Below, one piece after another: positions 1 to 59,370 of a stretch of 59,370 nucleotides of DNA. Positions within the stretch are counted from its first letter, which is position 1. Each line of letters opens with the position of its first letter. Origin of the DNA: an uncultured Clostridia bacterium. GTDB lineage: Bacteria > Bacillota > Clostridia > Oscillospirales > Ruminococcaceae. The translations under genes and the position numbers were made by a program. The notes beneath the pieces are model-generated. The model was given only the letters and a program-made list of their open reading frames with translations, had not been told where the DNA came from and made no database searches. Where the stretch lies: positions 1 to 59,370 of the forward strand of contig CANQYD010000010.1 in NCBI GenBank assembly GCA_947627985.1, read 5' to 3'.

Positions 1-182
1 TATCTTTTGTGCCTCATCAGGTCTTACATAGTTTTCTGCAAGAATATGCTTGACATTATTCACACCTTCCTCGATTAATAGTAATATTCTTTGTTAATGT
101 GAGCTGCGCAAAGTGCGATATTTTGATCTAAGCAATTAAACTCATCATCATTAAATGTTACATCTGGAAATTCCCACTTCAT
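1..182 (-). pseudogene. small gene downstream of the ABC exporter, frameshifted and cut by the window edge
   Basis: An ATG at 182 sits 6 bases after AAGGAG and 3 bases after the exporter stop, so it is very probably co-transcribed and translationally coupled. The first frame gives a 35-residue peptide beginning MKWEFPDVTF and stops at 75. A second frame is open from about 95 to the left edge and reads LLLIEEGVNNVKHILAENY. Reading through a one-base shift near position 80-95 would give a continuous acidic protein with one early Cys pair (CLDQNIALC). I do not recognise the family. Either it is a decayed gene, an assembly error, or a genuine 35-residue product. Base composition is AT-rich like the rest of this island. 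Confidence 0.5.
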
Positions 183-185
183 TTT

Positions 186-1952
186 TTACTCCTTAAAAGA
201 CTGAGCCTGCATGTTGTAAAACTCTTTGTAAACTCCATCTTGTTGTTGCATTAATTCATTATGCGTTCCGACTTCTACAATTTTTCCTTGAGAGAAAACG
301 GCTACGCGGTCGCAAAATTTAGTTGTTGCCATTCTGTGCGAAATAAAGAAAGCCATTTTTCCAGAAACCATCTGATAGAAATTCTGATAAATATCATATT
401 CAGATCTTGGATCAAGTGCAGCAGTTGGTTCATCAAGAATTATAATAGGTGCGTTTTTATAGAGTGCCCTCGCTATGGCTATCTTTTGACCCTCCCCACC
501 AGATGGATTAAACCCCGTTTCCTCAAAATTTCTGAATACAAAGCTATTAACTCCAGCAGGGAGATTTTTCAGTCTGGTGGAAAATCCACTCGTATTTAAG
601 ACATGCTCCACGTCTGAGTCTGAAGTGACGTCTGCCATATCAAAACAAACGTTTTCTTTGATTGAAAAAGAAAATAGTTTATAATCTTGAAATACAGAGC
701 TGAAAATGCTTAAATAAGATGCATAATCATAATTTCGTATGTCTTTTCCACAAAGAAGAATCTCACCTTCAGTGGGGTCGTATAATCTAGTTAATAGTTT
801 AACAAATGTAGTTTTTCCCGCACCATTCTCGCCTACAATAGCTAATCTTTGACTACCAGATATTTTTATGTTTATATCTTTAAGAGCCCAAGTTTTTTGC
901 CCCGGATAACGGAAAGAGACATTTTTAAACTCAATCTCATATGGACCATTAGGAACCTTTAGATTACCACTGTTCAGTTGAATTGGGATATTTATGTATT
1001 CTGACAGTGCATCGTAATATCCTTCAAATTGTTTGAGTTCCAAAAAACTATTCATAACCGCCTTCATTGACGAGCTAAAATTAAACATTGCGGAAACATA
1101 CATGGAAAAGTCACCAATACTGATTATGCTTTGAATCACTAAATATGACAAATAACCATATGTCACACCTTCTCTAATAAAGCCTGTTATATATGCAAAA
1201 TATCGCCCCTTGGCATTTTCATTGAGTTGCTTTTTATAGAATTCTTGGGATTCGTTTAAGTGAAATCTCACTTTATTAACGAGCCAATCTTTAATGCCAT
1301 AAGATCTAATTTCCTTTCCATAATTAAAATCTTCAATAATTGATATTAAGTAATTTGTTCGGCGCTCTATAGGTGCCTTTTTCATTTCGAATTCCACAAA
1401 CCTCTTTTTTAATTTAGCTTCGTAAAAGGTATTTAGTAAAACCAGAAATACAAAAAGAAAAACTACCCATATATCAAAATGGAAAAGGACCCATATGATT
1501 CCACCAAAAACAAAAACTTTTCCAATAATATTGAAGGCGTTGTCTAATACAGCTCCGAACCCCTCACCATCGGCGTAAAGGAATTTTCTTGCTTTTTCTT
1601 TAACATCCAAAAAGTTTGGATCTTCTAATCTCTCAAAATCACACATGGAGAGGCGTTCGGTTAACATTGCCTGGAATTCAACAAATATTTTCCCCTTTAA
1701 TATAAAACATTTGTTATCCAAGTAAGTACTTAACGAACCACCAACCGCATTAATTATTACTAAGGATAATATAAGTGTGAATAAATATCCTGGTCGTTTC
1801 TGATTCATTAATTCATCAATAATATACTTTGGTATAATAATATCTGAAAGTGGAATCATTGATACAATAATTTGATATAAAATACTTAAAACTATATAGC
1901 CCTTCTGCGTTTTATACGCATATTTAAATAAGTAGGCGACTCCTTTGTACAT
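186..1952 (-). CDS. ABC exporter, fused permease and ATPase
   Basis: Type I ABC exporter half-transporter of about 588 residues, expected to work as a membrane homodimer exporting a peptide or other hydrophobic substrate. Residues 1-330 hold about six membrane segments. The ATPase domain has Walker A GENGAGKTT near 373, the signature region PSGGEGQ near 484 and Walker B IIILDEPTAALD near 502, with an H-loop ISHR. The signature departs from LSGGQ (PSGGE), as in many peptide exporters. I chose the ATG at 1952 because GAGG lies 7 bases upstream; a TTG two codons earlier is the alternative. It is preceded by a small frameshifted ORF and followed by another, all under two candidate promoters and a LytTR-type repeat pair. 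Substrate is unknown. Confidence 0.88.
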   Translation of the reverse strand: MYKGVAYLFKYAYKTQKGYIVLSILYQIIVSMIPLSDIIIPKYIIDELMNQKRPGYLFTLILSLVIINAVGGSLSTYLDNKCFILKGKIFVEFQAMLTERLSMCDFERLEDPNFLDVKEKARKFLYADGEGFGAVLDNAFNIIGKVFVFGGIIWVLFHFDIWVVFLFVFLVLLNTFYEAKLKKRFVEFEMKKAPIERRTNYLISIIEDFNYGKEIRSYGIKDWLVNKVRFHLNESQEFYKKQLNENAKGRYFAYITGFIREGVTYGYLSYLVIQSIISIGDFSMYVSAMFNFSSSMKAVMNSFLELKQFEGYYDALSEYINIPIQLNSGNLKVPNGPYEIEFKNVSFRYPGQKTWALKDINIKISGSQRLAIVGENGAGKTTFVKLLTRLYDPTEGEILLCGKDIRNYDYASYLSIFSSVFQDYKLFSFSIKENVCFDMADVTSDSDVEHVLNTSGFSTRLKNLPAGVNSFVFRNFEETGFNPSGGEGQKIAIARALYKNAPIIILDEPTAALDPRSEYDIYQNFYQMVSGKMAFFISHRMATTKFCDRVAVFSQGKIVEVGTHNELMQQQDGVYKEFYNMQAQSFKE

Positions 1953-1961
1953 AATCAAACC

Positions 1962-2092
1962 TCATTTTATATTTATACCATAAACAAAATAATTACCTAT
2001 TTCAAAATAAGAATCGTTGCTTTTTATAAAGTTATGCACACTTGAATTCAATTGAGCATATTTACAACTTTATCAACATCTATATCTTTCAC
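1962..2092 (-). pseudogene. candidate small peptide gene before the exporter, with one frameshift
   Basis: A GTG at 2092 lies 7 bases after AGGAG and opens a 14-residue reading frame (VKDIDVDKVVNMLN) ending at 2048. A second frame starting inside it stays open (YAQLNSSVHNFIKSNDSYF and onward, ending GINIK) to a TGA at 1962, whose position overlaps the ribosome binding site of the exporter. Joined by a one-base shift the product would be about 43 residues, a size and position typical of exported peptide precursors. No leader-cleavage double glycine or Cys/Ser/Thr-rich core is seen, so a precursor role is only an inference. The shift may be decay, a sequencing error or programmed slippage. Confidence 0.4.
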
Positions 2093-2161
2093 TAAATCAC
2101 TCCTAAAAACGATTTAATAATGCATTTCTTTTCAAATGTATAACATGGAAATCCCAAGCGT

Positions 2162-2190
2162 AATGTATCATATTTTAAGTAAAAAATCAA
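2162..2190 (-). promoter_or_regulatory. proximal promoter of the exporter operon
   Basis: On the minus strand TTGATT (2185-2190) and TACATT (2162-2167) are separated by 17 bases. The -35 box is weaker than consensus, as expected for an activator-dependent promoter, and the 21-bp-spaced repeat pair lies 13 bases upstream of it. Confidence 0.5.
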
Positions 2191-2203
2191 TGAATACATA
2201 CTG

Positions 2204-2232
2204 AAATGCATAAAATCGAACCCCAAATGCAT
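2204..2232 (-). promoter_or_regulatory. direct repeat pair, likely LytTR regulator binding site
   Basis: On the minus strand ATGCATTT occurs at 2225-2232 and again at 2204-2211, start to start exactly 21 bp. LytTR-family regulators such as AgrA and ComE bind imperfect direct repeats of about 9 bp separated by about 12 bp, that is with a 21-bp period. The pair sits directly upstream of a weak -35 box, and a LytTR regulator is encoded 500 bp away. The match to a specific consensus is not proved. Confidence 0.5.
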
Positions 2233-2263
2233 TTTGCTCCAAGAATAATCAAGCTAGTAATAA

Positions 2264-2292
2264 ATAATAACATATATATTGTGTTCTGTCAA
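2264..2292 (-). promoter_or_regulatory. distal sigma-A promoter of the exporter operon
   Basis: Minus strand TTGACA (2287-2292), 17-base spacer, TATTAT (2264-2269). This near-consensus promoter would start transcription near 2257 and read through the 21-bp repeat pair, so binding there could also repress it. Confidence 0.65.
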
Positions 2293-2347
2293 GAAAAAAG
2301 CAAATATATAGATGGTTTCTATGATGAAAATAACAATGTATAGTTTG

Positions 2348-2376
2348 TTCACATGCTTTGTTATATTTGTTATAAC
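2348..2376 (+). promoter_or_regulatory. promoter of the regulator pair
   Basis: TTCACA (2348-2353), 17-base spacer, TATAAC (2371-2376), followed by an AGGAG site at about 2392 in front of the XRE gene. It points away from the exporter promoters, making this a divergent control region of about 450 AT-rich bases (1959-2406). Confidence 0.55.
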
Positions 2377-2406
2377 TAATTTAAAACAATTAGGAGACCT
2401 TTTATT

Positions 2407-2736
2407 ATGAATGATATATTAGTTGGAGTCGGGAACCGTCTTAGAGAGTACAGAAAATCAAAGGGATTGACACAAGCGGAAGTGGCAGACATACTTGAAA
2501 TGTCTTTGAATTTTTATGGTGGTATAGAACGTGGCAAAAGTCGATTATCTATTGAGAAAATGATATTAGCTCATGATAGGTTGGGCTTGGATTTAACATA
2601 CTTGTTAACGGGTGAGGTCCAACCTAAGATGAGTTTTTGTGATATAATCTCAGACTGCCCGAAAGATAAGATATTTGATATGGAACAGTTATTGATATAT
2701 GCTAGTAATCTGTATAGGAAGGATGACAAAAAATGA
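2407..2736 (+). CDS. XRE-family transcriptional regulator
   Basis: A 109-residue DNA-binding protein with one helix-turn-helix domain at about residues 8-65 (RLREYRKSKGLTQAEVADIL, then SLNFYGGIERGKSRLS). The C-terminal 40 residues are short and do not resemble a peptide-binding TPR domain, so this is not an Rgg-type receptor. AGGAG lies 11 bases upstream of the ATG. The stop overlaps the start of the LytTR gene as ATGA, so the two are co-translated. It probably controls its own divergent region; the target is inferred from position only. Confidence 0.85.
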   Translation: MNDILVGVGNRLREYRKSKGLTQAEVADILEMSLNFYGGIERGKSRLSIEKMILAHDRLGLDLTYLLTGEVQPKMSFCDIISDCPKDKIFDMEQLLIYASNLYRKDDKK

Positions 2737-3512
2737 TTCGAATTGCCGTGTGTGATGATGAGCTCATGTACTTAAGGTCACTGAAAGGGTTATTTTCAGC
2801 GGCATTAAAAAAAGCAGACGTGGGTGCAGAAGTTTCTTTTTTCACGAACGGCAATGATATTATTAACGATTTTCTTTGCCACAGGCCATACGACATTGTT
2901 ATCCTTGACATAGATATGCCCGGCATAGATGGTAAAACAGTCGCGCAAAAGCTGAGAATTATGGATTCCAGTTTCTTTTTAGTTTTTATTACTTCGTATA
3001 AATCCGAAGTATATAATACTATTCCTTACCGCATAAATGCCTTTATCTCAAAAGATAGCGATACTGCATTTATTATATCTGAACTTTCACGTGTTTTTCG
3101 AGAGTATAAAAATTATAGCCCTAGATTTGAAATGTTTACTGTTCTTCTTGAAAATAAAAAACAAGTTATTAAAATCCCAGTTGACGATATTTTTTATTTT
3201 TACTGTGCAAGAAAAACCACATATCTTGTTACAGGTGCTGAGGAATTCAGACTAGCGGCAGATAGGTTTTCATATATTGCAGATAGCTATTGCGACAAAG
3301 GCTTTTTTGAAGTCTGTCGTGGATATGTGGTAAATACCTGCAAAGTAAAAGTCGTTAGAAACAGTGAAATTGTTTTGGATAACGATAAGCGATTACCTCT
3401 TAGCAGAGGTAGAAAGAATATGCTTTTGGATGAAATATCGAATCACATCGTTAGGGAGGCTAGTCGCTATGGAAATGCAAGTTCTGGAATTATTGTTGGG
3501 GGTAATAGATAA
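2733..3512 (+). CDS. LytTR-family response regulator
   Basis: A 259-residue cytoplasmic regulator. Residues 1-125 form a receiver domain with the acidic pocket D8/D9 and phospho-acceptor D59 in DIVILDIDMPG. Residues about 140-240 form a LytTR DNA-binding domain (FEVCRGYVVNTCKVKVV; LPLSRGRKNMLLDEI). This architecture is that of AgrA-like regulators controlled by a GHKL sensor kinase. The usual kinase partner follows in overlap but is truncated here, so the regulator may be orphaned. The 21-bp repeat pair at 2204-2232 is the obvious candidate target. AT-rich codon use matches the island and not the neighbouring pyk. Confidence 0.9.
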   Translation: MIRIAVCDDELMYLRSLKGLFSAALKKADVGAEVSFFTNGNDIINDFLCHRPYDIVILDIDMPGIDGKTVAQKLRIMDSSFFLVFITSYKSEVYNTIPYRINAFISKDSDTAFIISELSRVFREYKNYSPRFEMFTVLLENKKQVIKIPVDDIFYFYCARKTTYLVTGAEEFRLAADRFSYIADSYCDKGFFEVCRGYVVNTCKVKVVRNSEIVLDNDKRLPLSRGRKNMLLDEISNHIVREASRYGNASSGIIVGGNR

Positions 3513-3600
3513 TATAATAGTATTTTTCTTTGCCAACAGCCTGTTAAGTCGAAGGTCAGAAAAAGCATACTCATTATTTTTTGCTACCTATAAACGAGCT
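3469..3600 (+). pseudogene. 5' stub of an AgrC-like sensor histidine kinase
   Basis: An ATG at 3469, with GGGAGG upstream, lies inside the end of the LytTR gene in another frame, the usual arrangement for the kinase of such pairs. The first 35 residues (MEMQVLELLLGVIDNIIVFF, then ANSLLSRRSEKAYSLFF) read as the first membrane segment of an AgrC-type sensor. The frame stays open to 3834, but from about 3600 it runs through the pyk terminator and antisense to pyk, so the rest is not kinase. Nearly the whole membrane sensor and the GHKL catalytic domain are missing. The exact breakpoint between 3570 and 3620 cannot be set by eye. Confidence 0.7.
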
Positions 3601-3623
3601 TTTGCAAGCGGAAAAGCAAAGAG

Positions 3624-3651
3624 AAACGGCATAACCGAAATTATGCCGTTT
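3624..3651 (-). terminator. pyk terminator hairpin
   Basis: A perfect stem of about 11 bp (AAACGGCATAA with its complement) around a 6-base loop lies 57 bases beyond the pyk stop. On the minus strand it is followed by a T-rich run (TCTCTTTGCTTTT). Confidence 0.65.
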
Positions 3652-3707
3652 CAGAAAAATTGGTTTCGACTTCCTTATGACGCCCCGTCTAACCCGGTGG
3701 GAATTTT

Positions 3708-5120
3708 TTATATTTTGTCTATCTTTATGAGATTCGTGTTGCCCGAGGTGCCGTTGGTCATGCCGCCTGTCGTGACAATCGTGTCGCCTTTTTTGAGATT
3801 AAATGTCTCCCGGGCGTTTTGCTTTGCCGCGTAGAAGAGCACGTCTGTGGAGTCGAATTTTTCGCAAATTTTAGGCGTGACGCCCCAGCTCAGAGCAAGT
3901 TTGCGGCGGGTCTTTTCGCTTGTCGTGAGACCCAAAATATCGACCGGCGCGCGGAATCTCGACACCATTCTGACCGTAGCTCCCGACAGCGAACACACTG
4001 CCAGAGCCTTGGCGCCGACGTCAATCGCCATGCCGCAGGTGGCGTGGGAGATGGCGTCAACGGTGTTGTGGATCCTGAAATCATGGATTTTGAAGAGCGA
4101 CGCGTAGTCGATGCCGCGCTCGGTCTCCTCGGCGATCTTCGCCATCGTCTTAAGCGCAAGGACGGGGTACTGACCCGCGGCGGTCTCGCCGGAGAGCATT
4201 ATCGCGGAGGTGCCGTCGTAGATTGCGTTCGCGACGTCAGAAGTCTCGGCGCGGGTGGGTCGGGGATTATGTATCATCGACTCGAGCATTTCGGTAGCCG
4301 TGATGACCCGCTTGCCGAGCAGGCGGCACTTTGTGATGATGTTTTTCTGGATCGCCGGCAGCTTCTCGAAGGCGATCTCGACGCCCATGTCGCCTCTGCC
4401 GATCATGATTCCCTCGCACTCGGAGCAGATATCCTCAATGTTGTCAACGCCCGTCTGATTCTCGACTTTCGCGATGAGGTCGATATCTTCGCCTCCGTGG
4501 GCGTTTAAGAATTCGTGGACGTCTAAGAGGTCCTGCTTTGTCGAGACAAAGGAGCAGGCGATGAAGTCGACGTCGTTCTCGATCCCGAAGAGCATATCCG
4601 ACTTATCCTGTTCGGAAAGATAAATCTGATTAAGCACTTTACCCGGAAACGCCATGGATTTGTTGTTTGAGAGCTCGCCGCCGTCTCTGACGACGGTCTT
4701 GATGTCGCCTCCGCTGATCTCGGTGACCTCAAAGGACAGCAAGCCGTTGTTTAAAAGGATCGTGTCGCCGACCTCCAAGTCCTTGGCGAGGTCCTTGTAG
4801 CTGACCGAGACGCGGTGCTCGTCGCCGACGACGTCCTCAGTGGTGAAGACGAACTGATCGCCGGGGTTGAGGAAAACCTTGTCGTTCGCGAATTTTTTGA
4901 TGCGGTACTCGGGACCTTTGGTGTCGAGCATGATGGCGACGGGAAGGTCGAGCTCTTCGCGAAGGCGTTTGAGCAGGTCGATTTTTTCCTTGTGATCCTC
5001 GTGGGTGCCGTGGGAGAAGTTGAGCCTCGCGACGTTCATGCCGGAGAGCATCATCTCCCGAAGGGTAGCCTCGTCGGAGCATGAGGGACCGATTGTGCAG
5101 ATGATTTTTGTTTTACGCAT
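3708..5120 (-). CDS. pyk: pyruvate kinase
   Basis: Catalyses phosphoenolpyruvate + ADP to pyruvate + ATP in glycolysis. At 470 residues it is the short form, without the extra PEP-utiliser-like C-terminal domain of Bacillus enzymes. Visible motifs are TIGPSC at 9-14, DTKGPE near 64-69, the catalytic lysine region AKVENQTG near 217, and the signature IGRGDMGVEIAFEKLP near 236 followed by MLESMIHNPRPTRAE. The start follows AAAGGAAAGGA. It is a single gene, with the island on its downstream side and a 638-bp hairpin-rich gap upstream. I see no clear promoter within that gap. Confidence 0.95.
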   Translation of the reverse strand: MRKTKIICTIGPSCSDEATLREMMLSGMNVARLNFSHGTHEDHKEKIDLLKRLREELDLPVAIMLDTKGPEYRIKKFANDKVFLNPGDQFVFTTEDVVGDEHRVSVSYKDLAKDLEVGDTILLNNGLLSFEVTEISGGDIKTVVRDGGELSNNKSMAFPGKVLNQIYLSEQDKSDMLFGIENDVDFIACSFVSTKQDLLDVHEFLNAHGGEDIDLIAKVENQTGVDNIEDICSECEGIMIGRGDMGVEIAFEKLPAIQKNIITKCRLLGKRVITATEMLESMIHNPRPTRAETSDVANAIYDGTSAIMLSGETAAGQYPVLALKTMAKIAEETERGIDYASLFKIHDFRIHNTVDAISHATCGMAIDVGAKALAVCSLSGATVRMVSRFRAPVDILGLTTSEKTRRKLALSWGVTPKICEKFDSTDVLFYAAKQNARETFNLKKGDTIVTTGGMTNGTSGNTNLIKIDKI

Positions 5121-5287
5121 TTTGATACCGTCCTTTCCTTTTAGGGGTTAGAGATTAGATGAATAGATGATAGAAATGTAGCCGGGGTTTATGCGGGTAG
5201 CGGAGGGTGGCGGAAGGGAGGAGTTTGCGCCGACTTGCAATTGAGACAAGTCAAAAAGGTTTTGCCCCGCTTTTCCTCAAGTGAACA

Positions 5288-5362
5288 AGCTGGTTTTGCT
5301 TCCAATCGCACATCGCAATCGTAAACGATTGATTGCTCGTGCTCTTGGGCAAAACCCCGCGT
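5288..5362 (+). repeat. 75-bp element with GGTTTTG/CAAAACC ends, copy 1
   Basis: Begins AGCTGGTTTTG and ends GGGCAAAACCCCGCGT. The ends are inverted (GGTTTTG against CAAAACC) and enclose an ATCG-rich palindromic core (CGCAATCGTAAACGATTG). The copy at 40896-40970 has the same length and nearly the same sequence, and 59206-59280 carries it in the opposite orientation. Confidence 0.75.
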
Positions 5363-5426
5363 GTTACCGCGGGCGAGAGTCCAGAGGCGAGGAGTCTCTG
5401 GTCGCGCTCCGCAGAGCGCGAAATCC

Positions 5427-5466
5427 CCGCAATAGGACGCCTTAAGGCGTCCTATTGCGGTTTTTT
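5427..5466 (+). terminator. 34-bp perfect palindrome with T-run
   Basis: Each arm is 17 bases (CCGCAATAGGACGCCTT) and is followed by TTTTTT on the plus strand, so it has the shape of an intrinsic terminator although no plus-strand gene ends here. It may instead insulate the his and pyk transcripts from antisense readthrough. Confidence 0.5.
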
Positions 5467-5758
5467 CATAAAAAGCGCAGGAGGGGGAATGAAAACAGTC
5501 CTGTGGACTGTTTTCATCGGGGGAACCCTCGCCGGGGGTTCCCCCAACAAAAAACCGGCGACGAAGTCGCTTAGGAGCCGAGCGAAGCGAGGCTCAAGCC
5601 CCTCCCCTCGGGGAGGGGTCGGGGTGGGGGGTTCAACAGCATGAGCAAATTTTCCGCGAAAATTTGCGAATACCTTTTATCAAAAGGTCGGGCAGGGCAG
5701 GGAATAAAAAGTCACAGCACGGGGAAAACCCCGCAGGGGTGCCCCATACAAGCTGCTC

Positions 5759-6484
5759 CTATCCCCCAAACCCCCTCGCAATATCCTCTTTGCGATGCGC
5801 GTCGCTTGCATACACCGTCTTCCCGCCATTTTTGGTTATATATTCCAAAATCTCAGCCGACGGATACGGCTCGTCGGTCCAGCCTCTGTTGATCCCGCCG
5901 GTGTTGATCTCAAACGGCACTTTAAGCTGCAAAAGCGCATCGGCAGCGATCATCCATGCGTCCCGGTAGCGCTGATTCTCGGGGTCAAACGGAAACGCCC
6001 TCGAAAATTTCTTGATGAGATCAAAATGCCCGATAAAGTCAGGCTTTTTATCCGCAAGCTTCGCGACGGTCGCAAAATACTCCTCGGCGCAGGCGTAGAA
6101 GCTCCCGCCGAAGTCCTGCTCGATCATCTCGCCTAACATATATGGCTGATCATCTATCGCCTTATATTTTCCATCTATGTAAAGATAATGCACCGACCCG
6201 ATGACATAATCAAAGGGCGAAGTGTCCTGCGGGGAATAATAATCAGCCTCAATACCGCAGAGCAGCTCGATCTTATCCTTATATTTCTCCTTTAAAATGG
6301 AAATTTCATACAGATAATCCTCCACGCGGTCAAGCTGAACACAGCTCTCGGGGTCAAAGGGAACGTATGAATGCACCACTAAACCCAGCTTCCCGACGCC
6401 TTTTGAGATCGCCGAAAGAACCATGTCCTCAGCCGAATCTCTGCCGTCGCAGAAGTCCGTGTGAACATGCAGATCAGCTATCAT
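5759..6484 (-). CDS. hisK: histidinol-phosphate phosphatase, PHP family
   Basis: Removes phosphate from L-histidinol phosphate, the penultimate stage of histidine synthesis. 241 residues form a PHP metal-dependent barrel: [11 protein letters not shown] at 4-14, GIEADYY near 76, GSVHY near 90, GHFDLIKK near 152 and YASDAHR near 225 give the expected trinuclear metal ligands. It is the last gene of the his operon and its start overlaps the hisIE stop by 4 bases. The operon lacks a HAD-type phosphatase and HisB has only the dehydratase domain, so this gene completes the pathway. Confidence 0.88.
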
Positions 6485-7119
6485 ACCATCTTCTCCTGCT
6501 TGACCTTGTGGTCGATGACGTGGCGGGAGGCAAGCTCCTCCCTTATCTCGGACGGCGTGATCCCGGCTTCCACCATCAGCACCATGACGTGATACATCAG
6601 GTCGGCGATCTCATAGACCGTCTCCCGCTTGTCCTCGGCTTTTCCGGCGATGATGACTTCTGTGCACTCCTCGCCGACTTTTTTGAGGATTTTATCCAGC
6701 CCTTTTTCAAAGAGATAGCTCGTGTAGGAGCCCTCGGGGAGGGTCGCCTTTCTGTCCTGTAAGAGCCTGTATAAGCCGTCTACGCTGAAATTACCCGGCT
6801 TTCCGAAAATTTCGTTGAAGAAGCAGCTCTCGGTACCCGTATGGCATGCGGGACCGTCCTTTTTCACGGTTACAAGAAGCGCGTCGCCGTCGCAATCAGC
6901 CGAAATCGACTCGATATGCTGATAATTTCCGCTGGTCTCGCCTTTGAGCCAGAGCTCCTGTCTCGAGCGGCTGTAGAAGCAGGTCAGCTTTTTTTCAAGG
7001 GATATTTTCAGGCTTTCCCTGTTCATGTACGCGAGCATGAGCACCTCGCCGGTCTCGCTGTCTTTGACTATCGCGGGTATCAGACCCTGCTCGTCGAATT
7101 TGAGTTCGTTAATGTTCAT
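6481..7119 (-). CDS. hisIE: bifunctional phosphoribosyl-AMP cyclohydrolase / phosphoribosyl-ATP pyrophosphatase
   Basis: Carries out the second and third steps of histidine synthesis. About 212 residues. The HisI part (1-110) has zinc cysteines in [10 protein letters not shown] near 73, GPACHTG near 90 and SCFF near 97. The HisE part (115-210) has [18 protein letters not shown] and [13 protein letters not shown], a four-helix pyrophosphohydrolase. GAGGAG lies 7 bases before the ATG at 7119 but only 1 base before an ATG two codons earlier, so 7119 is preferred. hisF ends 12 bases upstream. Confidence 0.93.
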
Positions 7120-7131
7120 AACCATTCTCCT

Positions 7132-7890
7132 CTATATTCTCATAGGCACGCCGCTGTCGGAAAGGGCTTCCTTCAGCTTGTTGATCTCGATTTCTTTATA
7201 GTGGAATACCGACGCCGCCAGACCTGCGTCTACCCAAGGAAGCTCATGAAAAAGCTCGATGAAATCCTCGGTTTTACCTGCTCCTCCCGAAGCTATCACG
7301 GGTACCGGCAGCCCTTCGCATACATATTTTAACATTTCAATATCGAATCCGCCTTTTACGCCGTCGGTGTCCATCGAATTTAAGACCACCTCGCCGGCGC
7401 CTTCCGACACGCAGTATCTTATCCACTCCTTAGCCTCAAGCCCCGTCTCATCGCGACCGCCTCTTGCCGTCACGACGAACTTCCCGCCGCTTCTTTTGAC
7501 GTCAGCCGAGATGACGACGCACTGGCTTCCGTACCTTTCCGCTGCTTTTCTTATAAGCGTCTTATCTGCGACGGCTCCCGAGTTTACCGATACCTTGTCG
7601 GCGCCGCATTTTAAGACCCTGTCGAAGTCCTCAAGCGTCCTGATGCCTCCTCCGACCGTCAGCGGAATGAAGACGCTCGAAGCGGCTTTTTTCAGGATAT
7701 CGGTGAAGATACCTCTTCCCTCGGCGCTTGCGGTGATGTCATAAAATACCAGCTCATCGGCGCCGCAGCTGCTGTAAAATTCAGCCAGCTCGACGGGGTC
7801 CGCGATATCCTTATTCCCCAAAAAATTGATGCCTTTCGTGACCTTTCCGTCCCGAACGTCAAGGCAGGGGATAATTCTCTTTCTAAGCAT
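7132..7890 (-). CDS. hisF: imidazole glycerol phosphate synthase, cyclase subunit
   Basis: With HisH converts PRFAR and glutamine-derived ammonia to imidazole glycerol phosphate and AICAR; the AICAR can feed the purine pathway encoded next door. 252 residues, a (beta/alpha)8 barrel with the catalytic aspartates D11 (IIPCLDVRDGKVTKG) and a second in ISADVKR near 130. Half-barrel phosphate sites GGGIRTLED and ASGGAGKTED are visible. The usual length and a 9-base spacing to hisA fit an operon gene. Confidence 0.96.
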   Translation of the reverse strand: MLRKRIIPCLDVRDGKVTKGINFLGNKDIADPVELAEFYSSCGADELVFYDITASAEGRGIFTDILKKAASSVFIPLTVGGGIRTLEDFDRVLKCGADKVSVNSGAVADKTLIRKAAERYGSQCVVISADVKRSGGKFVVTARGGRDETGLEAKEWIRYCVSEGAGEVVLNSMDTDGVKGGFDIEMLKYVCEGLPVPVIASGGAGKTEDFIELFHELPWVDAGLAASVFHYKEIEINKLKEALSDSGVPMRI

Positions 7891-7899
7891 ATTTATACC

Positions 7900-8610
7900 T
7901 CACAATGCGGCTTGAATCGCGTCTTTAAGGGATATCAAGCCCTCGTAGTAAGCCTTCCCGACGATGGCGCCCTCACAGCCGCAGTCTTTAAGGGTCGCAA
8001 TTTCCGATATATTCGTGACCCCGCCCGAAGCGACGATCCCTATGGACAGCTCATCTGTCAGGCGTTTATACATTTCAAGATTTGAGCCTCTCATCTCGCC
8101 GTCGCGGGAAATATCGGTGCAGATAAGCGTTTTCACGCCGATTTCCTGCATGTTTTTCCCGAACTCCCACAGCCCGAGGTCCGAGCTTTGAAGCCAGCCT
8201 CGTACCGCGATTTTTTGATCCTTAACGTCGGCGCCCACCGCTATCCCCGAGCCGAAGCGCTTCACGCATTCTTTTAAAAATTCGGGATTTTCTATAGCCG
8301 CAGTCCCGAGGATCACCCGCGAAGCCCCGGCATTTAAGTATTTCTCGACGGTCTCAAGACTCCTGATACCGCCTCCGACCTCCGAAAAAAGCCCGACCGA
8401 GAGTATCTTTTTAATAGTATCAAAATTCGGCGTTTCCCCGGTCTTGGCGCCTTCAAGATCGACGATGTGAATGCACTGTGCTCCCTGATTTTTAAAGTCT
8501 GAAGCCACCTCTTCCGGGTGCTCGGAGTAGACCGTCATCTCGTTGTAGTCGCCTCGTCTGAGCCTCACAGCCTTGCCGCCGACGACATCTATAGCAGGAA
8601 AAATTTTCAT
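7900..8610 (-). CDS. hisA: ProFAR isomerase
   Basis: Isomerises ProFAR to PRFAR by an Amadori rearrangement. 236 residues, a (beta/alpha)8 barrel paralogous to HisF. Catalytic aspartates are D8 (PAIDVVGGKAVRL) and one in ICTDISRDG near 168; phosphate-binding GGGIRSLETV and ASGGVTNISE are seen. It lies between hisH and hisF, 4 bases after hisH. Confidence 0.95.
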   Translation of the reverse strand: MKIFPAIDVVGGKAVRLRRGDYNEMTVYSEHPEEVASDFKNQGAQCIHIVDLEGAKTGETPNFDTIKKILSVGLFSEVGGGIRSLETVEKYLNAGASRVILGTAAIENPEFLKECVKRFGSGIAVGADVKDQKIAVRGWLQSSDLGLWEFGKNMQEIGVKTLICTDISRDGEMRGSNLEMYKRLTDELSIGIVASGGVTNISEIATLKDCGCEGAIVGKAYYEGLISLKDAIQAAL

Positions 8611-8614
8611 AAAA

Positions 8615-9220
8615 TCACCCCAACCGGCAGAACGCCCTGAGAATTTTCAGCCCGACTTCGCCGGACTTTTCGGGGTGGAACTGACACCCGACCACGCTGT
8701 CCTTGGCGACGGCGGCGACGAGCGGAGCCCCGTAATCGGTAGTCGCGATGACGTCGGGGCAAGAGGTTGCATGGAAGCTGTGGACGAAGTAGACGCAGTC
8801 GCCTTGCTTAATGTCTTTAAATATCTCATGAGGCTTGAAATCAAGACCGTTCCAGCCTATATGCGGAATTTTGAGCCCTTTGGGGATTGTCTCCGAGATT
8901 GGTCTGACTTCACCCGAAATCAGCCCGAGACCCCGGTGTTCCCCGAATTCAAGACTTTTATCCAAAAGAAGCTGCATTCCGAGACATATCCCCATCACCG
9001 GCTTGCCGGATTTTGCCAGCCTCACGGTCTCTTCCCCGAGACCGGTGTCCCGAAGCTTTTTTGCGGCGTCGCCGAACGCTCCCACCCCGGGTAGGATAAT
9101 TCGGTCATAGAGCCGCAGTTTATCGGGATCGGCTATCAGATCAGCCTCTTCCCCGATGAATTTTAAGGACGAGCGCAGGGAAAAGAGATTCCCGACGCCG
9201 TAATCAACAATGCCTGTCAT
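8615..9220 (-). CDS. hisH: imidazole glycerol phosphate synthase, glutaminase subunit
   Basis: Class I glutamine amidotransferase that delivers ammonia to HisF. 201 residues with the nucleophile Cys in VMGICLGMQLLL near 77 and the His/Glu pair in GCQFHPEKSGEVG near 180. The start MTGIVDYGVGNLFSL is typical. It directly abuts hisB (stop at 9221). Confidence 0.95.
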   Translation of the reverse strand: MTGIVDYGVGNLFSLRSSLKFIGEEADLIADPDKLRLYDRIILPGVGAFGDAAKKLRDTGLGEETVRLAKSGKPVMGICLGMQLLLDKSLEFGEHRGLGLISGEVRPISETIPKGLKIPHIGWNGLDFKPHEIFKDIKQGDCVYFVHSFHATSCPDVIATTDYGAPLVAAVAKDSVVGCQFHPEKSGEVGLKILRAFCRLG

Positions 9221-9808
9221 TTAAAGCGTACCCTTCGTTGACGGAATTTTGTCCGAGAATTTTTCATCGACCGAGACAGCCTCCCGAAGAGCCCTCGCAA
9301 AGGACTTGAAAGCCCCCTCGACGATGTGATGGGAATTTCTTCCCGCAAGCTGAATTATATGAAGCGTGATGTCTGACGAGCGCGTCACCGCGGCGAAGAA
9401 TTCCTCCGCAAGCTCTGTATCAAACGTCCCTATCTTCTGTGACGGGATATCAAGACCGTACCCGAGAAAGCTCCTCCCCGAGATATCGACGGCGGTCTGA
9501 ATGAGAGCCTCGTCCATCGGTATCAGAGCCGAGCCGTAGCGCTTGATGCCCTTTTTATCGCCCAAAGCCTCCTTCAGAGCGGCTCCGAAGGCGATCCCGA
9601 TATCTTCAACCGAATGGTGATCGTCGACCTCGGTATCCCCCTTGCAAACGACTTTAAGATCAAAGCCGGAGTGAGCGGAAAGCAGGGTCAGCATGTGATC
9701 CAAAAATCCCACGCCGGTATCGACCTCGGAATTCCCGCTTCCGTCAAGGTTTAGGGAGAGGGAGATGTCGGTCTCTGCGGTTTTTCTTAAGATTTCGGAT
9801 TTTCTCAT
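9221..9808 (-). CDS. hisB: imidazoleglycerol-phosphate dehydratase
   Basis: Dehydrates imidazole glycerol phosphate to imidazole acetol phosphate. 195 residues, monofunctional, without the N-terminal phosphatase of enterobacterial HisB. The two manganese-binding repeats are visible: DHHSVEDIGIAFG near 64 and SHHIVEGAFKSFARAL near 155. Four bases separate it from hisC. Confidence 0.96.
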   Translation of the reverse strand: MRKSEILRKTAETDISLSLNLDGSGNSEVDTGVGFLDHMLTLLSAHSGFDLKVVCKGDTEVDDHHSVEDIGIAFGAALKEALGDKKGIKRYGSALIPMDEALIQTAVDISGRSFLGYGLDIPSQKIGTFDTELAEEFFAAVTRSSDITLHIIQLAGRNSHHIVEGAFKSFARALREAVSVDEKFSDKIPSTKGTL

Positions 9809-9812
9809 TTTT

Positions 9813-10874
9813 TCACCGTCTTTCCTCTGAAATTTCCGAGATGATTTCGGTAAGTTTTTCCATATCTTCCTTTAGACCCACGGTTATGCGAAGATAATCT
9901 TTTATCCGTTCGGAATCAAAGTGCCGCACCAATATCCCGCGGTCCTTAAGCTTTAAATAGAGCTCTTTCCCGCCTATCTTCGGGCTTTTTGCAAACAGGA
10001 AATTTGCATGGCTCGGAAGCACCGTGAACCCGAGTTTTCTAAGGTCCTCGGCGGTTTTGTCGCGGGTATTCGCGATTGTTTTGCAGTTATTTAAAGTGTA
10101 TTCCTCGTCGCACATCGAGCCGTAGCCGAGGGCGAGGCTCACGCGGCTGAGGTTATAGGGGTTGGTGGAGTAGATCACACGGTACAGATCGTCAATAATA
10201 TCTTTTGAGGCAAACGCATAGCCTATCCTTGCGCCGGCAAGGGAGCGGGACTTTGAAAAGGTCCTCGTGACTATCAGATTTTCGTGATCCCTAAGGATAT
10301 TCAGGGCGCTCACGCCGCCGAAATCGACATACGCCTCATCTATTACTACGATGTTGTCGGGGTTTGAGCTCGCTATTTTTGCGATGTCGTCGGTGGATAT
10401 AATCAGCCCCGTCGGAGCATTCGGGTTTGCGATGAAGATATTCTTGTGAATGCCTATGTAGTCCTCAGGTCGGAGTTTAAAATCGTCACCGAGCGGGATT
10501 ATTTGATAATCGGCGCCGTTCAAGCCCGCAAATACGGGGTAAAAGCCGTATGTGATATCCGCGAAAGCCGCGGGGGAATCGGGTCCGCAGAAAGCCTTGA
10601 ATATGAAATTCAGAATCTCGTCCGAGCTGTTCGCAACGGCGACGTTTTCCCTCCCGACGCCGTAGACCTCGGCTATCTTCGGTCTCAGGCTTCCTCCGTC
10701 GAGCGGTGGATAGAGGTTTGATTTTGCCATCTCCGAAGCCGCCTCTTTGAGGGCTTTTTCGGAAGGCGGGAAGGGGTTTTCGTTGGTGTTAAGCTTGATA
10801 TATTTGACTGCGGGCTGCTCGCCGGGTACATACGGCTCCAGCTTTTGCATATTTTTTGTCAGAAATCTTGACAT
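9813..10874 (-). CDS. hisC: histidinol-phosphate aminotransferase
   Basis: PLP-dependent transamination of imidazole acetol phosphate with glutamate. 353 residues, fold type I. The PLP lysine is in TRTFSKSRSLAGARIG near 206, substrate-binding YIKLNTNENPFPPS at the N-terminus and the C-terminal arginine in YLRITVG. Its start shares one base with the hisD stop, indicating tight coupling. Confidence 0.95.
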   Translation of the reverse strand: MSRFLTKNMQKLEPYVPGEQPAVKYIKLNTNENPFPPSEKALKEAASEMAKSNLYPPLDGGSLRPKIAEVYGVGRENVAVANSSDEILNFIFKAFCGPDSPAAFADITYGFYPVFAGLNGADYQIIPLGDDFKLRPEDYIGIHKNIFIANPNAPTGLIISTDDIAKIASSNPDNIVVIDEAYVDFGGVSALNILRDHENLIVTRTFSKSRSLAGARIGYAFASKDIIDDLYRVIYSTNPYNLSRVSLALGYGSMCDEEYTLNNCKTIANTRDKTAEDLRKLGFTVLPSHANFLFAKSPKIGGKELYLKLKDRGILVRHFDSERIKDYLRITVGLKEDMEKLTEIISEISEERR

Positions 10875-12148
10875 TATTTTCCTATCCTCTTTCTTGCGCT
10901 TGCGGCGTGAGCGCCGAGGCTTTCCTTATCCGCAAGCGTGCCGACCTTCTCGGCGACCTTTGAAAACGCCTCTTCGGTCATGTAGCTGAACTGCATCTTC
11001 TTGACGAAATCATCGACCGACAGGGGACTTGAAAATCTCGCGGTGCCGCTTGTCGGGAGGGTGTGGTTAGGACCCGCAAAATAGTCTCCGAGGGGTTCGG
11101 GGGAGTATGATCCGAGGAATACCGAGCCCGCGTTTTTGATCTCGGTGAAGATGTCAAAGGGCTTTTCGGTGCAGATTTCGAGGTGTTCGGGCGCGATCTC
11201 GTTAGAGAGCGTTACCGCCTCCGAAATGTCCTTTGCGATGATGATCTTGCCGTTTCTCTCTAAAGAATCTTTAGCGATGTCGGCTCTTCCGAGCTTAGGA
11301 AGCTGTTTTTCAAGCTCATTTGCGGTATCGTTTGCGATCTTTTCGGAATCGGTGATCAGAACCGCCGTGGCGATCCTGTCGTGCTCGGCCTGCGAAAGAA
11401 GATCAGCCGCCAAAAATTTCGGATTGGCGGTCTTGTCGGCGATGATGAGAATCTCGCTGGGACCCGCGATCATATCGATCGACACCCTGCCGAATACCTG
11501 TCTCTTAGCCTCGGCGACGTACTGGTTGCCGGGACCGACGATCTTATCCACCTTCGGAATGCTCTCGGTGCCGTATGCAAGAGCCGCGATAGCCTGCGCT
11601 CCGCCTACTTTGAAGATTTTGTTCACCCCCGCGATCTTAGCCGCGGCGAGCATTTCGGGCGCGATCTTTCCGTTTTTCTGGACGGGCGTAGCCATCACGA
11701 TCTCGGGACAGCCTGCCAAAGCCGCAGGGATAGCGCTCATCAGCACCGTTGAAAACAGAGGAGCGGTGCCGCCGGGGATATAAAGCCCCACTTTTTCAAG
11801 CGGCAGCACCCTCTGTCCGAGGATAACTCCCGGCTTGTCGGTCATCACAAACCCGGGTCGGAGCTGATTTTTGTGGAAGGCTCTGATATTGTCGGCAGCC
11901 TCGTAGAGCGTGCCCAAAAAGTCGGGGGAGACCTCCATCAGCGCGTCGTTTATCTCATCCTCCGAAACTTTTACGTCGTGAATGATGACCCCGTCGAACT
12001 TCTCGGTCAGCTCCAAAAGAGCCGAATCCCCGCGTTCCCTGACGGTGTCGATGATCTGGCTGACGGTCTCACTGACGTCCGAGACCGCTGTGGTCCTCTC
12101 AAAGAGCTCCTCGGCTGTGACCTCCGAGGTTTTCAAAATTTTAATCAT
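10874..12148 (-). CDS. hisD: histidinol dehydrogenase
   Basis: Zinc enzyme that oxidises L-histidinol twice with NAD to L-histidine. 424 residues. The signature AGPSEILIIADKTANPKFLA lies near 228, followed by SQAEHD with zinc ligands; EHLEICTEKP and GPNHTLPT supply further active-site residues. Its start overlaps the hisG stop by 8 bases. Confidence 0.96.
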   Translation of the reverse strand: MIKILKTSEVTAEELFERTTAVSDVSETVSQIIDTVRERGDSALLELTEKFDGVIIHDVKVSEDEINDALMEVSPDFLGTLYEAADNIRAFHKNQLRPGFVMTDKPGVILGQRVLPLEKVGLYIPGGTAPLFSTVLMSAIPAALAGCPEIVMATPVQKNGKIAPEMLAAAKIAGVNKIFKVGGAQAIAALAYGTESIPKVDKIVGPGNQYVAEAKRQVFGRVSIDMIAGPSEILIIADKTANPKFLAADLLSQAEHDRIATAVLITDSEKIANDTANELEKQLPKLGRADIAKDSLERNGKIIIAKDISEAVTLSNEIAPEHLEICTEKPFDIFTEIKNAGSVFLGSYSPEPLGDYFAGPNHTLPTSGTARFSSPLSVDDFVKKMQFSYMTEEAFSKVAEKVGTLADKESLGAHAASARKRIGK

Positions 12149-12782
12149 CTTTATTCTCCTTAACTGTCTCTAATTTCTTTCTGATGAGGTCGATTTTCTC
12201 CCTCTTGAAGCGGTACCCGGACTTGTTTGCGATGAGCCGGGCTGAGATGTCAAAGAGGGCGTCGAACACCTTTAAACCGTTTTGTTTAAGCGTGGCTCCC
12301 GTCTCGACGATATCGACGATGACGTCGGAAAGCCCGAGTATCGGCGCAAGCTCGATGGAGCCGTTTAATTTTATGATCTCGATATCCCTGCCCACGCCGG
12401 AGTAATGCTCCTTTGCGACATGGGGGAATTTTGTAGCTACCCGAAGCGTTTTGCGGTAATCGTCTTTAAAATCGTCGGGAGCAGCGACGCACATTCTGCA
12501 CTTCCCGAGACCGACGTCCAAGAGCTCGTAGACGTCGGGAACATATTCAAGAAGAATATCTTTTCCCGCGACGCCGATATCCGCGGCGCCTTTTTCGACA
12601 TATATTGCGACGTCCGACGGCTTCACCCAGAAATAGCGTATCCCGGCATCGGGATTTTCAAAGGTCAGGCGCCTGCCGGGGTCCTCAAGAGCCTCGCAGG
12701 GATATCCCGCAGCCTTGAACATCTCATAGACCTTTTCGCCGAGCCTGCCTTTGGGGAGCGCGACGTTTACGATATCATTCAA
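12141..12782 (-). CDS. hisG: ATP phosphoribosyltransferase, short form
   Basis: First committed step: ATP + PRPP to phosphoribosyl-ATP. 213 residues, the short form that lacks the C-terminal histidine-sensing domain and needs HisZ. Visible motifs are LPKGRLGEKV at the N-terminus, GVAGKDILLEY near 89 and the PRPP loop VDIVETGATLKQNGL near 160. It overlaps hisZ by 8 bases, consistent with stoichiometric assembly of the HisG-HisZ complex. Confidence 0.95.
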   Translation of the reverse strand: MNDIVNVALPKGRLGEKVYEMFKAAGYPCEALEDPGRRLTFENPDAGIRYFWVKPSDVAIYVEKGAADIGVAGKDILLEYVPDVYELLDVGLGKCRMCVAAPDDFKDDYRKTLRVATKFPHVAKEHYSGVGRDIEIIKLNGSIELAPILGLSDVIVDIVETGATLKQNGLKVFDALFDISARLIANKSGYRFKREKIDLIRKKLETVKENKDD

Positions 12783-13857
12783 CCCTGACTGCGCCCCCTT
12801 CCTTTAAAGAGTAGATTTCCCTGAATTTCAGACCCGCCGGGACTTCGCGAGCAGTCATCACCGACAGTCCTTTTTCCTGTAGATTTTTGACTTCATGATA
12901 TATCTCCTGCGGCTCCTTGTCCTCGGAATATAGGAGCAGTGCGTCGCAGTCGTATTCTGTTTTATGCAGCAGCAGGGGATCGATGAGGTCGAGATATAAT
13001 GCGAATCCGATCGCCCTTGCGTGCTTTGAGAGCTTTTCGGCAAGGTTGTCGTACTGACCTCCCGAGAGGACGCTCTCCGGCACCCCGTCGATAAATCCGC
13101 GGAAGATGATCCCGGAGTAGTAGCTTAAGTCGCCCACCGTCGAGAAATCCACCCGTATCATTCCCGGGAATTCGTCGCCCAAGAACCGGCATGTGTCGCA
13201 GAAGAGCTGAAGCCTTTCCCAAGAGACATATCCCCCGAGGATATCCTGAAGCTTTTTGGGAGCCTCGTCGGCAGGGCAATCGATATCGGAAAGCTCAATG
13301 ATGCGCAAGGCGGCTTCATCGGGAACGCCCGAAGATTCAAGCAGCGAGCGGAGTTCTCCGGTGTTTTTGCCTCCGAAAAATCTCAGGACGCGGCTTTTAA
13401 GATCGTCTCCGAAGCCGTCCAAAAGATCGCACAAAAGCCCGAGATGGCTTATATCCAGTTCGCAGTCGCGACCGACGGTCATGAGGCTTTTTGCGGCAAG
13501 GCTTAAGACCTCGCAGACGGAATATTCGTCGACGTCGCCGATGCATTCCAGTCCGGCCTGTTCGATCTCCCGAAAACCGACCCCCGACGCACGGTAGACG
13601 TTTTCGTGGTAATACAGCTTTTCGAGACCCTGCGAGCCCCGGAAATTCTTGATGATCGAGAGGGTGACGTCGGGCTTGAGGGCAAGGAGCTTGCCGTCGG
13701 TGTCGGTGAAGGTGAGCACCTTTTCGGACTGCAAAAAGCTGCGGTTGCGGGAGTAGAGGTCATATTCCTCAAACTTCGACATTTTATACCGCCGATATCC
13801 TGCGGTCTCGAAAACGCGTCGCAGAGCGGCATGAAGTCCGCCTTCGGGATTACACAT
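12775..13857 (-). CDS. hisZ: ATP phosphoribosyltransferase regulatory subunit
   Basis: A histidyl-tRNA-synthetase paralogue without aminoacylation function that activates short HisG and relays histidine feedback. The HisS-like core is visible (KPDVTLSIIKNFRGSQGLEK, then YHENVYRAS, and YYSGIIFRGFIDGVP). Start choice is uncertain: ATG 13857 gives about 360 residues beginning MCNPEGGLHAALRRV, which fits the family; an ATG at 13932 would add 25 atypical residues and leave a 5' leader of only about 17 bases. It is the first gene of the his operon. Confidence 0.88.
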   Translation of the reverse strand: MCNPEGGLHAALRRVFETAGYRRYKMSKFEEYDLYSRNRSFLQSEKVLTFTDTDGKLLALKPDVTLSIIKNFRGSQGLEKLYYHENVYRASGVGFREIEQAGLECIGDVDEYSVCEVLSLAAKSLMTVGRDCELDISHLGLLCDLLDGFGDDLKSRVLRFFGGKNTGELRSLLESSGVPDEAALRIIELSDIDCPADEAPKKLQDILGGYVSWERLQLFCDTCRFLGDEFPGMIRVDFSTVGDLSYYSGIIFRGFIDGVPESVLSGGQYDNLAEKLSKHARAIGFALYLDLIDPLLLHKTEYDCDALLLYSEDKEPQEIYHEVKNLQEKGLSVMTAREVPAGLKFREIYSLKEGGAVRVE

Positions 13858-13955
13858 CAAAACAATTAACCTGCTTTCGTAATTTACTGTTTCATTTCGG
13901 CTTTTAAAGCGCAAAAGCCCTAAAATAGGCATTCTGCGGCTTCTCTATGCCGATT

Positions 13956-13984
13956 ATTTTATCATGTTAGTATGCTAAAGTCAA
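13956..13984 (-). promoter_or_regulatory. his operon promoter
   Basis: Minus strand TTGACT (13979-13984), 17-base spacer, TAAAAT (13956-13961), start expected near 13949. The leader to ATG 13857 would be about 90 bases; I found no T-box or other recognised riboswitch in it. Confidence 0.75.
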
Positions 13985-14134
13985 GCCTATCCTGAAAATT
14001 CGTATACTTTCACAATGAGACGACCTTGAAGCCCACCTCGGCAGGGTATTTTTTACAGGACAGCGGGAAGAAAACCCGGTATATGGGCTTTGCGCAGCTA
14101 TAGGGCTTGTGCGGGAACGAGGGGAGTGCAGGGG

Positions 14135-14219
14135 GGGCGAAGCCCCCCTCCGGCGGCTCCGCCGCCGGAGGCGACGCCCCTTCGGGGCGTCGGGTCGCGT
14201 TCGCGACCGGGCTTCGCCC
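14135..14219. repeat. nested palindrome element, copy A
   Basis: Outer arms GGGCGAAGCCC and GGGCTTCGCCC (complementary to each other) enclose three perfect hairpins: TCCGGCGGC with TCC loop, CGACGCCCC with TTC loop and GGTCGC with a 4-base GTTC loop. It lies just beyond the purL stop and before the his promoter, where it could act as a boundary, but no T-run follows. The gap 13985-14238 holds nothing else I recognise. Confidence 0.8.
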
Positions 14220-14238
14220 CAAGGAACCCTTCTGCACC

Positions 14239-17200
14239 TTACCTAAAGTACTCCGCCGCAGCCCTGAACATGCCGATGTCGTAGTTACCCGGCACGTTTT
14301 TGTATAGATCGGGCGCGTACCTCTCGGAGTGCCCCATCTTGCCGAAGACCCTGCCGTCGGGGGAGGTGATACCCTCGATCGCGCAGACGGAATCGTTCGG
14401 GTTGAAGCGGATATCCGAGGTCGGATTGCCGTCGAGATCGACATACTGCGTCGCCACCTGACCGTTCTCGATGAGCTTTTTGAGCAGATCGTCGCCGCAG
14501 ATAAATCTTCCCTCGCCGTGGGAGATCGGGACATTTACGACATCCCCGACGTTGACATTTTTGAGCCACGGCGATTTGTTGGAGACGATCTTTGTCCTGA
14601 CGATCCTCGACTGGTGCCGAGAAATGGTATTATATGTAAGCGTCGGGAAGGAGGGATCGCTGTCCAAAATCTCCCCGAACGGCACCAAACCGAGCTTTAT
14701 AAGCGCTTGGAAGCCGTTGCAGATGCCGCAGATAAGCCCGTCGCGATCATTTAATAGCTTCATGACCTCCTCGCGCACGGTCTTGTTCCTGAAGAATGCG
14801 CAGATGAATTTTGCGGAACCGTCCGGCTCGTCGCCTCCCGAGAACCCACCGGGAATGAAGATCATCTGCGAGCTCCGAAGGCTTTCCGCAAACTTCTCGA
14901 CGCTCTCGGAAATCCCTTGGGCGCTCAGGTTATTGATGACGATGATCTCCGGCTCTGCACCCGCGTCGCGCATCGCCTTGGCGCTGTCGTATTCGCAGTT
15001 GGTGCCGGGGAACGCAGGTATCAGAACCTTCGGTTTCGCGGTCCTGATCGCCGGGGAAGATGTATTTCTCCCGTCGTAGGAAATATTTTCAAGTTTCGTG
15101 CCGCCTTGCCTGATGTTGCAGCTGTAAACGCCTTCCAGCTTGTCCTCATAGATGCCTAAAAGCCCCTTAAGATCGAGCTTTTCGCCGTCATAGGATATCT
15201 CCGCCTCCGGCACCGTCTCGCCGATTTCGATAAGCCCTTCCTTATCGAAGCAGTTGCCGCATGCGCCGCAGGAAAGCTCCACCACAAATCCCCCGCACTT
15301 AAGATCAAAGAGCTCATTAAGCTTAAGCGCATTATTTAATTTCACGCCGATGGAGTTGCCGATAGACATCTTTAAGACCGCCTCGGCGACCCCACCCATG
15401 CAGGGGGTGTATGCCGAAATTATCTTCCCCTCGCGGATAAGTCTTGTAATTTTTTGGTATATTTTTATCAGCGACTCCGTCACCGGCAGCCCGTTTTCAT
15501 CATATTCCGGCTCGATGTACATCACCTTATGGTACGGCTCTTTGAACTCGGGGGAGATGACGTCGCCGGTCTTTCCGGTCGTGACCGCAAAGGAGACGAG
15601 GGTCGGGGGGACGTCCAAATCCTCAAAACTTCCGCTCATCGAATCCTTGCCGCCGATGGAGCCGATCCCGAGGTCGAGCTGAGCCCTGAAAGCGCCCAAA
15701 AGCGCCGCCAAAGGCTTGCCCCAGCGCTTGCCGTCGCGGTTCGGGTGCTCGAAATATTCTTGGAATGTAAGGTACACATCTTTAAACTCCGCGCCCGTCG
15801 CGATCAGTTTCGAGACCGACTCCACGACCGCGCAGTAAGCCCCATGATACGGGCTCTGCACTGCAAGATATGGGTTATACCCCCACGACATGAAGGAGCA
15901 GTTGTCGGTGTGTTTTTTCTCGACGGATATCTTCTGCACCATCGCCTGAATCGGGGTCAGCTGATTCTTCCCGCCGAACGGCATCAGCACCGTACCCGCA
16001 CCGATGGTCGAGTCAAAGCGCTCGGAAAGCCCGCGTTTTGAGCAGATATTGAGGTCTCCCGCCATCTTCTCCATATTTTCCTTGAAGCTTCCCGAGACGG
16101 TTCTCTTTTTGACATTCGGCTTTTCGGGAGTGATTTCGATATGTTTGTCCGCGCCGTTTGAATTCAAAAATTCCCGGCTCAGATCGACGATTTTCTTGCC
16201 GTTCCAGACCATCACAAGACGCGGCTCGCCCTGTACTTTCGCGACGGGACACGCCTGCAAATTCTCCTCATGCGAAAGCTCCAAAAATCTTTTGACATCT
16301 TCGGGAGCGACGACGACAGCCATTCTCTCCTGAGATTCGGAAATCGCGAGCTCCGTGCCGTCGAGCCCCTCATATTTCTTCGGAACCGCGTTCAGATCGA
16401 TTTCCAGCCCGTCCGCGAGCTCTCCGATTGCGACCGAAACGCCGCCCGCGCCGAAGTCGTTGCACCTTTTAATCAGCTTTGAAGCCTCGGCGTTTCTGAA
16501 CAGCCTCTGAAGTTTTCTCTCCTCGGGGGCATTTCCCTTCTGAACCTCTGCGCCGCAGGTCTCGACGGAATGAGCGTTGTGAGCTTTTGACGATCCCGTA
16601 GCCCCGCCTATGCCGTCTCTTCCGGTCGAGCCGCCTAAAAGTATCACGACGTCGCCCGGCTCGGGGACTTCACGTCTGACGTTTTCCTGCGGAGTTGCGG
16701 CGATGACGGCTCCGATCTCCATTCTCTTAGCCGCGTATCCCGGGTGATAAATCTCGTCTACAATACCCGTCGCGAGCCCGATCTGGTTGCCGTAGGAGGA
16801 ATAGCCCGCCGCAGCCGTCGTGACGATTTTTCTCTGGGGCAGCTTTCCGGGTATCGTCTCGGAGACCGGGACGGTCGGGTCGGCAGCTCCCGTTACCCTC
16901 ATCGCGCCGTAGACATAGCTTCTGCCGGACAGCGGGTCCCTGATAGCCCCGCCGATGCATGTAGCCGCGCCGCCGAACGGCTCGATCTCGGTCGGGTGGT
17001 TGTGGGTCTCGTTTTTAAAGAGGAGCAGCCACGGCTCTTTTTTGCCGTCCGCCTCGATTTCGATTTTGACGGTGCAGGCGTTGATCTCCTCCGACTCGTC
17101 GAGCTTCGGCAGCCTGCCGGTTTTCTTTAAATATTTCGCCGCGACGGTCGCGAGGTCCATAAGGCAAACAGGCTTTCTGTCGCCGATTTTTTCTCTGACC

Positions 17201-17949
17201 TCAAGATACTCCTCATAGGTTTTTTGAAGCAGCTGATCCTCGAATTTCACGCCGTCGATGACCGTTAAAAACGTCGTATGGCGGCAGTGATCCGACCAGT
17301 AGGTGTCGATCATTCTTATCTCGGTGACTGTCGGGTCGCGGTGTTCAGACCTAAAGTAGTTCTGACAGAATTCGATGTCGTCGGCGTCCATGGCGAGGTT
17401 ATAATCGCTGACGAATTTTTCCAGCTCCGCTCTGACAAGCTTTGTGAAGCCGTCGAGCGTCTTGACCTCGGTGGGTATCGCATAGTCGAGCTTAAGCGTT
17501 TCGGGCAGCTCGAGCGAAGCCTCCCTCGCTTCGACGGGGTTTATGACATATTTTTTGATCTCGGAAAGATCATTTTCGGACACGTTCCCGTAGACGCAGT
17601 ATACCTTTGCCGAGCGTATCAGCGGGCGTTCGCCCTGTGAGATTATCTGAATGCACTGCGCCGCGGAATCGGCTCTCTGATCAAACTGTCCGGGGAGATA
17701 CTCGACCGCAAAGACCTGCGCGTTTTCGTGTTCAAAATCGCTTGAGGCGATGTCAAGCTGCGGCTCCGAAAAGACGTTTTTTACGGAATATTCAAACAGC
17801 TCTTCCGAGATGTTTTCGGCGTCGTAGCGGTTTAAAATGCGGATATTTTCGACGCTCTCGAGCCCGAGCAGGTTTTTAAGATCGCCCAAAAGCGCCCTTG
17901 CCTCATGCGCAAGCTCCGGCTTTTTTTCAACGTATATCCTGTATACCAT
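14239..17949 (-). CDS. purL: phosphoribosylformylglycinamidine synthase, single chain
   Basis: Converts FGAR, glutamine and ATP to FGAM. 1236 residues fuse the synthetase and glutaminase that are separate PurL/PurQ/PurS proteins in Bacillus; this is the fused form found in many Clostridia. The synthetase part has NETHNHPTEIEPFGGAATC near 312; the C-terminal glutaminase has PGTNCEYDSAKAM near 985, nucleophile Cys in CGICNGFQALIKLG near 1074 and SHGEGRF near 1142. It is the last gene of the pur operon, one base after purD. Confidence 0.96.
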   Translation of the reverse strand: MVYRIYVEKKPELAHEARALLGDLKNLLGLESVENIRILNRYDAENISEELFEYSVKNVFSEPQLDIASSDFEHENAQVFAVEYLPGQFDQRADSAAQCIQIISQGERPLIRSAKVYCVYGNVSENDLSEIKKYVINPVEAREASLELPETLKLDYAIPTEVKTLDGFTKLVRAELEKFVSDYNLAMDADDIEFCQNYFRSEHRDPTVTEIRMIDTYWSDHCRHTTFLTVIDGVKFEDQLLQKTYEEYLEVREKIGDRKPVCLMDLATVAAKYLKKTGRLPKLDESEEINACTVKIEIEADGKKEPWLLLFKNETHNHPTEIEPFGGAATCIGGAIRDPLSGRSYVYGAMRVTGAADPTVPVSETIPGKLPQRKIVTTAAAGYSSYGNQIGLATGIVDEIYHPGYAAKRMEIGAVIAATPQENVRREVPEPGDVVILLGGSTGRDGIGGATGSSKAHNAHSVETCGAEVQKGNAPEERKLQRLFRNAEASKLIKRCNDFGAGGVSVAIGELADGLEIDLNAVPKKYEGLDGTELAISESQERMAVVVAPEDVKRFLELSHEENLQACPVAKVQGEPRLVMVWNGKKIVDLSREFLNSNGADKHIEITPEKPNVKKRTVSGSFKENMEKMAGDLNICSKRGLSERFDSTIGAGTVLMPFGGKNQLTPIQAMVQKISVEKKHTDNCSFMSWGYNPYLAVQSPYHGAYCAVVESVSKLIATGAEFKDVYLTFQEYFEHPNRDGKRWGKPLAALLGAFRAQLDLGIGSIGGKDSMSGSFEDLDVPPTLVSFAVTTGKTGDVISPEFKEPYHKVMYIEPEYDENGLPVTESLIKIYQKITRLIREGKIISAYTPCMGGVAEAVLKMSIGNSIGVKLNNALKLNELFDLKCGGFVVELSCGACGNCFDKEGLIEIGETVPEAEISYDGEKLDLKGLLGIYEDKLEGVYSCNIRQGGTKLENISYDGRNTSSPAIRTAKPKVLIPAFPGTNCEYDSAKAMRDAGAEPEIIVINNLSAQGISESVEKFAESLRSSQMIFIPGGFSGGDEPDGSAKFICAFFRNKTVREEVMKLLNDRDGLICGICNGFQALIKLGLVPFGEILDSDPSFPTLTYNTISRHQSRIVRTKIVSNKSPWLKNVNVGDVVNVPISHGEGRFICGDDLLKKLIENGQVATQYVDLDGNPTSDIRFNPNDSVCAIEGITSPDGRVFGKMGHSERYAPDLYKNVPGNYDIGMFRAAAEYFR

Positions 17950-17950
17950 T

Positions 17951-19222
17951 TTAGCCCTCCTTAAGCGCGTTGAGCGCCTTTTTTCCTATATCTTTCCTGT
18001 AATAGGCATTTTTGAAAGTGACCTTTTCTGCATATGTATATGCCGTCTTAACAGCCTCGCCGAGGTCTTTTCCCTTGCCGACGACCCCCAAGACCCTTCC
18101 GCCGTTTGAGAGAAGTTTACCGTTTTCAAGCTTTGCTCCCGCGACATATACCTTGTCCTTCAAATCCTCGGGAATCCTGATTTCAAAGCCCTTTTCATAC
18201 TTTTCGGGATAGCCGTCCGAAGCCAAAATCACGCAGCAAGCCGCGCCGTCCGAAAATTCCACGGGAACGTCCTTAAGCGTGCCGTTCGTGGTCGCGAGCA
18301 TAATGTCCAAAAGATCGGACTTGAGAAGCGGCAGGACGACCTGGGTCTCGGGGTCTCCGAAGCGGCAGTTATACTCGACGACCTTCGGTCCCTCGGGGGT
18401 TATCATCAGCCCGAAGTAGAGGCAGCCCTTAAACGGTCTGCCCTCGGCTTTCATCGCCTTGACCGTCGGGAGGATTATCCTTTCGAGCGCCTGTTTTTCG
18501 GCTTCTTTTGTATAATACGGCGACGGCGCGACCGTTCCCATTCCGCCGGTGTTCAAGCCTTCGTCGTTATCGCGGGCGCGCTTGTGATCTGTGGAAGAGA
18601 CCATCGGAATGACCGTCTCCCCGTCGGTAAAGGAAAGAACCGACACCTCGGGACCGCTCATATATTCCTCGACGACGATCTTATCGCCGCTTGCTCCGAA
18701 CTTTTTGTCCTGCATGATCTCTTTAACTGCGTTTACTGCTTCTTCGCGGGTCATGCAGACGAGCGCGCCCTTTCCGAGCGCCGGACCGTCAGCCTTGATG
18801 ACGGTCGGGATTTTGCAGGTTTTTACATATTCAAGAGCGCTCTCCGCGTCCTCAAAAACCTCGTAATCAGCCGTCGGAATACCGTATTTTTTCATGAAAT
18901 TCTTGGAAAAGACCTTCGACCCCTCGATTATCGCAGCCTTTTTATCTGGACCGAAGCAGGGGACGCCTATTTTATTCAGCTCGTCAACGCATCCCAAAAT
19001 AAGCGGATCGTCCTGAGCCACGACGGCAAAATCGATCCCCGTATTTTTGGCAAATTCTACAATTTTGGGAATATCCGTAGACCCGATCGCCACGCATTCC
19101 GCGTCGGCGGCAATACCTCCGTTGCCGGGAAGGCAGTATATCTTTTCGACAGTCGGATTCTCGCGAAGCTTTTTGATGATGGCGTGCTCGCGACCTCCGC
19201 CGCCTACGACCATGATGTTCAT
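17951..19222 (-). CDS. purD: phosphoribosylamine-glycine ligase
   Basis: ATP-grasp enzyme that joins phosphoribosylamine and glycine to GAR. 423 residues. N-terminal GGGGREHAIIKKL at 7-19, ATP-grasp loop VIKADGPALGKGALV near 143 and metal-binding CRFGDPETQVVLP near 285 are seen. A 78-bp gap separates it from glyA, which supplies glycine. The GTP-rich purine loop is standard in length. Confidence 0.96.
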   Translation of the reverse strand: MNIMVVGGGGREHAIIKKLRENPTVEKIYCLPGNGGIAADAECVAIGSTDIPKIVEFAKNTGIDFAVVAQDDPLILGCVDELNKIGVPCFGPDKKAAIIEGSKVFSKNFMKKYGIPTADYEVFEDAESALEYVKTCKIPTVIKADGPALGKGALVCMTREEAVNAVKEIMQDKKFGASGDKIVVEEYMSGPEVSVLSFTDGETVIPMVSSTDHKRARDNDEGLNTGGMGTVAPSPYYTKEAEKQALERIILPTVKAMKAEGRPFKGCLYFGLMITPEGPKVVEYNCRFGDPETQVVLPLLKSDLLDIMLATTNGTLKDVPVEFSDGAACCVILASDGYPEKYEKGFEIRIPEDLKDKVYVAGAKLENGKLLSNGGRVLGVVGKGKDLGEAVKTAYTYAEKVTFKNAYYRKDIGKKALNALKEG

Positions 19223-19300
19223 CTTTTAACCTCCATATGTCAGAAATAGGAAAGCAGACGCCAGATTGACTGAGGTCTGTTTTCCGAATTTCCGAAGATT

Positions 19301-20545
19301 TTAATAGCAGTCGCCGTAGATGGGGTACTTGGCGCAGAGGTCCAAAACTTCCTTGCAGACCCTGTCCTTATTGCCCTCGAAGTCGGTGACGATCTCATAG
19401 AGCCACTGCGCGATCTTTTCCATCTCGGGCTCCTTGAAGCCGCGTGAGGTCACGGCAGGAGTGCCGATCCTGATTCCGCTCGTGATGAACGGGCTCTGCG
19501 GGTCGTTCGGGACAGCGTTTTTGTTTGCGGTGATGTGGACCTCGTCAAGGTTGTGCTCAAGCTGCTTTCCGGTGATGCCGAAGTTCTGAAGATCAATGAG
19601 CATGAGATGGTTGTCGGTCCCTCCCGAGACGAGGTTGAAGCCCCGCTTCATCAGCTCCTCCGCAAGTTTAGCGGCGTTTTTCTTGATCTGCACCTGATAA
19701 TCCTTAAACTCCGGCGACAGCGCCTCCTTGAAGGAAACAGCCTTGGCGGCGATTATGTGCATAAGGGGACCTCCCTGAATGCCGGGGAAGATCGCCTTGT
19801 CGATGGCTTTTGCGTATTCCTCTTTGCAGAGGATCATTCCGCCTCTCGGACCTCTTAAGGTCTTGTGGGTGGTGGTGGTGACGACGTCGGCATAGGGCAC
19901 GGGATTTGGGTGAAGCCCGGCTGCGACGAGTCCCGCGATATGAGCCATATCCACCATAAGATAAGCCCCGACCTTCTTTGCAATCTGCGAGAACCTCTCG
20001 AAGTCGATCTCCCTCGGATATGCCGAAGCGCCCGCTAAAATCAGCTTGGGCTTGTTTTCTATCGCAAGCCGCTCGACTTCATCATAATCTATCCTTCCCG
20101 TTTCGGCAGACACGCCATAGGGGATTATCTTGAAATATTTTCCGGAGATGTTGACGGGGGAGCCGTGGGAGAGGTGTCCTCCGTGGGCTAACGACATCGA
20201 AAGAACGGTGTCGCCGGGCTGCAAGAGCGCGAAGAATACCGCAAGATTCGCCGATGCTCCGCTGTGAGGCTGGACGTTTGCATGTTCCGCACCGAAGAGC
20301 TTGCATGCGCGCTGTCTTGCGATCTCCTCGACCTCGTCGACGTATTGGCAGCCGCCGTAGTAGCGGTGTGCCGGGTAACCCTCGGCGTATTTATTTGTAA
20401 GAACCGTACCCGCAGCCAGAAGCACGCCTTTTGAGACGATATTTTCGGAGGCTATCAGCTCGATATTCTGCTGCTGACGCTTGAGCTCGCGATCGGTCGC
20501 GGCGAAAATTTCCTCATCATACTGCTTTAATTCCTTGAAATCCAT
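19301..20545 (-). CDS. glyA: serine hydroxymethyltransferase
   Basis: PLP enzyme making glycine and 5,10-methylene-THF from serine. Placed inside the pur operon it supplies glycine to PurD and one-carbon units for the two formyltransferase steps encoded alongside. 414 residues. The PLP lysine is in [16 protein letters not shown] near 226; [11 protein letters not shown] near 28 and [18 protein letters not shown] near 53 are family signatures. The start follows AAGGAGG closely, 18 bases after the previous gene. Confidence 0.96.
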
Positions 20546-20563
20546 AATTAACCTCCTTAAAAA

Positions 20564-21751
20564 TCAATGGTGGAAGAGCCTCATGCCGGTGAACGCCATG
20601 ACCATTTTGTACTTGTCTGCGGTCTCGATGACGATGTCGTCGCGTATCGATCCACCGGGCTCGGCGATGTAGCTGACGCCCGATCTCTTAGCCCGCTCGA
20701 TGTTGTCGTCAAACGGGAAGAAAGCGTCGGAACCGAGCGCCACGCCGGATATCGAGTCGAGATATTCCCTCGCTTCCTTGTCGGTAAGCGGCTCCGGCTT
20801 CTCGGTGAAGTATTTCTGCCAGATTCCGTCGGCGGTGACGTCCTCCTCGTTTTTGTTGATGTAGCCGTCGATGATGTTGTCGCGGTCGGGACGCTTGATC
20901 TCCGGCTTGAACGGCAGATTCAGGACCTTGTCGTGTTGTCTCAGGAACCATGTGTCGGCCTTTGTGCCGGCAAGACGGGTGCAGTGTATTCTCGACTGCT
21001 GACCCGCGCCCACGCCGATCGCCTGCCCGCCGTATGCGTAGCAGACCGAGTTGGACTGGGTGTATTTTAAGGTGATGAGCGCGATGATAAGGTCGCGCGC
21101 GGCTTCGTCGGGGAGCTTTTTGTTGTCGGTGACGATGTTTTTAAGAAGGTCGCGGTTGATTTTGAAATTATTCCTTCCCTGCTCGAAAGTGATCCCGTAG
21201 ACCTGCTTGCGCTCGATCTCTTCGGGGACGTAGTTCGGGTCGATTTGGAGGATTGGGTATGCGCCCTTTTTCTTTGATTTTAAGATTTCGAGGGCTTCCG
21301 GCTCGTAACCGGGCGCGATGATTCCGTCCGAAACTTCCCGCTTTATCATCTTCGCGGTGGTGACGTCGCAGATATCCGAAAGGGCGACCCAATCTCCGAA
21401 GGAACACATTCTGTCGGTGCCCCTTGCCCTTGCGTAAGCCATCGCGAGAGGGGAGTCGTCAAGCCCCTCGACGTCGTCGACGAAGCAGGCTTTTTTAAGC
21501 TTTTCGGGCAGCGGTATGCCTACCGCCGCGGAGGTCGGGGAGACGTGCTTGAAGGAGGTCACGGCGGGGAGCCCGAGGGCTTCCTTGAGCTCCTTGACAA
21601 GCTGCCAGGAGTTGAACGCGTCCAAAAGGTTGATGTATCCCGGCTTGCCGTTTAAAATCTCAAAGGGCAGGTCGCTTCCGTCCTGCATGAACACCCTTGA
21701 GGGCTTTTGATTCGGGTTGCAGCCGTATTTTAAAAGAACTTCGTTTGCCAT
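20564..21751 (-). CDS. purH: AICAR formyltransferase, stand-alone
   Basis: Transfers formyl from 10-formyl-THF to AICAR. 395 residues correspond to the C-terminal domain of bifunctional PurH; the N-terminal IMP cyclohydrolase domain is absent. The catalytic Lys-His pair is K68-H69 in TSFKHVSPTSAAVG, and QSNSVCYAYGGQAIGVGAGQ near 234 and GGSIRDDIV near 375 are family signatures. The cyclisation is instead provided by the next upstream gene, a PurO-type cyclohydrolase 13 bases away. The symbol is used for the formyltransferase function only. Confidence 0.9.
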   Translation of the reverse strand: MANEVLLKYGCNPNQKPSRVFMQDGSDLPFEILNGKPGYINLLDAFNSWQLVKELKEALGLPAVTSFKHVSPTSAAVGIPLPEKLKKACFVDDVEGLDDSPLAMAYARARGTDRMCSFGDWVALSDICDVTTAKMIKREVSDGIIAPGYEPEALEILKSKKKGAYPILQIDPNYVPEEIERKQVYGITFEQGRNNFKINRDLLKNIVTDNKKLPDEAARDLIIALITLKYTQSNSVCYAYGGQAIGVGAGQQSRIHCTRLAGTKADTWFLRQHDKVLNLPFKPEIKRPDRDNIIDGYINKNEEDVTADGIWQKYFTEKPEPLTDKEAREYLDSISGVALGSDAFFPFDDNIERAKRSGVSYIAEPGGSIRDDIVIETADKYKMVMAFTGMRLFHH

Positions 21752-21764
21752 GTTATACCTCCGC

Positions 21765-22478
21765 TTATTTATATTTGTTAATTATTTTCTGACTTACTTT
21801 TCCGCTTGCGACGTCGGTGTAGCGAACAAGCAGCGAGATTTTGTTGTCCTCGTTGAGGCTCTGCCAGATTTCCTCCGCAAATTCGTCGACGCCGTTCGGT
21901 ATCGCCACGCGTTCCGGCTCGCCTTGGAAAGTCGGCAGGGGATTTCCGTCGCCGACGTATGTATGGATAAAGTGACCGAGACCGGGCAGGGGAGCATATT
22001 CAAAAGAATATCTTGCGCATGCAGAACCTGCTGCGTCCTCGCTCTTTAAGATGGACATTTTGTAGTCGAAGCCGTCCGAAAAGTCGAGCTCCGCGGAAAT
22101 TCTCGGCGTGAGATTCGGGGCGTCGGGCTCAAATTCGCGGGTGCGAAGGCTGCCCGAGAAATCCGAGCCGAGGCGGATTCCCTCGACGATGGTGTCGGTC
22201 TGGTCGCCGTTTGTGACGATGAGCTTTTTGCCGACCGTGCGAAGAGCCGCATAGATGATGAGGCTCGGATCCTCGACCTTTGAAGGGTCGAAGGGTTCGG
22301 TAAAGACCGCGCCGTCATGCTCCGCAAAGACGCGGTTGCGGCTGTTTGCGGACCGACCCATGATGAAATAGGCAGCGACGGCGTTTTTGCCGTCCTCCGA
22401 CAGTCCGGCGATGATACCCCGCCCCACGTAGGGATCGCGGGTCAGCTCGGCGATGGTGTTGATCTTATAAATGTCCAT
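21765..22478 (-). CDS. purO: IMP cyclohydrolase, PurO type
   Basis: Closes FAICAR to IMP, the last step of de novo purine synthesis. 237 residues of the PurO fold (IMP_cyclohyd family), known first from archaea and unrelated to the PurH N-terminal domain. Visible family features are RDPYVGRGIIAG near 17, AYFIMGRSANSRNRVF near 37 and HFIHTYVGDGNPLPTFQGEP near 175. The pairing with a formyltransferase-only PurH makes the assignment firm. A nested palindrome lies between it and purN. Confidence 0.88.
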   Translation of the reverse strand: MDIYKINTIAELTRDPYVGRGIIAGLSEDGKNAVAAYFIMGRSANSRNRVFAEHDGAVFTEPFDPSKVEDPSLIIYAALRTVGKKLIVTNGDQTDTIVEGIRLGSDFSGSLRTREFEPDAPNLTPRISAELDFSDGFDYKMSILKSEDAAGSACARYSFEYAPLPGLGHFIHTYVGDGNPLPTFQGEPERVAIPNGVDEFAEEIWQSLNEDNKISLLVRYTDVASGKVSQKIINKYK

Positions 22479-22551
22479 ATTTACCTCCTGCTTGCAAACG
22501 GCTTGATGAGGGTGTGTGCGCCCTTACGGGGCTCCTGCTGGAGGGAACCGT

Positions 22552-22639
22552 GGGCGAAGCCCGACCCGACCTTCGGTCGGGTCGACCCCCCGGCTCCGCC
22601 GGGGGGTCCGGTCCGCTTCGCGGACCGGGGGCTTCGCCC
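22552..22639. repeat. nested palindrome element, copy B, inside the pur operon
   Basis: Arms GGGCGAAGCCC and GGGCTTCGCCC enclose GACCCGAC/GTCGGGTC, GACCCCCCGGC/GCCGGGGGGTC and CGGTCCGC/GCGGACCG hairpins. It sits in the 178-bp gap between purN and purO, which are otherwise one transcription unit, and is the only copy inside an operon in this window. Confidence 0.8.
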
Positions 22640-22656
22640 CGAGCCCTGTCCGCGCT

Positions 22657-23784
22657 CTATCCCTCAACCAGACCGTAAACGTATTCATTATAATACTTCC
22701 CGTTTTTAAAGTACGAGTCCCGAAGGACGCCTTCAAGCTCAAATCCCGCTTTTTCAAGCACCCTCCTCGACCCGATGTTCGGCTCAAACGCACTGCCTTC
22801 GATCCTGATAAGCTTAAGCTCCTTAAACGCTTCTTTGCAGATCATCTTCGCGGCTTCGGTCATGATCCCCCTGCCGTAATAGTCGGGATTCAGGAAATAT
22901 CCGATCACCCCGGTGTTCTGCCTGAGCCCGCTCTGCCTTTCCACCGAGACGTTCCCGACGACCTTGCCGTCCGCGACGACGGCTCTATAGATTCCCGTTT
23001 TGCCCTCATTCGGAAAAACCTGATTTTCAAGCCAATATATCGCGTCATCTACGGTATAGGGCGACGGCATTCTGTCTGACAGGTATTTTCTGTCAGCCTT
23101 GCCGCAGAGCTCCGCTAGCTCCTCTTTATCCGAAATCTCCCATTTTTTCAGCGTGACCTTCGGCGTATCCGGCTTTTTCAGATTCAAAATCCGCCTGCAC
23201 AGCTTCTCCGTCGCCTCGGGAAGCAGCTTCCACTCAGCCTGCTCCATGATCCTGCGCTGCAAAATCTCCGGCGTGTCGCCTTCCTTGACCTCGACCGCCT
23301 TTTGCGCCAGAATCTCGCCGCCGTCGCATATCTCATTGACGAGATGGACCGTCGCGCCCGAGACCTTCACGCCCTTTTTAAGAGCCTCCTCATGCACCTT
23401 GAGACCGTAGAATCCCTTGCCGCAAAAGCTCGGGATAAGAGCCGGGTGGACGTTGATTATGCGGTTTGAATATCTTTTTGTGAAATTTTCCGACAGTATC
23501 GACAAAAACCCCGCCAAGACGATGATCTCGACCTCGTTATCGGTAAGGATTTTAAGTATTTTTTCCTCGAATTCCCGAAGGTCACAGCATTCCTTTCTTG
23601 AGACCGTGAAAGCCGGAATTCCCGCGGCTTTGGCGCGTTCCAAGGCATATGCTCCGGCTTTTGAGGATATGACCGCCGCTATCTCTCCCGAGACGATTAT
23701 CCCCGACTTTTGCGCGTCAATGAGCGCTTGCAGATTGGTGCCTCCGCCGGAAACCAGCACCCCGATTTTTACTTTTCTTTCCAT
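22657..23784 (-). CDS. purN: GAR formyltransferase fused to a GNAT acetyltransferase
   Basis: Residues 1-200 are GAR transformylase: formyl-THF dependent formylation of GAR, with SGGGTNLQ at 12-19 and catalytic N111, H113 (NVHPALIPSF) and D154 (ICDGGEIL). Residues about 208-375 are a complete RimJ/RimL-type GNAT acetyltransferase with the acetyl-CoA loop YYGRGIMTEAAKM near 300 and NIGSRRVLEKAGFELEG near 343. No stop or frame change separates them. PurN normally ends near 200 residues. The acetyl acceptor of the second domain is unknown. Two bases separate it from purM. Confidence 0.9.
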   Translation of the reverse strand: MERKVKIGVLVSGGGTNLQALIDAQKSGIIVSGEIAAVISSKAGAYALERAKAAGIPAFTVSRKECCDLREFEEKILKILTDNEVEIIVLAGFLSILSENFTKRYSNRIINVHPALIPSFCGKGFYGLKVHEEALKKGVKVSGATVHLVNEICDGGEILAQKAVEVKEGDTPEILQRRIMEQAEWKLLPEATEKLCRRILNLKKPDTPKVTLKKWEISDKEELAELCGKADRKYLSDRMPSPYTVDDAIYWLENQVFPNEGKTGIYRAVVADGKVVGNVSVERQSGLRQNTGVIGYFLNPDYYGRGIMTEAAKMICKEAFKELKLIRIEGSAFEPNIGSRRVLEKAGFELEGVLRDSYFKNGKYYNEYVYGLVEG

Positions 23785-23785
23785 A

Positions 23786-24835
23786 TTATTTGATGATGAT
23801 CTTGTCCTCGCCCTTGATTATCTTTCCGATTATGTATGCCTCTTCCCCGCTTTCGCGAAGGACCCGAAGAGCCGTCTGAGCCTCATCTTCGGGCACCACC
23901 ACGCTCATGCCGACGCCCATGTTATAGGTGTTGAACATGTCCCTTTCCGGGATATTTCCGGTGCGCTGTATCAGCCCGAAAATCGCGGGAATCTTTAAGG
24001 CGGCTTTATCAATCTCTGCGCAAAGTCCGTCCGGAACCGACCTCGGGATATTCTCATAGAACCCGCCGCCGGTGATGTGCGAAATTCCCTTGACATGCAC
24101 TTTTTCAAGCAGCTTAAGCACTGGTTTTACATATATCCTCGTCGGCTCCAAGAGGGTCTCGCCGAGGGATTTCCCGCCGAGATCGTCCCGAATTTTTGTA
24201 AGTTCATCGAGCGAAATATCATCTATCCCGAACACCTTTCTCACGAGTGAGAAGCCGTTTGAATGCACGCCGGAAGAGGGGAGCGCGATGATGATGTCTC
24301 CCTCCCTCATAGTCGTGTTGTCGATGATTTTTGACTTGTCCACCACCCCGGTGCAGTAGCCCGCGAGGTCGTATTCATCCTCCGGCATCATTCCGGGGTG
24401 CTCGGCAGTCTCGCCGCCGATAAGCGACGCCCCAGCCATCACGCAGCCGTCGCATACTCCCTTGACGATAGCCGCGATTTTTTCCGGAATATTCTTCCCG
24501 CAGGCGATATAGTCGAGGAACACAAGAGGCTTCGCGCCGCAGCAGATGATGTCGTTCACGCACATCGCAACGCAGTCGATCCCGATGGTGTCATGCTTAT
24601 CCATCAATATTGCGATCTTGAGCTTAGTCCCCACGCCGTCGGTGCCGGATACCAGCACAGGCTCTTTATACCCCGTAAGATCGGGCATAAACAATCCTCC
24701 GAAGCCTCCTATACCGGAGACCTCGCCGCCGGTTGCGGTCCTTTTGATATCATTTTTCATCAATTCCACGGACTTGTACCCCGCGGTGATATCCACGCCG
24801 GCGCTCTTGTAGCTCTCAGAAAAACTTTTTTCCAT
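23786..24835 (-). CDS. purM: AIR synthetase
   Basis: ATP-dependent ring closure of FGAM to AIR. 349 residues. VLVSGTDGVGTKLKIA near 59, DIICCGAKPLVFLDYIACGK near 94, LIGGETAEHPGM near 137 and HITGGGFYENIPR near 253 are family motifs. The start MEKSFSESYKSAGVDI is typical. Twelve bases after purF. Confidence 0.96.
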   Translation of the reverse strand: MEKSFSESYKSAGVDITAGYKSVELMKNDIKRTATGGEVSGIGGFGGLFMPDLTGYKEPVLVSGTDGVGTKLKIAILMDKHDTIGIDCVAMCVNDIICCGAKPLVFLDYIACGKNIPEKIAAIVKGVCDGCVMAGASLIGGETAEHPGMMPEDEYDLAGYCTGVVDKSKIIDNTTMREGDIIIALPSSGVHSNGFSLVRKVFGIDDISLDELTKIRDDLGGKSLGETLLEPTRIYVKPVLKLLEKVHVKGISHITGGGFYENIPRSVPDGLCAEIDKAALKIPAIFGLIQRTGNIPERDMFNTYNMGVGMSVVVPEDEAQTALRVLRESGEEAYIIGKIIKGEDKIIIK

Positions 24836-24847
24836 AAATCCTCCCGC

Positions 24848-26296
24848 TCAGTCTTTTTTGGCAAATTTCGGGTTGGTGCTGATCTTGCTTTCAAAGCGGC
24901 TCTTGTCCGCCTTGACAGGTTCTCTTGTCGGATAATTGCCGTCGAAGCAGGCGTAGCATCTGCCGCAGCCGCTGTCCCCGGTGATCTTCTTGACGTCCCC
25001 GACGCTTAAGAAGTTGACGGAATCGGCGCCGATGATCTTCGCGATTTCCTCCGGCGTGTGCTTGCAGGCGATGAGATTTTCACGCGAATCGATGTCAACG
25101 CCGTAGTAACAGGGGTTCATGAACGGGGGAGCGGAGGAGAGCATATGCACTTCCTTGGCGCCGCCGTCGCGAAGTCTCTTGACGATTTTTGCCGACGTCG
25201 TGCCCCGAACGATGGAATCGTCGACGAGGATAACCCTTTTTCCCTTCACGACCGACTGCACGACGTTTAATTTGATGGAGACCATCTCCTCCCGGACCCC
25301 CTGACCCGGGACGATGAATGTTCTTCCGATGTATTTGTTTTTGATAAGTCCGATGTCATAGGGTATACCCGATCTTCTTGAATATCCTATAGCCGCGTCG
25401 GTTCCGCTGTCCGGCACGCCTACGACGATGTCGGCGTCGATCGGATAAGCCTCGGCAAGCAGTTCACCGGCTTTTAAGCGAGCCGCATGAACCGAGTGCC
25501 CTTCGCAAACGGAGTCGGGGCGGGCAATATATAAATACTCAAAAACACAGAATGCTTTCTCACGCTCGCCGCAGTGATCTCGAATCGTTTTGATGCCGTC
25601 TTTTGTGAACACGACGACTTCCCCGGGCTCTATATCCCGAATAAACTTGGCGTTTACGGCGTCAAGAGCGCATGTTTCGGACGCGACGATATACGTCCCG
25701 TCGTCGCGCTGACCGTAGCAAAGCGGACGGAAGCCGTTAGGGTCCCTTGCCGCGATGAGTTTTGAGGGCGACATGATGACGAGCGAATAGGCGCCGTCCA
25801 ATTTTCCGATTGCTGCCGCCGTCGCCTGCTCGATATTTTTTGCGCTCAGGCGCTCTTTTGTGATGGTGTAGGCGATGACCTCGGTGTCCGATGTCGAGTG
25901 GAAGATGGAACCCTGCTCCTCGAGCTCGGTCCTGAGTTCATATGAATTCACAAGGTTGCCGTTGTGGGCAAGAGCCATGTTGCCTTTTAAATGGTTTACG
26001 ACGACGGGCTGGGCGTTTCTTCGGTCCCCGAGACCCGTTGTGCCGTATCTGACATGCCCGAGAGCCATATTTCCCTCGCCGAGCTTTTTGAGATTTTCGC
26101 CGGTGAAAATCTCGCTGACGATGCCGATGTCCTTTCGGTATGTAAACACGCCGTCGTCGTTGACCACGATTCCCGCGGATTCCTGACCGCGGTGCTGCAA
26201 AGCGAAGAGACCGTAGTAGCAGAGCGACGCGACGTCGCAGGTGCCGGGAGCGAATACTCCGAACACGCCGCATTCTTCATGAATATGATTATCCAT
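24848..26296 (-). CDS. purF: amidophosphoribosyltransferase
   Basis: First committed purine step: PRPP + glutamine to phosphoribosylamine. 482 residues. The first eight residues form a propeptide; cleavage exposes C9 of CGVFGVF as the N-terminal nucleophile. The PRPP loop VILVDDSIVRGTTSAK lies near 355. Cysteines in SGCGRCYACF near 440 match the 4Fe-4S ligands of the Bacillus-type enzyme, implying oxygen sensitivity. GAAAGAGGAA precedes the start. Confidence 0.96.
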   Translation of the reverse strand: MDNHIHEECGVFGVFAPGTCDVASLCYYGLFALQHRGQESAGIVVNDDGVFTYRKDIGIVSEIFTGENLKKLGEGNMALGHVRYGTTGLGDRRNAQPVVVNHLKGNMALAHNGNLVNSYELRTELEEQGSIFHSTSDTEVIAYTITKERLSAKNIEQATAAAIGKLDGAYSLVIMSPSKLIAARDPNGFRPLCYGQRDDGTYIVASETCALDAVNAKFIRDIEPGEVVVFTKDGIKTIRDHCGEREKAFCVFEYLYIARPDSVCEGHSVHAARLKAGELLAEAYPIDADIVVGVPDSGTDAAIGYSRRSGIPYDIGLIKNKYIGRTFIVPGQGVREEMVSIKLNVVQSVVKGKRVILVDDSIVRGTTSAKIVKRLRDGGAKEVHMLSSAPPFMNPCYYGVDIDSRENLIACKHTPEEIAKIIGADSVNFLSVGDVKKITGDSGCGRCYACFDGNYPTREPVKADKSRFESKISTNPKFAKKD

Positions 26297-26317
26297 AAAA
26301 TTCCTCTTTCCGAAAAA

Positions 26318-27028
26318 TTATTCTCCGAAAACTCTTCTCATCATTTCGTTGTAGGCGTCCTCGACCCCTCCCATATCTCTGCGGAAGCGGTCCTTATCAA
26401 GCTTTTCGTTGGTCTTTGAATCCCAGAATCTGCAAGTGTCTGGAGATATTTCATCTGCCAGAATGATCTTGCCGTCGGTGGTCTTACCGAATTCAAGCTT
26501 GAAGTCTACAAGCGTGACCCCGAGACCCTTGAAGTATTCCTTCATGACCTCGTTGACCTTGAACGCGTATTTTTTGATGGTCTCGATCTCTTCTTTGGTG
26601 GCAAGACCGAGTGCGAGGGCATGATAGTCGTTGATGAGGGGGTCGTGAAGATCGTCGTTTTTATATGAAAATTCGATGGTGGGTTCCGAAAAGACGATGC
26701 CCTCCTCAACGCCGTAGCGCTTTGCAAAGGAGCCGGCGGAGATATTTCTGATGATGACCTCAAGCGGCACGATGGAGACCTTTCTGACGACGGTCTCGCG
26801 GTCGTTTAGCTCCTCGACGAAGTGGGTCGGCACGCCGTTTTTCTCAAGGATCTTCATGATGTAGTTGGACATTCTGTTGTTGATGGCGCCTTTGCCGGCG
26901 ATGGTGCCCTTTTTGAGCCCGTCGAGAGCCGTAGCGTCGTCCTTATAGGAGACGATGACGTACTCGGGATTATCTGTTGCGTATACCTTTTTTGCCTTGC
27001 CCTCATAGAGCTGAACGGTTTTTTCCAT
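26318..27028 (-). CDS. purC: SAICAR synthetase
   Basis: Condenses CAIR and aspartate with ATP. 236 residues, typical for bacteria. LYEGKAKKVYAT near 7, IKNISAGSFAKRYGV near 95 (written here ...IIRNISAGSFAKRYG) and DFKLEFGKT with ADEISPDTCRFWD near 195 are signatures. It lies 42 bases after purE and 21 before purF. Confidence 0.96.
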   Translation of the reverse strand: MEKTVQLYEGKAKKVYATDNPEYVIVSYKDDATALDGLKKGTIAGKGAINNRMSNYIMKILEKNGVPTHFVEELNDRETVVRKVSIVPLEVIIRNISAGSFAKRYGVEEGIVFSEPTIEFSYKNDDLHDPLINDYHALALGLATKEEIETIKKYAFKVNEVMKEYFKGLGVTLVDFKLEFGKTTDGKIILADEISPDTCRFWDSKTNEKLDKDRFRRDMGGVEDAYNEMMRRVFGE

Positions 27029-27070
27029 AGCGATTTTCCTCCTGATATATGTAATTTAAAGTTTAGCGAT

Positions 27071-27571
27071 TTATTCGGTGATCCTTGCCATGATCCCTTT
27101 GTCCTTTTCGATGACCGCCTCGGCGTCCTTTTTGCGCTTTTGGTCAAGTTTTGCGGCGAGGTCTTTATCTTCGACCGCCAGAATCTGTGCCGAAAGCAAA
27201 GCGGCGTTGACTCCTCCGTCGACAGCAACGGTCGCCACCGGAATGCCGGAGGGCATCATGACCGTTGAAAGGAGGGCGTCAATGCCGTCTAAATTCGTGG
27301 ATTTGCAGGGTATGCCGATGACCGGAAGCGTGGTGTTCGCTGCGATCGCGCCGGCAAGATGCGCCGCCATTCCGGCTGCACAGATGATGACCCCGAAGTC
27401 GTTTTCACGCGCAGAAGCGGCAAAGTCACGAGCCTCCGCGGGAGTTCTGTGAGCCGAGTAGACGTGTGCTTCATAGGGTATGCCGAGGGAGTTAAGCGTT
27501 GCCGCGGTCTTTTTGAGGATCGGCAGATCGCTGTCGCTTCCCATGATGATTCCGACTTTTTTCATTTTCAA
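27071..27571 (-). CDS. purE: N5-CAIR mutase
   Basis: First gene of the pur operon. 166 residues, class I size. Motifs are [14 protein letters not shown] near 7, [10 protein letters not shown] near 38 with the catalytic His and [20 protein letters not shown] near 66. No purK is present in the window; class I PurE normally uses N5-CAIR made by PurK, so PurK may lie elsewhere or the enzyme may work directly on AIR with CO2 as class II. The residue pattern does not let me decide. Confidence 0.92.
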
Positions 27572-27603
27572 TTCTCCGTTCTTTATACTCTGTACATACT
27601 ATT

Positions 27604-27632
27604 ATAATAACATCACAGCCCGTCAAAGTCAA
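27604..27632 (-). promoter_or_regulatory. pur operon promoter
   Basis: Minus strand TTGACT (27627-27632), 17-base spacer, TATTAT (27604-27609); an alternative -10 TATAAT at 27601-27606 would give a 20-base spacer. The leader to purE is under 35 bases and holds no purine riboswitch. The rest of 27640-27790 shows no recognised feature. Confidence 0.7.
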
Positions 27633-27793
27633 CCGAAAACGGCTCCGCAGGCGCCCAAAAAAACTGCTCATATTCGGGCTTTAATTAGAATTTATGACTA
27701 AAAACGGCTTTATCCGGGCTTAGTGCGGGGTGCGGGCTTGGAAATACGGGGCTTAGAGGGGCTCGGTTTACCTTAGCGGGGGAGGGGACTGCA

Positions 27794-27878
27794 GGGCGAA
27801 GCCCGGCACGCTTCGCGTGCCCTCTGAAGACTTCGTCTTCGGAGCAGCCGATCCTTCGGATCGGCTGGGGCTTCGCCC
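27794..27878. repeat. nested palindrome element, copy C
   Basis: Arms GGGCGAAGCCC and GGGCTTCGCCC enclose hairpins GGCACGC/GCGTGCC, CTCTGAAGAC/GTCTTCGGAG and CAGCCGATCC/GGATCGGCTG, each with a TTC loop. It stands between the end of the pyr operon (pyrI stop at 27905) and the pur promoter. Confidence 0.8.
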
Positions 27879-27904
27879 GAGCCCTCCTCCCGCATCAAGC
27901 CCCG

Positions 27905-28321
27905 TCACTCAGCCTTGGTATCGCAGTAGGCGCACCTATACACTCTCTTCTCCGGGTCATCGAGCCGGAAGATGTGCTTCAGCTCCTGCTCCGTGGAGGT
28001 TATGCACCTCGGGTTTTTGCACTTTATCACGTCGATAAGCGTCTCGGGCAGCTCTATCGACTTCTTCTCGATCAGCTTCCCGCCTTTGATGATGTTTACG
28101 GTGACGTTCGGGGCGATGTATCCGATGATGTCAAAGCTCACCGGAATGTCGGCGTCGATCTTGATTATGTCCTTCCTGCCCATCTGCGAGCTGACGGCGT
28201 TTTTGATGATCGCCACGGGACAGTCAAGCTTATCCAGACCCAGCAGCTCATATAGCTTCATTCCCCGACCTGCGGGAATGTGGTCGATAACGGTGCCGTT
28301 CTTGATGGAATCAATATTCAT
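27905..28321 (-). CDS. pyrI: aspartate carbamoyltransferase regulatory chain
   Basis: Binds nucleotide effectors and assembles with PyrB trimers. 138 residues: N-terminal effector-binding domain with HIPAGRGMKLYELLGL near 14, and a C-terminal zinc domain whose four cysteines are C101, C106, C130 and C133 (CKNPRC and CAYC). Last gene of the pyr operon. Its presence means the ATCase is likely allosteric, unlike the PyrB-only enzyme of Bacillus. Confidence 0.93.
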   Translation of the reverse strand: MNIDSIKNGTVIDHIPAGRGMKLYELLGLDKLDCPVAIIKNAVSSQMGRKDIIKIDADIPVSFDIIGYIAPNVTVNIIKGGKLIEKKSIELPETLIDVIKCKNPRCITSTEQELKHIFRLDDPEKRVYRCAYCDTKAE

Positions 28322-28334
28322 CTTTCACTCCTCC

Positions 28335-29270
28335 TCAGCCGATGGTCCCGGCAGACTGCAAAAGCTTTAAAATAAGCGCCATTCTGATATATTTTCCGTT
28401 TAAGACCTGCTTGAAATAGCACGCCCTCGGGTCTTTATCGATCTCGACCGATATCTCGTTGACCCTCGGCAGAGGGTGCATGACGGACAAGTCAGCCTTT
28501 GCGTTTACCAGCCTGTCCGGGGTCAGGATATAGCTGTCCTTTAAGCGTAAATAATCCTCCTCGTTGAAGAATCTCTCCTTCTGGACCCTCGTCATGTAGA
28601 GAATGTCCAGCTCCGGCATGTATTCCTCAAGATCGGTCGTCTGGATATATTCCACCCCCGCCTTTTTTAAGATATCGTTCTTGACATAGCTCGGCAGCTT
28701 TAACTCCTCCGGGGATATCAGTATCACCCGAAGCCCTTTATATCTCGAAAGCGCGCTTATAAGCGAATGCACCGTCCTGCCGAACTTTAAGTCGCCGCAG
28801 AACCCGACCGTCAGATTTTCAAATCCTCCCTTTTCCCGGGCAATAGTCAGAAGGTCGGCAAGGGTCTGCGTCGGGTGGAAGTGCCCGCCGTCCCCGGCGT
28901 TGATGACCGGCACCGTCGAATTCTGAGCCGCAACGAGCGGCGCGCCTTCTTTCGGGTGTCTCATCGCGATGATGTCGGCGTAGCAGCTCACGACCTTGGC
29001 CGTATCCGCAACGCTTTCACCCTTTGCAGCCGACGACGACTGCGCCTCGGAAAATCCGAGAACATTCCCGCCGAGCTCGTACATAGCGGCTTCAAAACTC
29101 AGCCTTGTCCTTGTCGAAGGCTCGAAAAAGAGCGTCGCAAGCTTTTTTCCGTGACATTTTTCGGCATATTTTCCGGGATTCGCGATGATGTCGTTAGCCG
29201 TCGCGATCAGCTCCTCGATCTCGTTCACCGTCAGATCGGAAACGTCTATAAGATGTCTCAGCTCGCTCAT
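28335..29270 (-). CDS. pyrB: aspartate carbamoyltransferase catalytic chain
   Basis: Makes carbamoyl aspartate from carbamoyl phosphate and aspartate. 311 residues. Carbamoyl-phosphate loop [13 protein letters not shown] near 48-60, HPKEGAPL near 105, [15 protein letters not shown] near 126 and MHPLPR near 262 are seen. The start overlaps the pyrE stop by 4 bases; pyrI follows after 13. Confidence 0.96.
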
Positions 29271-29923
29271 ATCTTAGCTCCGTTCACTTCAAGATAGCTC
29301 TTGATTCTCTTGACGTCCTCTTCATGCTCGGGTTCTGCGGATAAATATTCAATAATATCATTAACATTTACCACCGACCACACCGGGAAGCCGAACTCCT
29401 GCTCGATCTCCTTCATCGCCGACATATCCGTCTTTCCTTTTTCTCCTCGGTCTACCATAATAAGGCACCCCGAGACCTTCACGCCTTCAAGCTGTGAGAG
29501 AATTTCCATGCTCTCTCTGATGGCGGTTCCAGCGGTGATGACGTCCTCGACGATGATGATCTCCTCCCCGGGCAGGGGTTTATATCCCACCAAGACCCCG
29601 CCTTCACCGTGGTCCTTAGCCTCTTTTCGGTTGAAGAAGAAGGGCAGGTCGAGCCCGTGCTTTGAAAGCGCGCAGGCGACCGATACAGCTATCGGAATGC
29701 CTTTATAAGCCGGACCGAAGAGCGCAGCCCTCTTTTTCCCGAATTTCTTAAGATAGATATCCGCGTAAAATTCCCCCAATTCGGATATCTGGTTCCCGGT
29801 CTTGATGTCGCCGGCGTTGATGAAATAGGGTATCTTCCTGCCTGATTTGGCGGTGAAATCCCCGAATTTAAGAACGCCCGCTCCTTCAAGAAAGCTGATG
29901 AATTCTCTTTTTCTTAAATCCAT
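29267..29923 (-). CDS. pyrE: orotate phosphoribosyltransferase
   Basis: Orotate + PRPP to OMP. 218 residues from the ATG at 29923, chosen because AAAGGAGG lies 7 bases upstream; a longer frame begins at 29965. The PRPP loop [16 protein letters not shown] lies near 118, and [14 protein letters not shown] near 72 is another signature. The C-terminus [14 protein letters not shown] is typical of the clostridial type. Confidence 0.95.
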
Positions 29924-29940
29924 AAAAATCCTCCTTTGTA

Positions 29941-30639
29941 TTATCCTACAAATTCCTTCAAGCATCTCTCATAAGCCGCAACGGGGTCGGAAGCGGCAGT
30001 CACAGGTCTACCGACGACTATATAATCGGAGCCCTCAAGCCTTGCCTGCGCCGGCGTCATGACCCTCTTCTGATCCCCTGTATCGCCGTCGGCAAATCTC
30101 ACCCCCGGGGTCACGGTCAAAAACTTTTCCCCGCAGTTTTCGTGAACTTTTTTGGCTTCAAGCGGCGAGCAGACGACCCCGTCGAGCCCCGATCTCATCG
30201 CGTTCCCGGCGTATTTCATGACCGTCTCAGCCATCGGAGTATCTATCAAAAGCTCGTTCTTTAAGGTGCCGGCGTCGGTCGATGTCAGCTGCGTGACCGC
30301 AATCAGAATCGGTCTTGAGCCGTCGGGTCTTGTGAGACCTTCAAGAGCCGCTTTCATCATCGCCGATCCGCCTGCGGCATGAAGATTGGTCATGTCCGCG
30401 TCGAGCCTTGAGAGAACCGCCATCGCCTTTTTGACGGTGTTCGGGATATCGTGAAGCTTTAAATCGAGAAATATTTTGTGTCCCCGATTTTTGATCTTTT
30501 CAACGATCTTCGGTCCCTCCGAGTAGTAGAGCTCCATGCCGATCTTGACAAAAGGCTTTTTCCCCTCGAATCTGTCAAGGAAATCAAGAGCCGTCTTTCC
30601 GTCCGCGAAATCGCAGGCGATAATTACGTCCTTACCCAT
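29941..30639 (-). CDS. pyrF: orotidine 5'-phosphate decarboxylase
   Basis: Converts OMP to UMP. 232 residues, (beta/alpha)8 barrel. Catalytic Lys-Asp network in FLDLKLHDIPNTVKKA near 58; substrate loop LLIDTPMAETV and the C-terminal VGRPVTAASDPVAAYE are seen. Starts 8 bases inside the end of pyrD. Confidence 0.95.
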   Translation of the reverse strand: MGKDVIIACDFADGKTALDFLDRFEGKKPFVKIGMELYYSEGPKIVEKIKNRGHKIFLDLKLHDIPNTVKKAMAVLSRLDADMTNLHAAGGSAMMKAALEGLTRPDGSRPILIAVTQLTSTDAGTLKNELLIDTPMAETVMKYAGNAMRSGLDGVVCSPLEAKKVHENCGEKFLTVTPGVRFADGDTGDQKRVMTPAQARLEGSDYIVVGRPVTAASDPVAAYERCLKEFVG

Positions 30640-31549
30640 TGTGCGCGCCTCCTATAATATCTTTAAGATTTTTTATGCCGTATTTTTCCATCACTGCCGG
30701 GAGCTGATCTATGATGTTTTTACACGCCATCGGATCGATAAGATTAGCGGCTCCGACCTCAACGGCGCATGCCCCGGCGAGCATCATCTCGATGACGTCC
30801 TCAGCCGAAGAAATTCCTCCCATTCCGACCACCGGCACCGACACCGCCTGCGTCACCTGATACACCATTCTTAACGCCACCGGCAGTATCGCGGGACCGG
30901 ACAGCCCGCCGGTCACGTTTTTGATGATCGGCTTGCGGGTCTTGAGATTTATCCTCATTCCCATCAGGGTATTTATAAGGCTCAGACCGTCAGCCCCCGC
31001 GTCCTCGCATGCTTTGGCGACGGATACGATGTCCGTAACATTAGGGGAGAGTTTGACTATTACCGGCTTTTTGACGGCGTTTTTTACCGCCTTGGTGACC
31101 TTTTCGGCGGCTTCGGGTGAAGTCCCGAAGCTTATGCCTCCTCCGTGGACGTTCGGGCAGGAGATATTGACCTCGAGCCAGCCGATACCGTCGCATTCAT
31201 CGAGCCGTGAGCATGTATAAACATAGTCCTCCACCGAAAACCCGGAGACGTTCGCCATCACCTTTTTGTTAAAGACTTTTCGCAGCTTCGGCAGCTCTTC
31301 CGAGATGACCTTATCCACCCCGGGATTCTGTAGCCCTACGGCGTTGAGCATTCCCGACGGGGTCTCGGCTATCCTCGGTCCGGGATTTCCGAAGCGGGGG
31401 TCTTTTGTGGTGCCTTTGAACGAGAAGGTGCCGAGTATATTTATATCGTACAGCTCGGCGAATTCATAGCCGTAGCCGAATGTGCCGCTTGCCGGTATCA
31501 CCGGGTTTGAAAGCTCAATGCCGCATAAATTCGTTCTCAGGTCCGCCAT
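30632..31549 (-). CDS. pyrD: dihydroorotate dehydrogenase, class 1B catalytic subunit
   Basis: FMN enzyme oxidising dihydroorotate with NAD through PyrK. 305 residues. ASGTFGYGYEF near 20, active-site Cys in VNISCPNVHGGG near 130 and phosphate-binding GMGGISSAEDVIEM near 240 mark class 1. The adjacent pyrK identifies subclass 1B. It overlaps pyrK by 13 bases. Confidence 0.95.
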   Translation of the reverse strand: MADLRTNLCGIELSNPVIPASGTFGYGYEFAELYDINILGTFSFKGTTKDPRFGNPGPRIAETPSGMLNAVGLQNPGVDKVISEELPKLRKVFNKKVMANVSGFSVEDYVYTCSRLDECDGIGWLEVNISCPNVHGGGISFGTSPEAAEKVTKAVKNAVKKPVIVKLSPNVTDIVSVAKACEDAGADGLSLINTLMGMRINLKTRKPIIKNVTGGLSGPAILPVALRMVYQVTQAVSVPVVGMGGISSAEDVIEMMLAGACAVEVGAANLIDPMACKNIIDQLPAVMEKYGIKNLKDIIGGAHNG

Positions 31550-32271
31550 TTGATCTCCTCCTTCATAAGAACCGGTCCGTCCCGGCAGATTCTTTTATAC
31601 CCGGTCACCGTCTCGCAGCTGCACCCCATGCACGCCCCGAAACCGCAGCCCATTCTCTCCTCAAAGCTGAACTGCCCGGAGGTTTTTATCGCGCCGTAGA
31701 CAGCTTTTAACATCGGCTCGGGTCCGCAGGTGTATACATATGAATATTTTTCCGGAAGAGCCGACGTCACAAAGCCTTTTATGCCGTATGAGCCGTCGAC
31801 CGTCGTCACGGTGACGTCGCAGCCGAGGGCTTTGAATTCATCTTCATAAAAAATCTCGGAGGAGGTGTTAAAGCCCATGACGACCGCGACCGACTTCCCC
31901 GCTGCCCGAAGCCTTTTTGCAAGAAGATACAGGGGAGGCACTCCTACCCCGCCTCCGATAAGAAGAGGATTTTCCCCGGCAGCGGACATATCGTATCCGT
32001 TTCCGAGCCCGCTTAAGATATCGAGCCCGCCCGATTTCATCTTAGACATCTGCTCGGTGCCCTTGCCGACTACCTTATATATAAGAGTCAGGATATCGCC
32101 TTCAAGATCGCACACCGAGATTGGGCGCCTAAGATAAAGCCCGTCGAGCTTGATATTTACAAACTGACCGGGACCAGTTATCGCCGAGGTATCGCCGCAA
32201 AGCGCCATTTTAAAGACATTTTCGGTAAGCGGCCCGTTGGAGATAATTTCAAAAATTCCCTGTTTCATCAT
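31537..32271 (-). CDS. pyrK: dihydroorotate dehydrogenase electron transfer subunit
   Basis: FAD and 2Fe-2S protein that carries electrons from PyrD to NAD. 244 residues. FAD-binding LRRPISVCDLEG near 47, NAD site GGGVGVPPLYLLAKRLRAAG near 105, and the iron-sulfur cysteines in MGCGFGACMGCSCET with RICRDGPV near 207-227. Starts directly at the pyrC stop (TAAATG overlap). Confidence 0.95.
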   Translation of the reverse strand: MMKQGIFEIISNGPLTENVFKMALCGDTSAITGPGQFVNIKLDGLYLRRPISVCDLEGDILTLIYKVVGKGTEQMSKMKSGGLDILSGLGNGYDMSAAGENPLLIGGGVGVPPLYLLAKRLRAAGKSVAVVMGFNTSSEIFYEDEFKALGCDVTVTTVDGSYGIKGFVTSALPEKYSYVYTCGPEPMLKAVYGAIKTSGQFSFEERMGCGFGACMGCSCETVTGYKRICRDGPVLMKEEIKWRT

Positions 32272-33468
32272 TTATCCTTTCCCGTAGACGACTTTTTCGC
32301 CGTACACCGTCATATAATTTACACCGTAAAGGGTCATGCCCGAAAAGGGGGTCGCCCTTCCCATTGAGAGGAATTCATCGGGGTTGACCTCAAATTTTTC
32401 GTTGAGATTCCAGACCGAATATCCGCTTATAGGGATATTAAAACGCTTTCTCGGGTTGACGCACATAAGCTCAATAAGCCGCTCGGCTGAGATGATCCCG
32501 GTCCTTACAAAATGCGTGTACATGACTGGGAAGGAGGTCTCGAGCCCGACGATACCGAAGGCTGAACCCGCAAGACCTTTAGATTTTTCCTCAGCCGAGT
32601 GGGGCGCGTGATCTGTCGCGATCATATCTATTGTGCCGTCGATGATACCCTCGATAAGAGCCTCTCGGTCGGATTCTGAGCGGAGCGGGGGATTCATCTT
32701 GAACCGACCGTCCTCTTTAAGCATGCCGTCGTCGAGGACAAGGTAGTGCGGACCCGTCTCGCAGGTGATGTCAACGCCTTCTTTTTTGGCATTTCTGATG
32801 AGAGCCACGCTTTCCTTTGTCGAAATGTGGCAGACGTGATATGAACAGCCGGTCTTTTTTGCAAGGGCTATGTCCCGCTCGATCTGCTTCCACTCGCTCT
32901 CTGAGCAGATACCTCTGTGTCCGAATTTATCGGCATATTCCCCAGCGTGGATATATCCTCCCTGCAAAAGTCCGTTTACCTCGCAGTGAGCTGCGATGAT
33001 CTTCCCGAGGCTCTTTGCCTTTATCATCGCCCGCTCCATCATCTCGGAATCCTGAACGCCTCTGCCGTCGTCAGAAAAAGCCGCGACAGAGCCGGATAAT
33101 CCTTCCATATCCGATAATTCCTCACCTTTTTCCGACCTTGTGATGGAGCCGTAGGGGTGAACGCCGATGACCGCGTCTTCTTTTGCGATGATGTCGGTCT
33201 GAATTTTAAGATTTTCGGGGCAGTCGGGTACCGGGTTCAGGTTCGGCATCGCGCAGATGTCGGTGAAACCGCCGTGTGCAGCTGCCATAGAGCCTGATTT
33301 TACCGTCTCCTTATAAGAAAAACCCGGCTCGCGAAGATGAACATGAACATCGCAAAAACCGGGAAAAACAGTAAATTCTCCGTCCTGAAAAGCAAACAGC
33401 CCGGAGGTCGAAAACTCGCCTCCGCTGAGTTTTTTTCTGAAAATTTCGGGATCAAAGAGGGCTCTCAT
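32272..33468 (-). CDS. pyrC: dihydroorotase
   Basis: Cyclises carbamoyl aspartate to dihydroorotate. 398 residues, metal-dependent amidohydrolase. Zinc ligands H42 and H44 in DVHVHLREPG, further ligands in AAHCE near 165 and ISTKES near 210, and the catalytic ATDHAPHS near 300. NPPLRSESDRE is typical. First gene of the pyr operon; carAB is not in the window, so carbamoyl phosphate is made elsewhere. Confidence 0.93.
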   Translation of the reverse strand: MRALFDPEIFRKKLSGGEFSTSGLFAFQDGEFTVFPGFCDVHVHLREPGFSYKETVKSGSMAAAHGGFTDICAMPNLNPVPDCPENLKIQTDIIAKEDAVIGVHPYGSITRSEKGEELSDMEGLSGSVAAFSDDGRGVQDSEMMERAMIKAKSLGKIIAAHCEVNGLLQGGYIHAGEYADKFGHRGICSESEWKQIERDIALAKKTGCSYHVCHISTKESVALIRNAKKEGVDITCETGPHYLVLDDGMLKEDGRFKMNPPLRSESDREALIEGIIDGTIDMIATDHAPHSAEEKSKGLAGSAFGIVGLETSFPVMYTHFVRTGIISAERLIELMCVNPRKRFNIPISGYSVWNLNEKFEVNPDEFLSMGRATPFSGMTLYGVNYMTVYGEKVVYGKG

Positions 33469-33494
33469 CTTTAACGTCCTTTCTGTAAAAATGT

Positions 33495-33517
33495 CCCATT
33501 TGCGCCAAAGTGGGCGC
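33495..33517 (-). promoter_or_regulatory. pyrC leader with two competing hairpins
   Basis: On the minus strand GCGCC/GGCGC (33502-33517) and CCCA-TTTG/CAAA-TGGG (33495-33514, one bulged C) share bases and cannot form together. The second is followed by ACATTTTTAC, the shape of a weak terminator. This could be an attenuator of the pyr operon; no PyrR site was recognised. Confidence 0.35.
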
Positions 33518-33534
33518 CGTGGGTCGTCTTTTAA

Positions 33535-33563
33535 AGTATAGCACAGCGGGGGAAAAATGTCAA
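33535..33563 (-). promoter_or_regulatory. pyr operon promoter
   Basis: Minus strand TTGACA (33558-33563), 17-base spacer, TATACT (33535-33540). Transcription would start near 33528, giving a leader of about 60 bases before pyrC. Confidence 0.8.
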
Positions 33564-33787
33564 CAGCGAATTGCTGCGGAGGACGAGAACAGAGGGCAGA
33601 AGACAGAATGCAGAGGACAGATGCTGCGATCGAGACTGGCTGCGATGTGCTTTTGCTTTGTGGGGTGTGAGGGTGGGGTGGTTGTTACCTATGTGCCTCT
33701 GAGTGTGGAAGGGTGGGGGAGGAGGGTTTGGAGCTTGCCTTGGGTTGCTGCTACTGTGATAGGTTGGTGAAAGGTGCGGGAGAGTGC

Positions 33788-33863
33788 AGGGCGAAGCCCG
33801 TGCGACGAAGTCGCACCGACGGCGGAGCCGTCGCGTCGAGCTGAAGCTCGACGGGGCTTCGCC
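33788..33863 (+). repeat. nested palindrome element, copy D
   Basis: Arms GGGCGAAGCCC and GGGCTTCGCCC enclose three hairpins: GTGCGAC-GAA-GTCGCAC, CGACGGC-GGA-GCCGTCG and a CGTCGAGC stem. Preceded by GAGTGCA, like copies A, G and I. Confidence 0.85.
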
Positions 33864-34088
33864 CGGGGTCCCTGCGGTTGCACAGAAGGCAGAGGGCAGA
33901 GATCAGAAGTCAGATTCTGTAGTTTGAGCCTATCAGCGTTGTATTTTTGCTTTGTAAAGCATAGGGTGGGCGCTAGGTCGTAGCTTTTGCAATTCTGCGT
34001 TAAATCGCAACAAGGTAGGGGAAGAAGGTATGGTGCTTGCCGTGGGTTGCTGTTTCTAAGATAGGTTAGTGAAAGGTGGGGGAGAGCA

Positions 34089-34164
34089 GGGCGAAGCCCG
34101 TGCGACGAAGTCGCACCGACGGCGGAGCCGTCGCGTCGAGCTAAAGCTCGACGGGGCTTCGCCC
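34089..34164 (+). repeat. nested palindrome element, copy E
   Basis: Same length and same three hairpins in the same order as copy D 301 bp away; the only difference I see is one base in the loop of the third hairpin (TGAA against TAAA). Confidence 0.85.
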
Positions 34165-34364
34165 CCAGCCCTCAGCTCCTACTCAAGCCCGTAAGCAGCA
34201 CCCACCCCCGCGCCAAGCCTTCCTCTCCTATCAAACCACGGCAGGAGCACATACCCTTGCCCCCAAGCCTTCTGCCACCGCCGTACCTCGGCAGAAACAG
34301 ATACCCTGCCTAAACCTCCACCCTCTACCCCCCTACCCTCTATGCTGCAAAACACAACACGCAC

Positions 34365-34450
34365 GGCGAAGCCCGACCGCGTGCAAGCACGCGGTCCCTG
34401 CCTCCGCTTCGCTCCGGCAGCCGGCGACTTCGTCGCCGGGGGCTTCGCCC
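34365..34450. repeat. nested palindrome element, copy F
   Basis: Arms GGCGAAGCCC and GGGCTTCGCC enclose GACCGCGTGC/GCACGCGGTC, an imperfect CTGCC...GGCAG hairpin and CCGGCGAC-TTC-GTCGCCGG. The last contains the recurring GCGAC/GTCGC core. Confidence 0.75.
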
Positions 34451-34560
34451 TCCCCCCCTTCCCCCCGCGCATAAAATCACCCCCTAATTTTTCAAAAATT
34501 TTCACACGCATTTAATCAAACCTTAATTTTACCCTGCTACAATACTAACGAAATAAGAAA

Positions 34561-34576
34561 TCCGGCAGTAGCCGGA
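34561..34576 (+). promoter_or_regulatory. hairpin in the htrA 5' leader
   Basis: TCCGGC-AGTA-GCCGGA lies between a TACAAT -10-like box (34538-34543, no convincing -35) and the AAAGGAG ribosome binding site at about 34579. It may protect or gate the message; function is inference. Confidence 0.4.
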
Positions 34577-34593
34577 GCAAAGGAGCGTTATTT

Positions 34594-35958
34594 ATGTACG
34601 AAAATAATGAAAACTACCAAAATTATCAAAATTATCAAAATGATCAGTATCAGCCCACCCCCACCGGCAAGCCCAAGAAATCCGGTGCCGGGAAGATCGT
34701 TGCGCTGGCTCTCTGCTGTTCTCTGTTCGGCGGGATCATCGGCGCCGGCGGGACTTTCGCGCTGACCAAGGGCACCGACATCATCAAAAGTGCGACATCG
34801 TCCCCCTCGACGGTCTACGAAAGCTCACGCGAGACCGAGCCCTTGAACGTCGCATTCATCGCGCCCGACAAAGAGCTCACGGCTTCCGAGGTCTATGCCA
34901 AAAACGTCGGCTCGACGGTAGGTATCACGACCTCCATCGACACCAACTTCTTCGGATATCGGACGACCGCGGCGGCTTCCGGCTCGGGATTTGTCCTGAC
35001 TGAGGACGGCTACATCGTCACTAACTATCACGTCATCGCGGACGCAAATTCCGTCACCGTCGCGACCTACGACGGCAAGAGCTACTCGGCTGACATCGTC
35101 GGTTATGATGAAGATAACGACCTCGCTATCCTCAAGATCGACGCTTCGGGGCTCACCCCGGTGGTGCTCGGAAGCTCGGAAAAGTCGAATGTCGGAGATG
35201 GGGTATGCGCGATCGGCAACCCCCTCGGCGAGCTGACATTCTCCCTGACGACCGGCGTCATCAGCGCGCTTGACAGGACGGTCACGATCGAGGGCACGCA
35301 GATGAACCTTATTCAGACCGACTGCGCGATAAATGCCGGCAACTCCGGCGGACCGCTCTTCAATATGTACGGCGAAGTCATCGGGATCACCAACGCCAAG
35401 CTCTCGAATACTTCGAGCGGTGAGACGTCGATCGACAACATCGCCTTCGCGATCCCGATCGACAGCATCAAGTCGATGATAACGAGCATCATCACCGACG
35501 GCACGGTCGAGAAGCCGTATATCGGCGTTACGATCGCGACTTTGGGCAGCGAATATCAGCGGTTCGGGCTCTCGGGCGTGTCGGTCCAGAGCGTTGAAGA
35601 GGACTCGCCCGCCGAGGAAGCGGGACTTAAGCCTGACGACATCATCACCGCCGTGAACGGTGAGAAGATCACCCAAAACAGCGACCTCACGACGGCGGTT
35701 GCAAAGAGCGCGGACGGCGACAAGCTCAGGCTCACGGTCTCAAGACAGGGCGCCGAGCAGGAGATCACCGTGACGGTCCGCGTGAAAAAGCAGTCGGCTC
35801 TGAAGGACGAGGAAGAGAAGGACGACGGTGACGGTGAAGGCGGCGCCGGCGAGCAGACGCCCGAAAACGGCGGCAACGACTTTGAAGATTTTGAAGATTT
35901 CTTCGGCGGTCGCCTCTTCCCGTGGTTCGGCTCCTCCGGCTCCGGCTCGCCGATGTAA
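34594..35958 (+). CDS. htrA: membrane-anchored HtrA-type serine protease
   Basis: Surface protease or chaperone for misfolded exported proteins. 454 residues. An N-terminal Asn/Gln-rich tail (about 1-25) precedes one membrane segment near 32-55. The trypsin-like domain has catalytic His in TNYHVIADA near 145, Asp in EDNDLAILKID near 175 and Ser in NAGNSGGPLF near 251. One PDZ domain follows (about 300-395), then an acidic Gly/Asp/Glu-rich tail. AAAGGAG precedes the ATG by 9 bases. Stands alone, with a strong terminator behind it. Confidence 0.93.
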   Translation: MYENNENYQNYQNYQNDQYQPTPTGKPKKSGAGKIVALALCCSLFGGIIGAGGTFALTKGTDIIKSATSSPSTVYESSRETEPLNVAFIAPDKELTASEVYAKNVGSTVGITTSIDTNFFGYRTTAAASGSGFVLTEDGYIVTNYHVIADANSVTVATYDGKSYSADIVGYDEDNDLAILKIDASGLTPVVLGSSEKSNVGDGVCAIGNPLGELTFSLTTGVISALDRTVTIEGTQMNLIQTDCAINAGNSGGPLFNMYGEVIGITNAKLSNTSSGETSIDNIAFAIPIDSIKSMITSIITDGTVEKPYIGVTIATLGSEYQRFGLSGVSVQSVEEDSPAEEAGLKPDDIITAVNGEKITQNSDLTTAVAKSADGDKLRLTVSRQGAEQEITVTVRVKKQSALKDEEEKDDGDGEGGAGEQTPENGGNDFEDFEDFFGGRLFPWFGSSGSGSPM

Positions 35959-35992
35959 AAATAATGTAAATAATATAAAGTGAATAATGATT

Positions 35993-36023
35993 ATCCGGGG
36001 AAGGCGGCTTCCCCGGATTTTTG
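35993..36023 (+). terminator. htrA terminator
   Basis: Perfect 11-bp stem ATCCGGGGAAG with its complement around GCGG, followed by TTTTTG. The following gap to 36308 contains the phrase GACAAGTCAAAAAGG, also at 5248-5262, and otherwise nothing I recognise. Confidence 0.9.
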
Positions 36024-36308
36024 TAGAAAAGGCGGAAGATAAATTTCACCCGCCTTTATGCGGCACGCCCGAGCGAAAGGCGGAAGAGAGAATTCAGAAG
36101 GGCAGAATCTGCGCCTATTCTAAGTCGGGACAAGTCAAAAAGGTTTTGCCCCGGGAGTGTACAAATCGCCCTCATTATCCTCGCTAATTAAATCTGTCAC
36201 CACCGGTGACGCCTTGAAATTCTGACAATCCGACTTCTGACTTCTGTCCTCTTGATGCGGTCGTTTTGACCACATCTTTTGCCCCGTCCCCTTGACGGCA
36301 TATCCAAA

Positions 36309-37559
36309 TCATCCCAAACTGTCTCCCGCCTCCTCCCTCCTCATCCCATCCATCTCCGCCACGCACCCTTTGACGTCAATTTCCCCCTTAAACAGCTTCC
36401 TCAGCGCGCTGACGGTATCGTCCCCGCTGTACCCCACAATCCTCGACGCCGCGGTCGAGACACGCTCATACTTCCGTATCGACTCCTGCGCGTCGGTCAC
36501 CATCTTCGACTGGATATTCGTCGTCTGCCCGACAAAGCAGCTCACCGTCGAAATGCCGTCGAAAGCGACGTTGTAATTCTCGGGTCGGGCGCAAAAATCG
36601 AGAAAATCAAGAGCTCCGTCGACATTTTTCCCGTTTTTGTTGACCATCATCATGTTGAGATTCCCGCCCTCATATGTCCCGTTTTCGGCGGTACCCATGA
36701 ACACCGGCATCAGCGCGAAGTCGTCGATACCGTATTCCCCGTCGGCAAGATCGGTGTAGAACCATGTGTCCCAAATAAAGGTCATGACCGCTTCACCCGA
36801 AGCCATCGCCCGACCGATATCCGACCAGCCGGTGCTGAGATAATCTTCGCCGAACCAGCCGCTGTCGGCGGCATTTTTTAACCAGCTCACCATATCCGAC
36901 ACCGCCGGGATATCGGCATATCCTATCTCGTTATTATTCAGCTTTTCGAGCAGCTCGGGATCGTCGGCAAATACGGGATCAAGCCCGAACTGCGGCATCC
37001 ACGCGCAGCCGTCTCCGCCCCAGCAGATCGGCGTGTACCCGGTGTCTTTGAGGACCTGACACAGAACGTCAAACTCAGCCTGCGTGGCAGCGGGACGGAG
37101 TCCCAATTTATCAAGAATAGTTTTATTATAGTAGCACCCCGAGACGGAATTTTCCCAATACGGCAGACCCAGCAGATTGCCGTCGGGATCGGTGCAATAA
37201 GCCTTTGCGCCGTCGGTGAGGTCATCGACCCAGCCGCAGTCATTCAAATAAACAAAGTCGTTTTCGACGTCGAATCTCTGAAGATCGGCGTTGTTAAAGT
37301 GCATGAGAATATCCGAGCCCTTGCCCTCCTTAAAAGCCTTTGCGGCTTCGACCTCAAAGTCGGCGTCGTCGATTGAGATGAGCTTGATTTTCTTGCCGGT
37401 GGACTGCTCGTAATGCTCGAAAATGCTTTTCATGTAGCTCTTTTCGAGGTCGCTCTTTTTTCCCATGATTGTGACTGTCGCGTCCCCCGAGCCTTTGCAG
37501 CCCATCAAGCTCAGGCAGATAGCCATCGATATCATAAATATAATTAACTTTTTCATCAT
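36309..37559 (-). CDS. extracellular solute-binding lipoprotein
   Basis: 416 residues. Signal peptide with lipobox LSLMGC, lipidated Cys at 21. The body is a family-1 (carbohydrate type) periplasmic-binding fold: GLPYWENSVSGCYYNKTILD near 130, WAM-like and GGNLNMMMVNK near 300. No ABC permease or ATPase gene is near. Its start overlaps the stop of the hybrid kinase by 4 bases, so it is made with the sensor and more likely presents a ligand to it than to a transporter. Ligand unknown; sugar is a family-based guess. Confidence 0.85.
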   Translation of the reverse strand: MMKKLIIFMISMAICLSLMGCKGSGDATVTIMGKKSDLEKSYMKSIFEHYEQSTGKKIKLISIDDADFEVEAAKAFKEGKGSDILMHFNNADLQRFDVENDFVYLNDCGWVDDLTDGAKAYCTDPDGNLLGLPYWENSVSGCYYNKTILDKLGLRPAATQAEFDVLCQVLKDTGYTPICWGGDGCAWMPQFGLDPVFADDPELLEKLNNNEIGYADIPAVSDMVSWLKNAADSGWFGEDYLSTGWSDIGRAMASGEAVMTFIWDTWFYTDLADGEYGIDDFALMPVFMGTAENGTYEGGNLNMMMVNKNGKNVDGALDFLDFCARPENYNVAFDGISTVSCFVGQTTNIQSKMVTDAQESIRKYERVSTAASRIVGYSGDDTVSALRKLFKGEIDVKGCVAEMDGMRREEAGDSLG

Positions 37560-40492
37560 GCGTTACTCTCCCGGTCTTTTTCGGAATTTTTACTGCCGAT
37601 CAGCTTCATGACGAGGCTTCTCACGGAATTCATATCGATCGGCTTTGCAAGATGACCGTTCATTCCGGCTTCGGCGGAATTCCTGACGTCCTCGGCAAAG
37701 GTATTTGCGGTCATGGCGGCGATGGGTATATCCTTATCTATTTTTCTTATCTCCCTTGTCGCCTCGTAGCCGTTCATCACCGGCATCTGCACGTCCATTA
37801 AGATCATGTCATACCGCCCTTTTTCAGCGTTTTTAAACATCTTCACAGCCTCAAGACCGTTTACGGCAAGTTCGCTCTCGGCACCCTCAATGGACAGCAT
37901 TTCGGTGAGAATTTCTGCATTCAGATCGTTATCTTCGGCTATCAGGAACCTCAAGCCCTTTAGCGATACGCTCGCGTGATCTTTTGGCTGATTTTTCACG
38001 GCTCCGCTGTTGATGACGGGCTCTATCGCCTCTCTGAAAGCTCCGGGATAGAAGGGCTTCGGCATGAACGCGTTAATGCCGGCTTGTTTTGCCTCCTCCT
38101 CGATATCAGCCCAGTCGTAGGACGTGAGGACCATTATCGGCACGTCGTCGCCGACCTTTTTTCTTATCTCTTTTGCGGTCTCGACGCCGTTCATTCCCGG
38201 CATCTTCCAGTCTAAGAGAATGACCCCGTAGCTGTCGCCCCGAAGGTGTGCTTCCTCAGCCATATTGACCGCTTCCATGCCGCTTGTCGCACAGCTGACG
38301 TCAACCCCCGCGGCGCTCATCGTGTCCCTGACGCCGTGGCAGATCTCCTCCTCATCGTCGCAGACGAGCATTCTTGAAATCTTGCTCTTGAACCACTGCT
38401 CCTGATCGTCGTGTTCCGGCAGCAGGAAGGACAGCTCGACGGTGAATACGCTTCCCTCGCCGGGCTTTGATTTTACGGATATTATCCCGCCCATTAGGTC
38501 CACAAGATTTTTCGTGATAGCCATACCGAGCCCGGTGCCCTGAATCTTGTTCGTGACCGAGCTTATCTCCCGGCTGAACGGCGCAAAGACATGCTTCTGG
38601 AATTCCTCGCTCATGCCGATGCCGTTGTCCCTGACGGTAAATCTAAGCTTTGAATACTGCGCCGAGGGCTTTGGGAGTTCATCGACCGAAAACTCGATCT
38701 TCCCGCCTTCTTGGGTGTATTTGACGGCGTTTGACAGAAGGTTTATGAGTATCTGATTGAGCCTTAGTTTGTCGCCCAAAATATCGTCCGGCGGGTCGCC
38801 GTTTATATTTATCTCAAACTCCTGATTCTTAGCCTTAGCCTGCGGTGCAAGGATTATATTTATCTCCTCCAAAAGCTGGCGAAGGCTGAATCTGTCGGTA
38901 TTTAAAGACGTCTTGCCGCTCTCGATTTTTGACATGTCGAGGACGTCGTTTATAAGGCTCAGAAGATGATGGCTCGAAGCCGTTATCTTTCTTGAATATT
39001 CCCTGACCTTCTCGGGGTCGTCGGCGTCGTTTTCGAGGAGCACCGAGAATCCGACGATGGCGTTCATCGGCGTGCGAATGTCGTGAGACATGTTTGAGAG
39101 AAAGTTTGACTTCGCCTCATTTGCGCTTCTTGCAGACGTCAGAGCTTCCGAGAGCTTCTGATTCATCTGCTGTTCATGCGTGCGGTCGGACATCACGATG
39201 ATGTACTTCCCCATGCCCTGAAGCAGCATGTTGTAGATGGTCATGCGGTACCATCTGCGCTCACCGGTGTTCTGGTGCATGTACTCGCATTCCCAGTATT
39301 TGGAACCATTGAGGGGTATCGCGGCAAGCTCTTCTTTGGGCATGACGACGTTGAAGTTTACGGCGCAGCGCTCCATCACCCGGATATTTTTCCTTGCGTC
39401 CTCGACGTTTATGCCCAAAAGCCGCTCAAGGTTCGGGCTGATGTAGTCGACGCTGTAATCCCCGTGGTCGAGCATGATGAAGATGTCGTCTACCGTGTTT
39501 GAGAGTACGTCAAACATTCTCTCGCGGTATCTTAGCTCGGTGCGGTTTTTCCTCGACAGGCTCCCGAGCCTCATCAGCAGCACGCCGATAAGACAGGCAA
39601 AGATGATGGTCGCGATGACGATAAAGACTGCGATCGTAGTGTTTCTTATCGACAGGAAATTGGCGCTCACGGCGCTTATCGGCACCACGCTTAAGAGGGT
39701 ATAATCCTTATATCCTACCGGCTGATATAAGAGCACGCTGTCCACGCCCGCGATCTTGCACCTAAAGAGCCCTTCGCGCTGATTTTCCCAGTCGTTGAGA
39801 AGCTTAGCGCCCAGCCCGTTTTCACCGATGTCGGAGGCGGCGTTTAAATATACAAGATAATTCCCGAAGACGTTTCCGCCGGTCACGGTGGACAGCAGGA
39901 CGCTTCCGTCGCCGCGTATAACAAAACACATCGCCTTGCCGGAAAACGCGTCGACGTTCAAAGAGTTAGCAAGGTCGGCGTTGTTGTAGGTGATGGCTAA
40001 CGCGTCATATTCAAAGCCCTTGTATTCGCCGTGCACGGGGCTTGCGAAGATCACCGTCTCCTGCCCGTCGAAGCTGTCGTCGGAAGCCATCACGGGCTCG
40101 TTTTCGCTCATCAGGACCTCAAGGGACTCGGGATCGATATCCAAAAAATCCTCCCTGCCGTCGGCAGTCACGCAGGAGCCGTCGGAAGCCAAGAAGCAGA
40201 AGTCGGAGAAGGTCCAGTAGTCCTTTTTATATTCGATATATCGGGCTGCTGCCTCGTCGCTGCCGGCTTCGGTGAAATATTTTCCGCTGCTGTCCAGAAG
40301 GTCCCAGTTTCGGTCGATAAAGCTTGCGAAGGAGTGGTTGACCTGCCGATAGAGTTCGCGGAGGTGGTCGGTGCTGTCGTCGTAGATCCTTTTTGAGATG
40401 ATGTTAAAATATATGATGCCGATCAGCACCGCAGCGGCAGCGGCAATAAAGATCAGAAGAGCGGGCACAGCCCTGCGGAGAAAGTTTTTCAT
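37556..40492 (-). CDS. hybrid sensor histidine kinase with two receiver domains
   Basis: 978 residues. Membrane segment near 8-30, a large extracellular Cache-like sensor (about 31-285), a second membrane segment near 288-310, a PAS-like region (about 330-445), HisKA with the phospho-acceptor in SNMSHDIRTPMNAIVGF near 469, HATPase with NLLSNAVKYTQEGG and GTGLGMAI (about 515-695), receiver 1 with ILLDWKMPG near 757 and receiver 2 with ILMDVQMPVMNG near 897. No Hpt or DNA-binding output domain is present, so a separate phosphotransfer partner is expected. Co-translated with the binding lipoprotein. Confidence 0.92.
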   Translation of the reverse strand: MKNFLRRAVPALLIFIAAAAAVLIGIIYFNIISKRIYDDSTDHLRELYRQVNHSFASFIDRNWDLLDSSGKYFTEAGSDEAAARYIEYKKDYWTFSDFCFLASDGSCVTADGREDFLDIDPESLEVLMSENEPVMASDDSFDGQETVIFASPVHGEYKGFEYDALAITYNNADLANSLNVDAFSGKAMCFVIRGDGSVLLSTVTGGNVFGNYLVYLNAASDIGENGLGAKLLNDWENQREGLFRCKIAGVDSVLLYQPVGYKDYTLLSVVPISAVSANFLSIRNTTIAVFIVIATIIFACLIGVLLMRLGSLSRKNRTELRYRERMFDVLSNTVDDIFIMLDHGDYSVDYISPNLERLLGINVEDARKNIRVMERCAVNFNVVMPKEELAAIPLNGSKYWECEYMHQNTGERRWYRMTIYNMLLQGMGKYIIVMSDRTHEQQMNQKLSEALTSARSANEAKSNFLSNMSHDIRTPMNAIVGFSVLLENDADDPEKVREYSRKITASSHHLLSLINDVLDMSKIESGKTSLNTDRFSLRQLLEEINIILAPQAKAKNQEFEININGDPPDDILGDKLRLNQILINLLSNAVKYTQEGGKIEFSVDELPKPSAQYSKLRFTVRDNGIGMSEEFQKHVFAPFSREISSVTNKIQGTGLGMAITKNLVDLMGGIISVKSKPGEGSVFTVELSFLLPEHDDQEQWFKSKISRMLVCDDEEEICHGVRDTMSAAGVDVSCATSGMEAVNMAEEAHLRGDSYGVILLDWKMPGMNGVETAKEIRKKVGDDVPIMVLTSYDWADIEEEAKQAGINAFMPKPFYPGAFREAIEPVINSGAVKNQPKDHASVSLKGLRFLIAEDNDLNAEILTEMLSIEGAESELAVNGLEAVKMFKNAEKGRYDMILMDVQMPVMNGYEATREIRKIDKDIPIAAMTANTFAEDVRNSAEAGMNGHLAKPIDMNSVRSLVMKLIGSKNSEKDRESNA

Positions 40493-40535
40493 AATGCGCT
40501 CCTTAGGTTGAAGTTAAGCATAATAAACCATTTTT

Positions 40536-40564
40536 ATTTTAGCATATTGAATGGGAAATGTCAA
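40536..40564 (-). promoter_or_regulatory. promoter of the kinase-lipoprotein operon
   Basis: Minus strand TTGACA (40559-40564), 17-base spacer, TAAAAT (40536-40541). Leader of about 35 bases with AAGGAGCG before the kinase ATG. Confidence 0.82.
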
Positions 40565-40619
40565 CATGCAGAGGGGAGAGGTTATGAAGCAAGGGTTGGG
40601 AGAGACAAGGTAAGTTTAG

Positions 40620-41040
40620 GATCAAGCCCTTTTTAAAGGGCTTGCGGGGTCGAGGGGCGGCGCCCCTCGTCGCCCGTCGCAACGGGCGAAATCCCCGCAA
40701 AAAGGACAGTGAAAGCTGTCCTTTTTGCTTTTAGCGTTCAAAGAGGGCGACGAAGTCGCCCGAAGCCGGAGGGGTGTGGGGAACCGTGCAACGGTGCCCC
40801 ACATCAGAAAGGGGCTTGGGGGAAGCCCTTGAAAAGGGTTCCCCCAACAAAAAACCGGCGACGAAGTCGCCAGGAGCCGGAGGGGTGTCAGCAGAAGCCG
40901 GTTTTGTTACCAATCGCACTTCGCAATCGTAAACGCAGGATTGCTCGTGCTTTTGGACAAAACCCCGCGTCTGCGGGAACCGTGCAACGGTGCCCCACAG
41001 AGCCGAGCGAAGCGAGGCATAATCAGCAGAAAGTTTTCTG
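40620..41040. repeat. hairpin-rich intergenic array
   Basis: No gene is supported. Consecutive hairpins: AAGCCCTTT/AAAGGGCTT near 40625, GAGGGGC/GCCCCTC near 40652, CGCCCGT/ACGGGCG near 40670, a 13-bp stem at 40697-40728, GGGCGAC/GTCGCCC near 40746, GTGGGG..CCCCAC around ACCGT/ACGGT near 40776-40802, and a GGGGGAA/TTCCCCC stem near 40818-40845. Bases 40841-40870 repeat 5541-5570 exactly. Confidence 0.75.
40896..40970 (+). repeat. 75-bp element with GGTTTTG/CAAAACC ends, copy 2
   Basis: Begins AGCCGGTTTTGTT and ends GGACAAAACCCCGCGT, the same length as the copy at 5288-5362. The core CGCAATCGTAAACG is kept but the inverted part differs (CAGGATTG against ATTGATTG). Confidence 0.78.
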
Positions 41041-41236
41041 CTTCTGTCATGGGTTAGGATTAGATGGAAGGCTTGATGCAAGGCTGGGCGATCTTATCGG
41101 GGTATGATAGAGGCAGAATACTTGGCTGACGAGGTGCGGCGTCCCTACCAGACTTTGATAGGAGCAGGGGGTAAAAGATAAAAATCTGCCCTCTGCCTTC
41201 TAACCTCTGTCCTCTGTGCGACCAACGGGAGCAGGG

Positions 41237-41313
41237 GGGCGAAGCCCCGCTGCCGCAGGCAGCGCGCCGACGCTCCGCGTCGGCGGTGCGACTTCGTCGC
41301 ACGGGCTTCGCCC
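41237..41313 (-). repeat. nested palindrome element, copy G
   Basis: Arms GGGCGAAGCCC and GGGCTTCGCCC enclose GCTGCC-GCA-GGCAGC, a CGCCGACGC stem and GTGCGAC-TTC-GTCGCAC. Read on the minus strand it has the same three hairpins in the same order as copy H at 52004-52080. The surrounding 41090-41470 holds no supported gene. Confidence 0.85.
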
Positions 41314-41598
41314 TGCACTCCCCCACACCTTCTCCCAAGCCCCGACAGTCCCGCCAAGCCCCCAAGCCATTCCCCGCCCCCTCCCCGCCGGGGAGGGGCT
41401 CCGCATACCCATATACCCGCACAGACTCCGCCGGGGAGGGGGCTTAAAAACAGCATTCCCACAAATTTGCCTCTGCAAAATTGTGGGAATACCTTTTATT
41501 CATGAGTTGGGTCAAAAGGGAAAACCGTATAGTCAGCGGAAAAATATGGCGTTATTTCATGGCGAATTTTGCCAACTCTTCCGCACTTTCCGAACCAC

Positions 41599-42933
41599 CT
41601 ACCTCTTCCCCTCCTCCTTCTCGTGCAGACGGAAGACCTTCGGCTCCTTGGAGTTCTCGACGCGTGAGCTCTTGCGGTTCTCGGGGATAATTTCCCCGGC
41701 GGAAATGAGGGCGCGCTTCGTCAGAGCGGGTCCGACGAGCTCGTAGACGAGCACCGAAAACAGCACGACGTTGCGGATCAGGTGCCCCTCCGAAAGGTTT
41801 TGGGCGGTCAGGGTCATGCCGAGCGCGACCCCGGCTTGCGGCAGAAGGGTGATTCCCAGATTCTTCCGGATAGTTTTGTTGCACTTCGTCATGGCGCAGC
41901 TGAGGTATGCTCCGGAATATTTACCGAACGAGCGGGAAATTATGTAAATTATACCGATCATCAACGCAAGCGGATTCGCGAGGATTTTGAGATCAAGCTC
42001 GGCGCCCGACAGTACGAAAAACAGCACAAACAGCGGTGCAGTCCACCCGTCTACCCTGCCCATCAGCTCCTCCGAGAAGTCGCAGATGTTGCAAAATACA
42101 GTGCCGCAGATCATGCACAAAAGCAGCAGGCTCGAGCCGAAGCGAATCCCCCCGACCTCGAATTCGATCATCGAAAGCGCGATGGTCAGAAAGACGAAGG
42201 CGATGGAGATCGAGAGCCGCTTAGAGCGTGAATGGAAGAATTTCTCAACCAAAAACAGCGCAAAGCCGGTGACGGCGCCCAAGATGATCGACATCAATAT
42301 CTCAATAAGCGGCTCCAAAATGATCGAGATCACGCTGATCTGACCGCTTTCGATGACTTTTGCGATGCCGAAGGACGCCGAGAAGAGCACCAGCCCGACT
42401 GCGTCATCGATCGCGACGACGAGCAGGAGGAGTTTTGTCATCGGTCCGTCGGCTTTATACTGCCTAACGACCATGAGGGTTGCTGCGGGAGCCGTTGCCG
42501 CGGCGATCGCGCCGAGGGTGATGGCTGAGGATATCGAGATGATATTTGGCGCGATGAAGTGGACGATCGTAAGGATGATATCGACGGCGACGGTGGTGAT
42601 GACCGCCTGCAAAATGCCGATGATGATGGCTTTTTTGCCCATCTGCTTGAGCTGGACGATCCTGAATTCGTTGCCGATCGTGAAGGCGATGAACCCGAGT
42701 GCCGCCTGACTGAAGAGATCGAGCGCGGCGACGTCATCAAGAGTGCCGAAGCCGATCCCGAAGCGCGACAGCCCGAGGGCGCCGATGCAGAAGGGACCGA
42801 GAAGAAGCCCGGCGACGAGGTAGGAGGTGACTGCCGGGAGATTGAGAAGCTTTGCGATCCGTGACATCAGGAGCCCCGCGATGAGGCAGACCGAAAGCTG
42901 AGTGAGTAAGACCATTTTTACCGCTCTTTTCAT
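41599..42933 (-). CDS. CPA2-family cation/proton antiporter
   Basis: 444-residue membrane protein with about 12 hydrophobic segments, expected to exchange Na+ or K+ for protons. Family features include LPAVTSYLVAGLLLGPF near 32, GFIAFTIGNEF near 80 and the ion-site region VVAIDDAVGLVLF near 172. The last 35 residues are polar and charged, a short cytoplasmic tail without a TrkA-N domain. The start at 42933 follows GAGG weakly; a second ATG six codons in is possible. Single gene with its own promoter. Confidence 0.88.
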   Translation of the reverse strand: MKRAVKMVLLTQLSVCLIAGLLMSRIAKLLNLPAVTSYLVAGLLLGPFCIGALGLSRFGIGFGTLDDVAALDLFSQAALGFIAFTIGNEFRIVQLKQMGKKAIIIGILQAVITTVAVDIILTIVHFIAPNIISISSAITLGAIAAATAPAATLMVVRQYKADGPMTKLLLLVVAIDDAVGLVLFSASFGIAKVIESGQISVISIILEPLIEILMSIILGAVTGFALFLVEKFFHSRSKRLSISIAFVFLTIALSMIEFEVGGIRFGSSLLLLCMICGTVFCNICDFSEELMGRVDGWTAPLFVLFFVLSGAELDLKILANPLALMIGIIYIISRSFGKYSGAYLSCAMTKCNKTIRKNLGITLLPQAGVALGMTLTAQNLSEGHLIRNVVLFSVLVYELVGPALTKRALISAGEIIPENRKSSRVENSKEPKVFRLHEKEEGKR

Positions 42934-42951
42934 AAATTATTTGCAGACCTC

Positions 42952-42980
42952 ATTATATACCCTGCGGCATGAAATTTCAA
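42952..42980 (-). promoter_or_regulatory. antiporter promoter
   Basis: Minus strand TTGAAA (42975-42980), 17-base spacer, TATAAT (42952-42957). Confidence 0.75.
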
Positions 42981-43061
42981 GGGGGTTGTTAAAATTTCGT
43001 GTCTGATTCGTGGCTGCAAAAAATAAAAGCCCCTAAATATGGGCTTACGAGCATTTGTCGT

Positions 43062-43187
43062 CTCGCGGAGCTCTTGGAGAAATAATCGCATCTGGCGACG
43101 GAGTGAATGAGCGACGGCATGATTCATGTTATAAAAATGCCGTCGCGAACGATACGTAGTCCGCGACGGTGAGCGACGCCGTGGTGG
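43062..43187 (-). repeat. duplicated tRNA 3' flank without its tRNA
   Basis: This unit starts at CTCGCGGAG..GAGAAATAATCGCAT (43062-43091) and ends GCGACGCCGTGGTGG (43173-43187). The same start and end text occurs at 43323-43352 and 43506-43520, where the end is the CCA terminus and downstream flank of the tRNA-Val gene. Here the flank is kept but the tRNA body is missing. Confidence 0.6.
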
Positions 43188-43322
43188 CATTATATGCGTT
43201 ATTTCTTGCTGTTCGCTCTCGCTCGCCAAACAAAGTGTTAAAACTATCTTTTCGCCTTCCCTCGGCAGAAACGCCCGCCTCGGTTGGCTCAAAGAGTTTT
43301 AATCGCGTTGTTGAACGCTCGG

Positions 43323-43520
43323 CTCGCGGAGTTCACAGAGAAATAATCGCATATATGTCCACCAAAAGAAAAATCCTCTTGCGAGGATTTTCAGGGGTCC
43401 CCACAAACGCTTGCGTTTGTGGGGAAAAGGCGGAGCAGCGGAATGAGTGAAGCGGCGATTTCAAATGCGAAGCATGAAGAAAGCGCCGCAAGCGATATGA
43501 AGCTTGCGACGCCGTGGTGG
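43323..43520 (-). repeat. tRNA-Val downstream unit with two terminator-like hairpins
   Basis: Second copy of the flank unit, next to the intact tRNA. It contains AAATCCTC-TTGC-GAGGATTT near 43370-43389 and CCCCACAAACG-CTTG-CGTTTGTGGGG near 43397-43422, which may end the tRNA transcript. The interval 43188-43322 shows no supported gene. Confidence 0.55.
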
Positions 43521-43591
43521 AAGCTGGCGGGCTCGAACCGCCGACCTCCTGCGTGTGAAGCAGGCGCTCTGACCGGCTGAGCTAAGTTTCC
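43515..43591 (-). tRNA. tRNA-Val, anticodon CAC
   Basis: 77 bases including an encoded CCA. D arm GCTC..GAGC, anticodon arm CCTGC-TTCACAC-GCAGG with anticodon CAC (reads GUG), T arm GGCGG-TTCGAGC-CCGCC. The acceptor stem GGAAACT/AGCTTCC carries an A-C mismatch at the fifth pair. Five-base variable loop. Preceded by a consensus promoter. Confidence 0.92.
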
Positions 43592-43619
43592 GTCCTGCCC
43601 CGCATTTTGCGGTCTCTAT

Positions 43620-43648
43620 ATTCTATCACAACCTTCCGCGTTTGTCAA
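43620..43648 (-). promoter_or_regulatory. tRNA-Val promoter
   Basis: Minus strand TTGACA (43643-43648), 17-base spacer, TAGAAT (43620-43625). Its -35 box faces the -35 box of the opposite promoter with two bases between them. Confidence 0.8.
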
Positions 43649-43650
43649 GG

Positions 43651-43679
43651 TTGACAATCAAAAAAGTTTTCGCTATAAT
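43651..43679 (+). promoter_or_regulatory. promoter of the membrane protein-tgt-mntP-HAD operon
   Basis: Fully consensus TTGACA (43651-43656), 17-base spacer, TATAAT (43674-43679), then GGGAGGTGG before the ATG at 43705. Confidence 0.88.
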
Positions 43680-43704
43680 GTCTTTAATACCGGGAGGTGG
43701 GATC

Positions 43705-45206
<1,502 letters not shown>

Positions 45207-45215
45207 GAGAGGAAA

Positions 45216-45785
45216 ATGTCCTACGCGGAAATCTTTTTGATAGGTATCGGACTTGCGATGGACGCCTTTGCGGTGTCGGTGACAAACGGCATGTGCAGGC
45301 GGGGAAAGACAGGCTTGACGGCGCTTTCCTGCGGCATATGCTTCGGGATTTTTCAGGGGATAATGCCGACGCTCGGGTATTTTGCAGGCTCGGCGTTTGC
45401 AAGATATATCGAGCGGTTCGACCACATAATCGCGCTGATCCTGCTCGGCTACATCGGCGGGAAGATGATCTGCGATTCCTTTAAAGACGGCGATCATTCA
45501 GCCACCGGCGGGAATTTAAAGTTAAGCGATCTAATAATGCAGGGTATCGCGACCTCCATCGACGCTTTGGCGGTCGGGGTGTCTTTCGCGACGCTTATCG
45601 GCGGCGGGAAGATGGCGCTATCGGCGCTCATGATAGCCGCAACCACCTTTGTCATCGCATTTATTGGGGTATTCGTCGGCAAGCGCTTCGGCGGCGTTTT
45701 ATGGAGCAAAGCAGAGCTCGCGGGCGGGGTGATACTCGTCGCGATCGGCTTGAAAATCTTTATCGAACACACATTTTTCTCATGA
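45216..45785 (+). CDS. mntP: manganese efflux pump
   Basis: 189-residue inner membrane exporter with six predicted segments in two repeats. Each repeat carries a conserved acidic site: D16 in GLAMDAFAVSVTNGM and D117 or so in TSIDALAVGVSFA. The start follows AGGAGAGG. No Mn riboswitch (yybP-ykoY type) is seen because the gene lies inside an operon behind tgt. Confidence 0.93.
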   Translation: MSYAEIFLIGIGLAMDAFAVSVTNGMCRRGKTGLTALSCGICFGIFQGIMPTLGYFAGSAFARYIERFDHIIALILLGYIGGKMICDSFKDGDHSATGGNLKLSDLIMQGIATSIDALAVGVSFATLIGGGKMALSALMIAATTFVIAFIGVFVGKRFGGVLWSKAELAGGVILVAIGLKIFIEHTFFS

Positions 45786-45796
45786 CGGAGGATATC

Positions 45797-46465
45797 ATGT
45801 CTTTGGTGATTTTTGATCTTGACGGCACGGTTTTAGATACTTTGGACGATCTCACAGCTGCCGTAAATGCGGCGCTTTCGGCGACGGATTTTCCGAAGAG
45901 GACCCGGGAGGAAGTTAAGAATTTTGTCGGAAACGGGGTGCCGAAGCTTATTGAGCGGGCGCTTCCCGAGGGATATAAATCCCCCGAAAATACCGAAAAA
46001 GTGCTTAAACTGTTTAATGAAAATTACGCCGTTCACTATGCCGACGCCACCCGACCTTTTGACGGCATGACGGAGCTTTTGTCGCGCTTAAAATCCCGGA
46101 AAATAAAGCTTGCGATGTTTTCAAACAAGCCCGATGTCTTTACCAATGATCTTGCCGAAAAATTCTGTCCCGGCGCGTTTGATCTTGTCCTCGGGAGCAG
46201 GGAAGGCTTCCCGAAAAAGCCCGACCCCGCGGGGGAGAGATACATAATGGACAAGCTTAATTCTTCACCTGACCGCACCCTTCACGTCGGCGATTCCGAT
46301 ACCGACGTTTATACCGCGCATAACGCCGGAGTGCGGGCTTTGGGCGTCAGCTGGGGATACAGATCGCGGGAAAGCATACTTAAAGCCGGGGCATGCGATA
46401 TCGCCGACAATGTAAAAGAGCTTGAAGATAAAATTTTGCGCCTTTGCTTGACAAGCGGGGAGTAA
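45797..46465 (+). CDS. HAD-family phosphatase, phosphoglycolate phosphatase-like
   Basis: 222 residues. HAD motif I DLDGTVLDT with D7 and D9, motif II FSNKPD near 113, motif III lysine in PKKPDPAGE near 138 and motif IV GDSDTDVYTAHNAG near 167. The cap domain between motifs I and II is the C1 type of Gph/PGMB-like enzymes. The substrate is not certain. An in-frame ATG 15 bases earlier is possible. The pheST promoter lies inside its last codons. Confidence 0.85.
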   Translation: MSLVIFDLDGTVLDTLDDLTAAVNAALSATDFPKRTREEVKNFVGNGVPKLIERALPEGYKSPENTEKVLKLFNENYAVHYADATRPFDGMTELLSRLKSRKIKLAMFSNKPDVFTNDLAEKFCPGAFDLVLGSREGFPKKPDPAGERYIMDKLNSSPDRTLHVGDSDTDVYTAHNAGVRALGVSWGYRSRESILKAGACDIADNVKELEDKILRLCLTSGE

Positions 46466-46476
46466 TGTGATAAAAT
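46448..46476 (+). promoter_or_regulatory. pheST promoter, inside the HAD gene end
   Basis: TTGACA (46448-46453), 17-base spacer, TAAAAT (46471-46476). The -35 box overlaps the last coding bases of the HAD gene; start expected near 46483, immediately before the T-box. Confidence 0.85.
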
Positions 46477-46489
46477 ATCATTTTAGTAA

Positions 46490-46722
46490 ACGCAGCGACG
46501 GAGAGAGTAGGTCGGAAAGAGCTCCACAGAGAGGGGACGGCGCTGGGAAGTCCCCGGGCAAAGACGGCTGAAGTTCACTCCCGAGCGGCTCCGCTGAAAT
46601 CATCTGACTGTAGGCGGGGACGGAAGCGCGCCGTTATCGCGCAGGGAGTGTCTGCTCCTTTGAAAATGGGTGGTTTATAAGCATACGAAAGAGTATGTCC
46701 CGTTTTTGCGGGGCATTTTTAT
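46490..46722 (+). promoter_or_regulatory. T-box riboswitch, phenylalanine specific
   Basis: Leader RNA that senses uncharged tRNA-Phe. The 5' part has the stem I features GAGAGAGTAG and the specifier region CTGAAGTTCACTC, where TTC is a Phe codon. The T-box proper ATGGGTGGTTTATAAG lies at about 46666-46681; its TGGT can pair with the ACCA end of tRNA-Phe. CCCGTTTTTGCGGGG with a following T-run at about 46699-46720 is the terminator. Position before pheS agrees with the specifier. Confidence 0.9.
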
Positions 46723-46749
46723 TTAATTAAATGAAAGGATGAAAAGAAA

Positions 46750-47769
46750 ATGAAGCAGGCTTTAGAGCGGATCGAGCAGGCGGCAAAAAAAGAGCTGTCC
46801 GAGATTCGCGATTCAAAGGAGCTCGAGGCTCTGAGAATAAAGTTTCTGGGAAAAAAAGGCGATCTCTCGGCTATCATGAAGGACATGGCTAAGCTGTCGG
46901 CTGAGGAGAGACCGGTGATCGGTCAGATCGCAAACAAGGTGAGGACGGATATCTCCGAGGCGATCGAAAAGCGCGCCGAGGAGTTAAAAGCCGCGGCGTC
47001 GGAGCTTAAACTCAAAGAAGAGCGCCTTGACGTCACATTACCCGGCAGGGCTCCCAAGCTCGGCAAGCTCCATCCCCTTGACTCCGTCATGCGCGAGATC
47101 GAGGATATCTTCATCGGCATGGGCTTTGACATCGCCTCCGGTCCCGAGGTCGAGTATGATTATTATAATTTCGAGGCATTGAATCTTCCCCCCGACCACC
47201 CGGCGAGGGACACTCAGGACACGTTTTACATCTCCGACAAAATTCTCCTCCGGACCCAGACGTCGCCCATTCAGGTCAGGGTCATGGAGAAGAAAAAGCC
47301 CCCGATCCGCATAGTCGCGCCGGGAAGAGTTTACCGTTCCGACGCCGTCGACGCGACCCACAGCCCGCTTTTCCATCAGATCGAAGGGCTTGTTGTAGAT
47401 AAGGGGATCACGATGACCGATCTCGTCGGAATCTCAAAGATGTTTATAGAGAGGCTGTACGGCGAGAACCTGAAGATCCGCTTAAGACCCCATCACTTCC
47501 CCTTCACCGAACCCTCCGCGGAGGTGGATATGGAGTGCTTCAACTGCGGCGGCAAGGGCTGTTCAATGTGCAAGGGCGAGGGATATATCGAGCTCTGGGG
47601 CTCGGGAATGGTCCACCCGAAGGTCTTAAGAAACTGCGGTATCGATCCCGAGGAATACTCCGGATTTGCCTTCGGAATGGGTCTTGAGAGGCTTGTAATG
47701 CGTAAATACGGCATTACGGATTTGAGACTTCTCTACGAGAACGACCTCAGATTCCTTGAGCAGTTCTGA
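46750..47769 (+). CDS. pheS: phenylalanyl-tRNA synthetase alpha chain
   Basis: Catalytic subunit of the (alpha-beta)2 enzyme. 339 residues. N-terminal coiled coil for tRNA binding (about 1-90); class II motif region RVYRSDAVDATHSPLFHQIEG near 196, a CFNCGGKGCSMCKG cysteine cluster near 258 and motif 3 GFAFGMGLERLVM near 305. AAAGGATG precedes the ATG. Eighteen bases before pheT. Confidence 0.97.
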   Translation: MKQALERIEQAAKKELSEIRDSKELEALRIKFLGKKGDLSAIMKDMAKLSAEERPVIGQIANKVRTDISEAIEKRAEELKAAASELKLKEERLDVTLPGRAPKLGKLHPLDSVMREIEDIFIGMGFDIASGPEVEYDYYNFEALNLPPDHPARDTQDTFYISDKILLRTQTSPIQVRVMEKKKPPIRIVAPGRVYRSDAVDATHSPLFHQIEGLVVDKGITMTDLVGISKMFIERLYGENLKIRLRPHHFPFTEPSAEVDMECFNCGGKGCSMCKGEGYIELWGSGMVHPKVLRNCGIDPEEYSGFAFGMGLERLVMRKYGITDLRLLYENDLRFLEQF

Positions 47770-47786
47770 GAAAGGGGGAAATTATA

Positions 47787-50177
47787 ATGGATTTATCAGT
47801 TAAATGGCTTAAAGATTATGTCGATAGAGATTACGATATCAAAAAGCTCTGCTACGACCTGACGATGACCGGTTCCAAAGTCGAAGGCTACGAGACGGAA
47901 GGCGAAAATATCAAAAACGTCGTCGTGGGAAAGCTTCTGTCCGTCGTTCCGCATGAAAATTCCGATCACTTGGTCGTCTGTCAAGTCGACGTCGGAAAGG
48001 GAGAGCCGATACAGATCGTGACGGGCGCTCAGAATGTAAAAGCGGGAGATATCGTCCCCGTGGCTCTGGACGGTTCCGACCTCCCGGGCGGCGTGCATAT
48101 CAAAAAAGGCAAGCTAAGAGGCGTCGAATCAAACGGCATGCTCTGCTCTTTGGGCGAGCTGGGTCTTACCAAGCACGACTTCCCGTACGCGATCGAGGAC
48201 GGCATTTTCATCTTGCAGGAGGATTGCAAGATCGGTCAGGACATTCAGAGCGCGATAGGACTAAATGATACATCGATCGAGTTTGAGATCACTTCCAACC
48301 GACCCGACTGCCTTTCGGTCATCGGTCTTGCCCGGGAGACCGCAGCTACCTACGGCATGAAGTTTGAGGAGCCGAATCCTCAGTATAAAGGCGTAGATGG
48401 AGACATCACCGAAAAGATCAACGTCGTCATCGAAAACGAAAAGCTTTGCAGGCGCTATATCGGAGGATATGTTAAAAACGTCAGGATCGGTCCTTCCCCG
48501 AGATGGCTTAGGGAAAGGCTTCGCGCCTCCGGCGTCAGACCGATAAATAATCTTGTCGATATCACAAACTACGTCATGCTCGAGTACGGTCAGCCCATGC
48601 ATGCCTTCGACGCGAGATTTATAAAAGGCAACGAAATACACGTCAGAAACGCGAGGGAAGGCGAGAGCATCACCACCCTTGACGGCACCGTCAGGGAGCT
48701 TTCGCCCGAGATGCTCGTCATCGCCGACGCCGAAAAGCCGGTGGCGGTCGCGGGAGTGATGGGCGGCGAGTATTCCGGGATCATGGACGACACCGTAGAC
48801 GTCATCTTCGAGTCGGCTTCCTTCGACGGCGCGTCCGTCCGCAGGACCGCCAGAAAGCTCGGCATGCGAACCGACAGCTCGGCAAGATTTGAAAAGGGAC
48901 TTGACCCGAGATTATGTGAGCCCGCCATTTTAAGAGCGTTCGAGCTGGTCGAGATGTTAGACTGCGGAGAGGTCCTGAATACCAAGATCGACCGCTTCCC
49001 GAATCCTCCTAAAAACGGCGAGGTCGATTTCACACCCGACTGGATCAACCGCTTCTTGGGCACCGATATCCCGGCTGAGAAGATGGTCGAATACCTTGAA
49101 AGGATCGGATTTAAGGTAAATAATGGGAAAATCAGCGTGCCCTATTACCGTATCGATATCGAGAGCAAGGCTGATATCGCCGAGGAAGTCGCGAGATTTT
49201 ACGGCTACAACAATCTTGAGGGCACCGACCTTAGAGGCGTAGCCAACGCAAAACTCACGCCGGCGCAGGTACTGACAAGAAAGCTTGAGTCGGCATGCAC
49301 CGCTTTGGGGCTTTACGAGATCGAGACCTTCAGCTTCATCTCGCCGAAATATTACGACAAGATCAACCTGCCCGAGAATTCGAGCCTTAGAAACAGTGTG
49401 AAAATTCTCAACCCCCTCGGCGAGGACACCTCCGTCATGAGAACGACGGTGCTGCCTTCGATGTGCGAGGTTTTGGCAAGAAATTACAATTATCGCAACC
49501 CCGAGGCGAAGCTCTTTGAGCTGGGCAGCGAATATATCCCGACCGTTGAAGGAAGCCTTCCCGAGGAGCCGCAGCGCCTTGCCATCGGCGTTTACGGCGG
49601 TGAATCCGACTTCTACAGCGTCAAGGGAATCGTCGAGAGCATCTTTGAAGCGCTTAATATTTGCGATGTTGATTACGCGAGAGCCGAGGGCGACTGCGGT
49701 TTTGGAGAGACGGCGATGTTCCACCCCGGAAGGTCGGCTGTAGCTTCGGTCGACGGCAAAAATATCGCGATCTTCGGCGAGATCCATCCCGATGTTCTGG
49801 AAAATTACGGTATCGGCACCAAGGCATACGCGGCGAAGATCAACGTGAGCGAGCTTTTGGAAATTATTCCCGCCGAGAAGACCTACAAGCCGCTGCCGAA
49901 ATTCCCCGCGGCGACGAGGGATATTTCGATGATCTGCGACGACGAAACGCCTGTGGCGACGCTCGAAAAGCTCATCAAGACCGCCGTCGGACCGATCCTT
50001 GAGAAGCTCAGCCTGTTCGACGTTTACAAGGGCGAGCAGATCGCGGAGGGTAAAAAATCGGTCGCGTTCTCGCTTGTCATGCGCTCGAAGGACGCCACCC
50101 TGACCGACGACCAAGCCGACGCCGCGATGAAGCGGGTCAGGAAGGCGCTGGGAGGAACAGGCGTGGAGGTGAGGTAG
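47787..50177 (+). CDS. pheT: phenylalanyl-tRNA synthetase beta chain
   Basis: 796 residues, standard length. The N-terminal EMAP-like tRNA-binding domain (about 40-150) has NVKAGDIVPVALDGS; the B3/B4 editing domain follows (about 215-370), then B5 (about 400-475), the inactive class II core and the C-terminal FDX-ACB anticodon-binding domain (about 700-795, FPAATRDISMICDD). AAAGGGGG precedes the ATG. Terminator behind it. Confidence 0.97.
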   Translation: MDLSVKWLKDYVDRDYDIKKLCYDLTMTGSKVEGYETEGENIKNVVVGKLLSVVPHENSDHLVVCQVDVGKGEPIQIVTGAQNVKAGDIVPVALDGSDLPGGVHIKKGKLRGVESNGMLCSLGELGLTKHDFPYAIEDGIFILQEDCKIGQDIQSAIGLNDTSIEFEITSNRPDCLSVIGLARETAATYGMKFEEPNPQYKGVDGDITEKINVVIENEKLCRRYIGGYVKNVRIGPSPRWLRERLRASGVRPINNLVDITNYVMLEYGQPMHAFDARFIKGNEIHVRNAREGESITTLDGTVRELSPEMLVIADAEKPVAVAGVMGGEYSGIMDDTVDVIFESASFDGASVRRTARKLGMRTDSSARFEKGLDPRLCEPAILRAFELVEMLDCGEVLNTKIDRFPNPPKNGEVDFTPDWINRFLGTDIPAEKMVEYLERIGFKVNNGKISVPYYRIDIESKADIAEEVARFYGYNNLEGTDLRGVANAKLTPAQVLTRKLESACTALGLYEIETFSFISPKYYDKINLPENSSLRNSVKILNPLGEDTSVMRTTVLPSMCEVLARNYNYRNPEAKLFELGSEYIPTVEGSLPEEPQRLAIGVYGGESDFYSVKGIVESIFEALNICDVDYARAEGDCGFGETAMFHPGRSAVASVDGKNIAIFGEIHPDVLENYGIGTKAYAAKINVSELLEIIPAEKTYKPLPKFPAATRDISMICDDETPVATLEKLIKTAVGPILEKLSLFDVYKGEQIAEGKKSVAFSLVMRSKDATLTDDQADAAMKRVRKALGGTGVEVR

Positions 50178-50206
50178 GAAGACCTGCCTGCCTGAGTAAA
50201 TAATTA

Positions 50207-50240
50207 TCCCGTCACCGGAGCGCGGTGGCGGGATTTTTGT
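50207..50240 (+). terminator. pheST terminator
   Basis: Stem CCCGTCACCG with CGGTGGCGGG around GAGCG, then ATTTTTGTG. One G-T pair in the stem. Confidence 0.8.
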
Positions 50241-50284
50241 GATATTTATCATAAGCCGGCGGGCTTTCAATCATGCTTGCAGTT

Positions 50285-50938
50285 TCATCTTCTTCCCCGC
50301 AGTGACATGAAACACCGGCGCTGTCTCTCCCATCTCAAACTGCCGCACCGGCGGTACCCGCGGTTCACGATGCCTTCGATTTCATCGAGCAGGTCGATGC
50401 TTTTCAGCACGGCTTGGAGGCAGCGATTTTCGGAACCCTCGCCTTCCGAAGCCTCGGGGAGGAGCAGGTAATGGACGTCCCAATTCGGCTCGGGGTGCTT
50501 AATCACGCGGATATTTTCGTCGCGATATACGACCTCGCCGGGCTGTCTGCCGTCATAATCATTAACCGATTTATGATTTGTGAACATATGGAAATGCACC
50601 TGACCGACTTCCTGACGGGGCCCTCCGTTGGCAATAAGTGTAAAATTTTCCCGAAATTTGGGATTATTCACGCTGATCTCGTCAGCCGCCGACAAAATCG
50701 CCGGGAAATAGCCGAAAAATTTCTCCTCGGACAGCTCCCGTAGGCTTTTTATCGCCCTTTTCGGGGTGATGATCAGGTGGCTTTGATACGACGGCTTCGG
50801 GTGGTAAAACGCGATGATTTCGCGGTTTTGCAGCACTTTTTTCACCGGAATCACCGGGCTGCAGAACCGAAACGCCGTGCCCACGACTCCGCCCATGAGC
50901 GGGCTTTTTGCGATCTTGAAAAGCAGTTCTTTTACCAT
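50285..50938 (-). CDS. HIT-family protein with Gln in the first triad position
   Basis: 217 residues, likely a nucleotide hydrolase or transferase. The HIT core is FYHPKPSYQSHLIITPKRAI near 44-63 and the triad region RQEVGQVHFHMF near 108-119. The usual H-x-H-x-H reads Q113-x-H115-x-H117, keeping the middle (nucleophile) and last His. GalT-branch enzymes also vary the triad, so activity is plausible. GGAGG precedes the ATG. Lies downstream of tatD on the same strand after 133 bp. Confidence 0.8.
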   Translation of the reverse strand: MVKELLFKIAKSPLMGGVVGTAFRFCSPVIPVKKVLQNREIIAFYHPKPSYQSHLIITPKRAIKSLRELSEEKFFGYFPAILSAADEISVNNPKFRENFTLIANGGPRQEVGQVHFHMFTNHKSVNDYDGRQPGEVVYRDENIRVIKHPEPNWDVHYLLLPEASEGEGSENRCLQAVLKSIDLLDEIEGIVNRGYRRCGSLRWERQRRCFMSLRGRR

Positions 50939-51071
50939 TTTGTTCCTCCAGTGTGCCCGTTGAAATAAAAATTGTCCTCTTATGCGATATATGATTTTCC
51001 GAAATTTACGCCGAAAATGCATAACTTGATTTAATATCATAGGCTGGGGGCGGGATACATTATCTTTAAAA

Positions 51072-51848
51072 TCAGCCGTCGATACCGAAAAGGCGCTTGG
51101 CGTTTTGCTCAGCGGCGGCGGCAAGATCATCCGGATCGATACCCCGAATCTCAGCCGCTCGGGCAGCAGTCATCAAAATCATCGAACTGTCGGAGCGCCG
51201 CCCCCGGAACGGCTCGGGCGCCATGTAGGGGCAATCGGTCTCCAGAACCAGCCGGTCGAGCGGCATTTTTTGCGCGACTTCGACCGCTTTTTTTGCGTTT
51301 TTGAAGGTCAGCGCGCCGGTGAAGCCGATGTAAAATCCCAGCCCGAGCAGCTCGCGGGCGCTCTCCCACGACCCCGAAAAGCAGTGCATGACGCCTTTCG
51401 GGCGCTTTTCGCGCAGGATTTGCAGGCAGTCGCCGACGGCGTCGCGGCAGTGGACGATGACCGGCAGCCCGAGCTCGTTTGCGATGTCTATTTGCTTTCG
51501 GAAGATGTCGGTCTGCGCGCCTCTGTCGAAGCCTTCGTAGTGGTAGTCGAGCCCGATTTCACCTATCGCGACGACTTTTTTCGATGATTTTGCGAGGGCG
51601 CGGACCTCATAAAGATCGTCTTCGCAGGTTCGTTCCGCAGAATCGGGGTGGATTCCCGCGGCTGCGTAATATTTTTCAAATTTCCGGGAGATTTCGAGCC
51701 CGAAGCGGGTGGAATCGAGGTCGGTGGCGGCGTGAACGATCCCGGAAATTCCGCGGGAGAAGAGGGAGGCGATCAGCTCATACCGGTCCGGGTCGAACTT
51801 GGGGTCGTCGTAGTGGGAGTGGGTGTCGAAGATGTGAGTGAGGGGCAT
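51072..51848 (-). CDS. tatD: TatD-family metal-dependent deoxyribonuclease
   Basis: 258 residues from ATG 51848, which follows AAAGGA; the open frame extends upstream into repeat sequence and that part is rejected. Metal ligands are in FDTHSHYDD near 6-14, GEIGLDYHYE near 103, VIVHCRDA near 137, MHCFSG near 165 and ETDCPYMAP near 214. A cytoplasmic 3'-5' DNase of the YabD/TatD type. Next to the HIT gene. Confidence 0.93.
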   Translation of the reverse strand: MPLTHIFDTHSHYDDPKFDPDRYELIASLFSRGISGIVHAATDLDSTRFGLEISRKFEKYYAAAGIHPDSAERTCEDDLYEVRALAKSSKKVVAIGEIGLDYHYEGFDRGAQTDIFRKQIDIANELGLPVIVHCRDAVGDCLQILREKRPKGVMHCFSGSWESARELLGLGFYIGFTGALTFKNAKKAVEVAQKMPLDRLVLETDCPYMAPEPFRGRRSDSSMILMTAARAAEIRGIDPDDLAAAAEQNAKRLFGIDG

Positions 51849-52003
51849 GGCGGGGGGTCCTTTCTTTATTATTTTTGGGGTATGGCGGGCAAGGGCTGGG
51901 CTTGTGCCAAGGTGCGATGAGGAGGAGCAGGTGCGGGAGGCAAGCTTGGAGCTTGCCGAGGGTGCAGCTTCTAAAAGGGCTGGCGGGTGGTGTGAGGGGT
52001 GCC

Positions 52004-52080
52004 GGGCGAAGCCCGTGCGACGAAGTCGCACCGCCGACGCTTCGCGTCGGCGCGCTGCCTGCGGCAGCGGGGCTTCGCCC
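52004..52080 (+). repeat. nested palindrome element, copy H
   Basis: Arms GGGCGAAGCCC and GGGCTTCGCCC enclose GTGCGAC-GAA-GTCGCAC, CGCCGACGC-TTC-GCGTCGGCG and CGCTGCC-TGC-GGCAGCG. Its reverse complement is copy G. Its first hairpin is shared with copies D and E, the other two are not. Confidence 0.85.
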
Positions 52081-52347
52081 CAAACCTTCAGCTCCTATCA
52101 AGGTTCGGTAGCGGCACCAAGCCCGGTGCAAAGGCTTGCATACAGCACCAAGATTTGACAGAAGCAGGGAGTGACTGCTACTTTTATGCTCTCTGCCCCT
52201 TATTTTCACTTTTGTAAAGCATAGGGTGGGTGCAAGGCTGAGACTTGTACCAAGGTGTGCTGAGGAGAAGCAAGTGCGAAAGGCAGGTTTGGAGCTTGCC
52301 GAAGCTGTAGCTTCTGAGAGGGTTTGCGGGAGGTATGAGGGAGTGCA

Positions 52348-52426
52348 GGGCGAAGCCCCCGGCACCGAAGGTGCCGGCTTCCTCCGCGAAGCCCGCCCGC
52401 GCGCAAGCGCGCGGGCGGGCTTCGCC
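52348..52426 (+). repeat. nested palindrome element, copy I
   Basis: Arms GGGCGAAGCCC and GGGCTTCGCC enclose CCGGCACC-GAA-GGTGCCGG and a very long stem GCCCGCCCGCGCGC with a 2-base AA loop. Between them lies unpaired CTTCCTCCGCGAA, so one hairpin of the usual three seems degenerate. Confidence 0.75.
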
Positions 52427-52894
52427 TCGAGCCTTCTGGCTCCTATCAGGGTTCGGTAGGAGACTAAGCACGGTGCAAGGCTTGCTTATAGCACTAAACC
52501 TTGATAGAAGCAGGGAGTGACCGTTTATTTTACGCTCTCAGCCCCGGTCCCCGCTTTCCCCAAAAGCGCCGCCCACCCTTATAGAAAATAAATACCCATT
52601 TAACAAATGCTCGGTCGGCTCCGGTAAGAAAACCATCTTCAAAATAAATCCTCATAATCAGCCTTATTTTTTTGCTCCATGTATTCCTATTAGCAAACTA
52701 CTTTAATAAATATTGTTCATCAATTTATATTGATGTAAATAAAAATCATATCTATTATTATAACACATTGCGCAAAGATTTCAACAGCTTAATAATCGAT
52801 TTTTACAAATTAGCCTGTAAAAGCTGCGGCTATAACGATTATAGATGAGAATGAATGGATAATTTTGTAAGAACAAGATTTTATCGCGGACCCA

Positions 52895-53036
52895 AATTTT
52901 GCTTAAAGCTCAAATTTGGCTGCGCGGAATCTTGTTGGACATAGACAGCGGAAAGGCGGATATTAACGACCTTCGGCAAAGCGCCGTCAGGCTTTTGAAG
53001 ATCATCACAGAACATACCGTGCTGAAAATAAAATAA
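52895..53036 (+). pseudogene. possible 3' end fragment of an unrecognised gene
   Basis: An open frame without a start codon ends LDIDSGKADINDLRQSAVRL, then LKIITEHTVLKIK and TAA at 53036, 14 bases before the GH2 start. It has coding-like composition but I do not recognise it. The preceding 52560-52890 is AT-rich non-coding sequence, in contrast to the GC-rich repeats to its left. Confidence 0.3.
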
Positions 53037-53050
53037 GACGAGAGGTTTAT

Positions 53051-54581
53051 ATGAGAAAGATAACAGATTTTTGCGGCGGCTGGCTGTTTTGCAAGACAGA
53101 TAAAGTACCCTGCTCCCTTCCCTCGGACCGGGAGGCGGTCATGCTCCCTCACACCTGGAACGCCGAGGACGGTCAGGACGGCGGAAACGATTACCGGCGC
53201 GGCAGAGCGATGTACTGCAAGAGCTTTTCAAGACCCGAAACGGAGAAAAACGGCAGAGTGATAATAGAATTTTCGGGGGCAGCGATGAGTTCTGACGTAT
53301 ATCTCAACGGCGCGCACATAATCCGTCACGACGGCGGATATTCAATATTCCGTGCGGATATGACAGATCATCTGAAAGATAAAAACCTTATCTGCGTCGC
53401 CGTCGATAATTCCGAAAGCAACAGAGTTTATCCCCAAAAAGCCGATTTTACCTTCTATGGCGGTCTTTGCCGCACAGTAAAGCTCATTTTAGTCCCCGAA
53501 ATTCACTTTGAGCTTTGCCGAGACGGCACGCCGGGGATAAAGGTCACTCCCGCAATCGAAGGCAAAAAAGCCGTCGTGACCGTTGAAACATGGCAGAACG
53601 GCGGCGATGAAATTTCGGTGCGGTTCGGCTGCCGCAGCTTCGGCTTTGAGAGGAGTTTTGCGGCATCAGGACAGAAAGGGCATAGGAAACGCGCTGACTA
53701 AAAAGGAGCACCGCGAGGACGTCAAGCTTATCCGCGAGATAGGCGCAAATACCGTCCGCCTTGCTCACTATCAGCAGTCGCAGGAGTTTTACGACCTCTG
53801 CGACGAATACAGCATTATAGTCCGGGCGGAGATACCCTATATCACTTCTCATATGCCGAGCGGCAGGGAAAATACGCTGTCGCAGATGAGAGAGCTGATA
53901 GCGCAGTGCTATAATCACCCGTCCATAGTCTGTTGGGGACTTTCAAATGAAATAGCAGCCTCGGGAGCGCTCACCGATGATCTTATGGAAAATCACCGAC
54001 TTCTGAACGAGCTTTGCCACCGAAAGGAGCCGTTTGTCCGCCTCTGCCAAAAAGGATATATAAAGCGCACGGGTTCGGTCGCAAAAATAAAGGTTTATTC
54101 CAATCTTCACGAGGTAACTCTCCTGCTCGACGGCAAAGAAATCGGGAAAAAGAGCGGCAGAAGAGTGTTTGAATTCAGCCTGCCGATAAGCAGCGTCCAC
54201 TTCATCGGGGCAAAGGCGGGAGATGTCTGCGACTCGACGCGCATCGAAAAGGCGTCGGAGCCCGAGCCGTCATATATCTTCGGAAAAGAGGAGATCGTAA
54301 ACCGGTTTGAGCGCGGCGACTATGACGAAAGCTGCTATTCGATACGCGATACAATGGGCGAGCTTTCAAAGAACCCGAAAACCGCCGCGATTGTCGAAAG
54401 GCTTATGCAGCAGGCAAGAGCGAGCCGAGGCGACGTCGCGGGCACTGCCGCAAAGAACGCCAATTTAGAGAGAATGATGACGGTAATGACGCTTGAAAGC
54501 CTGCTCAAACAGGTGGGTCCCGCAATCAGTCCCGAGCAGATAAAGTCGCTGAATCAGGCTCTGCAAGGGATAAAGAAATAA
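53051..54581 (+). pseudogene. decayed glycoside hydrolase family 2 (beta-galactosidase type)
   Basis: The first frame (ATG 53051, after GAGAGG) encodes the N-terminal sugar-binding jelly roll (FCGGWLFCKTD; MLPHTWNAEDGQDGGNDY; GAAMSSDVYLNGAHI) and the start of the Ig-like domain. Near 53650 it shifts into the frame of LRGVLRHQDRKGIGNALTKK, losing about 15 codons. The barrel then runs through the acid/base Glu in WGLSNEIA but jumps near 54030 from LLNELCHR to KEPFVRLCQKGYIKR, part of the C-terminal domain, so the nucleophile region is deleted. The C-terminus through ALQGIKK resembles the family end. It cannot be an active glycosidase. Confidence 0.85.
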
Positions 54582-54692
54582 AATTCGCTTATCTTTCATC
54601 AGAAGATCATCGGCATTTTATACGGAAAATATATAATTATTTTGATCAAAAGCAGCCGGCAGTTTAGACGACCGCTGACGAGGCAGCTTAAT

Positions 54693-55670
54693 ATGAACAG
54701 GAAGATATATTTGATCACGGGAGCAACGGGACATATCGGAACTGTCCTCGTTTCGGTTCTTTTGGAGCAAAACGCCGAGATACGGGTCCTTGTCCTGCCG
54801 CAGGAAAGGCAGTTTGCCCCGAAAGGCGTTCAGGTCTGCGAGGGCGACGTCACGGATATTGCCTCGCTGAAAAATTTCTTTGACGTTTCGGATTACAAAG
54901 ATACCACTCTGATTCACTGTGCCGCTTTGATTACAGTTTCTTCAAAGGAAAATCCGCAGGTTTGGAATGTAAACGTAAACGGCACCGAGAATGTAATGCG
55001 CCTCGCAGTCGAATCGGGAATCGGGCGGGTCATATATGTAAGCTCGGTTCACGCCATTCCCGAAAAGCCGCTTGGCGAAACGGTTTCTGAGGTAGATTCG
55101 TTTTCCCCCGATCTCGTGCACGGACAATATGCAAAATCAAAGGCGGCTGCTTCGGAAATCGTTCTGGAATATGCCCGCAAGGGACTGAATGTCAGCATAG
55201 TACACCCATCGGGCGTTTTGGGACCGGGCGACCTGCGCCGAAAAAACCACATGATCCGCACCGTTCGGGCGATGGCAAGCGGAAGTATTCCCTTTGCAAT
55301 AAAGGGCGGATACGACTTTGTGGATTCGAGAGACGTAGTTCAAGGGATTCTCGGCTGCGAGAAAAACGGCGAGCGCGGCGAGTGCTATATTCTGAGCGGA
55401 CACTATATTTCCGTACTTGAATTGCAAAATATTATCCGCGGGACAGTCGGGAAAAAGCCCGCAAAGATCGAGCTTCCATACGGTCTTATGCGGGCGATCG
55501 CTCCCGCCGCCGAAAGGCTCTGCCGGCTTTTCGGGCAGAAATCGCCGATAATTACGCCGTATTCGATATACACCCTGCACACCAACGGACGGTTTTCATA
55601 CGATAAAGCGGCGAAAGCCTTTGGCTACTCCCCGAGACCGATTGAAGAAACGGTCAGGGATTCGGTGTGA
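54693..55670 (+). CDS. NAD-dependent epimerase/dehydratase (extended SDR)
   Basis: 325 residues. Rossmann motif GATGHIG near 10-16, active-site YAKSK near 143-147 and serine region VIYVSSVHA near 113 are of extended short-chain dehydrogenases of the 3-beta-HSD/dihydroflavonol reductase-like group. Start ATG 54693 has GAGG about 10 bases upstream; the longer frame from 54642 is less likely. It looks intact although its neighbours are decayed. Substrate unknown. Follows the GH2 remnant by 111 bp. Confidence 0.82.
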   Translation: MNRKIYLITGATGHIGTVLVSVLLEQNAEIRVLVLPQERQFAPKGVQVCEGDVTDIASLKNFFDVSDYKDTTLIHCAALITVSSKENPQVWNVNVNGTENVMRLAVESGIGRVIYVSSVHAIPEKPLGETVSEVDSFSPDLVHGQYAKSKAAASEIVLEYARKGLNVSIVHPSGVLGPGDLRRKNHMIRTVRAMASGSIPFAIKGGYDFVDSRDVVQGILGCEKNGERGECYILSGHYISVLELQNIIRGTVGKKPAKIELPYGLMRAIAPAAERLCRLFGQKSPIITPYSIYTLHTNGRFSYDKAAKAFGYSPRPIEETVRDSV

Positions 55671-55900
55671 TTGCGGCTTGACTTGGCATTGTAAGTCAAT
55701 CTTTCCTGTATTATTTCTGTCTGTTCGATTTATACCTACACGGTCAAGCAAAAACGGCAGTGTACGGAAAGGGATCAAAGGGTAACTATAATCTTATACA
55801 CGTTACGACACATAAAATTTAGTACCGGCAGGTCATGACCGAAAAGATGTCACTAAAAAGTGCCAAAATCGTGAAGTCAGATAAAAGGAAACTTAAACCG

Positions 55901-56074
55901 CTATCTTTCTTCCTCTCTATGCCTGTAATCTCCGTGCTTATGTTCCTCCTTGCTTCTTATGAGCTTCTCGGAAATGGGCTTTTTCTCCCGCGCTTCTCCG
56001 AGCGCACTGTACACCTCATTTCTGCACTTTTCAATCAATGAATAATCCGCTCTGTCACGGTAGGCAGAGCGGAT
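55901..56074 (-). pseudogene. C-terminal fragment of an unrecognised mobile-element-like protein
   Basis: A start-less frame of 57 codons reads ADYSLIEKCRNEVYSALGEA, then REKKPISEKLIRSKEEHKHG and ends REEER. The strongly charged, helical tail resembles C-termini of element-encoded mobilisation proteins, but this is an impression only. The rest of 55671-56109 shows nothing I can name. Confidence 0.3.
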
Positions 56075-56075
56075 T
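56044..56075. terminator. hairpin between the regulator remnant and the epimerase side
   Basis: Perfect 11-bp stem AATCCGCTCTG with its complement around a 10-base loop, with short T-rich tails on both sides. It lies 35 bases beyond the stop of the XRE-type remnant. Confidence 0.55.
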
Positions 56076-56109
56076 TATTGACATTTTTACTTATTTCACA
56101 ACCCTCTGC

Positions 56110-57189
56110 CTAAATATTCCTGCGATCCCCCCGACATTTCTCCGCCCACTTCTCCCATCTCGGATCCGCTTTCATCTCACTTTCTACCTCTCCAGAATCC
56201 GGCTTCATCCACATCGGAAAGTCCTCCGAAAGGCGCAGTGTGTATGACGGCAGATCACTCCAAAGTTCCTTTTCCATTGAAACCCCTTTAAGAAGCCGCG
56301 AGGTATATTTCGGATCATCTTCCAGAGAAGCGGAAAGCCGATCTAACGCCTCGGAATGTTCAAGCGCTTTGTTAAGGGCTTCAAAGGCTTCATCATGATG
56401 CCCGGCGCGCCATAGGTGTTCGGACAGATATAGATACAGATCGCTGATTCTTCTGTGATAAGGACCGAAATTGCCGTCGTCAATAAATATTTCAAAAATT
56501 GAGATGAGACCCGAAACTGTTTTTAGGGCAAGACTGCCGTTGAAATTCGACTTTTTGCTCATCAAAAGCTGGATTGCAGTCTCCGCGACCGTATCTACCA
56601 GCCGCAAAAGCGCCCGACCGAGATATTCGTGCCGCTCTGCGCCGTCAGTCGCATATCCCAAAAGCATCTCGCGCGAGCGGTAAAGCGGGGCGGCGTTTTT
56701 CGCAAGCGCCAGCCCTTTTTCGGACAGCCCCATATTACTGTAAAGCAGTATCAAATCAAAGGTAGAATCGCTGAGGATTTTGGAATTTTTTGTATCGGAG
56801 ATCAGCGCCTCGTAGAGCTTTATCGCCTCCTGCCAGTATTCATTATCGCGATTTTGAACCGAATTTACAAGAAATCCCTCGCTGTCGTATTCGGTAAGCC
56901 CGCCTATCCGCGCCCAGCCTGCGTTGGAAAGAGTCGCGGCAAGCTCATACATCAGCCGTTCGTTTTTCGGAAATTCCACAAGCCCGTTTCTCAGAATCGT
57001 GAGCCGTTTTTCAATATTCACGTCAACGCCGTTGTCAAATTTTGCAAGCGCAGCGGCTTCGCCGATCATCGCGTTAATCTTAGCCTCCCTGTCGCTCTCG
57101 CAGCCGAAAAGTTCGTCGATTGAAACGCCGAAATAATTCGCGATGCTCGGGATGAGCTCGATATCCGGGTAGCTGCCGCATGCTTTCTT
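56110..57189 (-). pseudogene. XRE-TPR regulator lacking its DNA-binding N-terminus
   Basis: The open frame, from just after a TGA at 57190, begins CGSYPDIELIPSIANYFGVS and IDELFGCESDREAKINAMIG, which is the end of a helix-turn-helix domain as found in clostridial XRE regulators with a long helical repeat C-terminus. About 320 residues of TPR-like helices follow (ELAATLSNAGWARIGGL; LYLYLSEHLWRAGHHDEAFE). The first 45-50 residues of the DNA-binding domain are missing, and upstream lies the tail of a serine recombinase. An internal ATG at 57069 could still yield the C-terminal part alone. Confidence 0.75.
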
Positions 57190-57221
57190 TCATTATGGTA
57201 ACGATTTTTGATTTTTTAATC

Positions 57222-57583
57222 TCATTCGATTTTTCCTATAAACCTGTAATAGATGTCTACTTTTCGCCGTTTTCGAGCGTTTCGGCGTTATGAACGGCGA
57301 TCTTCTCAATCAATGCGTTCAGCATTTCAGCGGTCAGTTCTTTTGGGTCGGAGTATTTCTTGATAGTTTCGACCCAGTTCCTGATGTTCTGCTGCCTGTC
57401 GGCTTTGGCGTTTACCTCTGCCGTCAGTTCGGAAATTCTCACGTCAAGCTGTTCCTGCTCGGTTTGAAATTTGGCGCAAAGGCTGTCAAAGTTTCGCTCT
57501 GTGATTCTCTCGGATAGCCTGTCCTCATAGAGCTTTGCTAATAAGCCGTCCAACTCTTTCAGCCGTTTTTGCGCCTTTTTCAG
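57222..57583 (-). pseudogene. C-terminal fragment of a large serine recombinase, frameshifted
   Basis: A start-less frame reads LKKAQKRLKELDGLLAKLYE, DRLSERITERNFDSLCAKFQ and on to EKIAVHNAETLENGEK, the coiled-coil and C-terminal region of transposon-type large serine recombinases. It stops at 57257, but in the next frame VDIYYRFIGKIE and TGA follow at 57222, the usual end of such proteins, so one base has been lost or gained. The catalytic resolvase domain is absent. Such a recombinase normally sits at one end of its element. Confidence 0.82.
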
Positions 57584-57621
57584 CTACCTTTCGGCATATG
57601 AATCCGAGGAATTATTTCCGC

Positions 57622-58556
57622 CTACAGCGGGAAGCTTGTTTCGAGCGGATCCTCGACTTCGGGCTGGACGATCGCGCTGACCTCGACGGACTCGAAGCCG
57701 CCGACAACAATATCGTCCGAGCCGTCGGGCTCGCATTTCGCGCTCAGAATATCGCCGCTGTGCGCGTCGACCGTGAACCGATAGTCATACCCCGCAAGAT
57801 TGAACGAAACCTCGTAAATGCGCTCGTCAAGGCTGCCAGAGGCGGTCACGGCGCTGTCCTTGAGATAACCCGAAAGCGAGAGAGTTGTCACGTCCTCCCG
57901 CTGATCCTCGGCGACGGCTGTCGGCAGATAGTTGTAGCAAAGCTCTTTCGCGCGGACAAATCCGATATCGACATTCGAGCGCTGAAGCCGCCCGAAGGTG
58001 TCTACCAAGCACTTGTACTCGATGCCGCCGGCGTTGAACTTCAAAAAGCTCGCGTAGTACTTCTCGGCATTGAACTCGAACGCGAGATTTTCGAGCGAAG
58101 CCCTGTCGAGCCCGAAATACCAAGCCGCAAAGTCAGCCGCAGTCTCGGCGTCGGTGATACTGTCGCGCGCGCTCGAAGAGTCTCCGCTGTCGGGATCATT
58201 CGTATCAAAAAACCTGTCGCAGCCCTTTATCACGCCGGTCTGACTATCCACTACATAGCAAAGAAGAAGCTTGTCCTTTTTGATTTCGACATTGTAAACC
58301 GGGATACCGTTCAGCGCGGTAATCTCGCAAGCCGCGTTTTTGGGATCCGCATCCGAGAGGATATCCGCGACCGCTCCCTCTGCGGAAGATTTCGCGTCCT
58401 CGAGCGCGATTTCCACCGCCCTGTCCGCGTCGATGACTCCTCGGCTGCGGTAGATTTTGTTGCAGAGGGTTCCTTGTCCCCATCCGGGGTATCGGGCTTG
58501 CCGCCGCAGGACGTCAGCATAAGAGCCGCAAGAATGATTGCTGAAAATTTTTTCAT
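57622..58556 (-). pseudogene. PepSY-domain lipoprotein with a frameshift
   Basis: ATG 58556 after AAGGAGCGG gives a lipoprotein signal (MKKFSAIILAALMLTSCGGK, lipid Cys at 17) and a polar linker. The frame is then lost, and from about 58440 another frame carries VIDADRAVEIALEDAKSSAE and a PepSY-type domain (ACEITALNGIPVYNVEIKK; then a second repeat with YEVSFNLAGYDYRFTVDAHS) to the stop at 57622. A single indel around 58430-58500 would restore one protein of about 310 residues. It may be real decay or a sequencing error. Such proteins often guard exported enzymes or sense surface conditions; function here is unknown. Confidence 0.75.
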
Positions 58557-58645
58557 AAAACCGCTCCTTTCGCTAATATTGTAGCACAATTTTTCGGGGT
58601 TGTAAATAGGCTTTTGACCAATTCCTGCTGCTCATCTTGATACTT

Positions 58646-58768
58646 CTATGAGAGCATTTTAAAGTTGTACTCAATAATACGCCCACTCGACCAATCTTCA
58701 TAGAACTTAATGAACAGTCTGTCTAAGTGCAGCATACCGTCAAGCCACAGACTTAGATATTCTGACAT
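58646..58768 (-). pseudogene. recombinase-like 40-residue fragment
   Basis: ATG 58768 opens a 40-residue frame whose middle (DRLFIKFYEDWSSGRIIEYN, then FKMLS) resembles the coiled-coil segment of large serine recombinases, as in the fragment at 57222-57583. It ends at a TAG. It overlaps the end of the upstream 47-residue ORF in another frame. Confidence 0.4.
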
Positions 58769-58883
58769 TCTGCGCTTCTCTTTTGATCAAGTCTTTCAAA
58801 ATTTCCTTGACGTCCTTGCCGTTCTCGGCAAAGAACTCATCGCCGTAAATTTTTACTTTTGAGTTTCTTTTATCTTCTTTCAT
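58740..58883 (-). CDS. small element-type protein of unknown function
   Basis: 47 residues from ATG 58883, 7 bases after GGAGAAA. The sequence (KVKIYGDEFFAENGKDVKEI, then LKDLIKREAQN) is compact and charged, like small proteins that precede integrase or recombinase genes in conjugative elements; that comparison is from memory and not tested. The last residues may be aberrant because the recombinase-like frame begins inside it. Confidence 0.45.
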   Translation of the reverse strand: MKEDKRNSKVKIYGDEFFAENGKDVKEILKDLIKREAQNVRISKSVA

Positions 58884-59028
58884 CTTCTTTTCTCCAATCT
58901 TGCACGTCTTGTGCTGACGTGCATATTACAGTCGTTTTTATTCGTATAAAAGGGCGGCAAGTTACAATTTGCCCCCCGTGATTGTTTTCTGTTTTTTCTG
59001 TTTCCGACATATTTGCTGCAAGCAATAA

Positions 59029-59087
59029 ACGCAGGGTTTTGTCCGTGAGAGCGTCCTGTGGACGGTCGAACAGCAACAAAACCGGCT
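59029..59087 (-). repeat. 75-bp family element with replaced core, copy 3
   Basis: On the minus strand it begins AGCCGGTTTTGTTGC and ends GGACAAAACCCTGCGT like the other copies, but is only 59 bp and the ATCG-type core is replaced by one containing GTCCACAGGAC, a hairpin also present at 5498-5508. Confidence 0.7.
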
Positions 59088-59205
59088 TTTATTCCTGCCG
59101 AATAGGGAATGCTGTGAATTGTTCTCGGTAAGAACATCATGGGAATCTCACCCCTCAAGGGTACTCCGGGGGCCGCGTGCGGAAGTATCATTGTGCCGTT
59201 TATGA

Positions 59206-59280
59206 ACGCGGGGTTTTGTCCAAGAGGACGAGCAATCAATCGTTCACGATTGCGAAGTCCGATTGGCAACAAAACCAGCT
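59206..59280 (-). repeat. 75-bp element with GGTTTTG/CAAAACC ends, copy 4
   Basis: On the minus strand begins AGCTGGTTTTGTTGCC and ends GGACAAAACCCCGCGT, with core CGCAATCGTGAACGATTG. Same length as copies at 5288 and 40896. The interval 58884-59370 holds no other supported feature except the hairpin at its end. Confidence 0.75.
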
Positions 59281-59300
59281 TTCATTATCATCATGGCGAT

Positions 59301-59322
59301 AAAGCGCACCACGCGCTTTTTT
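59301..59322 (+). terminator. terminator-like hairpin at the right end
   Basis: AAAGCGC with GCGCTTT around ACCAC, running into TTTTTT. No plus-strand gene ending here was identified. Confidence 0.5.
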
Positions 59323-59370
59323 GGTTTCTCTGTTGATCGCTCGCTCAAAAAATCTTGAGGTCATGGCGGC

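Follow-up and report, generated by a model that had tools for sequence, protein, structure and literature searches.

In integron attC sites the fold is conserved while the sequence is variable. Among repeated elements of bacterial genomes, REPINs are doublets of REP sequences that form hairpins, as part of the text of PMC3116915 describes. The same part of that text states that the length and folding capacity of the REPIN spacer outweigh its letters, that compensatory changes occur, and that the elements are extragenic and in some cases lie in tandem clusters.

Here we describe a family of intergenic elements, designated cloverleafs, in which two conserved inverted arms enclose three adjacent hairpins. 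The predicted fold persists although most of the letters differ between copies, which suggests that it is a shape rather than a sequence that is kept and spread.

Results

The window analyzed is a stretch of 59,370 nucleotides and constitutes contig 10 of the host genome (2.16 Mb in 72 contigs), which belongs to a Clostridia bacterium of the gut. An earlier note on this DNA had listed nine copies of the element. All nine were found in their places, with one coordinate amended from 33788 to 33789. In an intact copy, three adjacent hairpins stand between an 11-base arm, GGGCGAAGCCC, and its complement. The proposal that the outer arms are complementary and that each can form a mini-hairpin of its own holds for GGGC-GAA-GCCC and its complement. 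Seven of the nine copies (those beginning at 14135, 22552, 27794, 33789, 34089, 41237 and 52004) possess the full 11 bases of each arm together with exactly three hairpins. The copy at positions 14135–14219, with loops TCC, TTC and GTTC on the plus strand, lies 19 nt past the stop codon of the minus-strand gene purL, before hisS. The copy at 22552–22639 resides in an operon, 17 nt past the stop codon of a formyltransferase/acetyltransferase gene, and that at 27794–27878 lies 26 nt past the stop codon of pyrI, upstream of purE. The copies at 33789–33864 (76 bp) and 34089–34164 form a tandem pair with 300-bp spacing and flanks in common; their cores differ by one loop base. The copy at 41237–41313 is oriented opposite to the one at 52004–52080 (an 86-nt inverted repeat, 94%), which carries the commonest stem set, GTGCGAC/CGCCGAC/CGCTGCC.

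The other two copies are worn. At 34365–34449 the 5′ arm retains 10 of 11 bases and the middle hairpin is imperfect. At 52348–52426, which lies 344 bp from its partner at 52004, the middle hairpin is partly deleted, the 3′ arm retains 10 of 11 bases and the predicted minimum-energy fold has lost the cloverleaf. Three inner hairpins are thus the rule, in place of the two or three of the earlier description. A search of the window with Rfam 15 at gathering score returned tRNA and pemK RNA only and no match at any cloverleaf copy. The pemK RNA match (59137–59194, minus strand; 52.3 bits against a cut-off of 34.8) adjoins a second intergenic repeat family, whose units of 52–76 nt are 79–91% alike and occupy 5213–5570, 36097–36153, 40819–40970 and 59206–59281. 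By eye, a stretch resembling this second family sits after an IS200-type gene in record L026.

Across the genome the exact-arm pattern matched 189 times, whereas its reversed-pattern control matched 0 times. A strict cloverleaf scan of three shuffles of the window found none, and neither did a tolerant scan of 956 kb of shuffled sequence from relatives. Detailed analysis covered the window and 20 further stretches (457 kb), which were picked for listed copies so that density in this sample is biased upwards. The sample contains 52 exact copies, each with three inner hairpins and each with its arms in the order GAA then TTC (52, with counts of 0, 0 and 0 in the remaining orders). None of the 52 overlaps a gene called by a simple purpose-written caller, at a coding density of 69%, which agrees with the earlier statement that copies are confined to gaps. 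Together, the high copy number, extragenic position, palindromic make-up and inverted arms support the REP-like nature that had been proposed. The commonest exact stem set accounts for 13 of the 52 copies in the host genome, and further near variants exist. Many copies belong to arrays of repeats that are separated from any called gene by hundreds of bases. Where copies stand in tandem at a spacing of ~285 bp, purine-rich CAGAGG/CAGAAG-like tracts flank them on one side (L028–L047, beside many copies). The T-run reported absent was indeed so, as none of the 104 flanking sides contains at least six T in eight bases, and an intrinsic terminator (hairpin plus T-run) was rejected on that count.

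A non-circular test of the fold used copies chosen by their arms alone, of which only the interior was folded and duplicate sequences were dropped. Three hairpins formed in 46 of 46 distinct exact-arm copies of the host, compared with 119 of 1,840 shuffles, and in 70 of 72 distinct exact-arm copies from related records, for which the shuffle figure of 216 in 3,000 was made on a slightly larger set of 75; shuffles thus yield three hairpins about 7% of the time. Only L023 and L080 deviate among the related copies, with two hairpins each. These results support the predicted cloverleaf folding of the earlier note. Pairing is retained as the inner sequence changes. A tolerant scan that required stems and specified no loop or arm letters yielded 145 distinct cloverleafs (46 from the host, 99 from relatives), with three hairpins in 140, four in one and five in four. 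In 16 of the 145 the arms fail a GGCGNAGCC-like test; one of these 16, from a non-clade genome, is probably due to chance. Lengthening of the closing stem by the flanks was also considered and rejected. The predicted folds of 43 of 52 copies include at least six flank-flank pairs, and the duplex between flanks of the same copy (−24.3 kcal/mol) compares with −28.3 for flanks of different copies and −21.3 for shuffled ones. Since same-copy flanks pair no better than different-copy flanks, we read flank pairing as a matter of composition.

The clearest of the new results concerns the loops. As a DNA mini-hairpin, C(GNA)G is known for unusual stability; work by Hirao and by Yoshizawa reportedly dealt with such GNA structures, for instance d(GCGAAGC). 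In the 145 cloverleafs of the tolerant scan, GNA or its complement TNC makes up 331 of 377 triloops, and the loop-closing pair is C-G in 411 of 444 hairpins. Loops that depart from GAA at one position do so at the middle base in 148 cases, at the first base in 16 and at the third in none. Among hairpins of at least seven pairs in the examined stretches, GNA/TNC loops occur in 112 of 130 inside cloverleafs versus 31 of 343 outside them. A preference for one loop form on the sense strand, hinted at by the first window copies, was absent from the 26 copies that lie between co-directional genes (GNA 33, TNC 34; p = 1.0) and was rejected. Because the choice of loop is strong yet blind to the transcribed strand, a fold of the DNA, as opposed to a loop in RNA, or a process acting on either strand, is indicated.

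The family follows a group of genomes that encode a stand-alone PyrI. This clade comprises 14 genomes (the host and 13 relatives), and the other 17 genomes of the genus served as comparison. Arms in the wider clade take the form GGC-GNA-GCC. The wider arm pattern GGCGNAGCC matched 4 to 215 times in all 14 clade genomes, with 0 to 2 matches for reversed controls. In the comparison set it matched four times in G026, four times in G002 and twice in G029; among the matches listed, those of G026 include three-hairpin ones and those of G002 and G029 look otherwise. Several genomes (G015, G010 and G007) possess recurrent inner stems of their own. In an order-wide sample, arm matches occurred in 4 of 295 genomes; three of these, the host included, belong to the same genus and the fourth does not look cloverleaf-like. 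Contig samples of at most 20 kb from relatives contained no cloverleaf in 20 loci. Among the matches listed at non-clade loci there were 28 distinct exact-arm elements, of which 27 were folded (one containing N was skipped) and two formed three hairpins: L056, from a rumen Ruminococcaceae, and L077, from a Chloroflexaceae and with weak stems. None of the four viral exact-arm matches among those listed is a cloverleaf.

Record L056 harbors two three-hairpin cloverleafs, at 1205–1284 and 4958–5045, one of which has GGGGCGAAGCC-type arms and A/T-richer stems. They are possibly distant kin of the family. PyrI itself (window positions 27905–28321; L153–L182) splits the genus in two. It is stand-alone in 14 genomes, gives a weak C-terminal match in 16 and is not matched in one. 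The match in the 16 genomes sits inside an open frame of ~362–374 residues, perhaps a fusion.

Comparison of individual sites among relatives revealed differing histories. The spacer that holds the copy at 22552 measures 178 bp in the host; in the relatives (10 of 10) it is 1–26 bp long and always free of a cloverleaf. A copy downstream of ilvD is found in the host only and is absent from 13 of 13 relatives, in which an ATG follows within about 15 nt of the stop codon. By this comparison, both are lineage-specific gains inside operons, although the relatives' spacers have diverged too far for the ends of the inserts to be delimited. The copy between pyrI and purE (27794) was found in none of nine relatives that have both genes; G015 bears its own copy after pyrI. 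Between purL and hisS (14135), two of eight relatives, G004 and G028, also have cloverleafs, with unrelated stems. Between oadB and oadA, a copy starts 41 to 45 nt past the stop codon in the host, G018, G004 and G028 (3 of 12 clade relatives); the relatives' stems are unrelated to those of the host, and the junction is bare and short in six relatives and filled by other DNA in three. Such occupancy of one spacer by unrelated stems, as at oadB-oadA and purL-hisS, is compatible with an ancestral copy that turns over fast as well as with repeated insertion.

The ilvC-ilvD spacer contains elements in 6 of 13 relatives. Stems are recognizably related in the host, G018, G022, G016, G020 and G010, and G015 has a different element. 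Since these species are scattered over the clade on a three-protein tree, in which several nodes are weak (down to 29%), the copy is probably old. Among species the middle stem exhibits symmetrical lengthening and the first loop reads GGA, GGA, GAA, TCC, AAA and GAA; in the host the entire element is reverse-complemented in place. The phoU-phoB copy is common to six species with the same stems, except at the pair that closes the third hairpin's loop in the host. Variation is found in the loops and junctions; G028 has GAA as its first loop and the others have TTC. Between the host and those species phoU DNA is 90–93% identical, compared with 80–85% for ilvD and oadB and 75–80% for pyrI. The higher identity of phoU suggests a probable recent exchange of this locus among species. 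A locus with pst-like, phoU and phoB-like genes occurs in L037 (12699–18375) and in L234–L238. Hybrid hairpins that combine two half-hairpins were seen by eye. From the differences in site and subfamily, we infer that the element has spread.

Discussion

We lean, with little more than even confidence, toward the view that cloverleafs are REPIN-like interspersed DNA elements whose fold is a substrate for a putative trans factor and/or for template switching and recombination, and whose survivors at gene ends are tolerated or useful. In DNA that is single-stranded during replication or negatively supercoiled, pairing of the arms would complete a four-way junction, with GNA mini-hairpins of great stability as its remaining three limbs. 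The folded DNA could then be acted upon by the putative trans factor and/or undergo hairpin-directed template switching and recombination. Action on the fold would allow copies to spread and to be repaired without a fixed inner sequence. Survivors would often be located past stop codons because a folded transcript may be tolerated or useful there, as for REPs. It is tempting to go further and speculate that the cloverleaf is a mobile element whose heritable, selected information is the DNA fold itself, a four-way cloverleaf in which either strand may carry the GNA triloops, spread by a putative structure-specific system distinct from both REP transposases and integron integrases. We entertain this stronger version tentatively.

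A different reading, which we consider rather unlikely, holds that the elements are cis-acting RNA structures selected at gene ends, either as intercistronic mRNA stabilizers or as terminators that lack T residues, and that their DNA form is irrelevant. Of the 26 copies between co-directional genes, 12 are found no more than 80 nt past the upstream stop codon, 18 are nearer that stop than the downstream start (p = 0.076) and none is within 72 nt of a called downstream start, such starts being approximate. This placement makes the earlier suggestion of an mRNA end protector plausible for the 3′ end. Relatives without the cloverleaf have another stable predicted hairpin between purL and hisS in all six cases tested (z of −3.4 to −5.4) and between ilvC and ilvD in four of six (z of −3.7 or below; −1.1 and −2.4 in the others; G017 was left out). 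These predicted substitutes would fit an exchangeable mRNA structure, and the retention of the phoU-phoB stems in six species, apart from the one loop-closing pair in the host, while loops and junctions vary also favors selection on RNA. However, GNA loops display no sense-strand preference (33 to 34), many copies lie in repeat arrays far from called genes, T-runs are absent (0 of 104 sides), and the relatives' spacers at 22552 and downstream of ilvD are too short for such a structure.

Somewhat less probable still is the proposition that cloverleafs are passive palindromes, made and perfected by hairpin-directed template switching and devoid of a selected function or dedicated mobilizer. Loop flips, symmetrical lengthening of stems, half-hairpin hybrids and inversion of a whole element are the traces that template switching would be expected to leave. 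That process alone does not explain the near-fixed number of three hairpins, the arm sequence common to 14 species or the new copies in bare operon junctions.

The host genome encodes two nearly alike Y1 proteins, and the elements might be non-autonomous substrates of this resident IS200-type transposase, a notion we regard as very improbable. The Y1 protein that was scanned passed the IS200 TnpA model (144.7 bits against a cut-off of 55) and failed the REP-transposase model (32.7 against 80); the earlier conjecture of a REP-associated transposase is not supported. The two near-identical IS200 TnpA-like genes speak for the resident IS200-type enzyme, as does the recognition of secondary structures at element ends by IS200-family enzymes described in part of the text of PMC6006769. 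Against it, a Y1 match is missing from 7 of the 13 clade relatives bearing the element, although for two of the seven the assembly reaches a completeness of only 76% and 86%, and the loci of 3.4 and 2.6 kb that surround the Y1 genes contain no cloverleaf. A reverse transcriptase match is missing from 8 of the 13, some of the assemblies being incomplete. Neither a REP-type transposase nor a reverse transcriptase tracks the element across the clade, and both were rejected as a common mobilizer. An integron integrase, searched for in the host genome only, was likewise rejected (best 44.7 bits against a cut-off of 265). Finally, chance palindromes of G+C-rich intergenic DNA are a negligible explanation: in other phyla the core of three hairpins is mostly missing from exact-arm matches, which means that arms alone can arise otherwise, but the reversed-pattern control of 0 and the shuffled-sequence controls are contrary.

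Many independent cloverleafs share one loop chemistry (C-GNA-G) that is blind to strand, which makes it possible to tell unusually cleanly whether selection acts on a fold of DNA or of RNA. If the favored REPIN-like elements are mobile, they would represent REPIN-like spread without the transposase thought necessary for it. Filled and empty sites in otherwise intact operons make an effect on expression directly testable.

Cloverleafs resemble integron attC sites in the conservation of a fold over variable sequence and differ in that the host genome has no integron integrase above the cut-off. They share with GNA mini-hairpins the C(GNA)G motif, present in the arms and in most of the hairpins; GNA mini-hairpins are known as a chemical motif, and no repeat family built from that motif surfaced in a literature search of titles and abstract starts, none of which describes a cloverleaf family. 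The families of stem-loop sequences described for 40 bacterial genomes (PMC2267715) are likewise a systematic class of repeated intergenic stem-loops, but the part of that text used here lacks the words "cloverleaf" and "three stem" and does not name the host lineage. GTAG/CGTC-tagged REPs, as described in part of the text of PMC3733652, are palindromic repeats of high copy number that include dimers and clusters, as cloverleafs are; unlike them, cloverleafs are untagged within 12 nt at all 104 sides (within 20 nt, GTAG occurs at 13 sides and CGTC at none). The likeness to REPINs extends to two conserved inverted arms around a folding spacer, pairing kept while sequence changes, extragenic location and some tandem clusters. 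In contrast to REPINs, the cloverleaf spacer consists of three adjacent, mostly GNA-capped hairpins and the arms close a four-way junction; the GTAG/CGTC tag beside the arms is missing, and a REP-associated transposase was not found in the host genome. We call the family a new cloverleaf variant of REP-like elements, REPIN-like in its working, with the REPIN hallmarks of tag and transposase missing. Its novelty lies in a cloverleaf of three hairpins whose GNA loops are blind to strand.
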